Assembly: GCF_963678975.1 (NCBI RefSeq)
Contig: NC_089276.1
Span: forward strand, 28,760,472-28,824,471
DNA: 64,000 nucleotides
Source of the DNA: Dysidea avara
Taxonomy: Eukaryota; Porifera; Demospongiae; Dictyoceratida; Dysideidae
Direction: 5' to 3'
Shown here: piece by piece, positions 1 to 64,000 of the stretch
Layout: every line of letters starts with the position of its first letter
How positions within the stretch are numbered: position 1 is the first letter of the stretch
Position numbers and translations under genes: made by a program
Notes under the pieces: model-generated
The model's database searches: none
What the model was told of the DNA's origin: nothing
What the model saw: the letters and a program-made list of their open reading frames with translations, nothing else

Positions 1-1950
1 TGGTGGTGTATAGGTCTTATTGATTTGAACTTTGTTTCAGTGTGTACCGAAACAATTAAAACGTACATAAATTTTCTTATGCATACTTTTAACCTAGTTT
101 ATAGCAAAATAGAATTCTGCGGCTTGGTCACAAATGTGCAAGTCCAGTGTACACATATACGATAGCTCAAAGTTACAGCACAAGCTAAAGTGAAACCCTT
201 TGAGATGAATCAAGACACAAAGAGAGTGACACAAAGCACACAGAATGGGAGAGCAACATGTACAAGGGTTGTTGTAGCAATGACTCAATATATCCGGCCA
301 TTTGTAAGACTACTCCACAAGTATCTAATACATACATATATACCAGAGACAATGGTGTTGGTGTGGTAAGGAAATGAGATGATATCAACAGTTAGCAAAG
401 CCCATGTCATCATGTGCATATCAGTACCACATGTACAGTTAGTGTTCAGGAATGTTGGGCTATATTGCAACCTGTATAGTAAATCAAATTACACAAAAAT
501 TAAGCATTTTAAACAGAGTTATACAAGAAGCTGTCCAGCTAGCAATGGCACGTACATATACTGTATTACTTGCACACGTATCAACCAGTACTGCATGCAG
601 GTCTGAAGAACTAGTGCAGACCCTAGTCTGTATGGTTTGCCCAAAGGAAATGTGTGGTGAAAATTTAGATTGACCGTAATTATTGTGTCAGGCATTCCAA
701 CAAAAATATTTTGAAATATTTTTAGCGGGTCAAGTAGTGCTACAAATGAGCCAAATTTCAAGATCATGTGTAATTGCATCCATGAGTTATTAAATGTTTT
801 TGCTCAACGTATTCAAACTATAGCCTAAGTACACGTACCACTTGTCGATGTCACATGAGCCTTTGGTATGCACAATATTATGCTTTTACATTCCCCCACC
901 CTCTAAAAGAGTACATTAAACTTGCGTACATGCTTATTAAGGCATGAGCTCGAGAGTGGTCTTCAGCAGGGGGTCAATACATTATCCATCACACTGTAGA
1001 CTCACTCATACAGTTCTTTTCTACTGGAAGAAAGCATCAGCTTGACACACGTACTTGGAAGTTAAACATTCTTTGTTTGATTCAGCAAAGTTTAACCGAC
1101 AGCTATGGAGACTGATTACTCGGGTAACAGCTTCACTACAAACTAAAATCTGCAAAGTGACTGCATGTTAACCTGCAGGACTGACTATTACCTGGTACAA
1201 TTTTGTGAAAGTGATAACTGCTTTCCTGAGACATTATACATTTTATGAAGCACACGCTTTATATTTATAGCACACTTAGCAACAAGGCTATCAGCAAGAC
1301 AACAACCCTCACATCCACTGCTACTAAAGATTTGTCACCTTACGGTATCATGTACACAATGTGGTACACACAATCTGGTACACTAACAGTAGACTATATT
1401 AATGGCCTGAGCCTATATGACACCAGTCACTTATTTACTTAATGTCCCCTTCGGGTTTATAATTGAGATCGGAGTTTATAAATGTGGCTTTTATACAAGT
1501 ACTATATCTACAGTACTGTTGAGGCCTTTTAGAACATTATAGTTACAAACATAATTATTGTAAAAATTATGAATGGTGCTCAAAATCATGTTCCTTTACA
1601 CCCAAGTAGAGCAATCAGGCTTTGCATTATTGATGTCTCATTTTACTATATTTGCTTTAGGACCATTACCATAATATGTACGTATATACAAAATTTTGAA
1701 GTATGTAAAATTCTCGTGGATCAGCAAATTTCAGTATTTTTGTGGGTTTATTTTTGAAGATCACTCGTATTTCACTGACGTTACCTATTAGACAGCATAG
1801 AGCTAACCCTGATAAATGTCAATTTTCGAGGATGAAAACTCCTGGACAGCCAAGCAACCGTGAAATCCATGAAAATTCTGTCCTTTGAAAATTTGTATAC
1901 TACAGTACGTGGTCATAATAATCCTTGCAAAAATTTTGCAAATATCTATA

Positions 1951-1990
1951 ACACAGGATAACACAGGATAACACAGGATAACACAGGATG
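1951..1990. repeat. 10-bp tandem repeat, 4 copies
   Basis: The unit acacaggata is repeated four times head to tail; the last copy ends in g instead of a. It is a simple minisatellite with no spacers, so it is not CRISPR-like. Confidence 0.9.
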
Positions 1991-3114
1991 CATAACTTCT
2001 TGTTACTGCAGCAATGGCAGGAGCAAGTAGAGTCCTGCGGTATTGCCAAAAACCTTTATCGGTATAGACGTATTTTTAAAATAATACCCCTAGTATTGTT
2101 AAATATAAATTTACCCTACTGTACAATTGTTGAATAGGAGTGGTATTTAGTAAGTCAAACACTCAGCTACCTGTAAAAAAAAAACAGTGTTTTGATGCCA
2201 CAACCTTGTATTTTACTATTAACTACTACAATACTTATATTCGGTATTTTTGATATTTCGGTTACATGGTTTGGTATTGGGCCTCAGTATAGTACGTACA
2301 TATATAGTATTGTAGATTTGTTAATAACTCGGCGTAGGTACATGTATATCGCAGAGCCCTAGGAACACGCAGGACAATACACTCCAATATTGGGAGAGAA
2401 TTTGCATTAGCTACACTAAGTGGTGGATAAAGACCGAGATACACATATACTATGTGACAAAAAAAGTTCACATTTTGGTGATTAAAGTACAATGTTTACC
2501 AGCAATATACACTAAATACCCTATGACCCTCCATGTGTGGAGGATGATTAAAGCGCAACGACAAACATCCTGTTTAAGCGGAAAAAAACAAAACACAGGC
2601 ATCTTGCAATATAGGATCACTAATTATAACACTCCTATAGAGTATATTTTTGATTTGTCACTAAGGAACTGTGCATAGATACATAATTCTTCAACTCCAT
2701 TCTTATTATTACTGTGTACATGTCCACTAGTATATCTGCAGGTATAGGTAACCTCCCTTGTTTCACCACTTTTTAGCTGTCCCCTTGCTTCCCTGCTTTT
2801 CTGTTCTTTGATCCCTAATCCAGCTTAAAATTCCTAATTTTGCCTTCTACTTGTTTATTTTTTATAAAACACAATTATGACTACTGAATCCACATGTACA
2901 CCTGTACCACACATTTAAAAGAATGACGTATTCCATAAAATAATATTGCATCTGAATGCGTACCCCAATAATCAACTACGCACTGAAAAGTGAGGTGGCT
3001 ATCTACGCTTTGTTTGTAGCTATGCTCCACTCGTTACACAGCATTACAAACGAAGAAAAATACAAGAAATTTCTCTGCAATGAATCCAGTCGCTACGGAA
3101 AATGCAGGTGAAAA

Positions 3115-3600
3115 GCATGACACAGCCAGAGGGAAGCCGTATTGCGCTATTGCAAATTGATACCTTGCGTTGTCAGAGAAAAGAACTGGAACACAAAGGA
3201 GGACAAAGGTAAGTCCATGATATATGCATTGTAAGTACTGCGGTTAGCAAAAAGGCACGTCTTGGGACGAAGCAACGTCGAACAGTGAAAAAATCAAGCC
3301 TGTAGCCTTATCCATTGTCGAGTTATGCTTGGCTGAAGGTATCAGTTAATCAGTTAATAGTTAGTTAGTTAGTCAGTAGAATACTCAGTTACATAGGAAA
3401 TTTTTAAAATTCTATAGAAATTTGTTTGGGATCACTCTGAAGGCATTTTGGGCTTGGCTATGCGTAGCCAATACTGCTGAGCTGTTATGAAGGAAATTTG
3501 AGGCTGGTTTTAGGGTGATATTTTTGGGCAAGAAAGCCCAAAACTGCATGATCCCTAATACACAGTACTACCATACTGTATGATACACTCTGTTAACTTT
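3115..3600 (+). repeat. Dispersed repeat family R1, copy 1
   Basis: This segment matches, in reverse orientation, 16880-17225. Shared landmarks are a coding-like stretch (CQ-KELE-KGGQR on translation) ending in a GTAAGT-like splice donor, then a TTGGCTGAAGG stretch followed by short GTCAGT-like repeats, then a block containing TTGGGCTTGGCT. The 3' part also resembles 4720-4900. Probably a non-autonomous transposon or the relic of a repeated exon; the class is unknown. Confidence 0.65.
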
Positions 3601-3734
3601 AAGCTACATATGTAGACTCTTTAATTCGCAACTTCTTTGAGCTTACCACACCTACTGTATATGTCCCAGATCACTTTGTTATTCCTGAAAGTCATCAAAT
3701 AAATTCATTGATATAAAAGCCGATCACATGTGTA

Positions 3735-3930
3735 CACTTAATTCAGATAGGCATAGAGTTAACTATACAAGTATAAGAAAGCACAGTAGGGATATTCACT
3801 TCTTATTGTTTTACAGTATTTGGACATTACGTACTACTCCGATCCAGCTTGTTTCAGTGCTTTTTATTGCAGCATTATACACTGTCCCTAATCTAATTTT
3901 AAATTCCATATTTTTTCTTATACTTGTTTG
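3735..3930 (+). repeat. Dispersed repeat family R2 copy
   Basis: The segment includes TTGTTTTACAG and ATTACGTACTACTCCGATCC and recurs around 20320-20490, where it forms part of a foldback structure. It probably belongs to the same inverted-repeat transposon family. Confidence 0.5.
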
Positions 3931-4439
3931 TGAATTTTTTTGCAAGCTCATGACCACTAAATATCTGCTGAGTTACCCACAGCACTATTATACTAGATTA
4001 TGACTTGTACAATAACAATTGATCAGTGGGCGTGGTTCTACATAAGCCTACAGACAATAACGAACGTGGATTCATGCATATCTACATGGGCGTGGCTACC
4101 ATATGTCTACAGACAGTAATTTACGTAAGTGGGCGTAGCTCACGAAAGAAGCAGAGCTACGTTATGACGTGTGGTAACATGTCCACATTTAATTTAGCAC
4201 GTGGGGTCAGACCCGAATAATCTGTAAAGCAGGACCTGGATGACCCAACTCGGTTTAACATTGTTACTAAATAAACTATATTTATTGACTTACACATTGC
4301 TATATAGTTCACCGTGAGTTGCTCTCTCTAATCGATATCAACAGCAAGTCTGACGTACGCGTGTGCTTTTGGTACAACCGGCGACCACGTGTATTCGAAT
4401 AGTTTGATGCAATATATATTGGTATGGAAGCCGTACTGT

Positions 4440-4905
4440 AGTCTATTAACACTTAGCGGTAGAACCTTGACTGATGGCCATGGTAAAGAAGGATAAAAGG
4501 TAAGACAATAGCGCAAGCATTGTATGTTTATCAATATACCAAAGGTTTTTTCTTAAGCAATCTAGAAACGTTTCTGCGAAAGAATTAGGGCTATAGCTGT
4601 AGCCAGTTTTGCGCTACGCTTGACTGAAGGCGTCAGGCAGGCAGGCGGGCGGGCGGGCAGGCAGGTAGGCAATAGAAAATTCCATTGACTAAATTTTTTT
4701 AAAAATTCTGTAGCAACTTGACGGAAACATTTTGAGTCGATCTGAAGACACTTTTGGGCTTGGTTTTACCCAACCAATACTGTCATGTCTTTGTGAGGAA
4801 AAATCATGGCAGGTTTTTGGGTTATATTATTATATCACGGATCGCCCCCACACCTTCGATGTCCCTAATATACAGTACTATCATACTGTATGATAACAGT
4901 GTGTA
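4440..4905 (+). repeat. Dispersed repeat R1-related copy with GGCA tract
   Basis: Matches 17395-17800 in reverse orientation. The first half carries a different coding-like segment (ATGGTAAAGAAGGATAAAAG followed by a GTAAGA donor-like site). The second half, containing the GGCA-rich tract at 4628-4672 and TTTTGGGCTTGG, is shared with the copy at 3115. The two halves therefore appear modular: different 5' parts on a common 3' part. Confidence 0.6.
4628..4672. repeat. GGCA/GGCG microsatellite
   Basis: A short run of tetranucleotides GGCA, GGCG and GGTA, inside the dispersed repeat at 4440-4905. Confidence 0.8.
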
Positions 4906-5302
4906 TCTCAAACTAAAGTGTATGTACCTTAAGACATAAATAATAGACCAACAACAGCCTCCACTCAAGGAGATTTACATATCGGACAATGCTGAGTTCT
5001 CAAGAGTTTCACCAAAAAATTTCCATTTTCATAAAGCTAAGTAAACAACGCTTTATGTGATATATTGCTATTTAGTTTTGCAATTTCATATACTCCATGC
5101 CTTCAGGCATAATATAACATGCTCAAAATCTACTGAGTATGCATTGCTAATGTACAGCGATGTAATGAGAGCGCTTAACTGTGTCATGTGAGAATGCATG
5201 GTTACCATGGCACTAGTATTATCGCAAAAGCTAGATCCAGCCACTTGATGTTATCACTGAAACAGCCATGGAGGTGATAGTGTAATCAGAGTCTACGCAT
5301 AA

Positions 5303-5396
5303 AGTGGAGTCTATGATATATATATATAGCGCCATCACTTCGCTTGCGCTATATACAGCCTGGGCCTTTGGGTTTATAAATTCCATAGACTCCACA
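5303..5396. mobile_element. Short palindromic MITE-like hairpin
   Basis: The ends are inverted copies of one another: GTGGAGTCTATGA at the left and its near reverse complement TCCATAGACTCCAC at the right. The interior has a TATATA run and an inverted GCGC-containing pair. The length is under 100 bp, so it could also be a plain hairpin. Confidence 0.5.
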
Positions 5397-6230
5397 TTGT
5401 GCCCAATTAACTATTATTTGTAATTATACTGTGGTTGACTCCCTTATAGCCATTATCCCATGTACTCAAACAATATTGTTTTCAACCATTAGATATTAGC
5501 AAGTATCAGATTTTAGGTGCAGCCAAGAGGTCCGCAACTCGTAAAAACCTTACACGAGATTTCAAATCTTCAACTTTTCCCAAGATTTCAAAGATTTTAT
5601 GGCAAGGTTTCAAGATTTCAGAGCAAAAAAAATCGTGGTATCTGGAATAGTTAGATCACAAGACACTTAGTATCTGGAAATGTACAAAAACCTTTGCAAG
5701 TGAAGATTTAAGATTTTGAAATCTCTAGAAACATTACAAGAGTTCCAGACCAATGTAAGCATAATGCTGAATATACGAAAGTATACGTAAAATACATGTA
5801 ATTTTATTTTACAACAATTTTTCAAGATTAAAGATTTCAAGATGTGAGATTTCAACAAGATCTCAAAAAGGCTGTAAAAGATTTCAAAGGAAGTGTGGAT
5901 GTGAGAATTACAAATGGCAACAATCATTTTTCATTTCCAATATGCCACACCCTAACTACTACTGCATGGATAATAAAGCATTATTGACTGTTTTTGCACA
6001 CGGAAGATCCATATATACTATTACGTACATCTCAATGTCATTTATGTAGGTCAGAGAAAAGTCCTCTAAGCACTCACAGGTCACAGCTACACAAACATAT
6101 TAGTGGTATGAGGTTCTGGTTACACATGGTATATATGGTTATGAACTTGTAGGAGCTCTTTTAATTGTGTTTTCACATTCTATCAAATTCATTCATCAGC
6201 TCACCGGGACACAACGATCGGCATAGAAAG

Positions 6231-9200
6231 ATGAGCAAGCTTTTTGGCCGGTCATCAGGAAAAAGTGGAGATGGTGAGTTTGTTTGTAAAATAAGAACCC
6301 TTAGTGATGATGATAACTACTAAAGTAGCCATGACTTGTGTATTAAACGATTTTATTGGGCTAGAATCAACAACAACGTTGGTGGCGCTATACACACATA
6401 CACACTTTAGTGTTGGAACACGTTAAAAGGCATCAATACTTTACGTGCCAATAGCTTATCTGGCTCATACACACATCCGCTATTACACACTCACCGATCC
6501 TAAGCCATTTCTGGCGTCAACGAAGGCTGTAGATGGCGTCTCTTTGACAATGGTTGGCGTAGCATTCCCATCACAAGCCTTAGTCTTTACTTCTTTGATG
6601 TACATTTCTATATAGCAATAGGATCAATTTGCAACCATTTACGAGCTGCTAGATTAGTTACTACTAACCTAAGCGGTTTAACCCATGGCTGTAATGGCCC
6701 CTGCCGTCTGCCGCTACCAGCGTATCTGCTAGAGCTGCTCCATGTTTGGCCTCCGTCCCAATAGCTACCATACATTCAATAATAAATCTCTTTACTTCTT
6801 TGGGTGCCACCAAGAATTGGATAGGGGTTCGACTCATCGTTCCCACCTCGGTTCCCACCAAGGCAATTTACTGAAATAAATGCCTACCATTTATTAAGTT
6901 ATCACGTGCTCCCCAAACTTCTTGAACAGAAATGGGCAACGCGGCAACGTCGAAAAAGGACGGAGGTTCTTGTACAATGTTGTCATAAATAGTATCACTT
7001 TGTACTTCTTTTATTTAATAAGCTAGTTTACATGTCTAAGAGGTGATAATTATCCGCTATGCTTTTTTCTAGTTGTGCAGGCGTACTTGGCACAGGCTAA
7101 AGAAGAATTCCACCGAAAATGGGAGGCCAAAGTGGATCCTGTAAGTTGTTTATGTGGGATATGAAAGGCGCTAAATGCTAAATGTGTGGCGATAATTCTA
7201 GGCGTTCCTTTATGTCCTTAGTCACCGTGCTTTACGGGGTTCGTTTGCCACACCTGGCCTGTTAAAATGTGTCTTAAAGTGGCCGCCTTAGCTGCGATAA
7301 ACTTTTGAGTTAGACTGCTGCAGTGTTTATAAAAGCTTGGTCTTACAACGGAGGTGTAATATGCTCTCTCTGAAAGGTTTTAAGCGAAAAGATAAGAAGG
7401 GCCAAATGGATAGGGACCCGCAAACTGGAGTCGCCGCTTCGTTTTCTTCTCTTAAAATAGCTGGTAAAGAAGATGAAGCGGTTAAAGGCGAAGAGGCACC
7501 GGTGCTTTACTATTTGTGCTGTAAATGTAAGTGTTTTGTATTCTTTTCAACAGGTTGCAGCCAAGCTAGATGATTTTACAAGAATTAGAACGCTAGGCAC
7601 TGGTTCATTTGGCAGAGTTATCCTAGTGCAGCATAAAAAGACAAACCAATTCTTGGCCATGAAAGTGCTAGATAAAGCCAAGGTAGAGTTGTCATAAACA
7701 GGAGATTTACACTTGGCAGTGACATTTTTTTTTTTTTAAGGTTGTAAAGCTCAAGCAGACAGAACATACCCTTTACGAGAAGAAGATTCTGCACTCAATT
7801 AATTTTCCTTTTGTAGTGAACATGCAGTTTGCCTTCAAGGTATTTAGAAACAGAACTATACAAAGCATTCATGCTAAGTTGAATTTTTAAAGCCTGCTCT
7901 ATGCATTAGCTACAATTTTAAATGTCTTCTTGGTTCCATTGCAGCTGTTTCATATGGAAACATAAATAGTATCTTGTAAGTGTTGGTGTTACTTACAGAA
8001 ATTTAAAACCTTTTTAAAATTCTTTTTGACAAGCGAAACGCGAGTTATGTTGTGTGTTTGTTTAGTGTTATGTGTCGTTTAGGACAATTCCAACCTTTAC
8101 ATGGTATTGGAGTATGTAGCTGGTGGAGAGATGTTTTCTCACTTACGAAGAATTGGTCGCTTTAGCGAGTCTCACTCCAGATTCTATGCTTCTCAGATTA
8201 TCCTGGCCTTTGAGTACCTGCATAACTTGGACATTATTTACAGGTCAGTCCAGTAATTATTCCAACTATCTTGTAGTTTGTTTAAATATGCAAACTGTAG
8301 GGACTTGAAACCAGAAAACATCTTGATTGATCATGAAGGATTTGTTAAGGTGTGTGAGTATTTGAGATCAAATTGGTTTCATATTTCTTTAATATTATTT
8401 ATCTGTTGTGATTGTAGATCACTGATTTTGGATTTGCTAAGAAAATCAAGGGACGTACCTGGACATTGTGTGGGACGCCTGAGTACCTTGCTCCAGAAAT
8501 TATCCTGTCTAAGGTAAGTGAGAGCAATACACTAAATACTAAAATGATGTGTATTGTTTTAAAGGGGTACAACAAATCTGTTGACTGGTGGTCCTTGGGT
8601 GTCCTTATGTATGAAATGGCAGCCGGCTATCCACCATTCTTTGCCGACCAACCAATACAGATCTATGAAAAGATTGTATCAGGAAAAGTAATGGGTTGTG
8701 TCCTAGTCTTACAGTTTGCTATGACTGTGTTTTGTTGGTAGGTGCGTTTTCCATCCCACTTCACTGCAGATCTAAAAGATTTACTGCGGAATGTACTACA
8801 AGTAGATCTCACAAAACGTTTTGGTAATCTCAAGAATGGAGTACAAGATATTAAGAGCCACAAGTGGTTTGCCCCTACTGACTGGATAGCCACTTACCAG
8901 AGGAAGGTTTGTACGTGTGTGCGTGCGTGTGCATGTGAGAGAGAGAGACGTAATCCCCTCTTATCGGTTTGCAAGGCCAACCAACTGCCCCTGCATCACA
9001 TGGTCAGGGATAGTCATATCACCACCAGGCCCATAACTGGACATTGGCAAGGTTGATAACCCAGGCCCTGCTTCTTAAAAGTCTGGAAGTTCATTCCCTT
9101 GCCTAAATGATAATTGATACCCAGCATCCTCTGGCTAGGTGAATGGCTTTGGAAGACTGTTGACAGGCAATAAATATGTTCATAATTATTGTGCTGTGTG

Positions 9201-12200
9201 TGCACACGTGTGGTGTTGTAGGCATGCATGTGTGTACAGTGATTATTTGTTGCTATTGAAGAAGAGAATATGGACATTACATTGTTAATCTTTGGGCTAA
9301 TGTATACATGTGTGTTAGGTCCATTTTTAATAGCAACACTTGTTTATACTACAAGCACTACATGACATTTATTGTCATATACTTCCGCCTTGGTTCCTAT
9401 CAACGTCTATATCCTATGATAGTTATTTACTCAGAACAGCAACTTACGTATAGTAGGGACAGTGTTGTGTCGCATGATGCTGGTGCAGTTTAAAATGTTT
9501 CGTCGTAATTTAGCAACATTTTAATATTTTTTTGAAATTTAGTTGACCCATAGCATTGGTCTAGACCACAAGTATTGGAGGAATGCGCAGCACACAAACT
9601 AATTAATCATTAATCTTGATATTAATTTTAATGAAGCTGATAAGTGGCATGTGCAGTGTCTATCATGTTCAATAAGTGGTTATTACCTATTGAAAACATA
9701 GCCTTGATTCTACTTCATTTTTGTATGCATACAAGAAGGACATGCTCCCTTTAGAATTTTACCATTTCTAGTAATGTGCACACTAGTGTTAATTGTACTG
9801 ATATGACATTTTGCCAGTATTCCGATAACCAATATTTCCAAATATAGCCGATCCAGTATAATACTGCATGTCTACCTTCAGTGAATTTTATCGCAAATTT
9901 GTTTATAGCTTGTTTGTAGTGGTGGTAGTGCTACAACAGTAGCTGACAGTACTTTTAAGCAGTAGTAACAACACTGCAAAACAGTAAAATGCTACTCTAT
10001 ACATAGTTTAGTGCATGAGCATGTATTTTTACATAGTACATTATCTGTATCTGCTGTCTTTTCTATTGTGGTGTCGATCAAATACCAATATACAAAACAT
10101 GCAGCTGATATATGGTTTTTCTGATAACCGATCCAATTATCGGTGCAACACCAGTGTGCGTACACACACACACACACACACACACGCACGCACGCACGCA
10201 CACACACGTCTGGAGATCATCATCTATGCCCCAACCCTCCATGAAAGGTACACTCTCACCTAGCCAAGGAACGCTGAATAACCCATTTACAAGCCTTTGA
10301 ATTTATGCGAGAACTCACCTAGCCATGAGACGTTGAAAACCTATACCATATAATAGCCACTGAAGGTGAGACCACTCCCAGGAGGATGGATAGATCATAG
10401 CCAACTGAGTCAGAGACTTGGTCTCTTCCTTGTGCATAGCATAGTGTATAATAATGTAAGGGCCCTGCAAGGCAAACCCAATGGAGTCTGCCTGTGACAA
10501 TTCATCCCATTTCATTTGGAATGAATACTTGCAAAGTGGGTGCTACACCCTTTAATTAGTTTTAATTGTTCGCACTCTCGTGAGATGGCATTGCATTTGA
10601 GCGGTGGTGTGTGTCACCACATGCGCACATGTCAGTGTGTGCTTGTGTATTTTGTGTGTCACTGTTACCATGAGTATGTGTTGTGTGTCTGTTGAACATA
10701 TGAGTAGGTAGTAACATTTTGTCTTGCATGTTATGATGGACACTCACCACAATAATGTAAAGTGTACTATTCAGTCCATTAACCCCATAGGTAGTACAAG
10801 ACAAGCCATACTGATATCTATCAATAACAGTGTTCGTTATATTCACTTGACAGATACTAATTGTGGTATTTGAGGGTCAACTTTAGTAACCGGTTTTGAT
10901 TTCTTTTATAAAGTGTGAAGATTTTGATAGTTGTGTTATGTTACATTATGAAATATGGATACCTCATAATCTTGACAATTGTACACGATATTATATAATA
11001 GATCTGTAGCCAATCTGTACACAAATCAACAAATTAAAGATTTCAGAAATTTTACAATTACATGTAGGTAGGTGACAATTTACAATTACATGTAGGTAGG
11101 TGACAATCTTCTATAGTGCCCTGAGCCGTTTCTCAAGATAGACATGTTATATGATACCACTCAAGTGCAACATCTTGGCAAGAGTGCAAGTGATTTTTTT
11201 TAATTGAGGGCGTGGCACCTGTTTCGTTCGTGAGTGCCATATTTGACCAGTTAATAGCCACGGCTACTATAACTAAGGAAAACTCTATGGCTACTATCCG
11301 AGGGCAGCTATTATGGGCTTGTGTGGAAGTAGCTCATGGTGTTTATACACATTCACCAGTGACTCGGGGGCGGTTCCAAGAGCTGGAAAGGGGAGGGGCA
11401 CAAACAAGCTAAGTTGTAGGTGGTTGGAGAGAGTGGATTCTCTTGTTAGTTGTTGTATTTTGTAAGTAGCAATGATCACTCCTTTGTAGGTTGATTTTTG
11501 TCATTCTGGGCCTTTGCAGATGGTTGTGTGAAGTCTTAAAAACTTTTTAAAAGGTTATGAAAGTCTTGACACCGGTAACACAGTTAGAGGTGCTTAGTAT
11601 GTATGAAGGTACCGTATAGCCTAAATATTTCGAGGGGCAAATATTTAGTGGTTGAGCAATGTTACTAAAAATAAAATTTTTGCGGATTTGCAAACACTCC
11701 CAAAATGTATTAGACTATATGGAGGACTAAATATTTCGAGGCTAAAATTTTTGCTGATAACCCCCAAAACTGCAAAATCAGTGAAAATTTCCCCCCTCGA
11801 AATATTTAGGCTATACGGTACTGGGTGACAGTTTGACAACTATTGTAATTTGCTTCTAGTGAGTTTGCAACAAATGGTAGTAATATTGCAGTTTCCATCA
11901 GTTATATAATTTTTATTAGTCTGACATTCAAGGTGTCTAGTATTTCTATCAAAAAATGTAGCTATACATATGGCTCTTCCATGGGGGGGATTTGGCCCAA
12001 ATGCCCTGTCCTGGATCCGCCATAGTGACTGACCTTGTTTAATCATCCTTTAATACTATCATTCACTTCTCTCAAAAATGTTATTTCCTGGTTTAAAACA
12101 ACTCCTTTCAGTCCTTTGCCCAGTTTCTGTTTCATACGTGTCTTATCAACACTTGCATTAGTATATTCAGATACAAGCCACGGCTCATATCTGAGGGCAG

Positions 12201-12683
12201 ATCTTATGACAATAATTCTGGGCTGTGGGGCAGCTACTATCTGGGGGCGGCTATTATACGAGCCACTACCAAATATGGTATTCATTTCATTTGGGATGAA
12301 TACTTGCGAATAAAACAAATGCCATGCCCTTTAATTAGCTAGTTTTATCACTCACACTCTCGCAAGACATAACGTTGCGTTTGAGCGGTACTGTACAAGT
12401 CCTATGGTATTACCACTATTCTCCTAACTAACCATTGCTACATTCAAAACCTATCTTATCATGTCACCGCATAATAAGGTCACCTGTAAGCCTAATTGTG
12501 CCAAATATTTATATTTCTCTTTGCTGTAACATTATTCGAATGTTTTATTGTATCTAGGTTGATGTTCCCTTTATTCCCAAGTGTAAGGGAGCTGGAGACG
12601 CAAGCAACTATGATACTTATGATGAAGAAGAAATCAGAGTGTCTGGAACAGAGAAATTTGCCAAGGAGTTTACAGATTTCTGA
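6231..12683 (+). CDS. PRKACA: cAMP-dependent protein kinase catalytic subunit (PKA-C), 10 exons
   Basis: PKA-C phosphorylates Ser/Thr in R-R-x-S/T contexts after cAMP releases the regulatory subunit. Exons: 6231-6273, 7073-7140, 7554-7682, 7741-7839, 8083-8243, 8301-8349, 8418-8513, 8565-8687, 8742-8906, 12558-12683. All have GT-AG borders and consistent phases, giving 352 aa (human PKA-C is about 350). Visible motifs: Gly loop GTGSFG 52-57, AMK Lys74, alphaC Glu93, YRDLKPEN Asp168/Asn173, DFG 186-188, activation-loop Thr199 in [15 protein letters not shown], and C-terminal FTDF matching the FxxF hydrophobic motif. Every catalytic element is intact, so an active kinase is expected. This isoform starts MSKLFG and so lacks the N-myristoylation glycine; an alternative first exon at 6932 supplies it. 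The last intron (3.65 kb) holds transposons. Confidence 0.95.
6495..6837 (-). pseudogene. N-terminal fragment of Ldh_2-type malate/L-lactate dehydrogenase
   Basis: Two exons on the minus strand, 6837-6669 and 6607-6495, join across a 61-nt GT-AG intron. They encode about 94 aa that match the start of the Ldh_2 (YlbC/ComC/archaeal MDH-type) NAD(P)-dependent oxidoreductases: an F-I-I-E-C-M helix, [10 protein letters not shown], the hallmark [14 protein letters not shown], and [10 protein letters not shown]. Full-length members have about 350 residues. After a donor at 6494 the frame hits a stop within three codons, and I could not find later exons down to position 1. An AATAAA-like site lies on the minus strand near 6340-6350. 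The piece sits inside PKA-C intron 1 and starts 94 bp from the ATG of the alternative PKA exon at 6932, head to head. Either a truncated relic or a short expressed protein. Confidence 0.7.
6838..6931. promoter_or_regulatory. Candidate bidirectional promoter, Ldh_2 fragment / PKA-C exon 1b
   Basis: Only 94 bp separate the divergent start codons at 6837 (-) and 6932 (+). The gap contains a CACGTG box at 6903-6908. Promoter activity is inferred from position only. Confidence 0.4.
6932..6965 (+). CDS. PRKACA: Alternative first exon of PKA-C (myristoylatable isoform)
   Basis: The ATG here encodes [11 protein letters not shown], closely matching the classic animal PKA-C start (MGNA followed by small residues and KK), including Gly2 for N-myristoylation. 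After 34 nt a GT donor (GGAG|GTTCTT) leaves phase 1, the same phase as the 6231 exon, so it joins exon 2 at 7073 in frame (reading on as [13 protein letters not shown]). A second donor six bases later (TCTT|GTACAA) would also keep frame. The resulting protein would be about 349 aa. Exon skipping and promoter choice are inferred; no transcript is visible. Confidence 0.8.
7361..7526 (+). CDS. Possible third alternative first exon of PKA-C
   Basis: A TATAAAAG box (7328-7335) precedes an ATG opening a Lys-rich, coding-like frame ([14 protein letters not shown]...). It ends at a strong GTAAGT donor (7527) in phase 1. Exon 3 has an alternative acceptor at 7560 (TTGCAG|CC) that would restore the kinase frame as S-K-L-D-D-F. 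The implied intron is only 34 nt, which is very short, and the product would lack the exon-2 A-helix. It may instead be an unspliced chance ORF. Confidence 0.35.
10162..10208. repeat. CA / CGCA microsatellite
   Basis: About 12 CA units, then several CGCA units, then CA again. The open frames across it are low-complexity artefacts. Confidence 0.95.
11051..11106. repeat. 28-bp tandem duplication
   Basis: Two exact adjacent copies of a 28-bp unit that begins tttacaattacatgtaggta. No function is apparent. Confidence 0.9.
11386..12022 (-). mobile_element. GGATCC-ended TIR element, copy interrupted by a MITE
   Basis: Read on the minus strand it begins GGCGGATCCAGGA and matches 37105-37601 and 59491-59878, sharing CTAAGCRCCTCT, TTTTAAGACTTCACA and an end with CACCTACAA...GTGCCCCTCCCC. 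The family has GGATCC-containing inverted ends and no transposase frame, so it is non-autonomous. This copy is split by the MITE at 11609-11821. Confidence 0.7.
11609..11821. mobile_element. 213-bp MITE with near-perfect TIRs
   Basis: The left end GTACCGTATAGCCTAAATAT is the exact reverse complement of the right end, and the inverted match runs to about 30 bp. The interior is AT-rich and non-coding. A partial relative lies at about 32978-33070. Confidence 0.9.
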
Positions 12684-12843
12684 TCAGTTGTGATAAGACA
12701 CTAAAAACTTATTATATTATTATTATTATCCACTCATACCACTATACTAATGCAGTGTGCAATGCTCCACAACTAAGTTTTATTATTTGTCTGTTTTTAA
12801 CTACTAGTTGTCATTAGAAATCAATGTATCAAAATAATACAGT

Positions 12844-12926
12844 GTCACGTGATTGCGCAGGCCCTACTTGGCGCCAGAACAAAATTATTTTTGTCGGCGC
12901 TTGATTCTATATAAAAGCCACGTGAC
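12844..12926 (+). promoter_or_regulatory. Promoter of TMEM104-like A: two CACGTG boxes and TATA
   Basis: GTCACGTGAT lies at 12844-12853 and GCCACGTGAC at 12917-12926. A TATATAAAAG box lies at 12908-12917, about 57 bp before the ATG at 12974. The CACGTG contexts resemble the animal CLEAR/E-box (GTCACGTGAC) bound by MiT/TFE factors. Confidence 0.6.
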
Positions 12927-12973
12927 CACGGGTAACTTCGAAGTGTCGTTACGCGTGTGCTGTGTGGAGTACT

Positions 12974-15900
12974 ATGGATGTTTCTTGGCTAACAAAGCTG
13001 TGCAGGAAACGGCCACAAGATGGAAATAAGATACGTTCAGTTAGTGTTGTAAGCGGTTTCTTTTTTATGATCAATTTCGTGGTGGGAACAGGGTTTCTCA
13101 GCGTACCGTACGCTTTCTACAAAGCAGGAGTGATCTCTGGAGCAGTTACACTAATTGTACTATCGTTCATCAGTTGGAATACCGCCAACTGGGTCGTAGA
13201 GACCATGGCAAGAGCTCAGGTTAGCTTATTTTCTATTTGTGACCTTGCAGCCTTGTGACGTATTGTACTTTTCCTGAATCATTGTGTAACCTACTTAACT
13301 GACGAAATCATAATACCAGATACTGTCAACAATGGTAAACACTTTCTAATGTACGACTGTTGTATTTTTATGATAACTCCTGTACCTAGTAATCAGATCA
13401 TTTTTTTCTCCAAGTGTTTAGGCCAAGTCACCAGCTTCAGTAGTATACTGTAGTATGGTACTGCTCTGAATATTATTTCATGATTTGTTTTCACTGTGCA
13501 GAAATGCACAAATATACCAATTATCTGAGGAAGGAGAGTTAGCTATATGGGGGGTGGTCCAAAGCTTAATTACAGAAGGGGGAAAAGGATTATATGGGTC
13601 AATGTTAGCAAGAGCTCATATATTATGATCTCTTGATGTTTGTCTGATGTCATTGATTTGCTTGCATTGATCATGACTTTGTTCAGGGATGAGATTATTT
13701 ACTTTGTTAGCAGAATGAGAAGTAACTACACCTTAGTCAGAGCGGGCAATCAATTAAATGCTGTGATCTTGTGATGGAGAGCGTGTCGTTGAGTTGTTGA
13801 GGGTCACTTAAATATTCAAGTATTTTATGTACAGTATAACTGCATAATGACATGATACAATATGTGTGTGACAAAAGTAGTATGCAGCTCCAGCTTAATT
13901 TAAACCTCCAGTTTAGATTCCCTTACTCACTGTACCATCCACCAGTGACTATCTTACTATTACCTGAAGCCAGGGTCAAGTGATGATGGCAGCTAAAAGT
14001 ACCAATTTCAAATGCAAAGCAATACTGAAGTGCTTTCTCGATAGGTTAATTTTGTACAACTAAATTCATATTTGCTTAGCAAATAGGTCAGTGGTAGTCA
14101 TAGTAATTTTTCAAAGCAGGGAATAGCAGATCCCGTGCTCCTTTTGCCCATGTACTAGAGGATCAGGTCACTACTTGGATAGGATTACTTAGAGATTTGT
14201 TTTACCAGACCTAGACTATTACAGGTCTCTATTTGGTCACAAGGAACTCTAACCTTGACAATCAGTCATATTATTGAGATAATACCCCTGCCTTTTAATT
14301 ATACACACACACAAAGCAAAAAGTGGAAAAATAAAAGTCTTCGCTTACCATGATGTTAGATGGTCATGCCTACCCAGTGACCCAGCAGGGATACCTACTG
14401 TGTGTGCTACTCTGGTGCTAAGATTCGGTGCTGGTGGATCCTCTTGGGGCAGGACTGGTAACCCACAGGAGGTTATGCTATGTCTCACAGGTGAAGGTGT
14501 AAGCACCCAAGGTACAGTACATTGCTGCTTCCCCAGTTACAGGTATATAACATCAGGTTCCCATTTACATGGCTGGGTAGATTAGACCAATGTGAGTACA
14601 GTTCCTTGCTCAAGGAAACATTGACCATAGCAACTGGGCATAACCAGGTTTAACTTTTTACTACCAGGCCAGTACTCTAGCCACAAACATTGGTGCTTAC
14701 AAGTTTCACCTTTCTAGTATATTGTACATACAATTCTAAAATAATAGTTATATCTTAATCTTTGCTTCAGTTTGTATAAACCTACAGAGACTTATATCAT
14801 GGGTAAGCTATCCATAGTCTTCAGAGGACACCTCACAAAATTGACTTGCATTTTCATGTGTGCATTGAAATTGTAAGTTCATCGGCTTATTATTTTTATT
14901 ATCCTTTCAAGTGTTGGAAGTGAGCTCATTTCATGACAATTAACACTGTTGTCATTACTGACCTTTGTGGGTTTATACATTAGTGCTGTGACCTCATGGT
15001 TGCTATGATATTATGGCTTCTCTTTGTAGTGAAGTTATTGTAATGTAAATTAACACTGCCACTTCAAAGACCTGTTTTGGTTTATTCAACAAACCACTGC
15101 TAGGTAATGGCTTTAGAACTTCAAACAGTTACTATAGTAGTAGTGACAAGGAGATATCTAATGCACTAGAAGCTAAGTAATAGTTAGACGTCAGACCACA
15201 GGGGTCTAAGAGAGAGAACCATCATTGACAATTGTGATGAAAAGATGTACAACAAAACAAATAGGCATGTGAAACCTCAGACAGCATGCGAACACAAAAA
15301 GTAGAGGACTACACTGTGGGCATGGCAAGGCAAAACAACAACAACAAAAAAGACTAATTACTGTAATTACAAAAATAAAACTGTCTAATTTGTGCACCAC
15401 TCTTAATTTAGTAACCATGGCCCTGTGTCATGGCGCCTGATCGAAGCGAAGGCGCTACTACAGGGCCTGAGGGTTACTAAATTACTTAGACCCCTGTGGT
15501 CTGAAGTCTAACTTATTTAGACCCTTTATGTAGTTGTTGTACCTTAACATTGTTGACAGCTGCTTGTGACAGAGAAATGTAGCGTTCATTAGTAGAAACA
15601 AGCCATTACTCCACCCGTAACAGAATTAATTTTCAGGTGGCGATGCTGCGTTGCCAACGCTACCAGTCCGGGTGCGCGTAATAAACATGAAAAGGGTCTA
15701 AGTAACTTAGACACCTCCAAAATTCACCACAAAAAGGGTCTAATATAAGAGTGTTGTGGTGATCATGAAGTACAGGGACTGGTATTACTTGTTTATTAGT
15801 CAGTATTCCCTCAACTCCGATCATATTCCCTGAAATCATAAATATCAGAGTGGTAGAACAGACTAAAGTTGTACATACAGGGGGTGTACCAATACCACTT

Positions 15901-18900
15901 TTCATATCCGATATCAATGTTTATTAAGTGTTTCTGATACAGGACTTCTGATGAGCCAATATTGCAAAAGCGTAGCTGGTACTCATTATTTATACATGAT
16001 CACTGTGGCCAGAAAATTAGTAATATACAAGAGAGAATAACACTGTACAGTCCTGTAACAAAATGATTACATAAAAGATAAATGGCTTCCTTTCTGTTAG
16101 TTAACCACACAGTAAAGAATGTTATTGGCTTCTATTCTACTATACCAGCAAGTCATTCAAGACTGAGTGCCAGCGATGATACACATGGACGGTACTCCTT
16201 CATTGGTAGATTACAGTAAGCCATACTAAAAGATTAAAGTTTTAACGTTGAAATTCTGAGCAATAATCCACCTCTGTCATTTGGTTCCTTCTCAGTTCTC
16301 TCGAAGTTATCAGCAGTGCTCTCGTGGGTTGCGATGAATATGCTACGCCACTTGGAAAAGAACTTCATTTGTTACAGGACTATGCAGCATTAGATGTTCT
16401 CCTCTCTCATAGCATACTTTTGCTGTGTGAAATCTTATATTCTCAACAGTATAGTATGATGTTTGTAGCTACCGGTATCTGTTTACAATGTGTCTTGATA
16501 CAAAACTTGTCTGATTTTGTCAGTACAAAAGAGGCTACCAAAAGATGATGAAAAAAAGCTTCAATAGTGTACCAAACACTCCAGAATTCCTGCCACACGT
16601 ACTATCCTAGCTGTGAGTCTTACATAGATACTTAAATAGATGCAGGGCTTATCGTGTTTAGTACTTAAACAAATATATTGGTGATATACAAGTTGGTTGT
16701 GGTACTGATTCTAATATAGTGTCGGACTGTCAGTATCGGCACAACCCTAGAACAGAAATGAAGTTTCATGGTGTGGTTTAAAGCGTGTATCAAATATACG
16801 CATGCCATTCTGGGGAATTTGGTGACAAATAATACAGTACAGTTTATTAGGATCATGAGCTTTATAATATCACTTCTTGACAGTTTGGCAACATTGGTTA
16901 GACTCAGCCAAGCCCAAAAATGTCTTCAGACCAACCCCAAACCCTAATAAAAAGTTTGTATAGAATTAAAATCTATTTAACAGAATTTTATGCTGACTGA
17001 CTAACTGATGCCTTCAGCCGAGCATAACTTGACAATATGGGTTTGATTTCCTCACTGTTCAACATCGTTTTGTCCCAAGATGTGGCTTTTCAAAAATCAC
17101 AGTACGTACAATGCACACATCGTGAACTTGCCTTTGTCCTCCTTTGTATTCCAGTTCTTTTTGCTGACAATGCAAGGTGTCAGTTTGCAATAGTGCAATG
17201 CGACTTCCCTGTGGCTGTGTGCTAATCACCCATATTTTCCATTGTATAGGTGCTTCTTCATTTGTAAAATTATGTAATGGTTGAAAACAGAGCGTCAGTA
17301 TTTTGGTAAAATAATTAATAGTTGTGGCATACATTTGGACGAAAACAATAAGTCTGGTGCCAGTCTTTCTTTTGTTGCGGTATGCATGGGTTCACCAGTC
17401 ATCATACAGTATGATAGTACTGCATAGTAGGGACGATGGAGTGGGCATGGCCTGTGATAAAATATTACTCAAAAACCTGCCTCAATTTTTCCTCACAAGG
17501 ACATGACAGTATTGGTATTGCCAAAAAATCAAGCCCAAAAACACCTTCAGATCAACCCAAAACATTTTTGTCAAGTTGCTACAGAATTTTTAATTTTTTA
17601 TTTGACAGAATTTTCTACTTTCAGCCTGATACATTCAGTCAAGTATAGTAGAAAACTGGTTACAGCTAGAGCCCTATTTCTTTCACATAACTTTCAAATT
17701 CACTTAAGAAGAAACCTTTGGTATGTTGATAAACATACAATGCGTGTGCTATTGTCTAGCCTCTTTTATCCTTCTGTACCATGCATGCGGTGAAGGTTCT
17801 TCATCGATAGATCAGTAGGACTTCCATCCAGGGGCGTGGCAACATTATGCAATATAGTATTGCATAACATGTACACTTGTGGACATGTGTTGTAGACGTT
17901 GCAGTGCTGAGTGTGCTGTCCAATATCATCAGAGACAAGTGTTCGTTTTTAACAAAGTTAACTACTTGCGTTTCTGAATGTTTGCTATCACAGTGACCAA
18001 CACTGTGATCACTACAGGCACAAGTCCAGACACTCTTAATTGTAGACTCCCCAGCAATGTTTCACTGTTAAATCTTACCATTTAGGTCTTTAGAAATGCA
18101 ATTGAAGCCTTTAACAGTTGCTGTAATAACTTTAGAAGATAAAGAAGATAATTATTTAGAGGCGCCTATCGCAGAAAGATAGCAGTTTCATGAACTATTA
18201 TTGCTGTAAACAAAGGTAAAAGTGTTTTAGTTTGTCATATAGAATCTTGTAATAAATGTTTCTTTGACTGATAAACTGATTGAATTGAAGATAAACTTGT
18301 CAGCAGTTCTCAGTCAGGCATCTGCCAAATAGATTCCATGGAATCAGCCCCACCCACCCCTCCTTTCCTGGGATCCACCCCTGCACTAGCTGTTCACTTC
18401 ACCATTATCGGGACTGGTAGCATGCTTTCCTTCATGACTTCTTTGTGTTTCTTCACATGATGTGTCAAGCAAACCACATATAACTGCTACTAATACCAGT
18501 TAATGAGATAACTCGATGAACTTCTAAGTGAGCACAGTTTAGCAATAATAATTATGTGGTATGTTATACTTTTAGCTAATTGGCAAAGATTTCCTGACTA
18601 CTTGCATATACCCGTATAATTATAATGTTGTCATTAACTATAATTGTGACCAGTTTTGTGAAAAAGGGATCTTCCTGTGTACACATCCCATTTGCCAACT
18701 TCAACGAGATTTGATTCATAGCTTCAGACAGATTGAAGGAAACTATTGACTTCAAATCTGGTCAATAGTTAGCACCAACATTGCTAAATGGATATTTTTT
18801 TTAAAAGTTCTATGTATGGCTACTATATAGATGAGTGTTAAAGACCTGTTTCAAAAATCCAGTTAGATTATTATTAGAGGTGTACCGATATGAGAAAACT

Positions 18901-21900
18901 AAACCGATCCGATATGAGATTAATCATTTTGAAACCGATATGATACCGATCGGATATACCGATATAACTAAGTGTAGCTATTTATATTTGAGGAACCATG
19001 TTCAATTTCATTCTAACTACTGAAGACAGTCTTAAGATCATTGGCTATGCTTGATTATCCATGGTGGTGTGGCCTCTATTCACAGTTCAGGCTATCTATA
19101 AGGTACCACAAATATTTTAATACGTGCCCCTAGTCCAGATTACTCTGCATTTTAATGGCTCGTAGAGATGGCTGGTTGTTTTTATGCTGTGTTCTTGGTT
19201 CATTTTATTGCTGTTTCTCCAGGCTCACCACTATGAGTGTTTGTTGTATGATTGGTAAGTATTGTGACAACAAAACAGTAGTTATGGATGCACTTAGATG
19301 GCTTCATGTAGCATACTGCTTTTGCACAAGGAAAATAACTACCGTTTCCCATCCTTGTTAGCCAAATAATAGGGTGTATAATGTAGCTTGATTATTGGAC
19401 AGTGTCCTTAAGATAGTTCAGTTGTACATCAGTGTATCATATCGGTTTTTTGCAGCAATATCAGCTCCCACCAATATAGCCAAAATTTCTATATTGGCCA
19501 CCGATACGATATGTATCGGTGTATCGGTACACCTTTAATTATTATACAGTGTGATTAGGGGTCAAGAACTTGCAGAAAAAGTTCAAAACAAATATAAGAA
19601 AATTAGGAATTTTAAACAAGAGTAGGGACAATTTAGTACGGGATGGTATATTTAGCGGAAACGGCGGAATTGGCGGAAACAGCAGAATCGTAGCTTACAG
19701 ATTATGGGCAGCCTTAGAACACCCATCACCACCTAGCTGCTCACTGTTACATATATAAAAACAGCTACATAGAACTCACCACGATTAAAGCACATGGTCT
19801 ATGTATCGCTGATCTTGCAGCTTAACATTATCTGTAGCAATCAATTCTTAGAGTGTAGTCATATCTCAACCATCACACCCCATATAATATTTTGAAGCAC
19901 ATGTTACTAGAAGCGCCTTCAAGGGTGACGCTTATAATTGAAAATCTGTAAAAGCTACCTCAAGAAAATAGGGTATGGTAACTGGCTATAAGGCATTTCA
20001 AGTAGCATGCACTTTAAATTATGGTGTGTTAATTGGAATGTGATGATCAGTAAATCATTAAATTAACTGATGAGGCTCAAGATATGACTAAAGTCTAAGA
20101 ATTGATTGCCACAAATAATAGAAGACAGAAAATCAATGCTACAAAGACCATGCGCTTCAATTGTGGTAAGTTCTATGTAGCTGTTCTATACGTACATAAC
20201 AGTGAGGAACTAACTGGTAGTGGATGTTCTAAGACTGTCAATAATCTGTAAACGATGATTCTGCCGTTTCCGCCATTCCACTAAATATACCATCCCATTT
20301 AGTCCAACAATAAAAAGTACTGAAACAAGCTGGATTGGAGTAGTATGTAATATCCAATTGTTGTAAAACAATAAGAAGCAAATATCCCTACTGTGCGTTT
20401 CAATCTCCACAGCACAGCAGAGATATTTGCTTTTTACTGTTTTACAGCAATTGGACATTACATACTACTCTCATCCAGTTTTTTATCGTTGTACTAAATT
20501 GTCCTACTCTAGTTAATTTAATATTCTTATACTGGTAATAATATTGCAAAAGAAAGTTACCCTTAACCACACATAATTTTAAGGAATACGTGATTACACA
20601 AAACCATTTTAAATGGTCTGTCTAGCCAGACTAGCCTATGGTGGATGGGCATGCCATTAGGGCCGGTTCTTCTATTCTTTAAAAATAAATTTAAAAATAA
20701 AATTACCTAGAGCCATATACCAACAGAAAGCTTATTCATTAGGCTACTTGAGGAAGTCTAAATAACCACTGGAGCCAATGAGAAATGGTGATTCGATATT
20801 CCATTATTTCTCAATACTTGTGACAGCAGCTATAATAACAATTAATTAAATCACGTGAGCTATATATGGCATGACTCACTATTGAATGGGGAATCTCCTC
20901 GTGCTTATTTCACACGAATCTAATGAAGTAGGAGATGTTAACCATTTTCTAAAGGTATGTAAGGGGGTTTGCGTGCTTATTTTGCATAACAATAGTTTCA
21001 GGATGAGTTTTGGCCCCTTGCTTTCGTGCTAGGGTAAACCCCTAGGTACCATTTTAATCCTTGCTTAATTACTGTATACATAAAATGGTGTTGATTATGT
21101 AGCCATAGGAAAAATGATTTGTAACAGCCATGCGTAAATGCTGATTTATTGGCATTTACGAGTTAATAAACAAGTACAAGGAAAAATTGGGTAGTTTGTT
21201 TAGGGATCGTAAAGAAGTAGGGAAACAAATTAGCCGTACACCTGCAGACACACTAGTGGATATTTAGTCCCTAATTCAGTTCATTGTCACCTTTAAAGTA
21301 TGCCAAATAAAGGTTTCTGCAGGGTCTTATGAGGTTGCCCATACAATAAGTGTATTGTGTTCTTGTGTGTAGCATTGTGCCTGTGTGTTACCATATAGGC
21401 TTTGGAGAACTGGAAGAATAACAGACTGCACCCAAGGGAGGCTAATAACATGGGAGACAGTCCACCACTTGATAATGATCCTAAAGTTGTACGCCCAGAC
21501 TTCACAATACGGATGGACCGTAAATTTGAACTGGCTGAGCTATGCCAAATTTTTTATGGCGTTCCTATAAAATACCTGTATATGATAATCCTGTCTATTA
21601 TATTACTGATGGCATGCTGGTCATGTGCTACTGTGGCTGGAACAGCCTGGTCTACAAATATTCCCTTCAACTTTGGTTCCCTTGAGCAATGCCCTGATGG
21701 AGCCTTCAAAGGACACATCTTTCCTAATCATCCTCATGGCTGTATAGATGCATACCGATTCTGTGTCATGATATTTGCCTTGATTGTTATACCGCTCTCA
21801 CTGTTGGAGCTCACTGATCAGAAATACCTCCAAGTTTTGTTAGGGTTGATGAGATTTTTTACAGTAATCTGTATTGTGGTGTTTTGTATTGCTAAACTGA

Positions 21901-22852
21901 TAACTGATCCACACGGCAATGCTGGTCATAAATACAATAACACTAATTATGATTATGGACATGAATTGTTTAAGTTTGATTACTCCGGCTGGCTGTTGTC
22001 TGTTCCTGTGTTGGCATATGGACAGATTCTTCACATGGGTATACCCTCACTGACACAGCCAGTTAGAGCTAAGCAACGATTGAGAGCATTCTTTGCTGCT
22101 GTGTTTACATGCACAACATTACTGTACACATCCCTTGGTCTGCTGGTTTCTTTGTGGTTTAAAGGATATGTTCAAGAAACCTGCACCTTGAACTTTGTAA
22201 GTACACATTTTGTGTATTCAGTTAGTATTTATTTCTTATACAGGTGTCCCCTGCACATCATAGCTCTTCAACTGCTCTTCGAGTGATGTCATACTATATT
22301 ATATTTTTCCCTTCGTTAGATGTGTCATCAGCTTTTCCCCTAATTAATGTCACAATTGCTAACAACCTCTTCATACTTATCATGGGAGTGGACACTTCTC
22401 AAGCCAGCAATGTCAAATATGGTCGTTTAGTAAAGATATCACTGCGTGTTGTGTGCGCAATCTTTCCAATTACTGCTGCATTGTTTGCTACAAATTTAGT
22501 ATTCATAGTCAAATATGGAGGAATACTGGGACTAACGTTGTGCTATTTCTTCCCAATTGCATTACAGTTGAAATCTCAGTACAAATGCTATCTTGTATTT
22601 GGTGGTAGTGGAAATCAAAAGGTGCAAGATGAACAATCTTATTCTGGTAGCCATGCCAGCGATGATCAACAACAGCCACTTCTTTTAAGACAGGCAATCA
22701 GAGAGGACACTAAAAGACATCCCTGGTGGTACAACCCAGCCTACTCTACACAGTATGCCACTGTCCTAAGTCATCCAGTATCGGTTGTAGTGTTGACTGT
22801 ACTGTCATCAATTGCTTGTGGTCTAGCTATTGCAAGTTTAGTGGGATCTTAG
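12974..22852 (+). CDS. TMEM104: TMEM104-like amino-acid-transporter-family protein A
   Basis: Three exons, 12974-13219, 21399-22196 and 22244-22852, all in phase 0, give a 550-aa multi-pass membrane protein of the Aa_trans/SLC36-38-like group (APC superfamily). Diagnostic pieces: the first helix FVVGTGFLSVPYAFYKAG (family pattern N-x-x-VGTG-x-L-x-x-P-x-A-F), LTDQKYLQVLLGLMRFF, and IPSLTQPVRAKQ, matching the TMEM104 Q-K-x-KYLQ and LPSL-x-TP motifs. About 10-11 hydrophobic segments are visible. A hydrophilic loop follows exon 1, and a Gln-rich loop precedes the last helix. The transported substrate is unknown; family members sit in lysosomal or plasma membranes. Intron 1 is 8.2 kb and full of mobile elements, intron 2 is 47 nt. 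Genes B and C share the same three-exon plan. The next gene, 687 bp on and in the same direction, is sulfatase 1. Confidence 0.85.
15183..15513. mobile_element. TIR element with internal hairpin
   Basis: The left end GTCAGACCACAGGGGTCTAA is mirrored at the right end by TTAGACCCCTGTGGTCTGAA. Inside, AATTTAGTAACC...CCCTGT pairs with ACAGGG...GGTTACTAAATT as a second hairpin. The left interior (15203-15330) also occurs at about 36955-37085. Confidence 0.8.
16880..17225 (-). repeat. Dispersed repeat family R1, reverse copy
   Basis: Reverse complement of the copy at 3115-3600, sharing the coding-like K-E-L-E-Y-K-G-G-Q-R block and the TTGGGCTTGGCT block. Confidence 0.65.
17395..17800 (-). repeat. 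Dispersed repeat R1-related, reverse copy
   Basis: Reverse complement of 4440-4905, with the same alternative 5' module (GAAGGATAAAAG...GACAATAGC) joined to the common 3' module. Confidence 0.65.
18878..19534. mobile_element. TIR element ending in AGGTGTACCGATA
   Basis: The left end AGGTGTACCGATA is inverted at the right end (TATCGGTACACCT), and imperfect CCGATA/TATCGG repeats continue inward from both ends. The length is about 657 bp with no transposase frame; non-autonomous. Confidence 0.8.
19590..20515. mobile_element. Large foldback (long inverted repeat) element
   Basis: The left arm (about 19590-19830) is inverted in the right arm (about 20130-20515). For example GGGATGGTATATTTAG at 19640-19660 matches CTAAATATACCATCCC at 20281-20297, and AGCTACATAGAACT matches AGTTCTATGTAGCT. 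The right arm is interrupted at about 20320-20490 by a second inverted-repeat unit related to 3735-3930. Confidence 0.75.
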
Positions 22853-23277
22853 TAACTTAACTTATTTTGTATTTATATTGTGTGATACCCCTTTTTAATG
22901 ATAAAAGTATTCTAAAACTATACGTAACTTACACTAATGTGCAAGATACACATGTCTGCTTGCTATTAGTTTATACTGGTCTTGTACTCATTGCTAAAAT
23001 TACCCTTGATAGTAAAGGCCTGGTTTCAATGATCCTTTTTCCTTTGTAGAATGGAAATATAGTAAATACCATGTGTCGGACGATAACACACCCAGTGTAT
23101 CACGAACGGTTGGTATCCAGCAGAGTCTCTCTTGATTGCTCTATTAGAGTATTTCAATGCTTTTTGACTGCTCTATTAGAGCATCTCAATCGTTTTAGTC
23201 ATAGACATAGTGTAAAGGATCTATATTATAGAGGAGGGATCTGGCAACATGTAAAGAAGCTATTTGGTGTCTCTGAG
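22853..23277. other. Intergenic stretch between TMEM104-like A and sulfatase 1
   Basis: Holds the 3' flank of TMEM104-like A and two copies of TGACTGCTCTATTAGAG (about 23135-23185). The same short motif is also duplicated near 29368-29410, so it is part of a dispersed repeat. No exon seen. Confidence 0.5.
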
Positions 23278-23480
23278 GTGATGCAGTGATGACTTTATTT
23301 AGTCCTTTTTCGCTGGTCGTTGCCGCACGTGTCTACAGAAAATAAACCAAGTGCGCATGCGCTGCATGTGGTGATGCAGTGATGACTTTATTTAGTCCTT
23401 TTTCGCTGGTCGTTGCCGCACGTGTCTACAGAAAATAAACCAAGTGCGCATGCGCTCCATCTGCTGAGGTATAAAAATGG
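23278..23480 (+). promoter_or_regulatory. Sulfatase 1 promoter: duplicated 93-bp module plus TATA
   Basis: A 93-bp unit at 23278-23370 is repeated almost exactly from 23371 to about 23460; one of the first mismatches is GCTGCAT versus GCTCCAT. Each copy has a CACGTG (23326-23331 and 23419-23424). TATAAAAA follows at about 23470, roughly 70 bp before the ATG at 23539. Confidence 0.65.
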
Positions 23481-23538
23481 TCTACAAGGAGAATAGCTCA
23501 GTACAAAGTTTGGAGGAATTAAGAAGTTGCAATATACA

Positions 23539-25012
23539 ATGTCTAGATTCTGTATCACTCAGTTGGTAGTGATGCTCGGCGTCGCAGTTGTCTCAAAAGC
23601 TACTAGAGAAGATCGTCCTAATGTTATATTCGCGATGGCGGATGATCTGGGATGGGGTGACGTCCAGTATAACAATGGTAAGGCCGCCACACCCAACCTG
23701 AACAAGATGGCACGCTCCCCCCAATACCATACTCCTACAGCGATATTACAGTGGTGGTCCAGTATGTTCACCTACTAGAGGAACTGTATTAACTGGTAGG
23801 AACCATAATAGGTATTGTGTGTGGACTGCTAACGCTGGTAGAAGGTCTGGTGATTTCCTTAGACCAGCAAAGCAGCCACTCCCTCTATCAGAAATCACTG
23901 TAGCTGAAGTGATGAAACAGGCTGGTTATTCTACTGCCATGTTTGGTAAATGGCATTTAGGAGACTTTAAAAAACTTGACGGTAGCAATAAAAAGTGGCC
24001 AATATCTCATCCTGGACAACATGGGTTTGACAAATGGTGGGCCACTGAGAGATCAGCTCCAACTTCTTCTCCTAACTGTGGATGTTTCCTACTTTCTGAA
24101 TGTGTACAAGGACACTATGGTAAACATCCAGCATGCATCAACTACCATACTAACAAAACGGACACCATTAAATCATGGAAATATCCTATCACTGGAGATG
24201 ACTCTAATTTTATTTGGCACCTGGCTAAGAGATACATTACAAAACGGGCTAAGTCTAAACAGCCATTTTTTCTCTACCTTCCTTTCCACACTGTACACAT
24301 TCCTTACATTGCTACACATGAAAACAGAGAAATGTACCTAAAACAAAACTACACTAAAGATCAAGCAGATTACTATGGAGCCATCACTGCTTTAGATGAA
24401 GTCATTGGAAAGCTACGAAGCATGTTGAAAAAGTTGGGAATTAAAAACAACACTCTTCTCTGGTTTACTAGTGACAACGGACCAGCACGTAAAACTCCAG
24501 GTGACACTAATGGTCTACGGGGACATAAACAGTTATTATATGAAGGAGGAGTACGTGTTCCAGGAATGATAGAGTGGCCAGATGTGATCAGTAGTAACAA
24601 AGTGTCATGGTTCCCAGTAATATCTAGTGATCTACTACCAACTGTTCGTGATATACTGGGTGTTAAGCCTAGTGATGATCGTCCAATAGATGGTATTTCT
24701 ATACTTCCATTTCTACAAGGGAAAATAGACCACAGAAACCAGTCTATGTATTGGGGCTTCAATATCAGGGGCAATTTTAGTAGTGAATACAGCATGTCTA
24801 CCAGTGGAGACCAGTATAAACTGGTAGGTACCTATAAGAATGGCAGGGTGGTTCATTATGAATTGTATGACTTATTGAATGATCTTGGGGAGACTACAGA
24901 CTTAAAGGATAAGTTCCCCACCATCAGTAATGAACTACTAAACCAAACTGAAGAGTGGAGGAAGTCTGTGATGGAAAGTGTTGATAAAGTTGGATGTCTT
25001 GGAAGAGCATAG
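23539..25012 (+). CDS. Sulfatase 1 (type I, formylglycine), with one-base frameshift
   Basis: Type I sulfatases hydrolyse sulfate esters with a Cys-derived formylglycine and a bound calcium ion. Single exon. It starts MSRFCITQLVV (hydrophobic signal peptide), followed by RPNVIFAMADDLGWGDV (metal-binding Asp pair). A run of six C at 23717-23722, where the other copies have five, shifts the frame by +1. The downstream frame continues without further damage to the TAG at 25010: active-site CSPTR, GKWHLGD, HTVHIP, TSDNGP. Corrected length is about 490 aa. The single lesion in a homopolymer and the otherwise intact body suggest a recent mutation or an assembly error rather than an old pseudogene. 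The C-terminus (GCLGRA) is shorter than in the other copies. An AATAAA lies at 25180-25185. Confidence 0.8.
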
Positions 25013-26561
25013 TAGCTAACAGCTTAACATATTTCTATTGCTCTGTTTATTCTAATACATGCATACCTATATAATATCTAATCCTCTATGTTTTGTATGC
25101 TTACTGATGTGCATTGATTGCTGTAAATGACGAGTTTGGTGAGACTAAAGTGTGTTGCAAATTTGTTACGTACTATAATAATAAACTTTATTATTCACTC
25201 TTACTAAGTAGCTTGTGGATATACTGTGGCTGGTATTACATAATAATTATAGCATTGGTGTTAACAGCCAGGTGTCCTCTGTATGCATTGCTGACATGCA
25301 TGCCACGTGATTATCAATGGATGCACAAAAGAAAGGCATGAGCCTACACAATATGATATCATTAACATTTGTTATACATTAACCTCCATCAGCCTCAGTG
25401 ACCTCATGCTCTATTCATATTACTAGGCATCCAAATTAGCACCCATTTGGTGTAAATTATCAGGGATAAGCTCATCAGCATCCTTCAGAACTTCCTTATT
25501 TGTCACGCATGGCATAGAAGCTGTCTACTAGATACCATCCAGGCAAAGTGCAGGTATGCTGGGCATTGTAAATTTGGAATGTGGTTATAAGGTATCTATG
25601 CACTAAAGTATATAATGCTCTTGTAATTTATACAAAAAGTCAGCTACTATTCAAGTCATTGTACACCTGTACATGTACATCTATCCCTGAGTTATATAAT
25701 GATGTGCATGCAATTGTTTTAAGCTTGACAGTGGACATGCTCTTCTCTGGCATTGCCTACACTTTCTGTGCTACAATTTTCAAATGTAGTTATACACAAA
25801 TAGCTGTAAAGTGTATCATAATACAGATCCTTCAATGTATGTTTTATACCATTTGACATAATAGGCATACATGGCTACATGCAAAGGACGTTCTAGACAC
25901 AGATCAATTTGTGCCTTATGCATATAATGGTTGAGTCCCAATCTTCACTGGTGTTAATCTGTACAATAGCTAGTGGGATTTCCAGTTTTACTACACCAGG
26001 TGGTGCTTTCATCAGCTCCTTCACACAGTCAATGCAGTCCTTTGCAAATATATATGCTTGGTTCAGTATCCCATCACTGATGGCTGCAACTACGTAACAG
26101 AAAATATTGGCTCCATGTCTTCATCCACTCCATTAATTGTTTTTCATTTTGAGAGTTCTTTAACAGTAGAGTATGCACTGCTGTACATGTATGCATGAGG
26201 GAAAACTTCCACAAGAGCACTATTCAGGTTTGTGACTATATGTTCATTAAGGTGCTTAAAGTATACATGTCCTCTGTTATTGTGGCATATATAAAACTCT
26301 TATAGTAGTTCTTAAAGTTATAGATTTTATATAATGTATAGCAACAGGCTTATTAGAGCCAGTAGCTAAAGTGCACAAGGCATAGCTAAACTATGTCTGA
26401 TTACACATCCACTATTTCCTTTAATATTATTGATCATGAATTACTACACCAATTCTTAGATTTTAACTCTACATACGGGTGTAATTATGTGATCATTCAT
26501 TGCTGTAAATGACAAATTTGGTGAGACTAGAGTTTGGTATTTATAATGCATCAATTTCATT

Positions 26562-26611
26562 ATTGCTATTCAGCTATTGCTATTCAGCTATTGCTATTCA
26601 GCTATTGCTAT
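26562..26611. repeat. 14-bp tandem repeat
   Basis: The unit attgctattcagct is present three times plus a partial copy. Confidence 0.85.
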
Positions 26612-28740
26612 CTGCATTGCAAGTTCACCAATTATCCACTTTGGCATACTGATTTAGGAAATATTTTATATGTTTGGGAACTCACACAGCCTGCATGCTT
26701 GCCCAGGCCAATTACAAATTTAAAGGTTTATACGCTGCTGCATACTAACTACATGATTTTTTACTGGCAAAGTTCATTGGTCAGGATACTGCAATTTGTC
26801 ATGCACTATATACTGTGGAATAACCTGTACACAGAATTCATAATGTTGCACAACCGTACTGAATAATTATAATAAAAATCTCTCTGTTTAAGTTTGTTAG
26901 CTAACTATCAAAAATGGTTTGTTGTGGATGGACCATGGCTGGTACATATAGCTCATTGGTGTTAACCATCCAACAGCTGTGCCCTCTGTATGATATACGA
27001 TGCCAGACATGCCACATGATCATCAATGTATATTATAGCCTGCTAAATATTGTTTGATGCACAAAAGAAAGCACGAGCCTACATCATGCTCACACCATGA
27101 TATCATTAATAATTATTAGCACTTCTATTGTGTGTATAGGTATCCTGATTACCACCCATTTGGTGCAAATTACTCATCAGTATACTTCACAACTTTCTTA
27201 TTTTGTCACACATGGGCGACATGGCATAAAAGCTATCTACTAGATATCATTTAAACAAGGTGCAGGCATAGGTACCGGACATTGCGGTGTAGATATACAA
27301 GGTTATTGAATTTTATACAGCAAACTCAGTAGTTACGTGTAATATAATATAATGCTACCATTTTCATACAAATGCTTGTCTGTGATTTTGAGCTACAATT
27401 TCCACATGTATAGTTATACACTAATGCGAAGTGTATTGTACAGATCCATCTTGTACCATTTGACATAGCTATAGAGCATGAACGCATACAAAGGACATTC
27501 TGCAGACCCAATTCCTGCCTTTTGGTTGAATTCCAAACTCCATGCACTGGCCACTGGCAACAATCTATACAATAGTTAGTTAGTTTCTCTAGACTAAGTG
27601 GTGTTTTCATTGAACTCTTGTCAATGCTATCTTTTGTTGATATATGCACTTACCTGGTTCAGTCTCCCAACTATACCCAGTATTAATGGTTGTAGCTATG
27701 TAACAAAAGATATTGGCTCCATGTCTTCATCCACTGGATTAACTGTTAATTTCAGGATTGTCCACTACTTGGTCTTGTTTGAGGGTAGAGCGTAAACTTG
27801 TTGCACTACTGTATGCATGATGGCAATAGCTATACAAAACACTTCCATGTCTTGGAAGAGAGCACTGTTCAGATTTGTGTACATTGTTGCGCTTGAGGTC
27901 AAGGTGGGTTCTGAACATAGTGTGTTTGATGTACTACTGTACGATACATATAAAGTATACATGTCAGTTTGGGTGAGAGACATGTCCTTTGTAGTGTTGT
28001 ATTCTGGACTTTCATGAATAAGATAATTGGTGAGTGGTTTTTAAACATGCACACATTGTAATGAAATAACTGTTCTTCTAGAGTACTCGATTGTCATGTT
28101 AGGTTATCATTTAGTTTACCTCTTAATAAAGTCAATTACAAATACTTGTAGTTTTCAATGTTGAAAAGTCAGCTACTATTATAGCCACAGATTATACATA
28201 GATACATAATCTATGGTAGCTATATAATCAGCTGCTTGTACCTGTTATATGGAGAGCTTATAACCACATTAGGTTTGTGTCATGACATAATTTCAAGCAT
28301 AATTAGTTAGCAAAAGCATTATCCCATACAGCATAATAGGACAATCTTTTCAAGATTTTAAATTAAAATGTGTAATGCATGTCAAACAGAAAATAAATAA
28401 TAAATCTTCACTTATAAAAGCTTAACTGATTTTGAGCACGTTAGGTTTGTTTTTGAGCATTGAATAATAGCCTACATAATTAGAAATCCTGTTTTTTTTT
28501 CTTTTTAATGAAATTACAGTTATAAATTGCTGGCACCCACTGATTAAAGTGAACAAGTCCCGAGAATTATTACCCTAATTGAAAGTCTTCTGGTGCTGGA
28601 GAACATGAATTATTGTATACTGAATTATTTCATAATATTTCACTTCATGATCAGCTTCCTTTCCTAATTCTAAAGCAATGTTGTAAAATCTATTCTGCAC
28701 TTGCCTCAACTATCACGTACGCACGCACAATGGTATGAAT

Positions 28741-29143
28741 AGGCACCAGCCTATTATGCTGGCATAATTTTGAGCATAATAGGTGCCTGAAAGCATCAAG
28801 CATAATGCTAGCATAATAGGCAGAATATTTGTCATACTGTAAGCAAAAATTCATGCCACAGAAAAAGGTGGACAGTACAGTGATGCGCAGTGGAACATAG
28901 TTATTTGACAAGACTATTATTATAGTTTACAATGCAGCCAAATTCTTAATGCACAACGAGCGTTAACTTTTACATTTAACCAGTTGTTCATAAGCAAAAG
29001 TTTATCATTATCCATTGGAAAGTAACAAAACATGGGAACTGCGGCAAAAGGTTTGAGCATAATTATGAGCATAATAGGCAAAAATTTTGAGCACTGCAGC
29101 ATAGCATAATAGGCAAAATTAAAAGCATAATAGGCTGGTGCCT
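28741..29143. mobile_element. TIR element with iterated GCATAATAGGC
   Basis: The ends AGGCACCAGCCTATTATGCT and its reverse complement bound about 400 bp in which AGCATAATAGGC-like subrepeats recur near both ends. No coding capacity. Confidence 0.85.
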
Positions 29144-30139
29144 AGGTATGAACCAGGAGTAATAACAGCAAAATGTTAGGTGAGATGGCTAAGACTGATG
29201 GTATACGTAGCTGCTTGATACAATTTGCACAGAGTGAAAAGCACACTGTGCATGAAAACCATAGGGGGGTTCAAGGACATGTCCCACCAAACCTTTTTTT
29301 TAAAATCTTAAATTAAATTTGGCAACAATTTTAACTTGAAAATGCATCTGAATGTTTTGTTTGAGCATATGACTGCTCTATTAGAGTACCTGACTGCTCT
29401 ATTAGAGTATTTAGATATTCAAAGTAGGGGAGTCAAGTTCCACCTGAAAAAAAAGGGGGAGAGGGCTCCAGTCCTTCTACTCCTCTTCCTGTTGCTATGC
29501 CTATATATGGTATGGCTAACATTTTATAGACCATAACATGTGGGAGGAGATCCATTTTACACAATTACCTAAAGAAGACTTATGCTGCTATATCTAACCA
29601 ATTGAAGAAATTTTACAATTTGTCTTAAGTTTTTGGTTAGATACTCAGCAATATCTAAAGATTCAAAGTAATACTAAATACTTGATATGAACACAGGAAA
29701 ACGCAACTAGTATCTAATTGTATTGGGTTCCTTAGCAACCAACATAACAAAAGGTGGAGTTAGTTGGGGTGCATTCATGGTAAAGTTTCAGAGTGACATG
29801 TTGTATAGTGCTAAATGCAAGTACATTCCTTGGTGCACTATAGCATCAGAGGTGGATTAATAGCTGAGCTGGTAATGGAATAGCTATTGTCATGTAGTGG
29901 TAATGTACACTCAGTTTTACAATGAGATGCTGTAGAGTGATCTAAATGCTTGGGGTGTAGTTATAAATCCCTGATGTTCCTGTGTAATGAGTGGCTGAAA
30001 TTCATTCATATTTTTTAATACAGCCATGACTGTACTATTAGAGCTATTGACTGAATATGTAAGACTTGGAATAGAATTAATAGCTTACTCAGCTTATATA
30101 TAACACTCCAGGTTAGATCAATAGTTTATGTGGGCATAA

Positions 30140-30435
30140 ACACTACCAACTGTTCATGATATACTGGGTGTTAAGCTTAGTCATGCATGATCATCCAATA
30201 GACAGTATTTCTTTACTTCCACTATAGGCCACAGAAACCCTGGGAATCAGGGGCAATTTTACTGTACTACTTACTGTACTACTAGTGGAGACCATGCACT
30301 ACAACCTGATAGCAACATAGAATAGTAGGACAATCTGTAAGACTTGTTGAATGATCCTTTACAGATCTAGACATAATTTCCCTACCATCAGCAATGAACT
30401 ACCATTGATAAAGTTGGATGTCTATAAAACATACA
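30140..30435 (+). pseudogene. Decayed sulfatase 3'-end relic
   Basis: Sequence such as CTACCAACTGTTCATGATAT, ACTGGGTGTTAAGC, ATCCAATAGA, GACTTGTTGAATGATC and GATAAAGTTGGATGTCT lies in the same order as the last third of the sulfatase genes. It contains deletions and frameshifts, and no open frame survives. It faces the 3' end of TMEM104-like B (30632, minus), reproducing the convergent arrangement of the intact pairs. Confidence 0.85.
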
Positions 30436-30631
30436 GTGTAACACTTCACACAAGTTCATCTGTACATAATATGATCTTGTTGTTTAGTATTGTGCACACT
30501 GTTGTAGGATGAGTACATACTACATAATATAGAATCCAAACATTAAGCACTACTGTAAGTGACATACATATCAATATTAAAAAGGGTATCACACAGTACA
30601 AATAGAAACTAAGACATAATTACTTAAGTTA

Positions 30632-33600
30632 CTAAGATCCAACTAAACTAGCAATAGCTAGACCACAAGCAATTGATGACAGTACAGTAAACACTACGAC
30701 TGATACTGGATGACTTAGGACAGTGGCATACTGTGTAGAGTAGGCTGGGTTGTACCACCAGGGATGTCTTTTAGTGTCCTCTCTGATTGCCTGTCTTAAA
30801 AGAAGTGGCTGTTGTTGATCATCGCTGGCATGGCTACCAGAATAAGATTGTTCATCTTGCACCTTTTGATTTCCACTACCACCAAATACAAGATAGCATT
30901 TGTACTGAGATTTCAACTGTAATGCAATTGGGAAGAAATAGCACATGGTTAGTCCTAGTATTCCTCCATATTTGACTATGAATACTAAATTTGTAGTAAA
31001 TAATGCAGCAGTAATCGGAATGACTGCGCATACAACACGCAGTGACATCTTAACTAAGCGACCATATCTGACATTGCTGGCTTGAGAAGTGTCCACTCCC
31101 ATGATAAGTATGAAGAGGTTGTTAGCAATTGTGACATTAATTAGGGGAAAAGCTGATGACACATCTAATGAGGGGAAAATTATAATATAATAAGACATCA
31201 CTCGAAGAGCAGTTGAAGAGCTATGATGTGCAGGGGTCACCTGTAGAAACAGTTATATAAACACATACTAAATACACAAAGGTTGCACTTACAAAGTTCA
31301 GGGTACAGGTTTCTTGCACATATCCTTTAAACCACAGTGAAACTAACAGGCCAAGAGATGTGTACAGCAATGTTGTGCATGCAAACACAGCAGCAAAGAA
31401 TGCTCTAAGCCACTGCTTAGCTTTAATTGGCTGTGTCAATGAAGGTATACTCATATGAAGAATCTGTCCATAAACGAACACAGGAATAGATAACAACCAG
31501 CCAGCGTAGTCGAACTTAAACAATTCATGTCCATAATCGTATTTCGTGTTATTGTAGTTATGACCAGCGTTACCGTGTGGATCAGTTATCAGTTTAGCAA
31601 CACAAAACACCACAATACAGATTACTGTAAAAAATCTCATCAACCCTAACAAAACTTGGAGGTATTTCTGATCAGTGAGCTCCAGCAGTGATAGCGGTAT
31701 AACAATCAAGGCAAATATCATGACGCTGAATCGGTACGAATCTATACAGCCATGAGGATGATTAGGAAAGATGTGTCCTTTGAAGGCTCCATCAGGGCAT
31801 TGTTCAAGGGAACCAAAGTTGAAGGGGATATTTGTAGACCAGGCTGTTCCAGCCACAGTAGTACAAGACCAACAACCCATCAGTAATATAATAGAAAGGC
31901 AGATCATGTATAGGTATTTGACAGGGACACCGTAAAATATTTGGCACAGCTCAGCCAGTTCAAATTTACGATCCATCCGTATTGTAAAGTCTGGGTGTAC
32001 AACTTTAGGATCATTATCAAGTGGTGGATTGTCTTTCATGTTATCAGCCTCCTTTGAGTGCAGTCTGTCATTCTTCCAGTTCTCCAAAGCCTACACAGTA
32101 AGAGACAGACACAAATGCTACATAAAGTTTTTACATAAAGCTTTTACATGTACATGAATTTTTAAGCAGCAGGAACGAGTGAATTTATGTTGACTTGATA
32201 TAGCACATTAACACGTGAGCTGACACACTTAAAAGATCATTATTACTGCACCTGGACAGTATGCAAAACAACTGTAAAATAAAAGAATGTGGAATACTGA
32301 ATGAAACGTTAAGAACTGACAAAAACAGGTGTGGGTGGTGGACGGGAAGAGAACTTATTTGGAGTGGCAAAAACTCTGCCAAATGCAGAAATATCCCAGA
32401 CCAGGTGGTGACTTGATCCACAGATAGCTTACAGTCTAGGCACAGCCTGGGAACCAGGATCTTCTGCAACAAAAGTCGAAATTTCTTTTAGTGTCTTCCA
32501 TTCAGGGTTGTTTACTATTCACTATTCCACTACTGCAAGAAGGCTGATATTAGGATGATTTTAGGCTAAAATCATTATCATGCTGTTAGCAATAGGTGAT
32601 ACTGCAATGATTTGGTGTGAACCTTCAGTATGCAACAGCCAATGTTAAGATTTAGATGTAACTGCTAGGGATTTTGGCACCAAAAGAGTTTGTTTTTATG
32701 TAAGAGTGTTTAATCCGACTGCTTCATAATACTGCATTGCTTCCCTTTACAGACGATTTGAACAGGAGAAGCAACAAGTACAATTAAGCAGTGAGTTTGT
32801 GAGGTGGAAATGGGTTCATTTACTTCATTGGTGTCTACTGCCTTTGGGGAAATGGGTAGTGCTGCTACTACTGTTTACAAGAGATTTACTTCTCTGCTTT
32901 CTGTGAAGGAACAGCCTTATAGCTTGGTGATGCCTTGGCTACAGTACTCTATTAGCTTTTCTCTTTTATGGTCAGCTACCGTAGCTTTATAGCCTAAATA
33001 TTTCAAGGGGAAATATTTTGAGATTGAGCAATATAGCTAAAAATTACTTTTTCATGGATTTGCAGAGGGTCAAGTGCTTTTCAGGGTAATTCCTTCACAT
33101 TATAATTAATCCAATATGTCTATCTATCTATCCAATCTTTTTGTCCAGCACTTTACCATCTAGTGTTGGGGGTGGTAGCAAGGGGTGCTGGTCACCCCAG
33201 GTAGAGTCTATAATCCAAAAAATCAACTTTTACAAATTGATCCCCCTACCATTGTGGGATGTTCATTGTAGTATCCCTTTGCTAGATCCACCATGAAACT
33301 GGAGGCACGATTGTTGTCTTCACAGAAATATCGATTTTATTATTTCACGAGACGCAAAATTAATTTTTTTAAATTCTGTGCTCCACACAAAGGAGCGGAT
33401 AAAACTTGCTACTTAGCTAGATATTATCTAGAGTTATTGTAGTTAAAAACTATGTACAGTAATAAGCAAATGATCCACTGGGTTCCCGGCACAGGGTTGC
33501 TTTCTTTCTAAAATCAGAAAACGAAACATGAATTTTTGAATTCAAACTGTCCTACCAGCCAAGACAAGAAAATCCAACTCTTCCTCATAGTGATGTGATA

Positions 33601-35059
33601 AGGTTGGATGGATAGTCTGTCTATGCTGTTAGTCTGGAAAGGATCTGAGACTTCTCACCATTTGGGTGAAGAGCGTCAAAATGTTCGGTCGTCATTCCAC
33701 GGGATTCTCTCAATAGTGCCAAAGTCCTTTTTTCAGTACTTCTCATGGCACACTGGTCACCTAATTTTGTTTAGAATGATGATAAATGATGGTCCAAAAA
33801 GTTTGGTAGTGTTTCTGTGATTTCATATGATGTAGTATACCAGCAGCTCACCAGGAGCTCCACCCAGCTTGAATCGAAAATGAAAAATTTGTGCTTTTTC
33901 AGTTTGTTTTGAGATATTTTGCAATATAAAGGTGATATAGGGTGATCTAGTAAAGATTTGAAGCTGCTGTGGAACGTGAAAGGTGAAGTCAAATTTGGAT
34001 GATTCAGCTGCCTGCTGTGGTGCATCGCTTACTTAGAGTGAGGTGTGAAAGCTATGGATGAAATAATAATTGGCAACCGCTGCTACCAGATGTCCAGGGA
34101 CATCTTTTACCATAGATTTAGTCAATAAGCAATGGCTGCAGAAGCACTGGAAATAGCTAGAAAGCGCAATACAATTCTTTAATGCTGCAGAAATTTTTGA
34201 CACTCGTCACCCAGATGGTGAGAAGTCTCAGATCTTTTCCAAACTAACAGCATAGACAGACTATGCACCCAACCGTATCAAAACACTATGAGGAAAAGTT
34301 GGCTTTTCTTGGTAGGGCAGTTTGAAATCGAAAATTCGTATTTCTTTGTCTGTTTATCCAAAGAAAGCAACCCTGTGCTGGTCACCCAGCAAATCATTTA
34401 CTTATTACTTTTTAACTACAACAACTCTGGATATGATCTGGCTAAGTAGTAAGTTTCATCCGGTCCTTTGTGTGGAGCACGAAATTTAAAAAATAAATTT
34501 TGCATCTCGTGACATACTAAAAATGATATTTCTGTGAAGACAATAATCGTGCCTCCGGCTTCATGGTGGATCTAGCAATGGGATACTACAATGAACATCC
34601 CACAATCATAGTAGGGAGATCGATTTGCAAAAGTTGATTTTTCGGATTGCAGACCCTACCCCAGGAAAATAAAGATTTAGTGAATTGAAACGTCTTTTGT
34701 ATATACAACACACAGATCATGGCAATGCATGTCAGTATATAGTCCAGCACACTCGAGGTCACACTCACACTGCATGATGTCTCAATTAACTGATGTATTG
34801 ACATTAAACTAACCTGAGCTCTTGCCATGGTCTCCACAATATAGTTGGCGGTATTCCAACTGATGAACGATAGTACAATAAGAGTAACTGCTCCAGAGAT
34901 CACTCCTGCTTTGTAGAAAGCATACGGTACGCTGAGAAACCCTGTGCCCACCACGAAATTGATCATGAAAAAGAAACCGCTTACTACGCTAACCGAGCGT
35001 ACCTTATCCCCATTTTGTGCTTGTCTCCTGCACAGCTTTGTTAGACAAGAAAAATCCAT
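30632..35059 (-). CDS. TMEM104: TMEM104-like amino-acid-transporter-family protein B
   Basis: Minus-strand exons 35059-34814, 32090-31293 and 31240-30632 have exactly the same lengths (246, 798, 609 nt) and phases as gene A, and the protein is again 550 aa. The start is set at MDFSCLTKLCRR by alignment with gene A (MDVSWLTKLCRK). Exons 2 and 3 are nearly identical to those of A in protein, for example the hydrophilic tail with QQQPLLLRQAIREDTKRHPW. About 10-11 membrane helices; a proton- or sodium-coupled amino-acid carrier is the family expectation, substrate unknown. Intron 1 (2.7 kb) contains the foldback element 33200-34660. Its 3' end faces the sulfatase relic at 30140-30435. Confidence 0.85.
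33200..34660. mobile_element. Long-arm foldback transposon in TMEM104-like B intron 1
   Basis: The arms at 33200-33715 and 34190-34660 are inverted copies of about 500 bp around a spacer of about 470 bp. Matches include AAAAATCAACTTTT near the ends, GGATGTTCATTGTAGTATCC versus GGATACTACAATGAACATCC, and GAGACTTCTCACC versus GGTGAGAAGTCTC. Left and right arms differ at scattered positions, so the insertion is not very recent. No transposase frame. Confidence 0.85.
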
Positions 35060-35103
35060 AGCAATTCCACATACGCCCTTGATCTGCAAATTAAAGTTTA
35101 TGT

Positions 35104-35109
35104 CACGTG
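35104..35109 (-). promoter_or_regulatory. CACGTG box upstream of TMEM104-like B
   Basis: On the plus strand the context is TGTCACGTGGCTTTT, 45 bp upstream of the ATG at 35059. Confidence 0.5.
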
Positions 35110-35145
35110 GCTTTTCTTAATATAAGCGCTACTTATAAATAATTC

Positions 35146-35764
35146 TATGAAGCGACCGGATTCGGGTCTTATAGCCTTTCCAATTGTATGTACTTGGCAA
35201 TCCAGCTTGAAAGTTGGTCCTAACATACTATTTCTGGATGTAGCTAATTATAAGATAATAGCTAGGTTAAGCACATATGATGAGTTACTCTGACTGAGCT
35301 ACGAGGTTTATGCACTTGTCAATTTCATGCCCCACCCCCGGGCGTCCCCACACCCCAGATGGGGATTTGACATTGCTTCTTGTCCCCACCCCTGGGGAAA
35401 TTGACAGTTGTCCAATTCACTGACCGATTTTCAGTAGTTGCATTTCTAAACAATAAAATCGCACTTGCTTTTTACTAGCTACAGGGCAGGTTTATTACTA
35501 GTCGCATGCATTAAATATGCGCTTAGTCATCCTTGAGGTGTTATCAAATCCCCTACTATGGGGGTGGGGACATAGTGGGGATTTGACAGCCGATTTTGCC
35601 CCAGTAGTGGAGAATTTGACACCACGATTTGTCAAATCCCCTGTACCCCTTCCCCCCCCCCCGGTGGGGCATGAAATTGACAAGTGCATTATATAGCTAT
35701 GACTCTTCAAATTTGGAAATTTGGCAAGGCTATAAGACCCATTTTCGCAGATCTGGTCACATAA
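35146..35764. mobile_element. TIR element (GTCTTATAGCCTTTCC ends) with a nested insertion
   Basis: The left end carries GTCTTATAGCCTTTCCAA, inverted at the right (GGCTATAAGACCC then TTTTCGCAGATCTGGTCAC). An uninterrupted relative is at 35941-36180. Here the centre is split by another element at 35311-35688. Confidence 0.75.
35311..35688. mobile_element. Nested GC-rich TIR element
   Basis: Starts TGCACTTGTCAATTTCATGC and ends with the exact inverse. The interior has runs of C and G (CCCCACCCCCGGG, a C-run near 35651-35662) and AATTTGACA-type subrepeats. It is inserted within the element at 35146-35764. Confidence 0.85.
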
Positions 35765-35940
35765 GATATAATCTTTGATCTGGTGCTAGCTAATTAGTCA
35801 CATTCATAGTCATGAAGTAGTCACATTCTACTAGATCTACCCTTTTTTCTTCCACCCAAGAAAAAACCGGTCTGGGAATGAGACTGCTGATCCTCTAGGG
35901 GCATAGTGCTGTTGTACAATTACAATGTGACTAGAATCAA

Positions 35941-36180
35941 AATTAAATGTGACCAGATCTGCAAAAAGGGGTCTTGTAGCCTTTCCAATGCATTTACTTG
36001 GCAATCCATAGCTTGACTCGGCTTGTGAGTATGGTACTAGCCTGAAATTTGGCTACTTTACACTCACTATTCCTGGATGTAATTTTAAGACAATAGGTTA
36101 AACACATGATAAGTTATGACTCGTCAAACTTGGAAATTCGGAAAGGCAATAAGACACCTTTCGCACATCAGTCCAGTCAC
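35941..36180. mobile_element. MITE, uninterrupted relative of 35146-35764
   Basis: Left GTGACCAGATCTGC...GTCTTGTAGCCTTTCC, right GGAAAGGCAATAAGACACC...CCAGTCAC; about 240 bp. Confidence 0.75.
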
Positions 36181-37104
36181 AAAATTAATAGAATACTTCT
36201 ACACTGATTATCATATCATAAAGTCTACTGATGCCCTATGCTTAGCTTGTACTGTTGTCTTTGGTGTTTAACTATACAGATTTAACTAGCTACATAACTA
36301 CAGTATTGTATACCTTGTAGTTAAGGATTTACTTTTAATTGGGCTCTGGAAAAGTTCACATTGTAAAGTAGATAGCTAGATACAGAAGACATGTAAATTT
36401 TAAATTGTGCATGCACAGCTACTGCATACAGATACACTCAATACAAGCAGCTAATTAAGTAATGATGTATATACTATTCAAGTTTCAGATGTTAAGCTAC
36501 GTATAGCTATATTGTGGTTGGAATATTTTACTTCAGTTTTAGCCACATATACTGCTTGAAGCAGTGCGACAAGTATAAGACACACAAACTAGTTTGTCGT
36601 ATGACTGATGACTATAGAAGAAGAGGTTTGGAGTCATCGATTGCAAATAAATTGCATGCATGCATAGTCTTTCAATCTGCAGAGTATTATTAGGAAAGAG
36701 GCATATCATATCATATAGCCACATAATTATACCTATACATGTTTCCAGGAAACTTTTACAATGCTTCATGCAGACCCTGTTCCTAAGGTGCACAGTGCTG
36801 GTCCTATGGGATTATGGGTCTGACTATCTGACTATCTAGAGAAGCAAAAGCCTTTAGATGCAGGGAATAAGAATATCAATGATGTATGAAGTCTGTTGAA
36901 TGCAGAAAAAATCTCAGCACTTCTAATAATAAAGGACTGCTGTGTATAGAATTCGTGAGAGAGAGAACCATCATTAGTGATGAAAAGATGTACAAGAACA
37001 AAACGAAACAAAAGGCACATGAGTCTTTGGACAATATGCGACCACAAGTGCCCCTTGTAGAGAACCACACTGAGGTCAAATTTACTTTTGTATAATCATT
37101 ACAA

Positions 37105-37601
37105 TGGCGGATCCAGGATGGGGCATTTGGGGCAAATGCCCCCCTCCACCTTGTGGAGGAGCCAGCCATGCTTCTGATTAAAACAGTTAGTAAATTTTAT
37201 GTCAGGCCAACCAAGATCAGTTTAAAACTTACGAAAATATGCACATTTTACTAGCATTTATTACAAATTCACCTGAGACCAAAGCGAACCGAAGTCAAAC
37301 TAACTGTAAAATAGTCACCCTGCACCTTCGTGCGTACTAAGCGCCTCTAAAAATAATTATCGTGTTGCTGTTGTTTAAGACATTCAGAGCCTTTTAAACA
37401 GTTTTAAGACTTCACAACCATCTGAAAAGGCCAAAATGGCAAATATCAACAGTGAGACACCACTAAGAGGTGATTATTTGCTGCTTTAAAAAAGCAGCAC
37501 TGAACTATAATAGAGAATATGGTTCTCCCCATGCATGCAACCACCTACAACTTACCCTGTTTGTGCCCCTCCCCTAGCCAGCTCCTGGATCCGCCCCTGC
37601 A
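37105..37601 (+). mobile_element. GGATCC-ended TIR element
   Basis: Starts GGCGGATCCAGGA and ends TCCTGGATCCGCC. Same family as 11386-12022 (reverse) and 59491-59878. Non-coding. Confidence 0.75.
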
Positions 37602-38330
37602 TTATGTGGCGGCTGCATCAAAATTAGTAAAGTGCTAGTAAAGAGGAAAACCGTAGGGAATATGGGTTCAGTTCTGACTAACTATAGTACGTGGAGTCTG
37701 GGGGGGCATTGAAATGTAAAGATTGAATCTGGAAGCAATTTTAGGGAAATGGTTAAGATCTGGAAGTAGCTAATTTAAGAACATATAGTAAGCTGAAGGG
37801 ACAAAACTTAAAAAATAAAAACTACGTATATAACACGATGGCAATTTTATTTTATATAGTGCTTGGACTGTAAGAAAGAAAATTAAAACTAGTTGGATTG
37901 TAAGGAAATTTTTAATCAAAGAGCTTAACCATGAAATGGAACATTTTTGAAAATGGCTACGTATCTCAAGATTGGATCTTGGTTAGTTAAATTCCTGTAG
38001 CTAGTACGTAAATTGTAAATAGTTAAGATGTACAACATATAACTTTGAGTTTATACTTTTCTGTTGTGTAACTGGCTAACTATTTTTGTTTAAAGGTTAC
38101 AACTAGCCCAATCACCATTTAGCTACAACTAGCTTTTTGACCCGACCATTTTTAGCCCCTGTAGACTAGCACTTTTATTTCAGTTGCTCTTAAGAATTCA
38201 TATATACTTTTAATCTTGCTCTTATTTAAGCCATGATTTTTACTAACAGGGAAGTAAATATAATACGAACGCTCTATTGGAGTGATTTGCGTGTATAATC
38301 GGAAGTGTCACATGGTGTAATTTGATATGT
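37602..38330. other. Intergenic stretch upstream of sulfatase 2
   Basis: AT-rich, no exon recognised. A CTCTATTGGAG motif at about 38270 resembles the repeat motif seen at 23135 and 29370. Confidence 0.4.
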
Positions 38331-38337
38331 GCGGTGT

Positions 38338-38343
38338 CACGTG
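38338..38343 (+). promoter_or_regulatory. CACGTG box upstream of sulfatase 2
   Basis: The context GTGTCACGTGAAAC is 146 bp before the ATG at 38484. A TTATATAGAG element lies at about 38439-38448. Confidence 0.5.
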
Positions 38344-38483
38344 AAACCATAGATACATAATCTATGGTGAAGCCTTGTACTGGTATACTCTGGGCTCACT
38401 GAAGTGATTACTCTTACGATTATCGTCCCGATCGTCCCTCTTATATAGAGGCCACTTTGAGAGTAGGCTATAAAAGTGGCAAT

Positions 38484-39977
38484 ATGGCGAAAGTGTTTAG
38501 ACTCCTCCTGTGTGTACTGTTGTTGATCGTCTCAGAAGCTACTGGAGAAGATCGTCCTAATATTATATTCGCAATGGCGGATGATCTAGGATGGGGTGAC
38601 GTCCAGTATAACAATGGTAAAGCTGCCACACCCAACCTGAACGAGATGGCACACTCCCCCAACACCATACTCCTACAGCGATATTACAGTGGTGGTCCAG
38701 TGTGTTCACCTACTAGAGGAACTGTATTAACAGGTAGGAACCATAATAGGTATTGTGTGTGGAGTGCTAACGCTGGTGGAAACACTGCTGATTTTGTTAG
38801 ACCTGAAACAATGCCTCTCCCTCTATCAGAGATCACTGTAGCAGAAGTGATGAGACAGGCTGGTTATTCAACTGCCATGTTTGGTAAATGGCATTTAGGA
38901 GACTTTAAAAAACTTGAAAAGGGAAATGAAAAGTGGCCAATATCTCATCCAGGGATGCACGGGTTTGACGAGTGGTGGTCTACTGAAAGATCTGCTGGAT
39001 CATGTACCATTAATTGTGGGTGTTTCTCTATTGCTACTTGTGTAAATGGCCACTACAAGGAACCTCCAACATGTACCAATTACTACACTTATACCAACAA
39101 CTCTGGGGACTTGGAGGAATGGCCGGATGCTATTCCTGGAGATGACACTCATTTTCTCTTTACACTTGCAGAGAAGTACATTAGGGAACAGGCTAAGTCG
39201 CAAAAGCCATTCTTCCTCTATCTACCTTTCCACACAGTTCATATCCGTTACATTGCAACAGATGAAATGAGAGAGAAGTACCTCAAACAAAATTATACTG
39301 AGGAGCAAGCAGATTATTTTGGAGCCATAACTGCAATGGATGAAGTCATTGGAGAACTGCGTAGTCTGCTAAAAGAGTTGCGTATTAAAGATAACACTTT
39401 ATTTTGGTTTGCTAGTGATAATGGAGCACTGCACAATAGCCCAGGTAGTGTAAATGGTTTACGAGGATACAAGACTTTATTGTACGAAGGAGGAGTCCGT
39501 GTTCCAGGAATGATAGAGTGGCCAGATGTGATCAGTAGTAACAAAGTGTCATGGTTCCCAGTAATATCTAGTGATCTACTACCAACTGTTCGTGATATAC
39601 TGGGTGTTAAGCCTAGTGATGATCGTCCAATAGATGGTATTTCTATACTTCCATTTCTGCAAGGGAAAATGGACCACAGAAATCATTCCATATATTGGGG
39701 CTATGACATCCATGGTAACTTTAATGGCAAATACAATATGTCTACCAGTGGGGACCAGTATAAGCTGATGGCTACTTATGAGAATGGTAAAGTACTTCGT
39801 CATTATCTTTATGACTTGTTGAATGATCTTGGGGAGACTACAGACTTAAAGGATAAGCTTCCTACTATAGCCAATAAACTACTAAACCAAATTGAAGAGT
39901 GGAGGAAGTCTGTGATGGAAAGTGTTGATAAAGTTGGATGTCTTGGAACTGGTGACATTTCATATTTTAATAATTAG
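38484..39977 (+). CDS. Sulfatase 2 (type I, formylglycine)
   Basis: Intronless, 497 aa. A signal peptide (MAKVFRLLLCVLLLIVSEAT) predicts secretion or lysosomal targeting. Domain features: DDLGWGD with metal Asp33/34; active-site CSPTR with Cys74, to be converted to formylglycine; GKWHLGD Lys135/His137; a Cys-rich insertion at about 174-197 (C-x3-C-x-C-x5-C-x10-C); HTVH His253; DNG Asp312/Asn313. All catalytic residues are present. Overall closest in style to the arylsulfatase A/GALNS branch, judged by motif order; the substrate cannot be told from sequence. The start at 38484 is preferred because it begins the hydrophobic signal directly. The N-terminal and 3' blocks are almost identical in DNA to sulfatases 1, 3 and 4. 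Confidence 0.92.
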   Translation: MAKVFRLLLCVLLLIVSEATGEDRPNIIFAMADDLGWGDVQYNNGKAATPNLNEMAHSPNTILLQRYYSGGPVCSPTRGTVLTGRNHNRYCVWSANAGGNTADFVRPETMPLPLSEITVAEVMRQAGYSTAMFGKWHLGDFKKLEKGNEKWPISHPGMHGFDEWWSTERSAGSCTINCGCFSIATCVNGHYKEPPTCTNYYTYTNNSGDLEEWPDAIPGDDTHFLFTLAEKYIREQAKSQKPFFLYLPFHTVHIRYIATDEMREKYLKQNYTEEQADYFGAITAMDEVIGELRSLLKELRIKDNTLFWFASDNGALHNSPGSVNGLRGYKTLLYEGGVRVPGMIEWPDVISSNKVSWFPVISSDLLPTVRDILGVKPSDDRPIDGISILPFLQGKMDHRNHSIYWGYDIHGNFNGKYNMSTSGDQYKLMATYENGKVLRHYLYDLLNDLGETTDLKDKLPTIANKLLNQIEEWRKSVMESVDKVGCLGTGDISYFNN

Positions 39978-42499
39978 TTAGCTGCTTGTTTAGTATGATC
40001 TCATGTTAATACTCATGTACATGTAATACCTTATTGACTTACACTTAGTGTACAAATTGTGATATCTGCTCGTAAGTAATTACAAGTGGGGGAGTAGAGT
40101 ATCTGCCTATTTGTATTATGTAGTGTCACAGTGCCAAGCCAAGCCTTTAAAATTAACCAAGTCTTAAAAGTTACATGACACTGAATCCTTTCAAGTAAAT
40201 GGATTAATGTTTTATTGCTTGTTATTTTGATAGCTACCTCTTAATGTGTTTTTATCACCTTATCTAATTATGGGACAGATGTAATTATGGCAAGATGATA
40301 CAATTGTGGCAATGTGTATTGGAGATTAATCACAAGTTATGGTGGTCAGTAAACTTCCTATGGCAAATAGCTAGTAAACTTCCTGAAGGCAGTAGGCATT
40401 ATTCATTAGCAATGTATAACAATTGCAACAACCATACAGTAATGAGTACTGATACATTCAAGTTAAGTGAGATCTTCCAAGCCATGCATCCTAGCATGTT
40501 TTTGGCTGATAACAGTTTACTTGTTAGAATTTTTACGGTGCGTATAGGTACACAGAGATACACCAGCAATTTTAATGAAGATGTGTATACCAAGTGTGTT
40601 CATGTAAACAATTATTTTTTCATCCATAAAGAAGGACATACTTCTTCAGTAGACTGCTTCCAATTTACACACCATAGCACTGCTTAATTGTTACTTGCAT
40701 ATTTCAATTAACTAAGACTCTGGTGACTGCAGATTATGAGAAAGTATTTTCAAACAGTCTAAACTTGTTTTGCAAACAAAGTGTCTCCGGAACACGTGGC
40801 TTATACCAGCATAAATCTCAGCCTGTCTCCCTTCTCAAGTGTCACTGTGGAATGGGGCACAAGCAATATCAACAATCAGTTTAATAAAGCTTAGTTTAAG
40901 AGTCTATTCCGGTCATCACAGGGACAAAGTTTTCAAACCTTGCTAAGAAGGTGGCTGCATCATTTGTACACAGTTCGCACATTTTGGAAATTTTCATAAT
41001 GGCCAGGTTTCAATGTATATATGTGCTATTGTGTTTTGACATATATAGTGTGAGTAGAATTCTTCATATATGTAGCTATGTAGAGAGGCAGTAATACTAC
41101 TTTTCTATAAATTATGTTTGGATGTTAATTATCTTAAACGATTTTGTGCACAAATAGAGAATAGTACATTGAGAAATTGTTGCAATTAATCTAATGATGC
41201 CATTACCAATCATTTTAATAATCACAGCATCATCATTATTCTGGCAAACATAATTCAACAATGCAATGTAATTAAAATTTTATTACAAATTTGCCATATT
41301 GTACAGTGGTGGTTCTACCATTCAGATAAGAGAGGTTATATATGTATATAGTATTATCATAACCATTTTTGGAAACTGTATATAGGTATCAGTAGCATAT
41401 ACGTAGCTGTACAATTGATGTAATTATATGAAATTGTATAATTTGGGTTGTATCAGGTAACTGTTCTATTAAAATACGCTTATATTGATTTTATGCATTA
41501 AAGGTCCAGCAATTATAATTAACTTTGTAATTAATGTGTGTTACAAAAATGAGTGAAATGCAACAGTTAAAACAGCACCAGAAATTTATAGCTATTATGC
41601 ACAGTGAGCAGTATAGGAGTATTATCAAGGTTGAAGGTTTGAGTAAGTGGGTTATCAATTCTTCAACAAGTTTGCTAGAATCAATCAAAAACTATGTATA
41701 TTAAGTGAAATACACATTGTTTAGCCACAACTAGTTATTTCATATAGGTTACACTAACTATGGCATTTTATAGTTCAATGCATAGAATTTCAACTTTGGT
41801 TATTTCTCAGTCCTTTCCTTTGCTGCTTCAATCATTACATTATCATAGTTTAAGATACAGTTATATACACATTTGGTTTCAATTACTTACCTAGTTACTA
41901 TATATATACAAGTTGAAAATTTGAGAGAGGGTCAGGTAGCTTCAATACCTGCTAATATTCCCTATGGGTGATATATATTTGACATAAGGCATGAATATTA
42001 GTGAGACACATGTGCCTGAAAACATCATGATTAATTCTAATACATTATAGTACTATATTTTTGCTTCTTAAGGTTCTATTGTCAGTTATGGTATTAACTC
42101 TGTGTTTTAAAACTGAAAGTCCTAAACACCTATGAAATAAGTAGTTACTTCTAAATATGGTAGGAATATGGAAGTGTGACGTAAAATATAGCCTTTGATT
42201 TCTAATAATAATATACATCTATACTTCTGTGTAGTTTAGAGTATTTGAACATGGAGTTAGAATCAAATCAGCATAATCATTATAATTATACATATACGCA
42301 TCAAAATGTTTCAATCCAGGATAATAACAACCACTGCAAGGCTTATTGATATTGTAGATTTCCTAATTCTGACACGATAACATATCCAGGGTAGTTAATT
42401 TGAAGTACAACATGTGCAAGCAACAGCAGAAAGTAATGGCAAGAAGTGACAGAAAAAAGCAGCAACAGCAAGCAGTATAATAGTAGCCACAAGGACTAT

Positions 42500-42790
42500 C
42501 GCTTAGGCAAATACAATGCTCAGGCTAACCGACCCAAACCTGTACTAGTAAAGTTCTTAAGATACATAACTAACCTTCTTAATTAGCAACAAGAGCAAGC
42601 TATCCAAACCAGTGTTTGTGAAGCCTGATCTTTCCTCTGAGGAAAGAGCCATGGAATCTATGCTATTGAAAGAAAGAATATGTTTGATAGAAAGGGAGTA
42701 GCTAGGCAATTCATAAAAATTAGAAACCAGAGCTTATTTGTGTTCAACAAACTTCATGCCAAATTACAAAATCAACAATTGCAATTGGTT
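42500..42790 (+). mobile_element. Decayed LINE ORF1 fragment
   Basis: Translating across stops gives R-P-K-P-V-L-V-K-F-L-R and then SKPVFVKPDLSSEERAMES followed by LLKERICLIERE. This is the pattern of ORF1-like proteins in CR1/L2-type non-LTR retrotransposons of lower animals (KPDLT-x-x-ER...LLKERR-x-LI). Several stops show that it is dead. Confidence 0.5.
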
Positions 42791-43110
42791 AAGGTTACGG
42801 TATAGTCACGGGCAATCGTTCAAAATTTTGAATGCCTATCGATACTTTTTGAGAAGCCCATGAAACCAGTTTAGCAGCGTAAAAAGTTTTAAATGAAGGT
42901 GAAGCCCTTCATATTTAATGATTTTGTGTAGCTACAGTGTAGTTTGAGGCAGGTGGAACACTACAATTTGTTGTAGTAACACAAGTAAGCCAGCCCGTAC
43001 ATCGCTCAGCTCCAGCTGTCACTACCATGTTTTTCCGCCGCCAAATACAGCAAAAGCTGTAGGCTCTATTGGCTTTTCTGGGGCATAGTGATATTGTATA
43101 TTACATTCAT

Positions 43111-43259
43111 TAGGTCCTGTGGAAGCGTTTTTGGCGTGTTTCTTCCCAGTGACTCAGATACATGCCTTCAAAGAGCTTGTTTCACTCGAAAAAACTACTA
43201 AAAGTTCAATAAAACGTCTATACAACCAGTAACTTAAAAAATCGCTTCCACAGGACCTA
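43111..43259. mobile_element. 149-bp MITE
   Basis: Begins TAGGTCCTGTGGAAGCG and ends with its exact reverse complement. Confidence 0.9.
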
Positions 43260-44013
43260 AATATTTAAATTGTTTAGCCACTTGTGTTGAAATTATAAGG
43301 ATTCAGTAATCTGTTAGTCTGGTTTTTGGCGGCGCGTTTTTATAAAACATCGCTCTATTGTAGACCACACACCCAAGAACAGTCGTTGTTCTGTAGTAAA
43401 AACAAACAAGCACAATTAGTTGTATTCCTAACACAACATAGTTGTTGAAATTATTTATCCCTGCTTGGTTTAAAGCAGGTTTTGTAATTTGTTCCGCCCA
43501 CGTATTTTAAACTATTCCGTAACCTTAATGTATCTCCAGCTTCTGCTCAAACACACAGCAGGCTATGAGTACTTCTTCTGACCAAGCTTCAAATTGACTA
43601 CCTATCAGTATATAAATTCCAATATAGATTGTGATTCACCATTGTCTACCCCTTCCACTAATACTACTGATACGCAAAATCCAGATACTCAAGATTGTGC
43701 ACGTGTCTCAGATAGCAAAATTACCCACAGCAAGCTTAAATACTAAGTCTTAATTGTTGCAGTTTAAGCTCAAAAAAGCAACTTTTTTGGCTCTCATCAC
43801 TGAACATGAACAGATATAATTTGTGCATGGTTCTAAATCTCATCTAGATGAGTCTTACCTTTCTGCTCAAATATTCTCTGAAGCTATAAAGTATTTAGAA
43901 AAGATCACACAGGAGGAGCTGGAGGAGTTTTTCAATGTGTACAGCAGAAGATCCAACGCTTAGTGTTGATGCAGAATTGATCTGGGTTAAAATAATTCTC
44001 TCAAACATGAAAC

Positions 44014-44605
44014 AATTGTGACCGGATTTCACATAACAAGGCTTCCACACACACAAAATCAAACTTACGTTTTTACCAGAAATGGATTGCTGGCCTAATA
44101 CACTATCACATTCCACACTGTACTTCCTTCAGGACTGGCAAGTCTGGTTTCTGTGGCAGCTTTCTTCCGACCCTGTCAAAGCCACGAGTGGGAGATTGGC
44201 GTCATTGAATGGCCATGGCTTTGAGATAATGGTGTGTAGTGAGCTGGGACTTCACAGAGAGCTCACCAATAGTGTTCTCGGTCAATTTGGAGTGATTTGA
44301 GGGCCATGGAGAGCCCAAACTTGGCCTCAGGATTCCAATCGTCTTCTTACTCCATTTTATACCCGTATCACCTGTGATATTATTACTCACTCGAGAAAAG
44401 CTGCCCAAAACAGGGCTAATTTTGGGTATCAGAAATGTATACACCCACTCAGTGATAGCTAGTAAATAGATGCATACTTGGTGCAAATTTTGTTTGCACA
44501 GCTGTAGGCACTGGGAAGTTATTACACAATGATTACTTAAAATCGCCATATCTCCTAACGAAGTTTTGTGCGTCGAAGCCGGGTTTTGTCAAATTCAGTC
44601 ACAAT
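44014..44605. mobile_element. TIR element with ATTGTGACCGGATTT ends
   Basis: Left ATTGTGACCGGATTTCACA; the right end, inverted, reads ATTGTGACTGAATTTGACA. The inner sequence AAGGCTTCCACACAC is shared with the MITE copies at about 46863-47100 and 53615-53856. Confidence 0.7.
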
Positions 44606-44752
44606 TATACTTGGGTTCATTTTATCATCCTCCAGATCATAGATCATATCCCAAACTGGAACTCCAGACATCACTAAATAAATAAATTAATCAATCATTT
44701 CGCTCACCCGACATCATACTCCTTGGTGACTTTAATTTTCCTAGTATTGTTT

Positions 44753-45030
44753 GCAGCATCAGCAGACAGCAGCAACAGCAAGCAGCAGCTAGCAGCAGCT
44801 AGCAGCAGTAAGCAGCAGCTAGCAGCAGAAAGCAGCAGTTAGCAGCAGCAGCAAGCAACAGAAAGTAGCAAGCAGCAGCTAGCAGCAGCAGCAAGTAGCA
44901 AGCAGCAGCAGCAAGCAGCAGCAGCAAGCAGCAGCAACCAGCAGCAGTAAACAGCAGCAGCAAGCAGTAGCAGCAGCAAGCAGCAGCAGGTAGCAGTCAA
45001 CCATATTAGTAGCAAACAGCAGCAAGCAGT
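44753..45030. repeat. CAG/AGCAGCTAGCAGCAG satellite
   Basis: About 275 bp of imperfect AGC/CAG trinucleotide repeats with interspersed AAGC and TAGC units, ending about 250 bp before the sulfatase 3 start. Confidence 0.95.
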
Positions 45031-45188
45031 AATTACAGATCCTCAAACTTCCAAGACAGTGTAAAAAGAAATTGGTACAGTTATTTCAAGAGGTTAGCTA
45101 TGACCCTTTAATTGTTTCCCTTTCTAGATGTTCCAGTTAGCCCAAACAATTGCAAACTGAGGTTTAATGAGGCGTGGCAATTGTAGAT

Positions 45189-45198
45189 GTCATGTGAC
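45189..45198 (+). promoter_or_regulatory. GTCATGTGAC E-box upstream of sulfatase 3
   Basis: One base from the GTCACGTGAC CLEAR consensus (CATGTG core), about 80 bp before the ATG at 45277. Confidence 0.45.
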
Positions 45199-45276
45199 TT
45201 AATTATAGCTACTATACTAATTGCTTGCAGCCACACTCCCGTTTGCCGATTTTAGCTCGTATGGGTTCAGACACAG

Positions 45277-46797
45277 ATGCAGTTTATAGAAAGGACTTGT
45301 ATACTAGCACTTTGTGTACTTCCGGTTGTGCTCTCCAACTCGGACATTGCTGTTGAAAGTCGTCCTAATGTTATCTTCGCAATGGCGGATGATCTAGGAT
45401 GGGGTGACGTCCAGTATAACAATGGTAAAGCTGCCACACCCAACCTGAACGAGATGGCACACTCCCCCAATACCATACTCCTACAGCGATATTACAGTGG
45501 TGGTCCAGTATGTTCACCTACTAGAGGGACTGTGTTAACAGGTAGGAACCATAATAGGTATTGTGTGTGGGGTGCAAACACTGGTCAACAAACACGAGAC
45601 TTCAAAATTCCTGAAACAATGCCCCTCCCTTTATCAGAAATCACTGTAGCAGAAGTAATGAGAGATGCTGGCTATTCAACTGCATTCTATGGTAAATGGC
45701 ATTTGGGAGACTTCAAAAAACTTGATGGTGGCAATAAAAAGTGGCCAATATCTCATCCCGGACAACATGGGTTTGACAAATGGTGGGCCACTGAGAGATC
45801 AGCTTCAACTTGCACCCTCAATTGTGGATGCTTCCCACACTCTAAATGTGTACTAGGACACTATGGTAAACGTCCAGCATGCATCAACTACCACTCCAAC
45901 AAGACAGCTGACACCATTACATCATGGAATGATCCTATTACTGGAGATGACTCTCATTATATTTGGTACTTGGCCAAAGGATTTATTACAAAGCAGGCAG
46001 AATCCAAAACACCATTTTTCCTCTACCTTCCTTTCCATACTGTTCACATTCCTTACATAGCAACAGATGAAAACAGAGAGAAATACCTGAAACAAAACTA
46101 TACTAAAGATCAAGCAGATTATTATGGAGCCATCACTGCTTTAGATGAGGTTATTGGAGAGCTGCGTAGTCTGTTGAAAGAGTTAGGAATTAGGAATAAC
46201 ACTCTAGTATGGATTGGTAGTGACAATGGGCCAGAACGCAACACTCCAGGTGAGACCAATGGGCTAAGAGGTCGTAAACGCATGTTGTATGAAGGAGGAG
46301 TCCGTGTTCCAGGAATGATAGAGTGGCCAGATGTGATCAGTAGTAACAAAGTGTCATGGTTTCCAGTAATATCTAGTGATCTACTACCAACTGTTCGCGA
46401 TATACTGGGTATTAAGCCTAGTGATGATCGTCCAATAGATGGTATTTCTATACTTCCATTTCTGCAAGGGAAAATGAATCACAGAAACCAGTCCATATAT
46501 TGGGGCTTTAATATCAAGGGTAATTTCAGTAATGAATACAATATATCTACCAGTGGAGACCAGTATAAATTGATGGCTACTTATCAGAATGGTACCGTAC
46601 TTCATTATGAGTTGTATGACTTGTTGAATGATCTTGGGGAGACTACAGACTTGAAGGATAAGCTTCCTACCATCAGTAATGAACTACTAAACCAAATTGA
46701 AGAATGGAGGAAGTCCGTGATGGAAAGTGTTGATAAAGTTGGATGTCTTGGAACTGGTGATACTCTTCTCAAACAAGTGGCTACTTTTTCTACATAA
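45277..46797 (+). CDS. Sulfatase 3 (type I, formylglycine)
   Basis: Intronless, 506 aa, starting MQFIERTCILALCVLPVVLS (signal peptide). Catalytic landmarks are intact: DDLGWGD, CSPTR with Cys79, GKWHLGD, HTVHIP, GSDNGP. The Cys-rich insertion reads CTLNCGCFPHSKCVLGH in the middle of the protein. The last 200 codons are very close to sulfatase 4, including the longer C-terminus (GDTLLKQVATFST). AATAAA lies at 46849-46854. Downstream and on the opposite strand lies the TMEM104-like relic at 48234-48447. It is part of a duplicated block with 52048-55085. Substrate unknown. Confidence 0.93.
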   Translation: MQFIERTCILALCVLPVVLSNSDIAVESRPNVIFAMADDLGWGDVQYNNGKAATPNLNEMAHSPNTILLQRYYSGGPVCSPTRGTVLTGRNHNRYCVWGANTGQQTRDFKIPETMPLPLSEITVAEVMRDAGYSTAFYGKWHLGDFKKLDGGNKKWPISHPGQHGFDKWWATERSASTCTLNCGCFPHSKCVLGHYGKRPACINYHSNKTADTITSWNDPITGDDSHYIWYLAKGFITKQAESKTPFFLYLPFHTVHIPYIATDENREKYLKQNYTKDQADYYGAITALDEVIGELRSLLKELGIRNNTLVWIGSDNGPERNTPGETNGLRGRKRMLYEGGVRVPGMIEWPDVISSNKVSWFPVISSDLLPTVRDILGIKPSDDRPIDGISILPFLQGKMNHRNQSIYWGFNIKGNFSNEYNISTSGDQYKLMATYQNGTVLHYELYDLLNDLGETTDLKDKLPTISNELLNQIEEWRKSVMESVDKVGCLGTGDTLLKQVATFST

Positions 46798-48233
46798 ATA
46801 TTATACCAGTAGTCAACTAATGATACTGTTGTTATACTTTATAATAGTAATAAAAAGAATTACATATGTGACTGGATTTGACAAAACAAGGCTTCCACAC
46901 ACATCCAATGCTTTGACTTGTAACTTGACCACTCAGTATGCTATTGGCCTAAAAGTTTCACAAAATGAGTCCATAGCTAGCACTATAAAATAACAGGTGA
47001 AATTTTCAAACTGATGGCACACTCCTACTGTGAGTTATGGTCCTTCAATATCATAAATCTGGATGTGTGTGGATTTGTCACTTGAAATCTGTTCACATAT
47101 ATTGATATATGGGGTGTATCCATTCACTGGACTGGACTGCTGGACTCTCATAAAGTTTGCTCAAATACCTTTTCCAACCACTAAAAATTATTAGCTATAT
47201 GATCCTTACTTTGTATACCACACACTCAGAGTTCTCAGTGTCTTGTCTTGCATTTAGAGGCACATACAGCTAATTATAACTGTAGTCTAGTTTTAGTGGT
47301 CTAATGGTATGATAAATTTGTAATCAATGTAGGTTGAATTCTTAAAAATTTGTACACTACATTTAGTTTTTCTTACCTGCCTGTTAGATGGTGTTTGCAT
47401 GCATTGGGAAGCATTCAGATTTCTCTGGCTAACTGAACACTGCGCACTTGTTGCTATTTACAAGCATTATAAACCCAGGAGCTGGCCAATCTATATATGT
47501 TACGTATGTGTTAAAATTTCTCTTTAGTGTTTACTGTCACACTGATCCATTTAGATTCTCAACACTTTTGCTGCTACAATTCATGAATAGCCATAACAAT
47601 TATACATTGTAGTCATGTGTTTATATTGCATACTTAGCCTTGTATTTCGCACTTTATTGGCTTCAAAACTTGATAGCTGCCACAATTTTTACAGCATCTT
47701 TGGTGTGCAATATTGAAGGAAGTGCACGACACAGTACTTCAAGCAGTCATATTATATCATAGTATTGTATGTATGTGTGCATATACTGTATAAGCTGAGG
47801 ATATATAGTGTACTATATATTAGAGCTAGCTAGGAGCTAATTTAGATAAAGATACCTAAACAACCTATTATAATTAAGATAACAATTTTATTTATCGAGA
47901 TAATAGTAAATTTCCATAATTTATTGTATACCAACCACACTCAGATGGAAAGCCTGTGGAAGTGTTGAATTAGTTGGGGCCCGGCGTTGATAAAATTACT
48001 AACTTAATTGAGTACTACATGATGTCAAGTCAATGTAAACTGCATACTAAACATTACTCTATTATCAAGATAATATCAATTATTGAGATAAAACGGTTGT
48101 CACTTATTGAGATATAGATTTTATTATTATCACACAGCCCTGTTTACTATATACAAGTAAATGGTACTCACACAGTTATAATGCATATGCATGTGTACAT
48201 ATAAAAAATTAATGATAGTTTGTGTCTTTATGC
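46798..48233. other. Spacer of the left duplicated block
   Basis: Matches the spacer at 53548-54872 over most of its length. It begins with a relative of the MITE at 53615-53856 (about 46863-47100). The segment 47110-47515 has no counterpart in the right copy. From about 47515 the two copies run in parallel again, including GTTGGGGCCCGGCGTTGATA. Confidence 0.7.
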
Positions 48234-48447
48234 TTACTGGGATACAGTCAGACTGGTGATGACCAGACCACAACTGATCAAGGTGATTATAGCAAATACT
48301 ACTACAATGATTGGATGACTGAACACTGTAGAGTATGGTGTGTAGTAAGTGTCCTCCTTCCATCCTAAACCACTGCTCTTTACCTTCCTACTAGAAATCA
48401 ATAGAGGTAGCTCTTCATTAACTGGCAAACGATGAGTTGGTAATAAA
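48234..48447 (-). pseudogene. TMEM104-like relic, end of last exon only
   Basis: On the minus strand about 70 codons (PTHRLPVNEELPLLISS to the terminal TSLTVSQ) equal the C-terminus of TMEM104-like C. Homology stops abruptly at about 48447, and no upstream exon follows. Confidence 0.9.
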
Positions 48448-48449
48448 AT

Positions 48450-51134
48450 GTGCATGAACCCCACTGTTGCATGAGGCCATACACTTGGGGTGTCTCAAGG
48501 TTAACCCTAGTTCCAAGTTGAGAGGTCTGCATTTAAGTGTGTTAAGCACCTCTAGAATAATTATTGCTTTAATCAATACAAGTGCTGTTTTGCTTCAAAA
48601 CGTTATGTGAAGGCCTGCATTAGTAAGATTCAACTGTGAAACAGTGTTCAGAAGTGATTTTTACTGATTCATTGCTAAGCTATAGATCTATGTAGCTATA
48701 GGCTACAGAGTTGTATTAGCATTTACTCCAGCTGGACCGTGTACAATTCTCAGCAGTCTCAGTCTGGGTCACAGTTTTTGAAAACTTCCTGAACCTGAAG
48801 CTTCCTCTGAAAATTCCTAGATCCACCACTGTATATACCACAAAGTTGAAGTTATTTTTGTGTGCATTTTAAATCCTACAGTGACCTTAAGATCCAATCC
48901 TGTGTATGTCTTCGACAATCCACTATTATGATTATGATTATGATTATGATGTGATTTGGGTTGAGGCTTAGAAGCCTGTACACCCATTCAATTACATACA
49001 TATACATACATAAATTAGATGCAATGAACAAAAATTAACTATGAATATAATTATTACATTAACATAAATTATGTATTGCCTTATAATACAGTACAATACT
49101 TCAGTACAATAGAGTATTTGGTTAAAAATAGCTTCCATATTCAATCTTGTGATAGCTATATTCTAAAAATTTCCAGAGGAAGCACCACCCCAGACCCCCT
49201 AGCTGGAAAATTCTACGTATGCGTACTCTACACACTGCATGGTGAGTGTATACTTGCCCTCTCAAACCCTCTCTTCATTGTTACTGTTTGGATGGTATAA
49301 TTTGAGCCATGACTCCCATGAGACTGTAAAGCACACTAGCTATACCTTAAGCCAAGCAATACACTAAATTTAGCAATTTGGTATATTGATGAATTTACCA
49401 TATAATTCATGAATTGATGTATTAGCAAAAACCAATCTCTAAAATTGCTAATTTAATATACCACTACATTAAGGTAGTTCAAACACAAAATTAATGGCAA
49501 GTATTGATCATGTGTAGTGGCATCCTTCTCCTTCCTGTTCTTTATGTAAAGAATATATTTTTGGTTACTGGCTGTGCCCTTATATGACACGGTAGTATTA
49601 CAACTGTTCAGGAATAATTATCATTATTATACTTAGGTGACTCACAGTGCTTTACAAGCATTGTGAATCACTTAAACAAAGTGGCATCATTTTCAGTCAA
49701 AAATATTGCCAAATTTACTGAATAGGAGGCTAAATTTGCAAAATTTTTCTATGGGGGAATCAGTGCCCCAAGACACCCTAGATAGACTATGCTCCGCATG
49801 CTGAGTGTGCTTTGCACACTATAGCTAGTTGCATTAACCAGTTGTCGCTTTTCTTAGCCAACTAACCATTATGTTAGCACTCCTCCTTCTGAAATCCTAG
49901 ATCCGCCCTGTAGTGTTCAACAAAAATACAGTATTCACAAAAAACAATAACAGTGACTGTTGATAGAAGATGATAAAGGCACAATAGACAGTTCAGGGCT
50001 CTGGTGCAGGAATTACTGCAGCGATAGTAATGTATAATGGGTATTATGAGTCGCTTAAGTTAAAAGCATTCCTATCACCTAATAATGTGAAGTCAACCCA
50101 ATTTCCATACTACTTGTAGGCAAAGGTGTACCCATAAACTACACTATCCTAAACTTTCAAATATTGTCCTACCATGTGATGGGCTGTATGATCTTTTCTC
50201 TAAAGCACTGTAAATGCTCCTATTATGAGTCAAATGGGGGTATTATGAGTCACAATATTCATTACTTCATAAGTTCATTATTTTATATCCAATTGTGGTA
50301 AATGTTGTGGAAATATTTACAGGCACTCTAAAAACACTGTATTTGACTTGGTTTTTGCACTTTATATCTTCATACTCCTTACTACATGGTGAGGGGTACA
50401 TGTAGCTAATCTGGAGCAGTATTCCTGCTTAATGAACTGTGTTATCTCTTAATTGGATTTGTGGTTAGCTTATGATCACTTTCTATGTTGATCTGAAGTG
50501 GTGTCATCCATTTCTTCCTAAATCTAACCCTCTGAGCATATTTTAAGCTATGCAACCCTTAACACCCTCTGACCCATAATACGTACCAGCATCTGCCTTA
50601 ATCATAAAAGTCAGTTAAGAGATATTCTGATGTTGAGGATATCATACAGTGTTGACACAGACAGATAATTACAACGATCAGATACATTAGGTGAGGCAAA
50701 CTTGATTACTTGTTTCTCATACACAAAAAAAATGGATTTACATGCTGGAGGGAGGTCATTTTTCATTATTAAAGAAAATGCTCCAAATCAGACTGTCTGT
50801 TACTATAAAGGCTGGCTAAAGCTTTGTAAAAGTTAATATACTTACGTTTTACCATCATTTCTGAGGTGCAGGAGACGTTTTGCTGCACTGTAAAAAGATA
50901 GCTAGCCTTCTTAACAGCAATAATGAAATTAGAGGCGGTGGGGTAAACAGGTATGTGGGCGGGGATGAGAAACTATTTATCAAGCCAGTTTGCCTGGCCT
51001 TGTAATATCTGGCTATGTGATGCCTAGCTAGCTACACACAACTTCTCTCAGCTTTACTTAGACAATAACTAATCAAACAATAGCATACATACAACAGATA
51101 TAGATCAGCTACAACAATAGAACAATATGAAACC
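48450..51134. other. Intergenic region, repeat fragments only
   Basis: Holds weak, decayed relatives of the GGATCC element (CTAGATCCACCACTG at about 48820, CTAGATCCGCCCTG at about 49900) and a TGATTA hexanucleotide run (48924-48950). No exon seen. Confidence 0.5.
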
Positions 51135-51860
51135 TTTATTTTTTTTTTTTTTTTTATTTTAACTGCTTTTTAATGCAGGCAAGGCCTGCATTAATGGTCT
51201 GTGGGCAACTGGTGTCCACAGCCAGAAAAAGTATACGTACAACTTACAATTACAATTGAATGTATAAAATTACAATCAAATTAAGTTAGCTGGCTAAGGT
51301 TATTACATACATTTACATTTGGTATATAGTTGAACTATCCTATAATTTTAAAACTTACATGTGTATTTAATAATAAACTTACTTATATAGCTAAGTACTT
51401 ATTTTAAGAGAGAGCAAGAAGAAGAAGAAGAAGAAAAAAAAAAAGATTAATTACTGCTGAAGTTTGGTGGGCGAGGAGACTTGGAGCAGGTACTACAAGG
51501 GCAAACAAAGTGCATACTGTGGGGATTGTCAGAGTTAAAATTGTTTATAAAATGCTGCCAGAAGGTCTTGAGTAACTGTGATTTAATGGTGGGAAAAGGT
51601 TGATTTAAGTCAAGTACTGGTAGACTGTTGTAGGTTCTTGGTAATCTGTTAAAGTAGAAGTTACTTTGTTTGTTGGTTGATGTGAAATTGTGTTGAAGCT
51701 TGTTACTGGTGGAGGATCTGGTAGGATTGCGGCAAAAGTTGACATAGTTACTGATATTGAAATGATTAGATGGATGCTGGATTGATTTTACGAAGAAGAG
51801 TATGTCATAAAGATCATAGGTGTACATCAGTGGTAGTATGTTAAGTTTGATAAGACGTGT
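51135..51860 (-). mobile_element. 5'-truncated non-LTR retrotransposon (LINE) 3' end
   Basis: A minus-strand frame (51827-51447, 126 codons) looks like the extreme C-terminus of a LINE reverse transcriptase polyprotein: LFFVKSIQHPS, NYVNFCRNPTRSST, NFYFNRLPRTYNSLPVL, then a Cys-containing tail. On that strand a 3' UTR follows and ends in a poly(A) tract (plus-strand T-run about 51138-51157). The classic layout is a 5'-truncated insertion. CR1/L2-like by pattern; the clade is uncertain. Confidence 0.75.
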
Positions 51861-52026
51861 TTACAACAAACCATAATACATTATAGGAAGCTATTCAGTT
51901 ACAACCACACATTAACAACCACATATTAACTATAACATGCAACTACAACCATATATTACTACAGCCTTGGACTGGTGGTATTGCTGTACTACATCCTGTA
52001 AAGTACATAGTCGTTGTTCAGAAGAT

Positions 52027-52032
52027 CACGTG
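52027..52032 (+). promoter_or_regulatory. CACGTG box just upstream of sulfatase 4
   Basis: The context GATCACGTGACTC is 21 bp before the ATG at 52048, so it may lie in the 5' UTR. Confidence 0.5.
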
Positions 52033-52047
52033 ACTCGCAGAAAGAAA

Positions 52048-53547
52048 ATGATATCGCAGTGGATAGTTTTTCTTTCGCTGTGTACAACCTCAGCAATTGC
52101 TTTGGAAAATCATCCTAACGTTATATTCGCAATGGCGGATGATCTAGGATGGGGTGACGTCCAGTATAACAATGGTAAAGCTGCCACACCCAACCTGAAC
52201 GAGATGGCACACTCCCCCAACACCATACTCCTACAGCGATATTACAGTGGCGGTCCAGTGTGTTCACCTACTAGAGGAACTGTATTAACAGGTAGGAACC
52301 ATAATAGGTATTGTGTGTGGACTGCTAACGCTGGTGGATACACTCCTGACTTTGCTAAACCAGAGACAATGCCCCTCCCCCTCTCAGAAATTACTACAGC
52401 TGAAGTGATGAGACAGGCTGGTTATTCAACTGCCATGTTTGGTAAATGGCATTTAGGAGACTTTAAAAAGCTTGACGGTGGCAATAAAAAGTGGCCAATA
52501 TCTCATCCCGGACAACATGGGTTTGATAAATGGTGGGCCACTGAGAGATCAGCTCCAACTTGTTCTCTCAATTGTGGATGTTTCCCACATGCAGAATGTG
52601 TATTGGGCCATTACAAAGAGCGTCCATCATGTACTAACTACCATACCAACAAGACAGCTCACACCATTAAATCATGGAATGATCCTATCACTGGAGATGA
52701 CTCTCATTTCATGTGGTATGTTGCTCAGGACTATATCACAAAACAGGCAAAAGCTAAGCAACCATTCTTTCTCTACCTACCCTTCCACACTGTTCACATT
52801 CCTTACATTGCAACAGATCAAAACAGAGAAATGTACCTCAAACAAAACTTTACTGAAGGCCAAGCAGATTACTTTGGAGCTATTACTGCTTTAGATGAAG
52901 TCCTTGGAGAATTACGAGGTCTGTTAAAAGAGTTGGGAATAAGGAATAACACCCTTCTCTGGTTTGCTAGTGATAATGGTCCTGAGGTTAACACTCCAGG
53001 TGTGACTAATGGATTGCGAGGGCATAAACACTTGTTATATGAAGGAGGAGTCCGTGTTCCAGGAATGATAGAGTGGCCAGATGTGATCAGTAGTAACAAA
53101 GTATCATGGTTCCCAGTAATATCTAGTGATCTACTACCAACTGTTCGTGATATACTTAGTGTTAAGCCTAGTGATGATCGTCCAATAGATGGTATTTCTA
53201 TACTTCCATTTTTACAAGGGAAAATAGACCACAGAAACCAATCCATGTATTGGGGTTTTAATATCAATGGAAATTTCAGTAATGAATACAATATATCTAC
53301 CAGTGGAGACCAGTATAAATTGATGGCTACTTATCAGAATGGCACTGTACATCGTTATGAGTTGTATGACTTGTTGAATGATCTTGGGGAGACTACAGAC
53401 TTGAAGGATAAGCTTCCTAGCATCGGTAATGAACTACTAAACCAAATTGAAGAATGGAGGAAGTCCGTGATGGAAAGTGTTGATAAAGTTGGATGTCTTG
53501 GAACTGGTGATACTCTTCTCAAACAAGTGGCTACTTTTTCTACATAA
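52048..53547 (+). CDS. Sulfatase 4 (type I, formylglycine)
   Basis: Intronless, 499 aa from the ATG at 52048 (MISQWIVFLSLCTTSAIA, a signal peptide). The same frame is open upstream to 51937, but that extension would bury the signal peptide, so I did not use it. Motifs: DDLGWGD, CSPTR with Cys72, GKWHLGD, HTVHIP, SDNGPE, and the Cys-rich insertion CSLNCGCFPHAECVLGH. Complete catalytic set. The 3' half and flank match sulfatase 3. AATAAA lies at 53599-53604. It converges on TMEM104-like C. A truncated LINE lies just upstream. Confidence 0.93.
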   Translation: MISQWIVFLSLCTTSAIALENHPNVIFAMADDLGWGDVQYNNGKAATPNLNEMAHSPNTILLQRYYSGGPVCSPTRGTVLTGRNHNRYCVWTANAGGYTPDFAKPETMPLPLSEITTAEVMRQAGYSTAMFGKWHLGDFKKLDGGNKKWPISHPGQHGFDKWWATERSAPTCSLNCGCFPHAECVLGHYKERPSCTNYHTNKTAHTIKSWNDPITGDDSHFMWYVAQDYITKQAKAKQPFFLYLPFHTVHIPYIATDQNREMYLKQNFTEGQADYFGAITALDEVLGELRGLLKELGIRNNTLLWFASDNGPEVNTPGVTNGLRGHKHLLYEGGVRVPGMIEWPDVISSNKVSWFPVISSDLLPTVRDILSVKPSDDRPIDGISILPFLQGKIDHRNQSMYWGFNINGNFSNEYNISTSGDQYKLMATYQNGTVHRYELYDLLNDLGETTDLKDKLPSIGNELLNQIEEWRKSVMESVDKVGCLGTGDTLLKQVATFST

Positions 53548-53614
53548 ATATTATACCAGTAGTCAACTAATGATACCATTGTTATACATTATAATAGTAA
53601 TAAAAAGGATTGCA

Positions 53615-53856
53615 TATGTGACCGGATTCGACAAAACCAGGCTTCCACACACATCCAATGCTTTGACTTTAAACAACTGTAACTTGACCACTTAGTGTGC
53701 TATTGGCCTATAAGTTTCACAAAATGCATCCATAGCACTATAAAATGACATGTGAAAATTCAAACTGATGGCACACTCCTACTGTGAATTATAGTCCTTC
53801 AAAATCATAAATTTGGATGTATGTGGAAGCCTAGTTTTGTCAAATCTGTTCACATA
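53615..53856. mobile_element. MITE with TATGTGACCGGATT ends
   Basis: Left TATGTGACCGGATTCGACAA; right end inverted TATGTGAACAGATTTGACAA; about 242 bp. Present at the same relative place behind sulfatase 3 (about 46863-47100), so it predates the block duplication. Confidence 0.8.
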
Positions 53857-54872
53857 TATTGCTATATGTATATGTACGTAGCTACTAATTCTCTGTTGAT
53901 AATATAGTCACTGAATCAGACACTGATATGACTCAACAATGTTGTGACTGCCATGTACAGTACTGCAAAATTGTGTATACAATTATAATTGCACAAAGTC
54001 TTTAATAATTTTTGACATGTGTCTAAAGTACTTATGGTGCTGCAAATTCTTTTACAATGGTATGTGTATTGTCTGCACCTCTCAAATTTTTTCACAAGAT
54101 GAAGCAACAACTGTTATATTAAACAATTAAACGTAGCAGCTAGGTGTGTTAAAACTTCTCTTTAGTGTTTACTGTCTCACTGATCCATTTAGATTCTCAA
54201 CACTTTTGCTGCTACAATTCATGAATAGCCATAACAATTATACATTGTAGTCATGTGTTTATATTGCATACTTAGCCTTGTATTTCGCACTTTCTTGGCT
54301 TCAAAACTTGATAGCTGCCACAATTTTACAGCATCTTTGGTGTGCAATATTGAAGGAAGTGCATGACACAGTACTTCAAGCAGTCATATTATATCATAGT
54401 ATTGTATGTATGTGTGCATATATACTGTATAAGCTGAGGATTTTAGTGTACTATATATTAGAGCTAGCTAGGAGCTAATTTAGATAAAGATACCTAAACA
54501 ACCTATTATAATTAAGATAACAATTTTATTTATCGAGATAATAGTAAATTTCCATAATTTATTGTATACCAACCACACTCAGATGGAAAGCCTGTGGAAG
54601 TGTTGAATTAGTTGGGGCCCGGCGTTGATAAAATTACTAACTTAATTGAGTACTACATGATGTCAAGTCAATGTAAACTGCATACTAAACATTACTCTAT
54701 TATCAAGATAATATCAATTATTGAGATAAAACGGTTGTCACTTATTGAGATATAGATTTTATTATTATCACACAGCCCTGTTTACTATATACAAGTAAAT
54801 GGTACTCACACAGTTATAATGCATATGCATGTGTACATATAAAAAAATAAGAATAGTTTGTGTCTTTTATGC

Positions 54873-57800
54873 TTACTGGGATACAGTCAGACTGGTGATG
54901 ACCAGACCACAACTGATCAAGGTGATTATAGCAAATACTACTACAATGATTGGATGACTGAACACTGTAGAGTATGGTGTGTAGTAAGTGTCCTCCTTCC
55001 ATCCTAAACCACTGCTCTTTACCTTCCTACTAGAAATCAATAGAGGTAACTCTTCATTAACTGGCAAACGATGAGTTGGTACTAAAGCAGTCCCAAATGT
55101 CTTGTGACAAACATATTGTGATCGTAGCTGGAGTGCTATTGGGAAGAAGTAACAAATGAACAGTCCAAGAAGGCCAGCATATTTGACAATAAAAACAAGG
55201 TTGGCAATAAAGAGGGACCCTATGATTGGTATAACAGTGTACACAAGTCGTATTGCTATCAACATCACTTTCCCATATTTGTGCTTGTGAAGTTGTGTAC
55301 TGTCAGAACCAGTAAACAACATGAAGAGATTGTTACTAACAGTGAACACACCCAAGGGGTAAGCAGAACACACATCCAGCGATGGGAAGAAAACAATGTA
55401 GTAAGCCATAACACGGAGTGCTGTGGAAGAACTGTGGTGAGCTATTTCAACCTGTAATACAATAAAGATTTTTTATCACCATTAAATTGAGTACAACTAT
55501 ACCAGTACATGCAGTAGATAGCTTACCTGAAGTTGTACAGTATACCACATGTTATTACATTGCATGCACAAAAATTCTAAGCAGTATAATTGTAAAACCA
55601 GCTTCTCCTGAAGCTACTAAAATTTTAATTCCTGAGGTAATTAGGATGTGAAATAATCACCCCTCAAGAGTTTAATCTGAACACATTAACACCTGCAAAA
55701 GTTATCAGAGTTTGTAACATAAGTTATTAGAGATGCATGCTGTTATCACGCTCATAGTTATCACATCATGGACGGCTCCAGTATATTGTGAGAAGTACAC
55801 TAACATGCCAAACATGTCAAGCATTCCTTAGGGGGGGTTGGGAGCATGGTTCTCCCAGGGAAATTTTTGAAATTCAAATTCTTTGAGATTGGATGTGAGA
55901 GCATATTAAGCAAGTAAATTATTAAATACTATTATATTAAAATGTTTGACTGTTGTATCTTGGGCTGTTGCTTGACTGTTGTTCTATTAGGATATCTTGA
56001 TCAGCTTGACCAGTTCCAGAAACTCCTCTGGAGCTGCACAGTATAGTGTGCATGACTGGAGCACAGCCCAAGTACAACAAAACATCATTTTGCAACTCAC
56101 AAAGTTTAGTGTTGCTGTCTCCTGGATGCTACTCTTAAACCATAGTGACATAGTTACTCCGAGGGACAAGTACAGCACTGTGGTTGAGATAAACACAGCA
56201 CCAAAAAATACTTTCATCCATTCCTTTGCCTTGATGGGTTGAGTCATTGATGGTATCCCTTGATGCAGAATTTGTGCATACACAAATATGGGAATAACTA
56301 ATACCCATCTTGTGAAGTCAAATTTCAGTATCTGATGGCCATAACTGTGGTAGGAACTGTTAAAAGTAGTAGTTGTATTGTAAGGATTGTATTGTGGTTG
56401 TGACACAAGATTAACAACAGAATAAATAATTAAACATCCAAATGTGAAGAACCTCATCAAACCTAACAAAACTTGTAGGAATTTCTGTTCAGTCAACTCC
56501 ACCAGTGATAGTGGTATTACTATCAGAGCAAACAACATGATACAGAAACGATAAGCTCCTAAACATCCTCCACTTGGAATAAGATTATTGTGAAACTCCT
56601 CTTCATCACATTGTGACAGTGAACCAAAGTTCAGAGGTAAATTTGATGCCCATGCAGAGCCAGCCACAGTACAGCCAGCCCATGTACCACTAAACATATA
56701 CAGACAGAAAACCACTAGGTAGGCATATTTCATGTACCGACCAAAGAAAATTTCTGACATTTCACTTTGTTCAAACTTTCGAGTCAGCAGTAGATGAAAT
56801 TTTGGCTTCTTTCTGATAGCACTGTCAGTACTGTTGCCATTAGACTTAATGCTAGCACTTCCATCTTGCTTTTTGATGCTTTCTTGCCAATCAATGATTG
56901 CCTGATGATAGATAACAGTGATTGTATAATTTGCATATCTACCTTACTGTGTAATCTGGTGCAGTTGATATTTCACTACAAATGAATCAAATAGGAACAT
57001 TTGGCTGGAGACAACTTTGGTGAATTTGGCAAATGACCAGTGTTTTGCCAAACTAAAACTGTTACAAATTATCTAATAGCTAACAAATTCGCCAAACCTT
57101 TTCTCAACAAAATCCTATTGCAGTAAATTATTTGTCAAAGTTTCTTTCCACCAAACTTTCCTGCTATACAGTACTACATAATGTACATTCAATTTGATTG
57201 AACTCAATATTGGCTGATATACATGAATCGAAAATGTTTATTCTTGGCTTAATACAATGTTGTACCAACAGCTATAATGAATGACACACCAACATATCAC
57301 ATGCATGGCTACAAGTTTCTGTAATTTATTGCTGTAGCTATTTGAGGCTCTTAAGATATGTATACAATCCAATATTTTCCACTTACACACACACAACACG
57401 TGTGTGTATGCACGCCATGCTACACATACACATACACATACTTATACAGTCCATTTCAGGTTACGTTGCTTGCAAATACAATTGAACAATTCACACACAT
57501 GATTTTCAAACGTGATCAAGTGAATGCTTACGTGCAGTGCTTTAATGTGTTGAATAACTACCTCAGTATGCCCCTGGCATTGCCTAATGATCTAAGAAGG
57601 CAAATAATGTTGTGTTATTAAAAGGAGCTTGGTTGAAAGGAAACAGCTCACGTGTTCGAGCATTCACGTTTGTGTGAATGTCCAATTGCATTCTCAAGCA
57701 ACCTGAAATTGACTATAATAAATTGTACACTGGTAGGCATCCCAGTATCCAAGATATTTTAATAAAAAAATTCTTCATAATATTCCCAATAAGAACCCTG

Positions 57801-59345
57801 GCACAATAATAACAACATACGTTTAACTTAGGATTGCTCTGTCATCTGAGCTCCAATGGGGATGAAAATCACTATGGGGTTTGTCCATATGCTAATCATC
57901 ATGGAAGTCTTAGCTTTATCATGCGTGTTATGTTTTGTGTTTTCTTGTACTCTTTTAAATGCTCCAATGGTAATGTGTACAGAGTACTTTGAAACTTTAA
58001 AAATGTACAGTTAGATGGAAGGTATTCACTGATGCTTACTTTAAAGTGCTTATAGTTACTTTGCTCAGCTAGGTACAATTTTCTGATGGCTGTGTCACTA
58101 ACTCAAAATGATTATAAACCACTTCAAAGTCAGCATAACAATGCCACAATTGAAACCACAACCCCATCTTAGGGTATTGTAGCATCATTGTAACACCTCC
58201 ACGTTGTTTACCTTACTTGAGATAGCCACTTGGTTATGGGTATACACCATTGTATTGAGAAGCGTGTGCAGTAGGTGAAACATATTTGCTCACCACAAAG
58301 CATACAAAGATCACTGAGATCCTATAAACCCTAAAGTTACCCTCATTATTACATGTATAAACTTGCAGCTAGAAGCAACTGCAGTTTCAAGACAGTCAAG
58401 GTTGCCAGATGGCTTTTAAATTCATCATTTGTGCCATTTTTCCTTTAAAATGTATGGGGAGCTCCAGAGAAAAAATGTACCTTATTTCAGTTTTAAAACA
58501 CTGTGCATGACAAAGTAGCTATTCCCAACCCAACAAACTATATATTTCTGTGATCGGCAATCATACTCTATCTATTGAGCAAATAAAAACTCCAGAATTT
58601 TAAAACAATTGGGCTGGAATGTCAAACACTAGTATTAAAACACAGTCAGGTGATGGCTAATTGTTAAATAAATAGATATGGAGCTATAATGTGAACACAT
58701 TTGAAATTCTATGCTCAATGCTTTGTATTATATTTGCTGCTGGTGTGTCAAACATAAGCCAAAGGGGCACAGGCACTGAAAGTTTTACACAAAAGGCACA
58801 AGCTCATGGTACTCATAGCTTGCTGGGTTTCTTGCGTGTGTGATAGCCGGTTTTCTATGTGACTGAGTCGATATGGGCCATCTTGCATCAGTAAGTTTTT
58901 ATTGCACAGATACAACCGGCTATAGTTAGCTGTATGGGTGCAAATGTACGCAATGTAGGGAAGGGTACTGTAATCTGAGGCGTAGCTAAATATGCATATT
59001 ATAGCTACGGCATGCATGAAGATACGCAGAGTGGGAGGGGCTGCATCTATATAATATACTGAAGTGCGTGCCGGTGCATCATACCTAACTCACCTGCGAT
59101 CTAGACATTGTCTCAACAATCCAGTTGGCGGAGTTCCAACTAATAAACGAAAGCACCAACAGCGTGATGCTAGCAGTGAGGGCGCCTGCACGATAGAATG
59201 CATACGGGACACTCAGAAACCCTGTTCCAACGATGTAGTTGATATTAAAGAAAAATCCGCTGATGAGACCTACAGATTTCGGTTCCTTAGTTTGGTCCGT
59301 TCTATCCTTCTTGCTACCAGATATCCAGGTGGTCACGCGGTTCAT
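54873..59345 (-). CDS. TMEM104: TMEM104-like amino-acid-transporter-family protein C
   Basis: Minus-strand exons 59345-59094, 56901-56101 and 55451-54873, all phase 0, give 543 aa. The same exon plan as A and B, but the protein is clearly diverged. The first exon keeps NYIVGTGFLSVPYAFYRAG and LSFISWNSANWIVETMSRSQ. Exon 2 keeps LTEQKFLQVLLGLMRFF and IPSMTQPIKAKEW, and exon 3 the FPIALQLRSQYVC helix. About 10-11 membrane segments. The C-terminal loop has lost the Gln-rich segment of A and B. Intron 2 is 649 nt, versus about 50 nt in A and B. Probably the older member; the relic at 48234-48447 was copied from this one. Substrate unknown. Confidence 0.85.
56902..59093 (-). other. Intron 1 of TMEM104-like C
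   Basis: About 2.2 kb, AT-rich, with inverted TTTGGCAAA/TTTGCCAAA-type repeats near 57010-57100 and CA-rich patches near 57385-57440. No nested gene recognised. Confidence 0.5.
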
Positions 59346-59410
59346 CGCTCTTCGCCCAACAGATGAATTTTAATTACCAGCTTTATGACGTAATAATATG
59401 TAACGGAAAG

Positions 59411-59416
59411 CACGTG
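59411..59416 (-). promoter_or_regulatory. CACGTG box upstream of TMEM104-like C
   Basis: Read on the minus strand the context is TTGTCACGTGCTTT, 66 bp before the ATG at 59345. Confidence 0.5.
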
Positions 59417-59490
59417 ACAATACCTCGAGAAGGGAATTTTGCTCGAAAACTAGCTACCTACTTCAGAAACTAACATTGCACAATATGCAC

Positions 59491-59878
59491 TGCGGATTCA
59501 GCGCTCTCATCCTTGTGAAGGAGCCATACATTTCTCGACTTTGATTGAAATACTAAACCTTGTCAAAATCAATTTATAACATGCCATTTATTGCAAACTG
59601 ACTCACCTGTAACCAAAGCCAAACCAGATGTCCAGCAAAAACTATCACTCAGCATCTTCAGGCGTACTAAGCGCCTCTATAATTATTGTTTCTGGTGTTA
59701 AAGGCATTTGTAAACAGCTTTTAAGACTTCACAACTAACTGCAAAGCCTAAAATGGTAAAAATCAATAGTGATTAAGAGGTGGTTATTTCACAAAGGCAG
59801 CCAACATAAAGAGAACCTCTTCTTTGCAACCACCTACAATTTATCCTGTTTGTGCCCCTCCCCTGGATCCGCCCCTGT
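59491..59878 (+). mobile_element. GGATCC-ended TIR element
   Basis: Ends TGCGGATTCAGC and CCTGGATCCGCCCC; collinear with 37105-37601. Its uninterrupted centre shows where the MITE sits in the copy at 11386-12022. Confidence 0.7.
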
Positions 59879-60255
59879 GAGCTAGATTGTTCTAGCTACA
59901 TACCTACTTGGGATAGTGGCTGGCGCAATGTAAAGGGATAGGTTGCATGGTTTCATTTAATATATATGGTGGAACACTAACACCTAGTGATAGCTATCAT
60001 CACAGTAATCAATGTTGATGATGCTGGAGCTCAGTTGACTATAATAGATAAGTTTCATCTTTATGAAACTGATTTACTTATTTATATAGCTAGCTATCAA
60101 TAGAACTACTCAACTACAAGATATTAAATACCACAAACTTTGTTAAAATGGTTCATGCATACGAAGGTTTATAACTAACCACATTAATTTAGCCATGTTG
60201 AGGTCATACATTATTGATAAGTAGCATAAGTAGGTACGGTAGGTAAGTAAATAAG

Positions 60256-60261
60256 TTTATT
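60256..60261 (-). terminator. Poly(A) signal of PKA-C-like B
   Basis: Minus-strand AATAAA about 50 bp after the stop codon at 60309. Confidence 0.55.
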
Positions 60262-60308
60262 ATTTGCACGTATTGTTCAATTACTCTGTTTGTCAGTGTT
60301 TCTGTCCA

Positions 60309-62818
60309 TCAAAAGTCCTCAAACTCTTTTGAGTACTTGACAGTCGATGATGTCTCTATAGCCTTTTCTTTGTATTGAGGAAAGTTACTGGTGTCTGCTG
60401 GTCCACTGCATTTAGGAATAATCGGAGGTTCGACCTAAAAACCACCATCAGGTGAATAATTTTACATTCTTTGTTTCATGTTCTCTTCTGCATGGCAATT
60501 TTAGGACATTAGAGAGTTTTTGATATTCTGCAGTTAGAGTTTGCATTTTATCATTTTTGTTGTTGGAATTTGCATGCTTGTTGATTTCAGTAAAGTGCTG
60601 TGCTATTAGTGCATGAATTGCATTTTTCACATGATATAATAACTGTAGCTGTGATGCTACTGTAATTCCAAGGCATAAAAAGTACAATGACAAGCTAATT
60701 TTTTATTTAAAATGTCATGCACACAGAGGCAACTACCCAGCAAGTATATATTTTGCTTGCCAAGACACTGACCAATATACATACTCCACCTCTTATTGAG
60801 ATGGTACTAATAGTTGTGGATTTTTAACTAAATGAAGCACAGCAACTGAGTTGTGGACTGCTGAGGACTGGTGTAGATGTCAAATTATATACGTATAGCT
60901 TATATGTAACTGATACAAACAAAGTTCTGGTCTCCTGTATCCTATCTCTAAAATTAATACTAAAAGCAGTTTGTTGGAATGTTTGTGAAACACTCACCAG
61001 TATTCATTGCCTGAAATAAAAAGTGAAGCACATTGTTTCGTTTATCCTTCCCGTGGTTACCAAAAGTTTGTTTCAGTTATTCAACTTTGCCAACATGTAA
61101 ATTTCTTCAAAGCCAAAATTTGAGCTACCCTGTATACAAGAAAACTGTTCATACGTATATCAAATGTAATATGATTTACAGGGTGATGCACAGAAGTCTA
61201 GTGAGTTTGTGAAGTTAATCTTTGGCTGTTCCACTTTATACAGTTGTGATATTTTGTGCAGCTGCATGTAAAGCAATTAGAAGCAGATGTATATTTTAGA
61301 ATAATATTTGTAAGGATTTTACACCTTGCTAATTGATTTGTCTTAAGTTTTTTCTAACAAACCTTCTTATTAAAAATAGCCATCCAGTCAGTTTGCTCAA
61401 ACCACTGATGCAGTTTAATGTCAGCAACTCCATTCCTCAAGTTACCCAGGCGTCTACTGACATCAGCCTGGAGAAGATGGTATACAATATTCTTCAGCTC
61501 CTTTGAGAAGTGAAGTGGAACACTCAGCTACAAATGATATTATGTTACAGTTAAAGGCATGAGCATGCAGTAGAATGAATCACCTTGCAAGCAATTATCT
61601 TCTCAACAGTTGTGTATTCGTCATAGCCAAAGAATGGCGTATAGCCAGCTACCAGCTCATACACCATTATACCAAACATCCACCAATCCAAGCACTTTGT
61701 ATAGCCCTAAAGTAGTCACTGTCTCTTACAGTAATAAGGTGTATTCATTTCTTAGTAACCTTAAATGTAATTAGTTCTGGGGCAAGGTACTCAATACACC
61801 CTACTACACTCCAACTGCGTCCTTTGGTCCTCTTAGCAAAGCCAAAGTCAGCCAACTGTTATCGAAGAAGGATATATTTGTAAGTTATTGTGTGATCATA
61901 CTTATGTACTTTCAGATATCCATCAAGACCAACCAAGATGTTTTCTAGTTTTAGATCTCTGTATGGTTTGATATACATTGATAATGCTGTTGAGGTATTT
62001 ATAATGACTACACTCTTCCATACCTGTGTATTATGCCCTGACTGTGCAAGTATTCAAGTGCCAGGACGATCTGTGAAGCATAAAATCTTGCATCTTTCTC
62101 ACTAAACTGTTTAAACTTTTGCAAATATGCAAACAATTCTCCTCCGGGTACATACTCTAGTATCAAGTACAGGTTGCACGAATCCTATAGCGAGCAGGTA
62201 CAGGTGCTAAATAAGTAGCTATTTAACAATAATTTTTTCATGGTCAATTAGAATGATGGAATGCTTTGATGCATTTAATGTTCATAATCAAGTGATCACC
62301 CCACACAATTTCGTGCAATAGCTACAAAATCTGTACATTAATAATGTCAACCCTATGTGTGCTCACCTTAAAGGAGCAATAATATTTGACTGCAAATTGA
62401 CAATCAATGCTTTTCAAGATTTTCTTTTCATCTTTGACATGCTCAACCTGTTTGCATTTAACCACCTACCACATGAATATTTTATTTAGTGGAGGACTTG
62501 ATTTGATAGCTGTAGTTACATATTCAAATGTACCTTAGTCTTGTTTAGTATCTTCATAGCAAAGTATTGATTTGAAGGTGCATGTCGCACCAAGAAAACT
62601 CTGCTAAATGCACCAACCACAACAATTGTCCTTATCCTTTCAAATTCATACAGTCTTGGATAATGTTTCTACGATGTGGGCATACTTAATACTCATCCTA
62701 GTAGCTATGTGTTTAGAGTGTTACATACTTTGATAAAGTCCGCTGGCTGTATTAGTTCATCTGTTTTGTTACATTGTTTCGAAATGACTTGAGCCTCCTC
62801 AGAATTTCTCTCCATCAT
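60309..62818 (-). CDS. Divergent PKA catalytic-subunit-like kinase B, 9 exons
   Basis: Minus-strand exons 62818-62729, 62668-62534, 62465-62367, 62184-62024, 61958-61910, 61855-61760, 61706-61584, 61527-61363 and 60434-60309 join in frame to 347 aa. Exon lengths 99, 161, 49, 96, 123, 165 and 126 equal those of the PKA-C gene at 6231-12683, so intron positions are conserved. Kept: Lys69 (FAMK), Glu88, HRD Asp163, Asn168, DFG 181-183, APE, and C-terminal FEDF. Changed: the Gly loop reads VVVGAFS (first and third glycines lost); YRDLKPEN became HRDLKLEN; the activation loop reads [15 protein letters not shown] instead of [15 protein letters not shown], with Ser194 in the phospho-Thr position and the P+1 T-P replaced by C-I. 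Probably an active but altered kinase, or a near-pseudokinase. The N-terminus has no myristoylation site. Confidence 0.85.
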
Positions 62819-63566
62819 ACAACACACACTATACACCTCTTTCTCTAGCTATACTCTAAAATTGTGTGAAACTGAAACCTTTCTGTACTATTATATTTTC
62901 ACATACAAGCGCTTAATGTCTAATAGTCTAAGGTATCAATAACTTCTGCAAATGATTTTATATCCAACTTTGATTTACCAGGAGATTTTGATGGAACAAG
63001 AAAAAGTTGCTATTTCAAACACACAGTTGTAAAGGTGCTTATTGAAGTCGATGAATTCATACAGATTCATCTGTATATACAACTTCATCAATTTTTAATT
63101 CATCGAACCTCAATGGGTGCCTTTAAAACTGGTTGCTACATTAGTTGCATGATTTTGTGGTTTCAGCAGCATTTAATCCTTTTCAAAGTGTGAACCTTAT
63201 CTTTCATCACAAAGTTTCCTATTGTAGCTAGTAACAGTATGTATGCATGTACATTGAAAATAATTATAATTTACCTTATTAAGTGCAGTTGATGAATTTT
63301 GTAATGAAACCAACAAACTTTCAAACAATTACGTACATAGCTACTAGTTATAATTACTGTTGAATGACAATTTCGGGCTTAATTACTACTAGCAATAGTT
63401 CATAATAATTATATTTTGAATTCTTGCTGCTAGTTAAATGTGATCACTGTTATTGAGATATAGGTAGTTATAGGTTTTACAATTACTTGGCTACTAACAC
63501 CTAGGAGGTTGCAGTTTGTCTTGTATATGTAGACTAGTATTTAGTAGCTGCTGTTTAGAGTTTACT
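62819..63566. other. Short intergenic region between two PKA-like genes
   Basis: AT-rich; contains a diverged inverted repeat around 63040-63110 (AAGTCGATGAATTCAT... and ...TTCATCAATTTTTAATTCAT). No exon recognised. Confidence 0.4.
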
Positions 63567-64000
63567 TTAAAAGTCTTTGAACAAGTCAGCATATTGTTCT
63601 GTTTCACTCTCTTCTAAATCTTCTTCATCATATTCCTCAAAGTTGCTTGTATCACCATCTCCAGCTGGACATTCAGGCACAAAAGGAGGTACCACCTTAA
63701 ACATATTGCATGAAAATTTTAAATGAGAAACAATTATACGTGATTACATTTTCATACACTACACCAGCTAGAAAACCAACATATTACTATATATTTAATT
63801 ATGCTAACTGTAGTTGTACATACAGTAGCTTCGATGAATTCCTGTGGCAACAGTATGTGTACCATATGAGGAGTGCATGGGAATACTTCTAGCTCAAAAT
63901 TTATTGGAAGTTGGAGAGGTATTTTAAGACAATGTCAGCACCATGCATCTTGTACAAGTAGTAGCATTAAAAATGATAATATATACCTCCTTGTTGGCAA
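63567..64000 (-). CDS. PKA catalytic-subunit-like kinase C, 3' end only (runs off window)
   Basis: The last exon, 63695-63567, encodes the AGC-kinase tail VVPPFVPECPAGDGDTSNF, an acidic stretch (EEYDEEDLEES) and the terminal FKDF. It aligns with PKA-C tail exons of the two other genes. The last 14 bases of the window (64000-63987) are the end of the previous exon (A-N-K-E, then a GTATAT donor), in the matching phase. The kinase domain lies outside the window, so activity cannot be judged. Confidence 0.85.

What the first reader, a model, noticed from the sequence alone, without database searches (positions are those of the whole stretch)
12844..59416. A CACGTG (CLEAR-like) box in every sulfatase and TMEM104-like promoter
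Seen directly: E-boxes at 12846 and 12919 (TMEM104-like A), 23326 and 23419 (sulfatase 1), 35104 (TMEM104-like B), 38338 (sulfatase 2), 45191 (sulfatase 3, CATGTG), 52027 (sulfatase 4) and 59411 (TMEM104-like C), each 20-215 bp from the ATG. Most contexts are GTCACGTGA-like. CACGTG also occurs about a dozen times elsewhere in the window, but hitting all seven short promoters is far above what that background predicts. In vertebrates GTCACGTGAC is the CLEAR element by which MiT/TFE factors control lysosomal genes, including sulfatases. This suggests that an old lysosomal regulon controls both unrelated gene families here.
Basis: partly seen in the sequence, partly recalled or inferred. Interest (0 to 1): 0.75.

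Follow-up and report, generated by a model that had tools for sequence, protein, structure and literature searches.

The report
Common promoter E-box, not lysosomal switch
The short DNA word CACGTG really does sit just in front of nearly every sulfatase and TMEM104-like gene here, but in the same genome it also sits in front of many unrelated genes, so it looks like a common gene-start element with at most a small extra bias towards sulfatases.

Summary
The boxes are real and far above chance: CACGTG lies within 213 bp of the ATG in 6 of 7 claimed genes; the seventh has TCATGTGA. It is the best of 2,080 six-mers and survives shuffles that keep local CpG. Two counts shrink: 23326/23419 are one site in a 93-bp tandem repeat, and the proximal boxes of TMEM104-like A and B are homologous. 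The lysosomal reading mostly fails its own test. A box counted as background (6903) lies 29 bp before a PKA gene. In the window's 551-Mb genome CACGTG lies within 250 bp of the ATG in 17 of 31 other sulfatases, 7 of 15 V-ATPase/cathepsin genes and 12 of 31 non-lysosomal controls (1.6 expected). In CpG-rich promoters: 14/24, 6/11, 12/23. So the core is a general promoter E-box, as reported for a sponge. One residue remains: GTCACGTG within 150 bp is in 5 of 7 window genes and 11 of 31 other sulfatases, but 1 of 15 other lysosomal genes and 0 of 31 controls. A MITF-like factor exists. Paralogy, few controls and missing start-site data limit this.

The parts
6903..6908 (.).
6932..6965 (+). first exon of PKA catalytic subunit ([11 protein letters not shown]; end of exon is my splice guess)
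   Evidence: joined with the next two exons it matches PKA C-alpha residues 1-80, E 8e-21
12846..12851 (.). CACGTG (GTCACGTGAT), -128 of TMEM104-like A
12919..12924 (.). CACGTG (GCCACGTGAC), -55 of TMEM104-like A, just after a TATA-like word; homologous to 35104
12974..13219 (+). TMEM104-like A exon 1 (end by splice-site eye)
   Evidence: Aa_trans in its large exon 21399-22286
23277..23467 (+). 93-bp tandem repeat, 2.1 copies, that makes the two sulfatase 1 boxes
23326..23331 (.). CACGTG (CGCACGTGTC), -213 of sulfatase 1
23419..23424 (.). CACGTG (CGCACGTGTC), -120 of sulfatase 1; duplicate of 23326
23539..25012 (+). sulfatase 1; reading frame broken by one extra C in the run 23717-23722
35104..35109 (.). 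CACGTG (sense strand GCCACGTGAC), -50 of TMEM104-like B
34814..35059 (-). TMEM104-like B exon 1 (end by splice-site eye)
38338..38343 (.). CACGTG (GTCACGTGAA), -146 of sulfatase 2
38484..39977 (+). sulfatase 2 (single open frame, signal-peptide-like start, CSPTR motif)
45191..45196 (.). CATGTG (GTCATGTGAC), -86 of sulfatase 3; no CACGTG within 1 kb
45277..46797 (+). sulfatase 3
52027..52032 (.). CACGTG (ATCACGTGAC), -21 of sulfatase 4
52048..53547 (+). sulfatase 4
59411..59416 (.). CACGTG (sense strand GTCACGTGCT), -71 of TMEM104-like C
59094..59345 (-). TMEM104-like C exon 1 (end by splice-site eye); Aa_trans match
62729..62818 (-). first exon of a diverged PKA-like gene; no CACGTG between it and the window end (control)

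Best explanation
The boxes are instances of a general promoter E-box of this genome. They are (T)CACGTG sites in CpG-rich start regions, bound by a group-B bHLH-leucine-zipper protein of the USF/MiT-TFE kind that helps open or activate the promoter whatever the gene does. Shown: the sites, their enrichment over chance, their presence in about half of the CpG-rich promoters examined for lysosomal and non-lysosomal genes alike, and a homologous box in two TMEM104-like copies whose surroundings have diverged. Inferred: that they are bound, by which protein, and that they act at the start site. On top of this, sulfatases and TMEM104-like genes favour the GT-flanked form GTCACGTG close to the ATG, perhaps through inheritance among paralogs or a stronger demand for a MiT/TFE- or USF-type factor.
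For: CACGTG within 250 bp in 12 of 31 non-lysosomal starts (one or more members of the PKA, cyclophilin, enolase, HSP90, 14-3-3, ARF, RAB and CDK1 families; 1.56 expected from shuffles), 7 of 15 V-ATPase/cathepsin starts (0.72 expected) and 17 of 31 other sulfatases (1.83 expected). It is joint second among 604 CpG-bearing six-mers in the first 28 controls and first in the V-ATPase/cathepsin set. In CpG-rich promoters the rates are 12/23, 6/11 and 14/24. Control boxes are of the same T/A-flanked class (11 of the 12 positive controls hold TCACGTG on one strand). The PKA box is in the window itself. Section 5 and passages of PMC4773876 report a G-box-like E-box enriched around start sites in the sponge Amphimedon; passages of PMC1779564 report TCACGTGR and CACGTG peaking at human start sites.
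Against: GTCACGTG within 150 bp is 11/31 in other sulfatases and 5/7 in the window set but 0/31 in controls (p 0.0003 for the other sulfatases). CACGTG within 100 bp is 14/31 against 5/31 (p 0.026), within 150 bp 16/31 against 7/31 (p 0.034). So the families are not wholly alike. Controls are few, belong to 13 families (three UBE2 copies share a similar upstream reading), and were picked by me for conserved N-termini recalled from memory. Distances are to ATGs, not start sites.
Confidence: 0.62

Rival explanations
1. CLEAR-type regulon: the MITF/TFEB homologue binds GTCACGTG boxes and raises sulfatases, TMEM104-like transporters and other lysosomal genes together.
For: GTCACGTG octamer enriched in sulfatases and TMEM104-like genes (16/38 within 150 bp against 0/31 controls), including far-diverged sulfatases (25-39% identity in the matched part) on other contigs with the octamer 14-55 bp before the ATG. 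A MITF-like bHLH is encoded at G000:C4:42889683-42889992, with no USF match at E 1e-3.
Against: V-ATPase and cathepsin genes do not share the octamer (1/15 within 150 bp) and have the core no more often than controls (7/15 against 12/31, p 0.75). No window box is the full 10-mer. TMEM104 function is called elusive in the passages read (PMC9333335).
Confidence: 0.2
2. Inheritance only: the boxes in sulfatases and in TMEM104-like copies descend from one ancestral promoter per family and are kept as part of a general promoter; their co-occurrence in one window is tandem duplication.
For: TMEM104-like A and B share AAAAGCCACGTGAC. Six distant sulfatases share GTCACGTG 14-21 bp before the ATG, five of them as GTCACGTGTT. 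The sulfatase 1 pair is a tandem repeat.
Against: 5' ends of the four window sulfatases showed no alignable stretch above shuffles although their bodies are 82-88% identical; 31 sulfatase promoters fall into 29 mutually unalignable groups, 15 with a box. Loss is expected without selection.
Confidence: 0.12
3. Myc/Max ribosome-biogenesis E-boxes (the E(CG) regulon described for holozoans, PMC2570694, passages read).
For: Same core; Max-like bHLH matches exist.
Against: The genes are not ribosome-biogenesis genes; a T flank is disfavoured by Myc/Max (recalled) and prevails here. Ribosome-biogenesis promoters were not tested.
Confidence: 0.04
4. Chance plus CpG retention in unmethylated promoters.
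For: These promoters keep CpG (o/e 0.97 against 0.38 in the window).
Against: Shuffles that keep each promoter's dinucleotides give 0.24-0.36 promoters with a box where 6 are seen.
Confidence: 0.02

Closest known systems
G-box-like E-box of Amphimedon queenslandica core promoters (PMC4773876; section 5 and passages read)
   Same: CACGTG-type E-box around start sites of genes at large, beside NRF-1 sites and raised CpG at start sites
USF-type TCACGTGR core-promoter motif of human genes (PMC1779564; passages read)
   Same: T/A-flanked CACGTG near gene starts of many functions
   Different: No start-site map here; my query matched no USF homologue in this genome at E 1e-3
CLEAR element / TFEB network of vertebrates (definition from the finding and from recall; only listings seen)
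   Same: CACGTG with GT flanks close to sulfatase starts; MITF-like gene present
   Different: No full 10-mer among the window boxes; V-ATPase and cathepsin genes not enriched over controls

Membership tests
CLEAR element | 10-bp palindrome GTCACGTGAC or close to it | tested here: inconclusive
   0 of 8 CACGTG boxes is complete; 6 of 8 hold the GTCACGTG half
CLEAR element | within about 200 bp of the transcription start | tested here: inconclusive
   21-213 bp from ATGs; no start sites known
CLEAR regulon | enriched in lysosomal genes over other genes | tested here: not met
   core: 7/15 V-ATPase/cathepsin against 12/31 controls within 250 bp; octamer: 1/15 against 0/31 within 150 bp. Sulfatases alone differ for the octamer (11/31)
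CLEAR regulon | MiT/TFE factor encoded | tested here: met
   MITF-like bHLH in two adjacent pieces at G000:C4:42889683-42889992, 83% over 23 aa and 52% over 52 aa to the recalled MITF segment, E 7e-4 and 4e-7; no tree was made
CLEAR regulon | binding and induction by MiT/TFE | not testable with these tools
   needs DAP-seq, CUT&RUN or expression data
General promoter E-box (USF/G-box type) | enriched near starts of genes of many functions | tested here: met
   12/31 controls, in 8 of 13 families, 1.56 expected
General promoter E-box (USF/G-box type) | tied to CpG-rich start regions | tested here: met
   controls with CpG o/e >= 0.6: 12/23; below: 0/8
General promoter E-box (USF/G-box type) | fixed position relative to the start site | not testable with these tools
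   no start-site map
Myc/Max E(CG) ribosome-biogenesis regulon | present in ribosome-biogenesis promoters | not tested
   such genes were not searched

The most novel reading that the evidence does not exclude
Beneath the general E-box, a flank-coded subset (GTCACGTG within about 150 bp) marks sulfatases and TMEM104-like transporters as one MITF/TFE-driven sulfate-sugar breakdown module that predates, or split from, the vertebrate-style lysosome-wide CLEAR network, with V-ATPase and cathepsin genes outside it.
Probability: 0.18. Interest if true: 0.6.

Novelty: new member of a known kind. Interest (0 to 1): 0.27.

Why it matters
It shows how a striking local motif pattern can be a general promoter feature seen through one gene cluster, and leaves a small testable residue: whether the bases flanking CACGTG sort sulfatase and TMEM104-like genes from the rest. 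If they do, that would bear on when the MITF/TFEB control of degradative enzymes arose in animals.

Tried and rejected
Chance and CpG retention: rejected by shuffles. Recent bacterial origin of the sulfatases: a scan of bacterial and archaeal genomes with two peptide patterns found 5 relatives at 26-30% identity, so no recent transfer was seen. Relatives in viral contigs: none for sulfatase 2 or one TMEM104-like exon. Extra in-window genes as controls: 10 chosen ORFs had no Pfam match. Copies of the TMEM104-like genes elsewhere in the genome were never searched: the query did not complete three times. Dropped rows: 9 tubulin alpha loci and V-ATPase c, because the ATG is not in the fetched exon; 5 of 20 loci of the second control batch, because no trustworthy ATG lay in the fetched exon (L107, L108, L109, L111, L113); 7 of 38 fetched sulfatases, because by eye no signal peptide precedes the domain in that exon (none of the 7 has a box; with them the count is 17 of 38). 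Of the 73 sulfatase match rows, 38 gene starts outside the window were fetched; a broken copy near C5:28933904-28935655 and several fragments or far matches were not.
Full report
WHAT WAS CHECKED. The window (37.5% GC, CpG o/e 0.38) lies at G000:C5:28760472-28824471 of a 551-Mb genome in 108 contigs.

STRENGTH OF THE OBSERVATION. CACGTG lies within 150 bp of the ATG in 6 of 7 genes. At the window's own CACGTG rate the binomial chance is 4.6e-8, and no other of 2,080 six-mer classes has a lower p. Rates from promoter-wise dinucleotide shuffles imply about 3e-9 for six or more of seven. The sites are not all independent. The sulfatase 1 pair is one site in a 93-bp tandem repeat, and TMEM104-like A and B share a block ending in AAAAGCCACGTGAC, the only pair of the seven promoters with an alignment above shuffles over 600 bp. 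The four sulfatase 5' ends therefore show no such relation, although the bodies are 82-88% identical in DNA.

FIRST SIGN AGAINST A LYSOSOMAL REGULON. Reading 6780-7740 showed an exon [11 protein letters not shown] starting at 6932. Joined by my splice guess with the next two exons, it matches PKA catalytic subunit alpha residues 1-80 (E 8e-21). A second, diverged PKA-like start at 62818 (minus) has none.

GENOME-WIDE TEST, SULFATASES. A search with sulfatase 4 gave 73 matches; I read the starts of 38 genes outside the window. Seven were set aside because by eye no signal peptide lies in the same exon (5 of the 7 with CpG o/e below 0.3); none has a box. Of the other 31, 17 have CACGTG within 250 bp (1.7 expected by shuffling; 3 of 31 in the stretch -600 to -350 of the same genes), in 15 of 29 groups of mutually unalignable promoters. 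Eleven hold GTCACGTG on one strand, 14-55 bp before the ATG, in genes 25-39% identical to sulfatase 4 in the matched part.

GENOME-WIDE TEST, OTHER GENES. With recalled N-termini I located starts of V-ATPase subunits and cathepsin L-like genes (16 fetched, 15 usable) and of non-lysosomal genes (43 fetched, of which 29 usable, plus the two PKA starts of the window = 31). CACGTG within 250 bp: window set 6/7, other sulfatases 17/31, other lysosomal 7/15, controls 12/31, with 1.56 expected for the controls. Against controls p is 0.31 for sulfatases, 0.75 for the other lysosomal genes and 0.17 for all lysosomal-type genes together. Among starts with CpG o/e of 0.6 or more the rates are 5/5, 14/24, 6/11 and 12/23. 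So the core box is a general element of CpG-rich promoters here. The 12 positive controls come from 8 of 13 families.

WHAT IS LEFT. Some contrasts do separate the families. CACGTG within 100 bp: sulfatases 14/31, controls 5/31 (p 0.026); within 150 bp 16/31 against 7/31 (p 0.034). Control boxes are mostly of the ATCACGTG form on one strand. The full palindrome TCACGTGA is no more common in sulfatases than in controls (4/31 against 6/28 within 250 bp). Because sulfatases are one family, the number of independent events is smaller than the counts; yet TMEM104-like genes are a separate family and show the octamer in all three window copies. Several distance thresholds were tried, and no correction was made for that.

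MECHANISM. Most likely a group-B bHLH-zipper protein binds the T/A-flanked CACGTG close to the start site of many genes and supports transcription (binding inferred, not shown). A MITF-like bHLH is encoded at G000:C4:42889683-42889992 and two Max-like matches exist; USF gave no match at E 1e-3, which is weak evidence of absence. A table passage of PMC5064789 lists one MITF, one USF, one SREBP, two Myc and one Max gene in Amphimedon. A T flank disfavours Myc/Max (recalled).

COMPARISON WITH WHAT IS KNOWN. [quoted passage not shown] sulfatase 1 here has the NRF-1-like word GCGCATGCGC twice (seen; motif recalled). Passages of PMC1779564 report the USF consensus TCACGTGR and CACGTG peaking at human start sites. 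Passages of PMC2570694 describe the Myc E(CG) ribosome-biogenesis regulon. In eight literature searches I recognised no paper that claims a CLEAR network in sponges; the lists were capped, and for most papers I saw only the listing and the start of the abstract. In passages of PMC9333335, TMEM104 function is called elusive, so its lysosomal role is not established here.

LIMITS. Distances are to ATGs chosen by rule and eye, not to mapped start sites. Controls were chosen for recognisable N-termini and are few. TMEM104-like copies elsewhere were not searched.

Noticed in passing
window 23717-23722: Sulfatase 1 has six Cs where its paralog has five, which breaks the frame before the active-site motif; the rest is open and looks constrained (dN 0.09-0.15, dS 0.44-0.55 against the other three), so a sequencing slip or a very young break.
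   Followed up: partly
window 23590-25004, 38529-39955, 45346-46760, 52096-53510: Sulfatase bodies are mosaics: identity per 150-nt window runs from 59 to 99%, as gene conversion would give, while signal peptides and promoters look unrelated.
   Followed up: partly
window 47507-48447 and 54145-55086: A 98.4% identical copy of the 3' end of TMEM104-like C lies behind sulfatase 3, much closer than the neighbouring 87.6% identical sulfatase block.
   Followed up: no
window 6932-12680 and 60312-63695 (on to about 65530 outside the window): PKA-type kinase genes flank the cluster; by my reading the minus-strand copy starting at 62818 has a degenerate glycine loop and may be a pseudokinase.
   Followed up: partly
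window 23353-23362 and 23446-23455: NRF-1-like word GCGCATGCGC twice in the sulfatase 1 tandem repeat (motif recalled).
   Followed up: no
G000, many contigs (L030-L067): Large expansion of sulfatase genes, many with long open frames as if intronless: 38 further gene starts read outside the window, among 73 matches.
   Followed up: partly
G000:C4:46374732-46983841 and C11:18379925-18763728: Clusters of UBE2D-like and of Hsp70-like genes.
   Followed up: no
G000:C1:14385043-14389922: GTCACGTGAC recurs seven times at 810-812-bp spacing, probably a tandem array carrying the full palindrome.
   Followed up: no
window 51447-51860: An open frame (minus) just upstream of sulfatase 4 reads like the end of a retrotransposon reverse transcriptase (recalled resemblance; no Pfam match).
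   Followed up: partly
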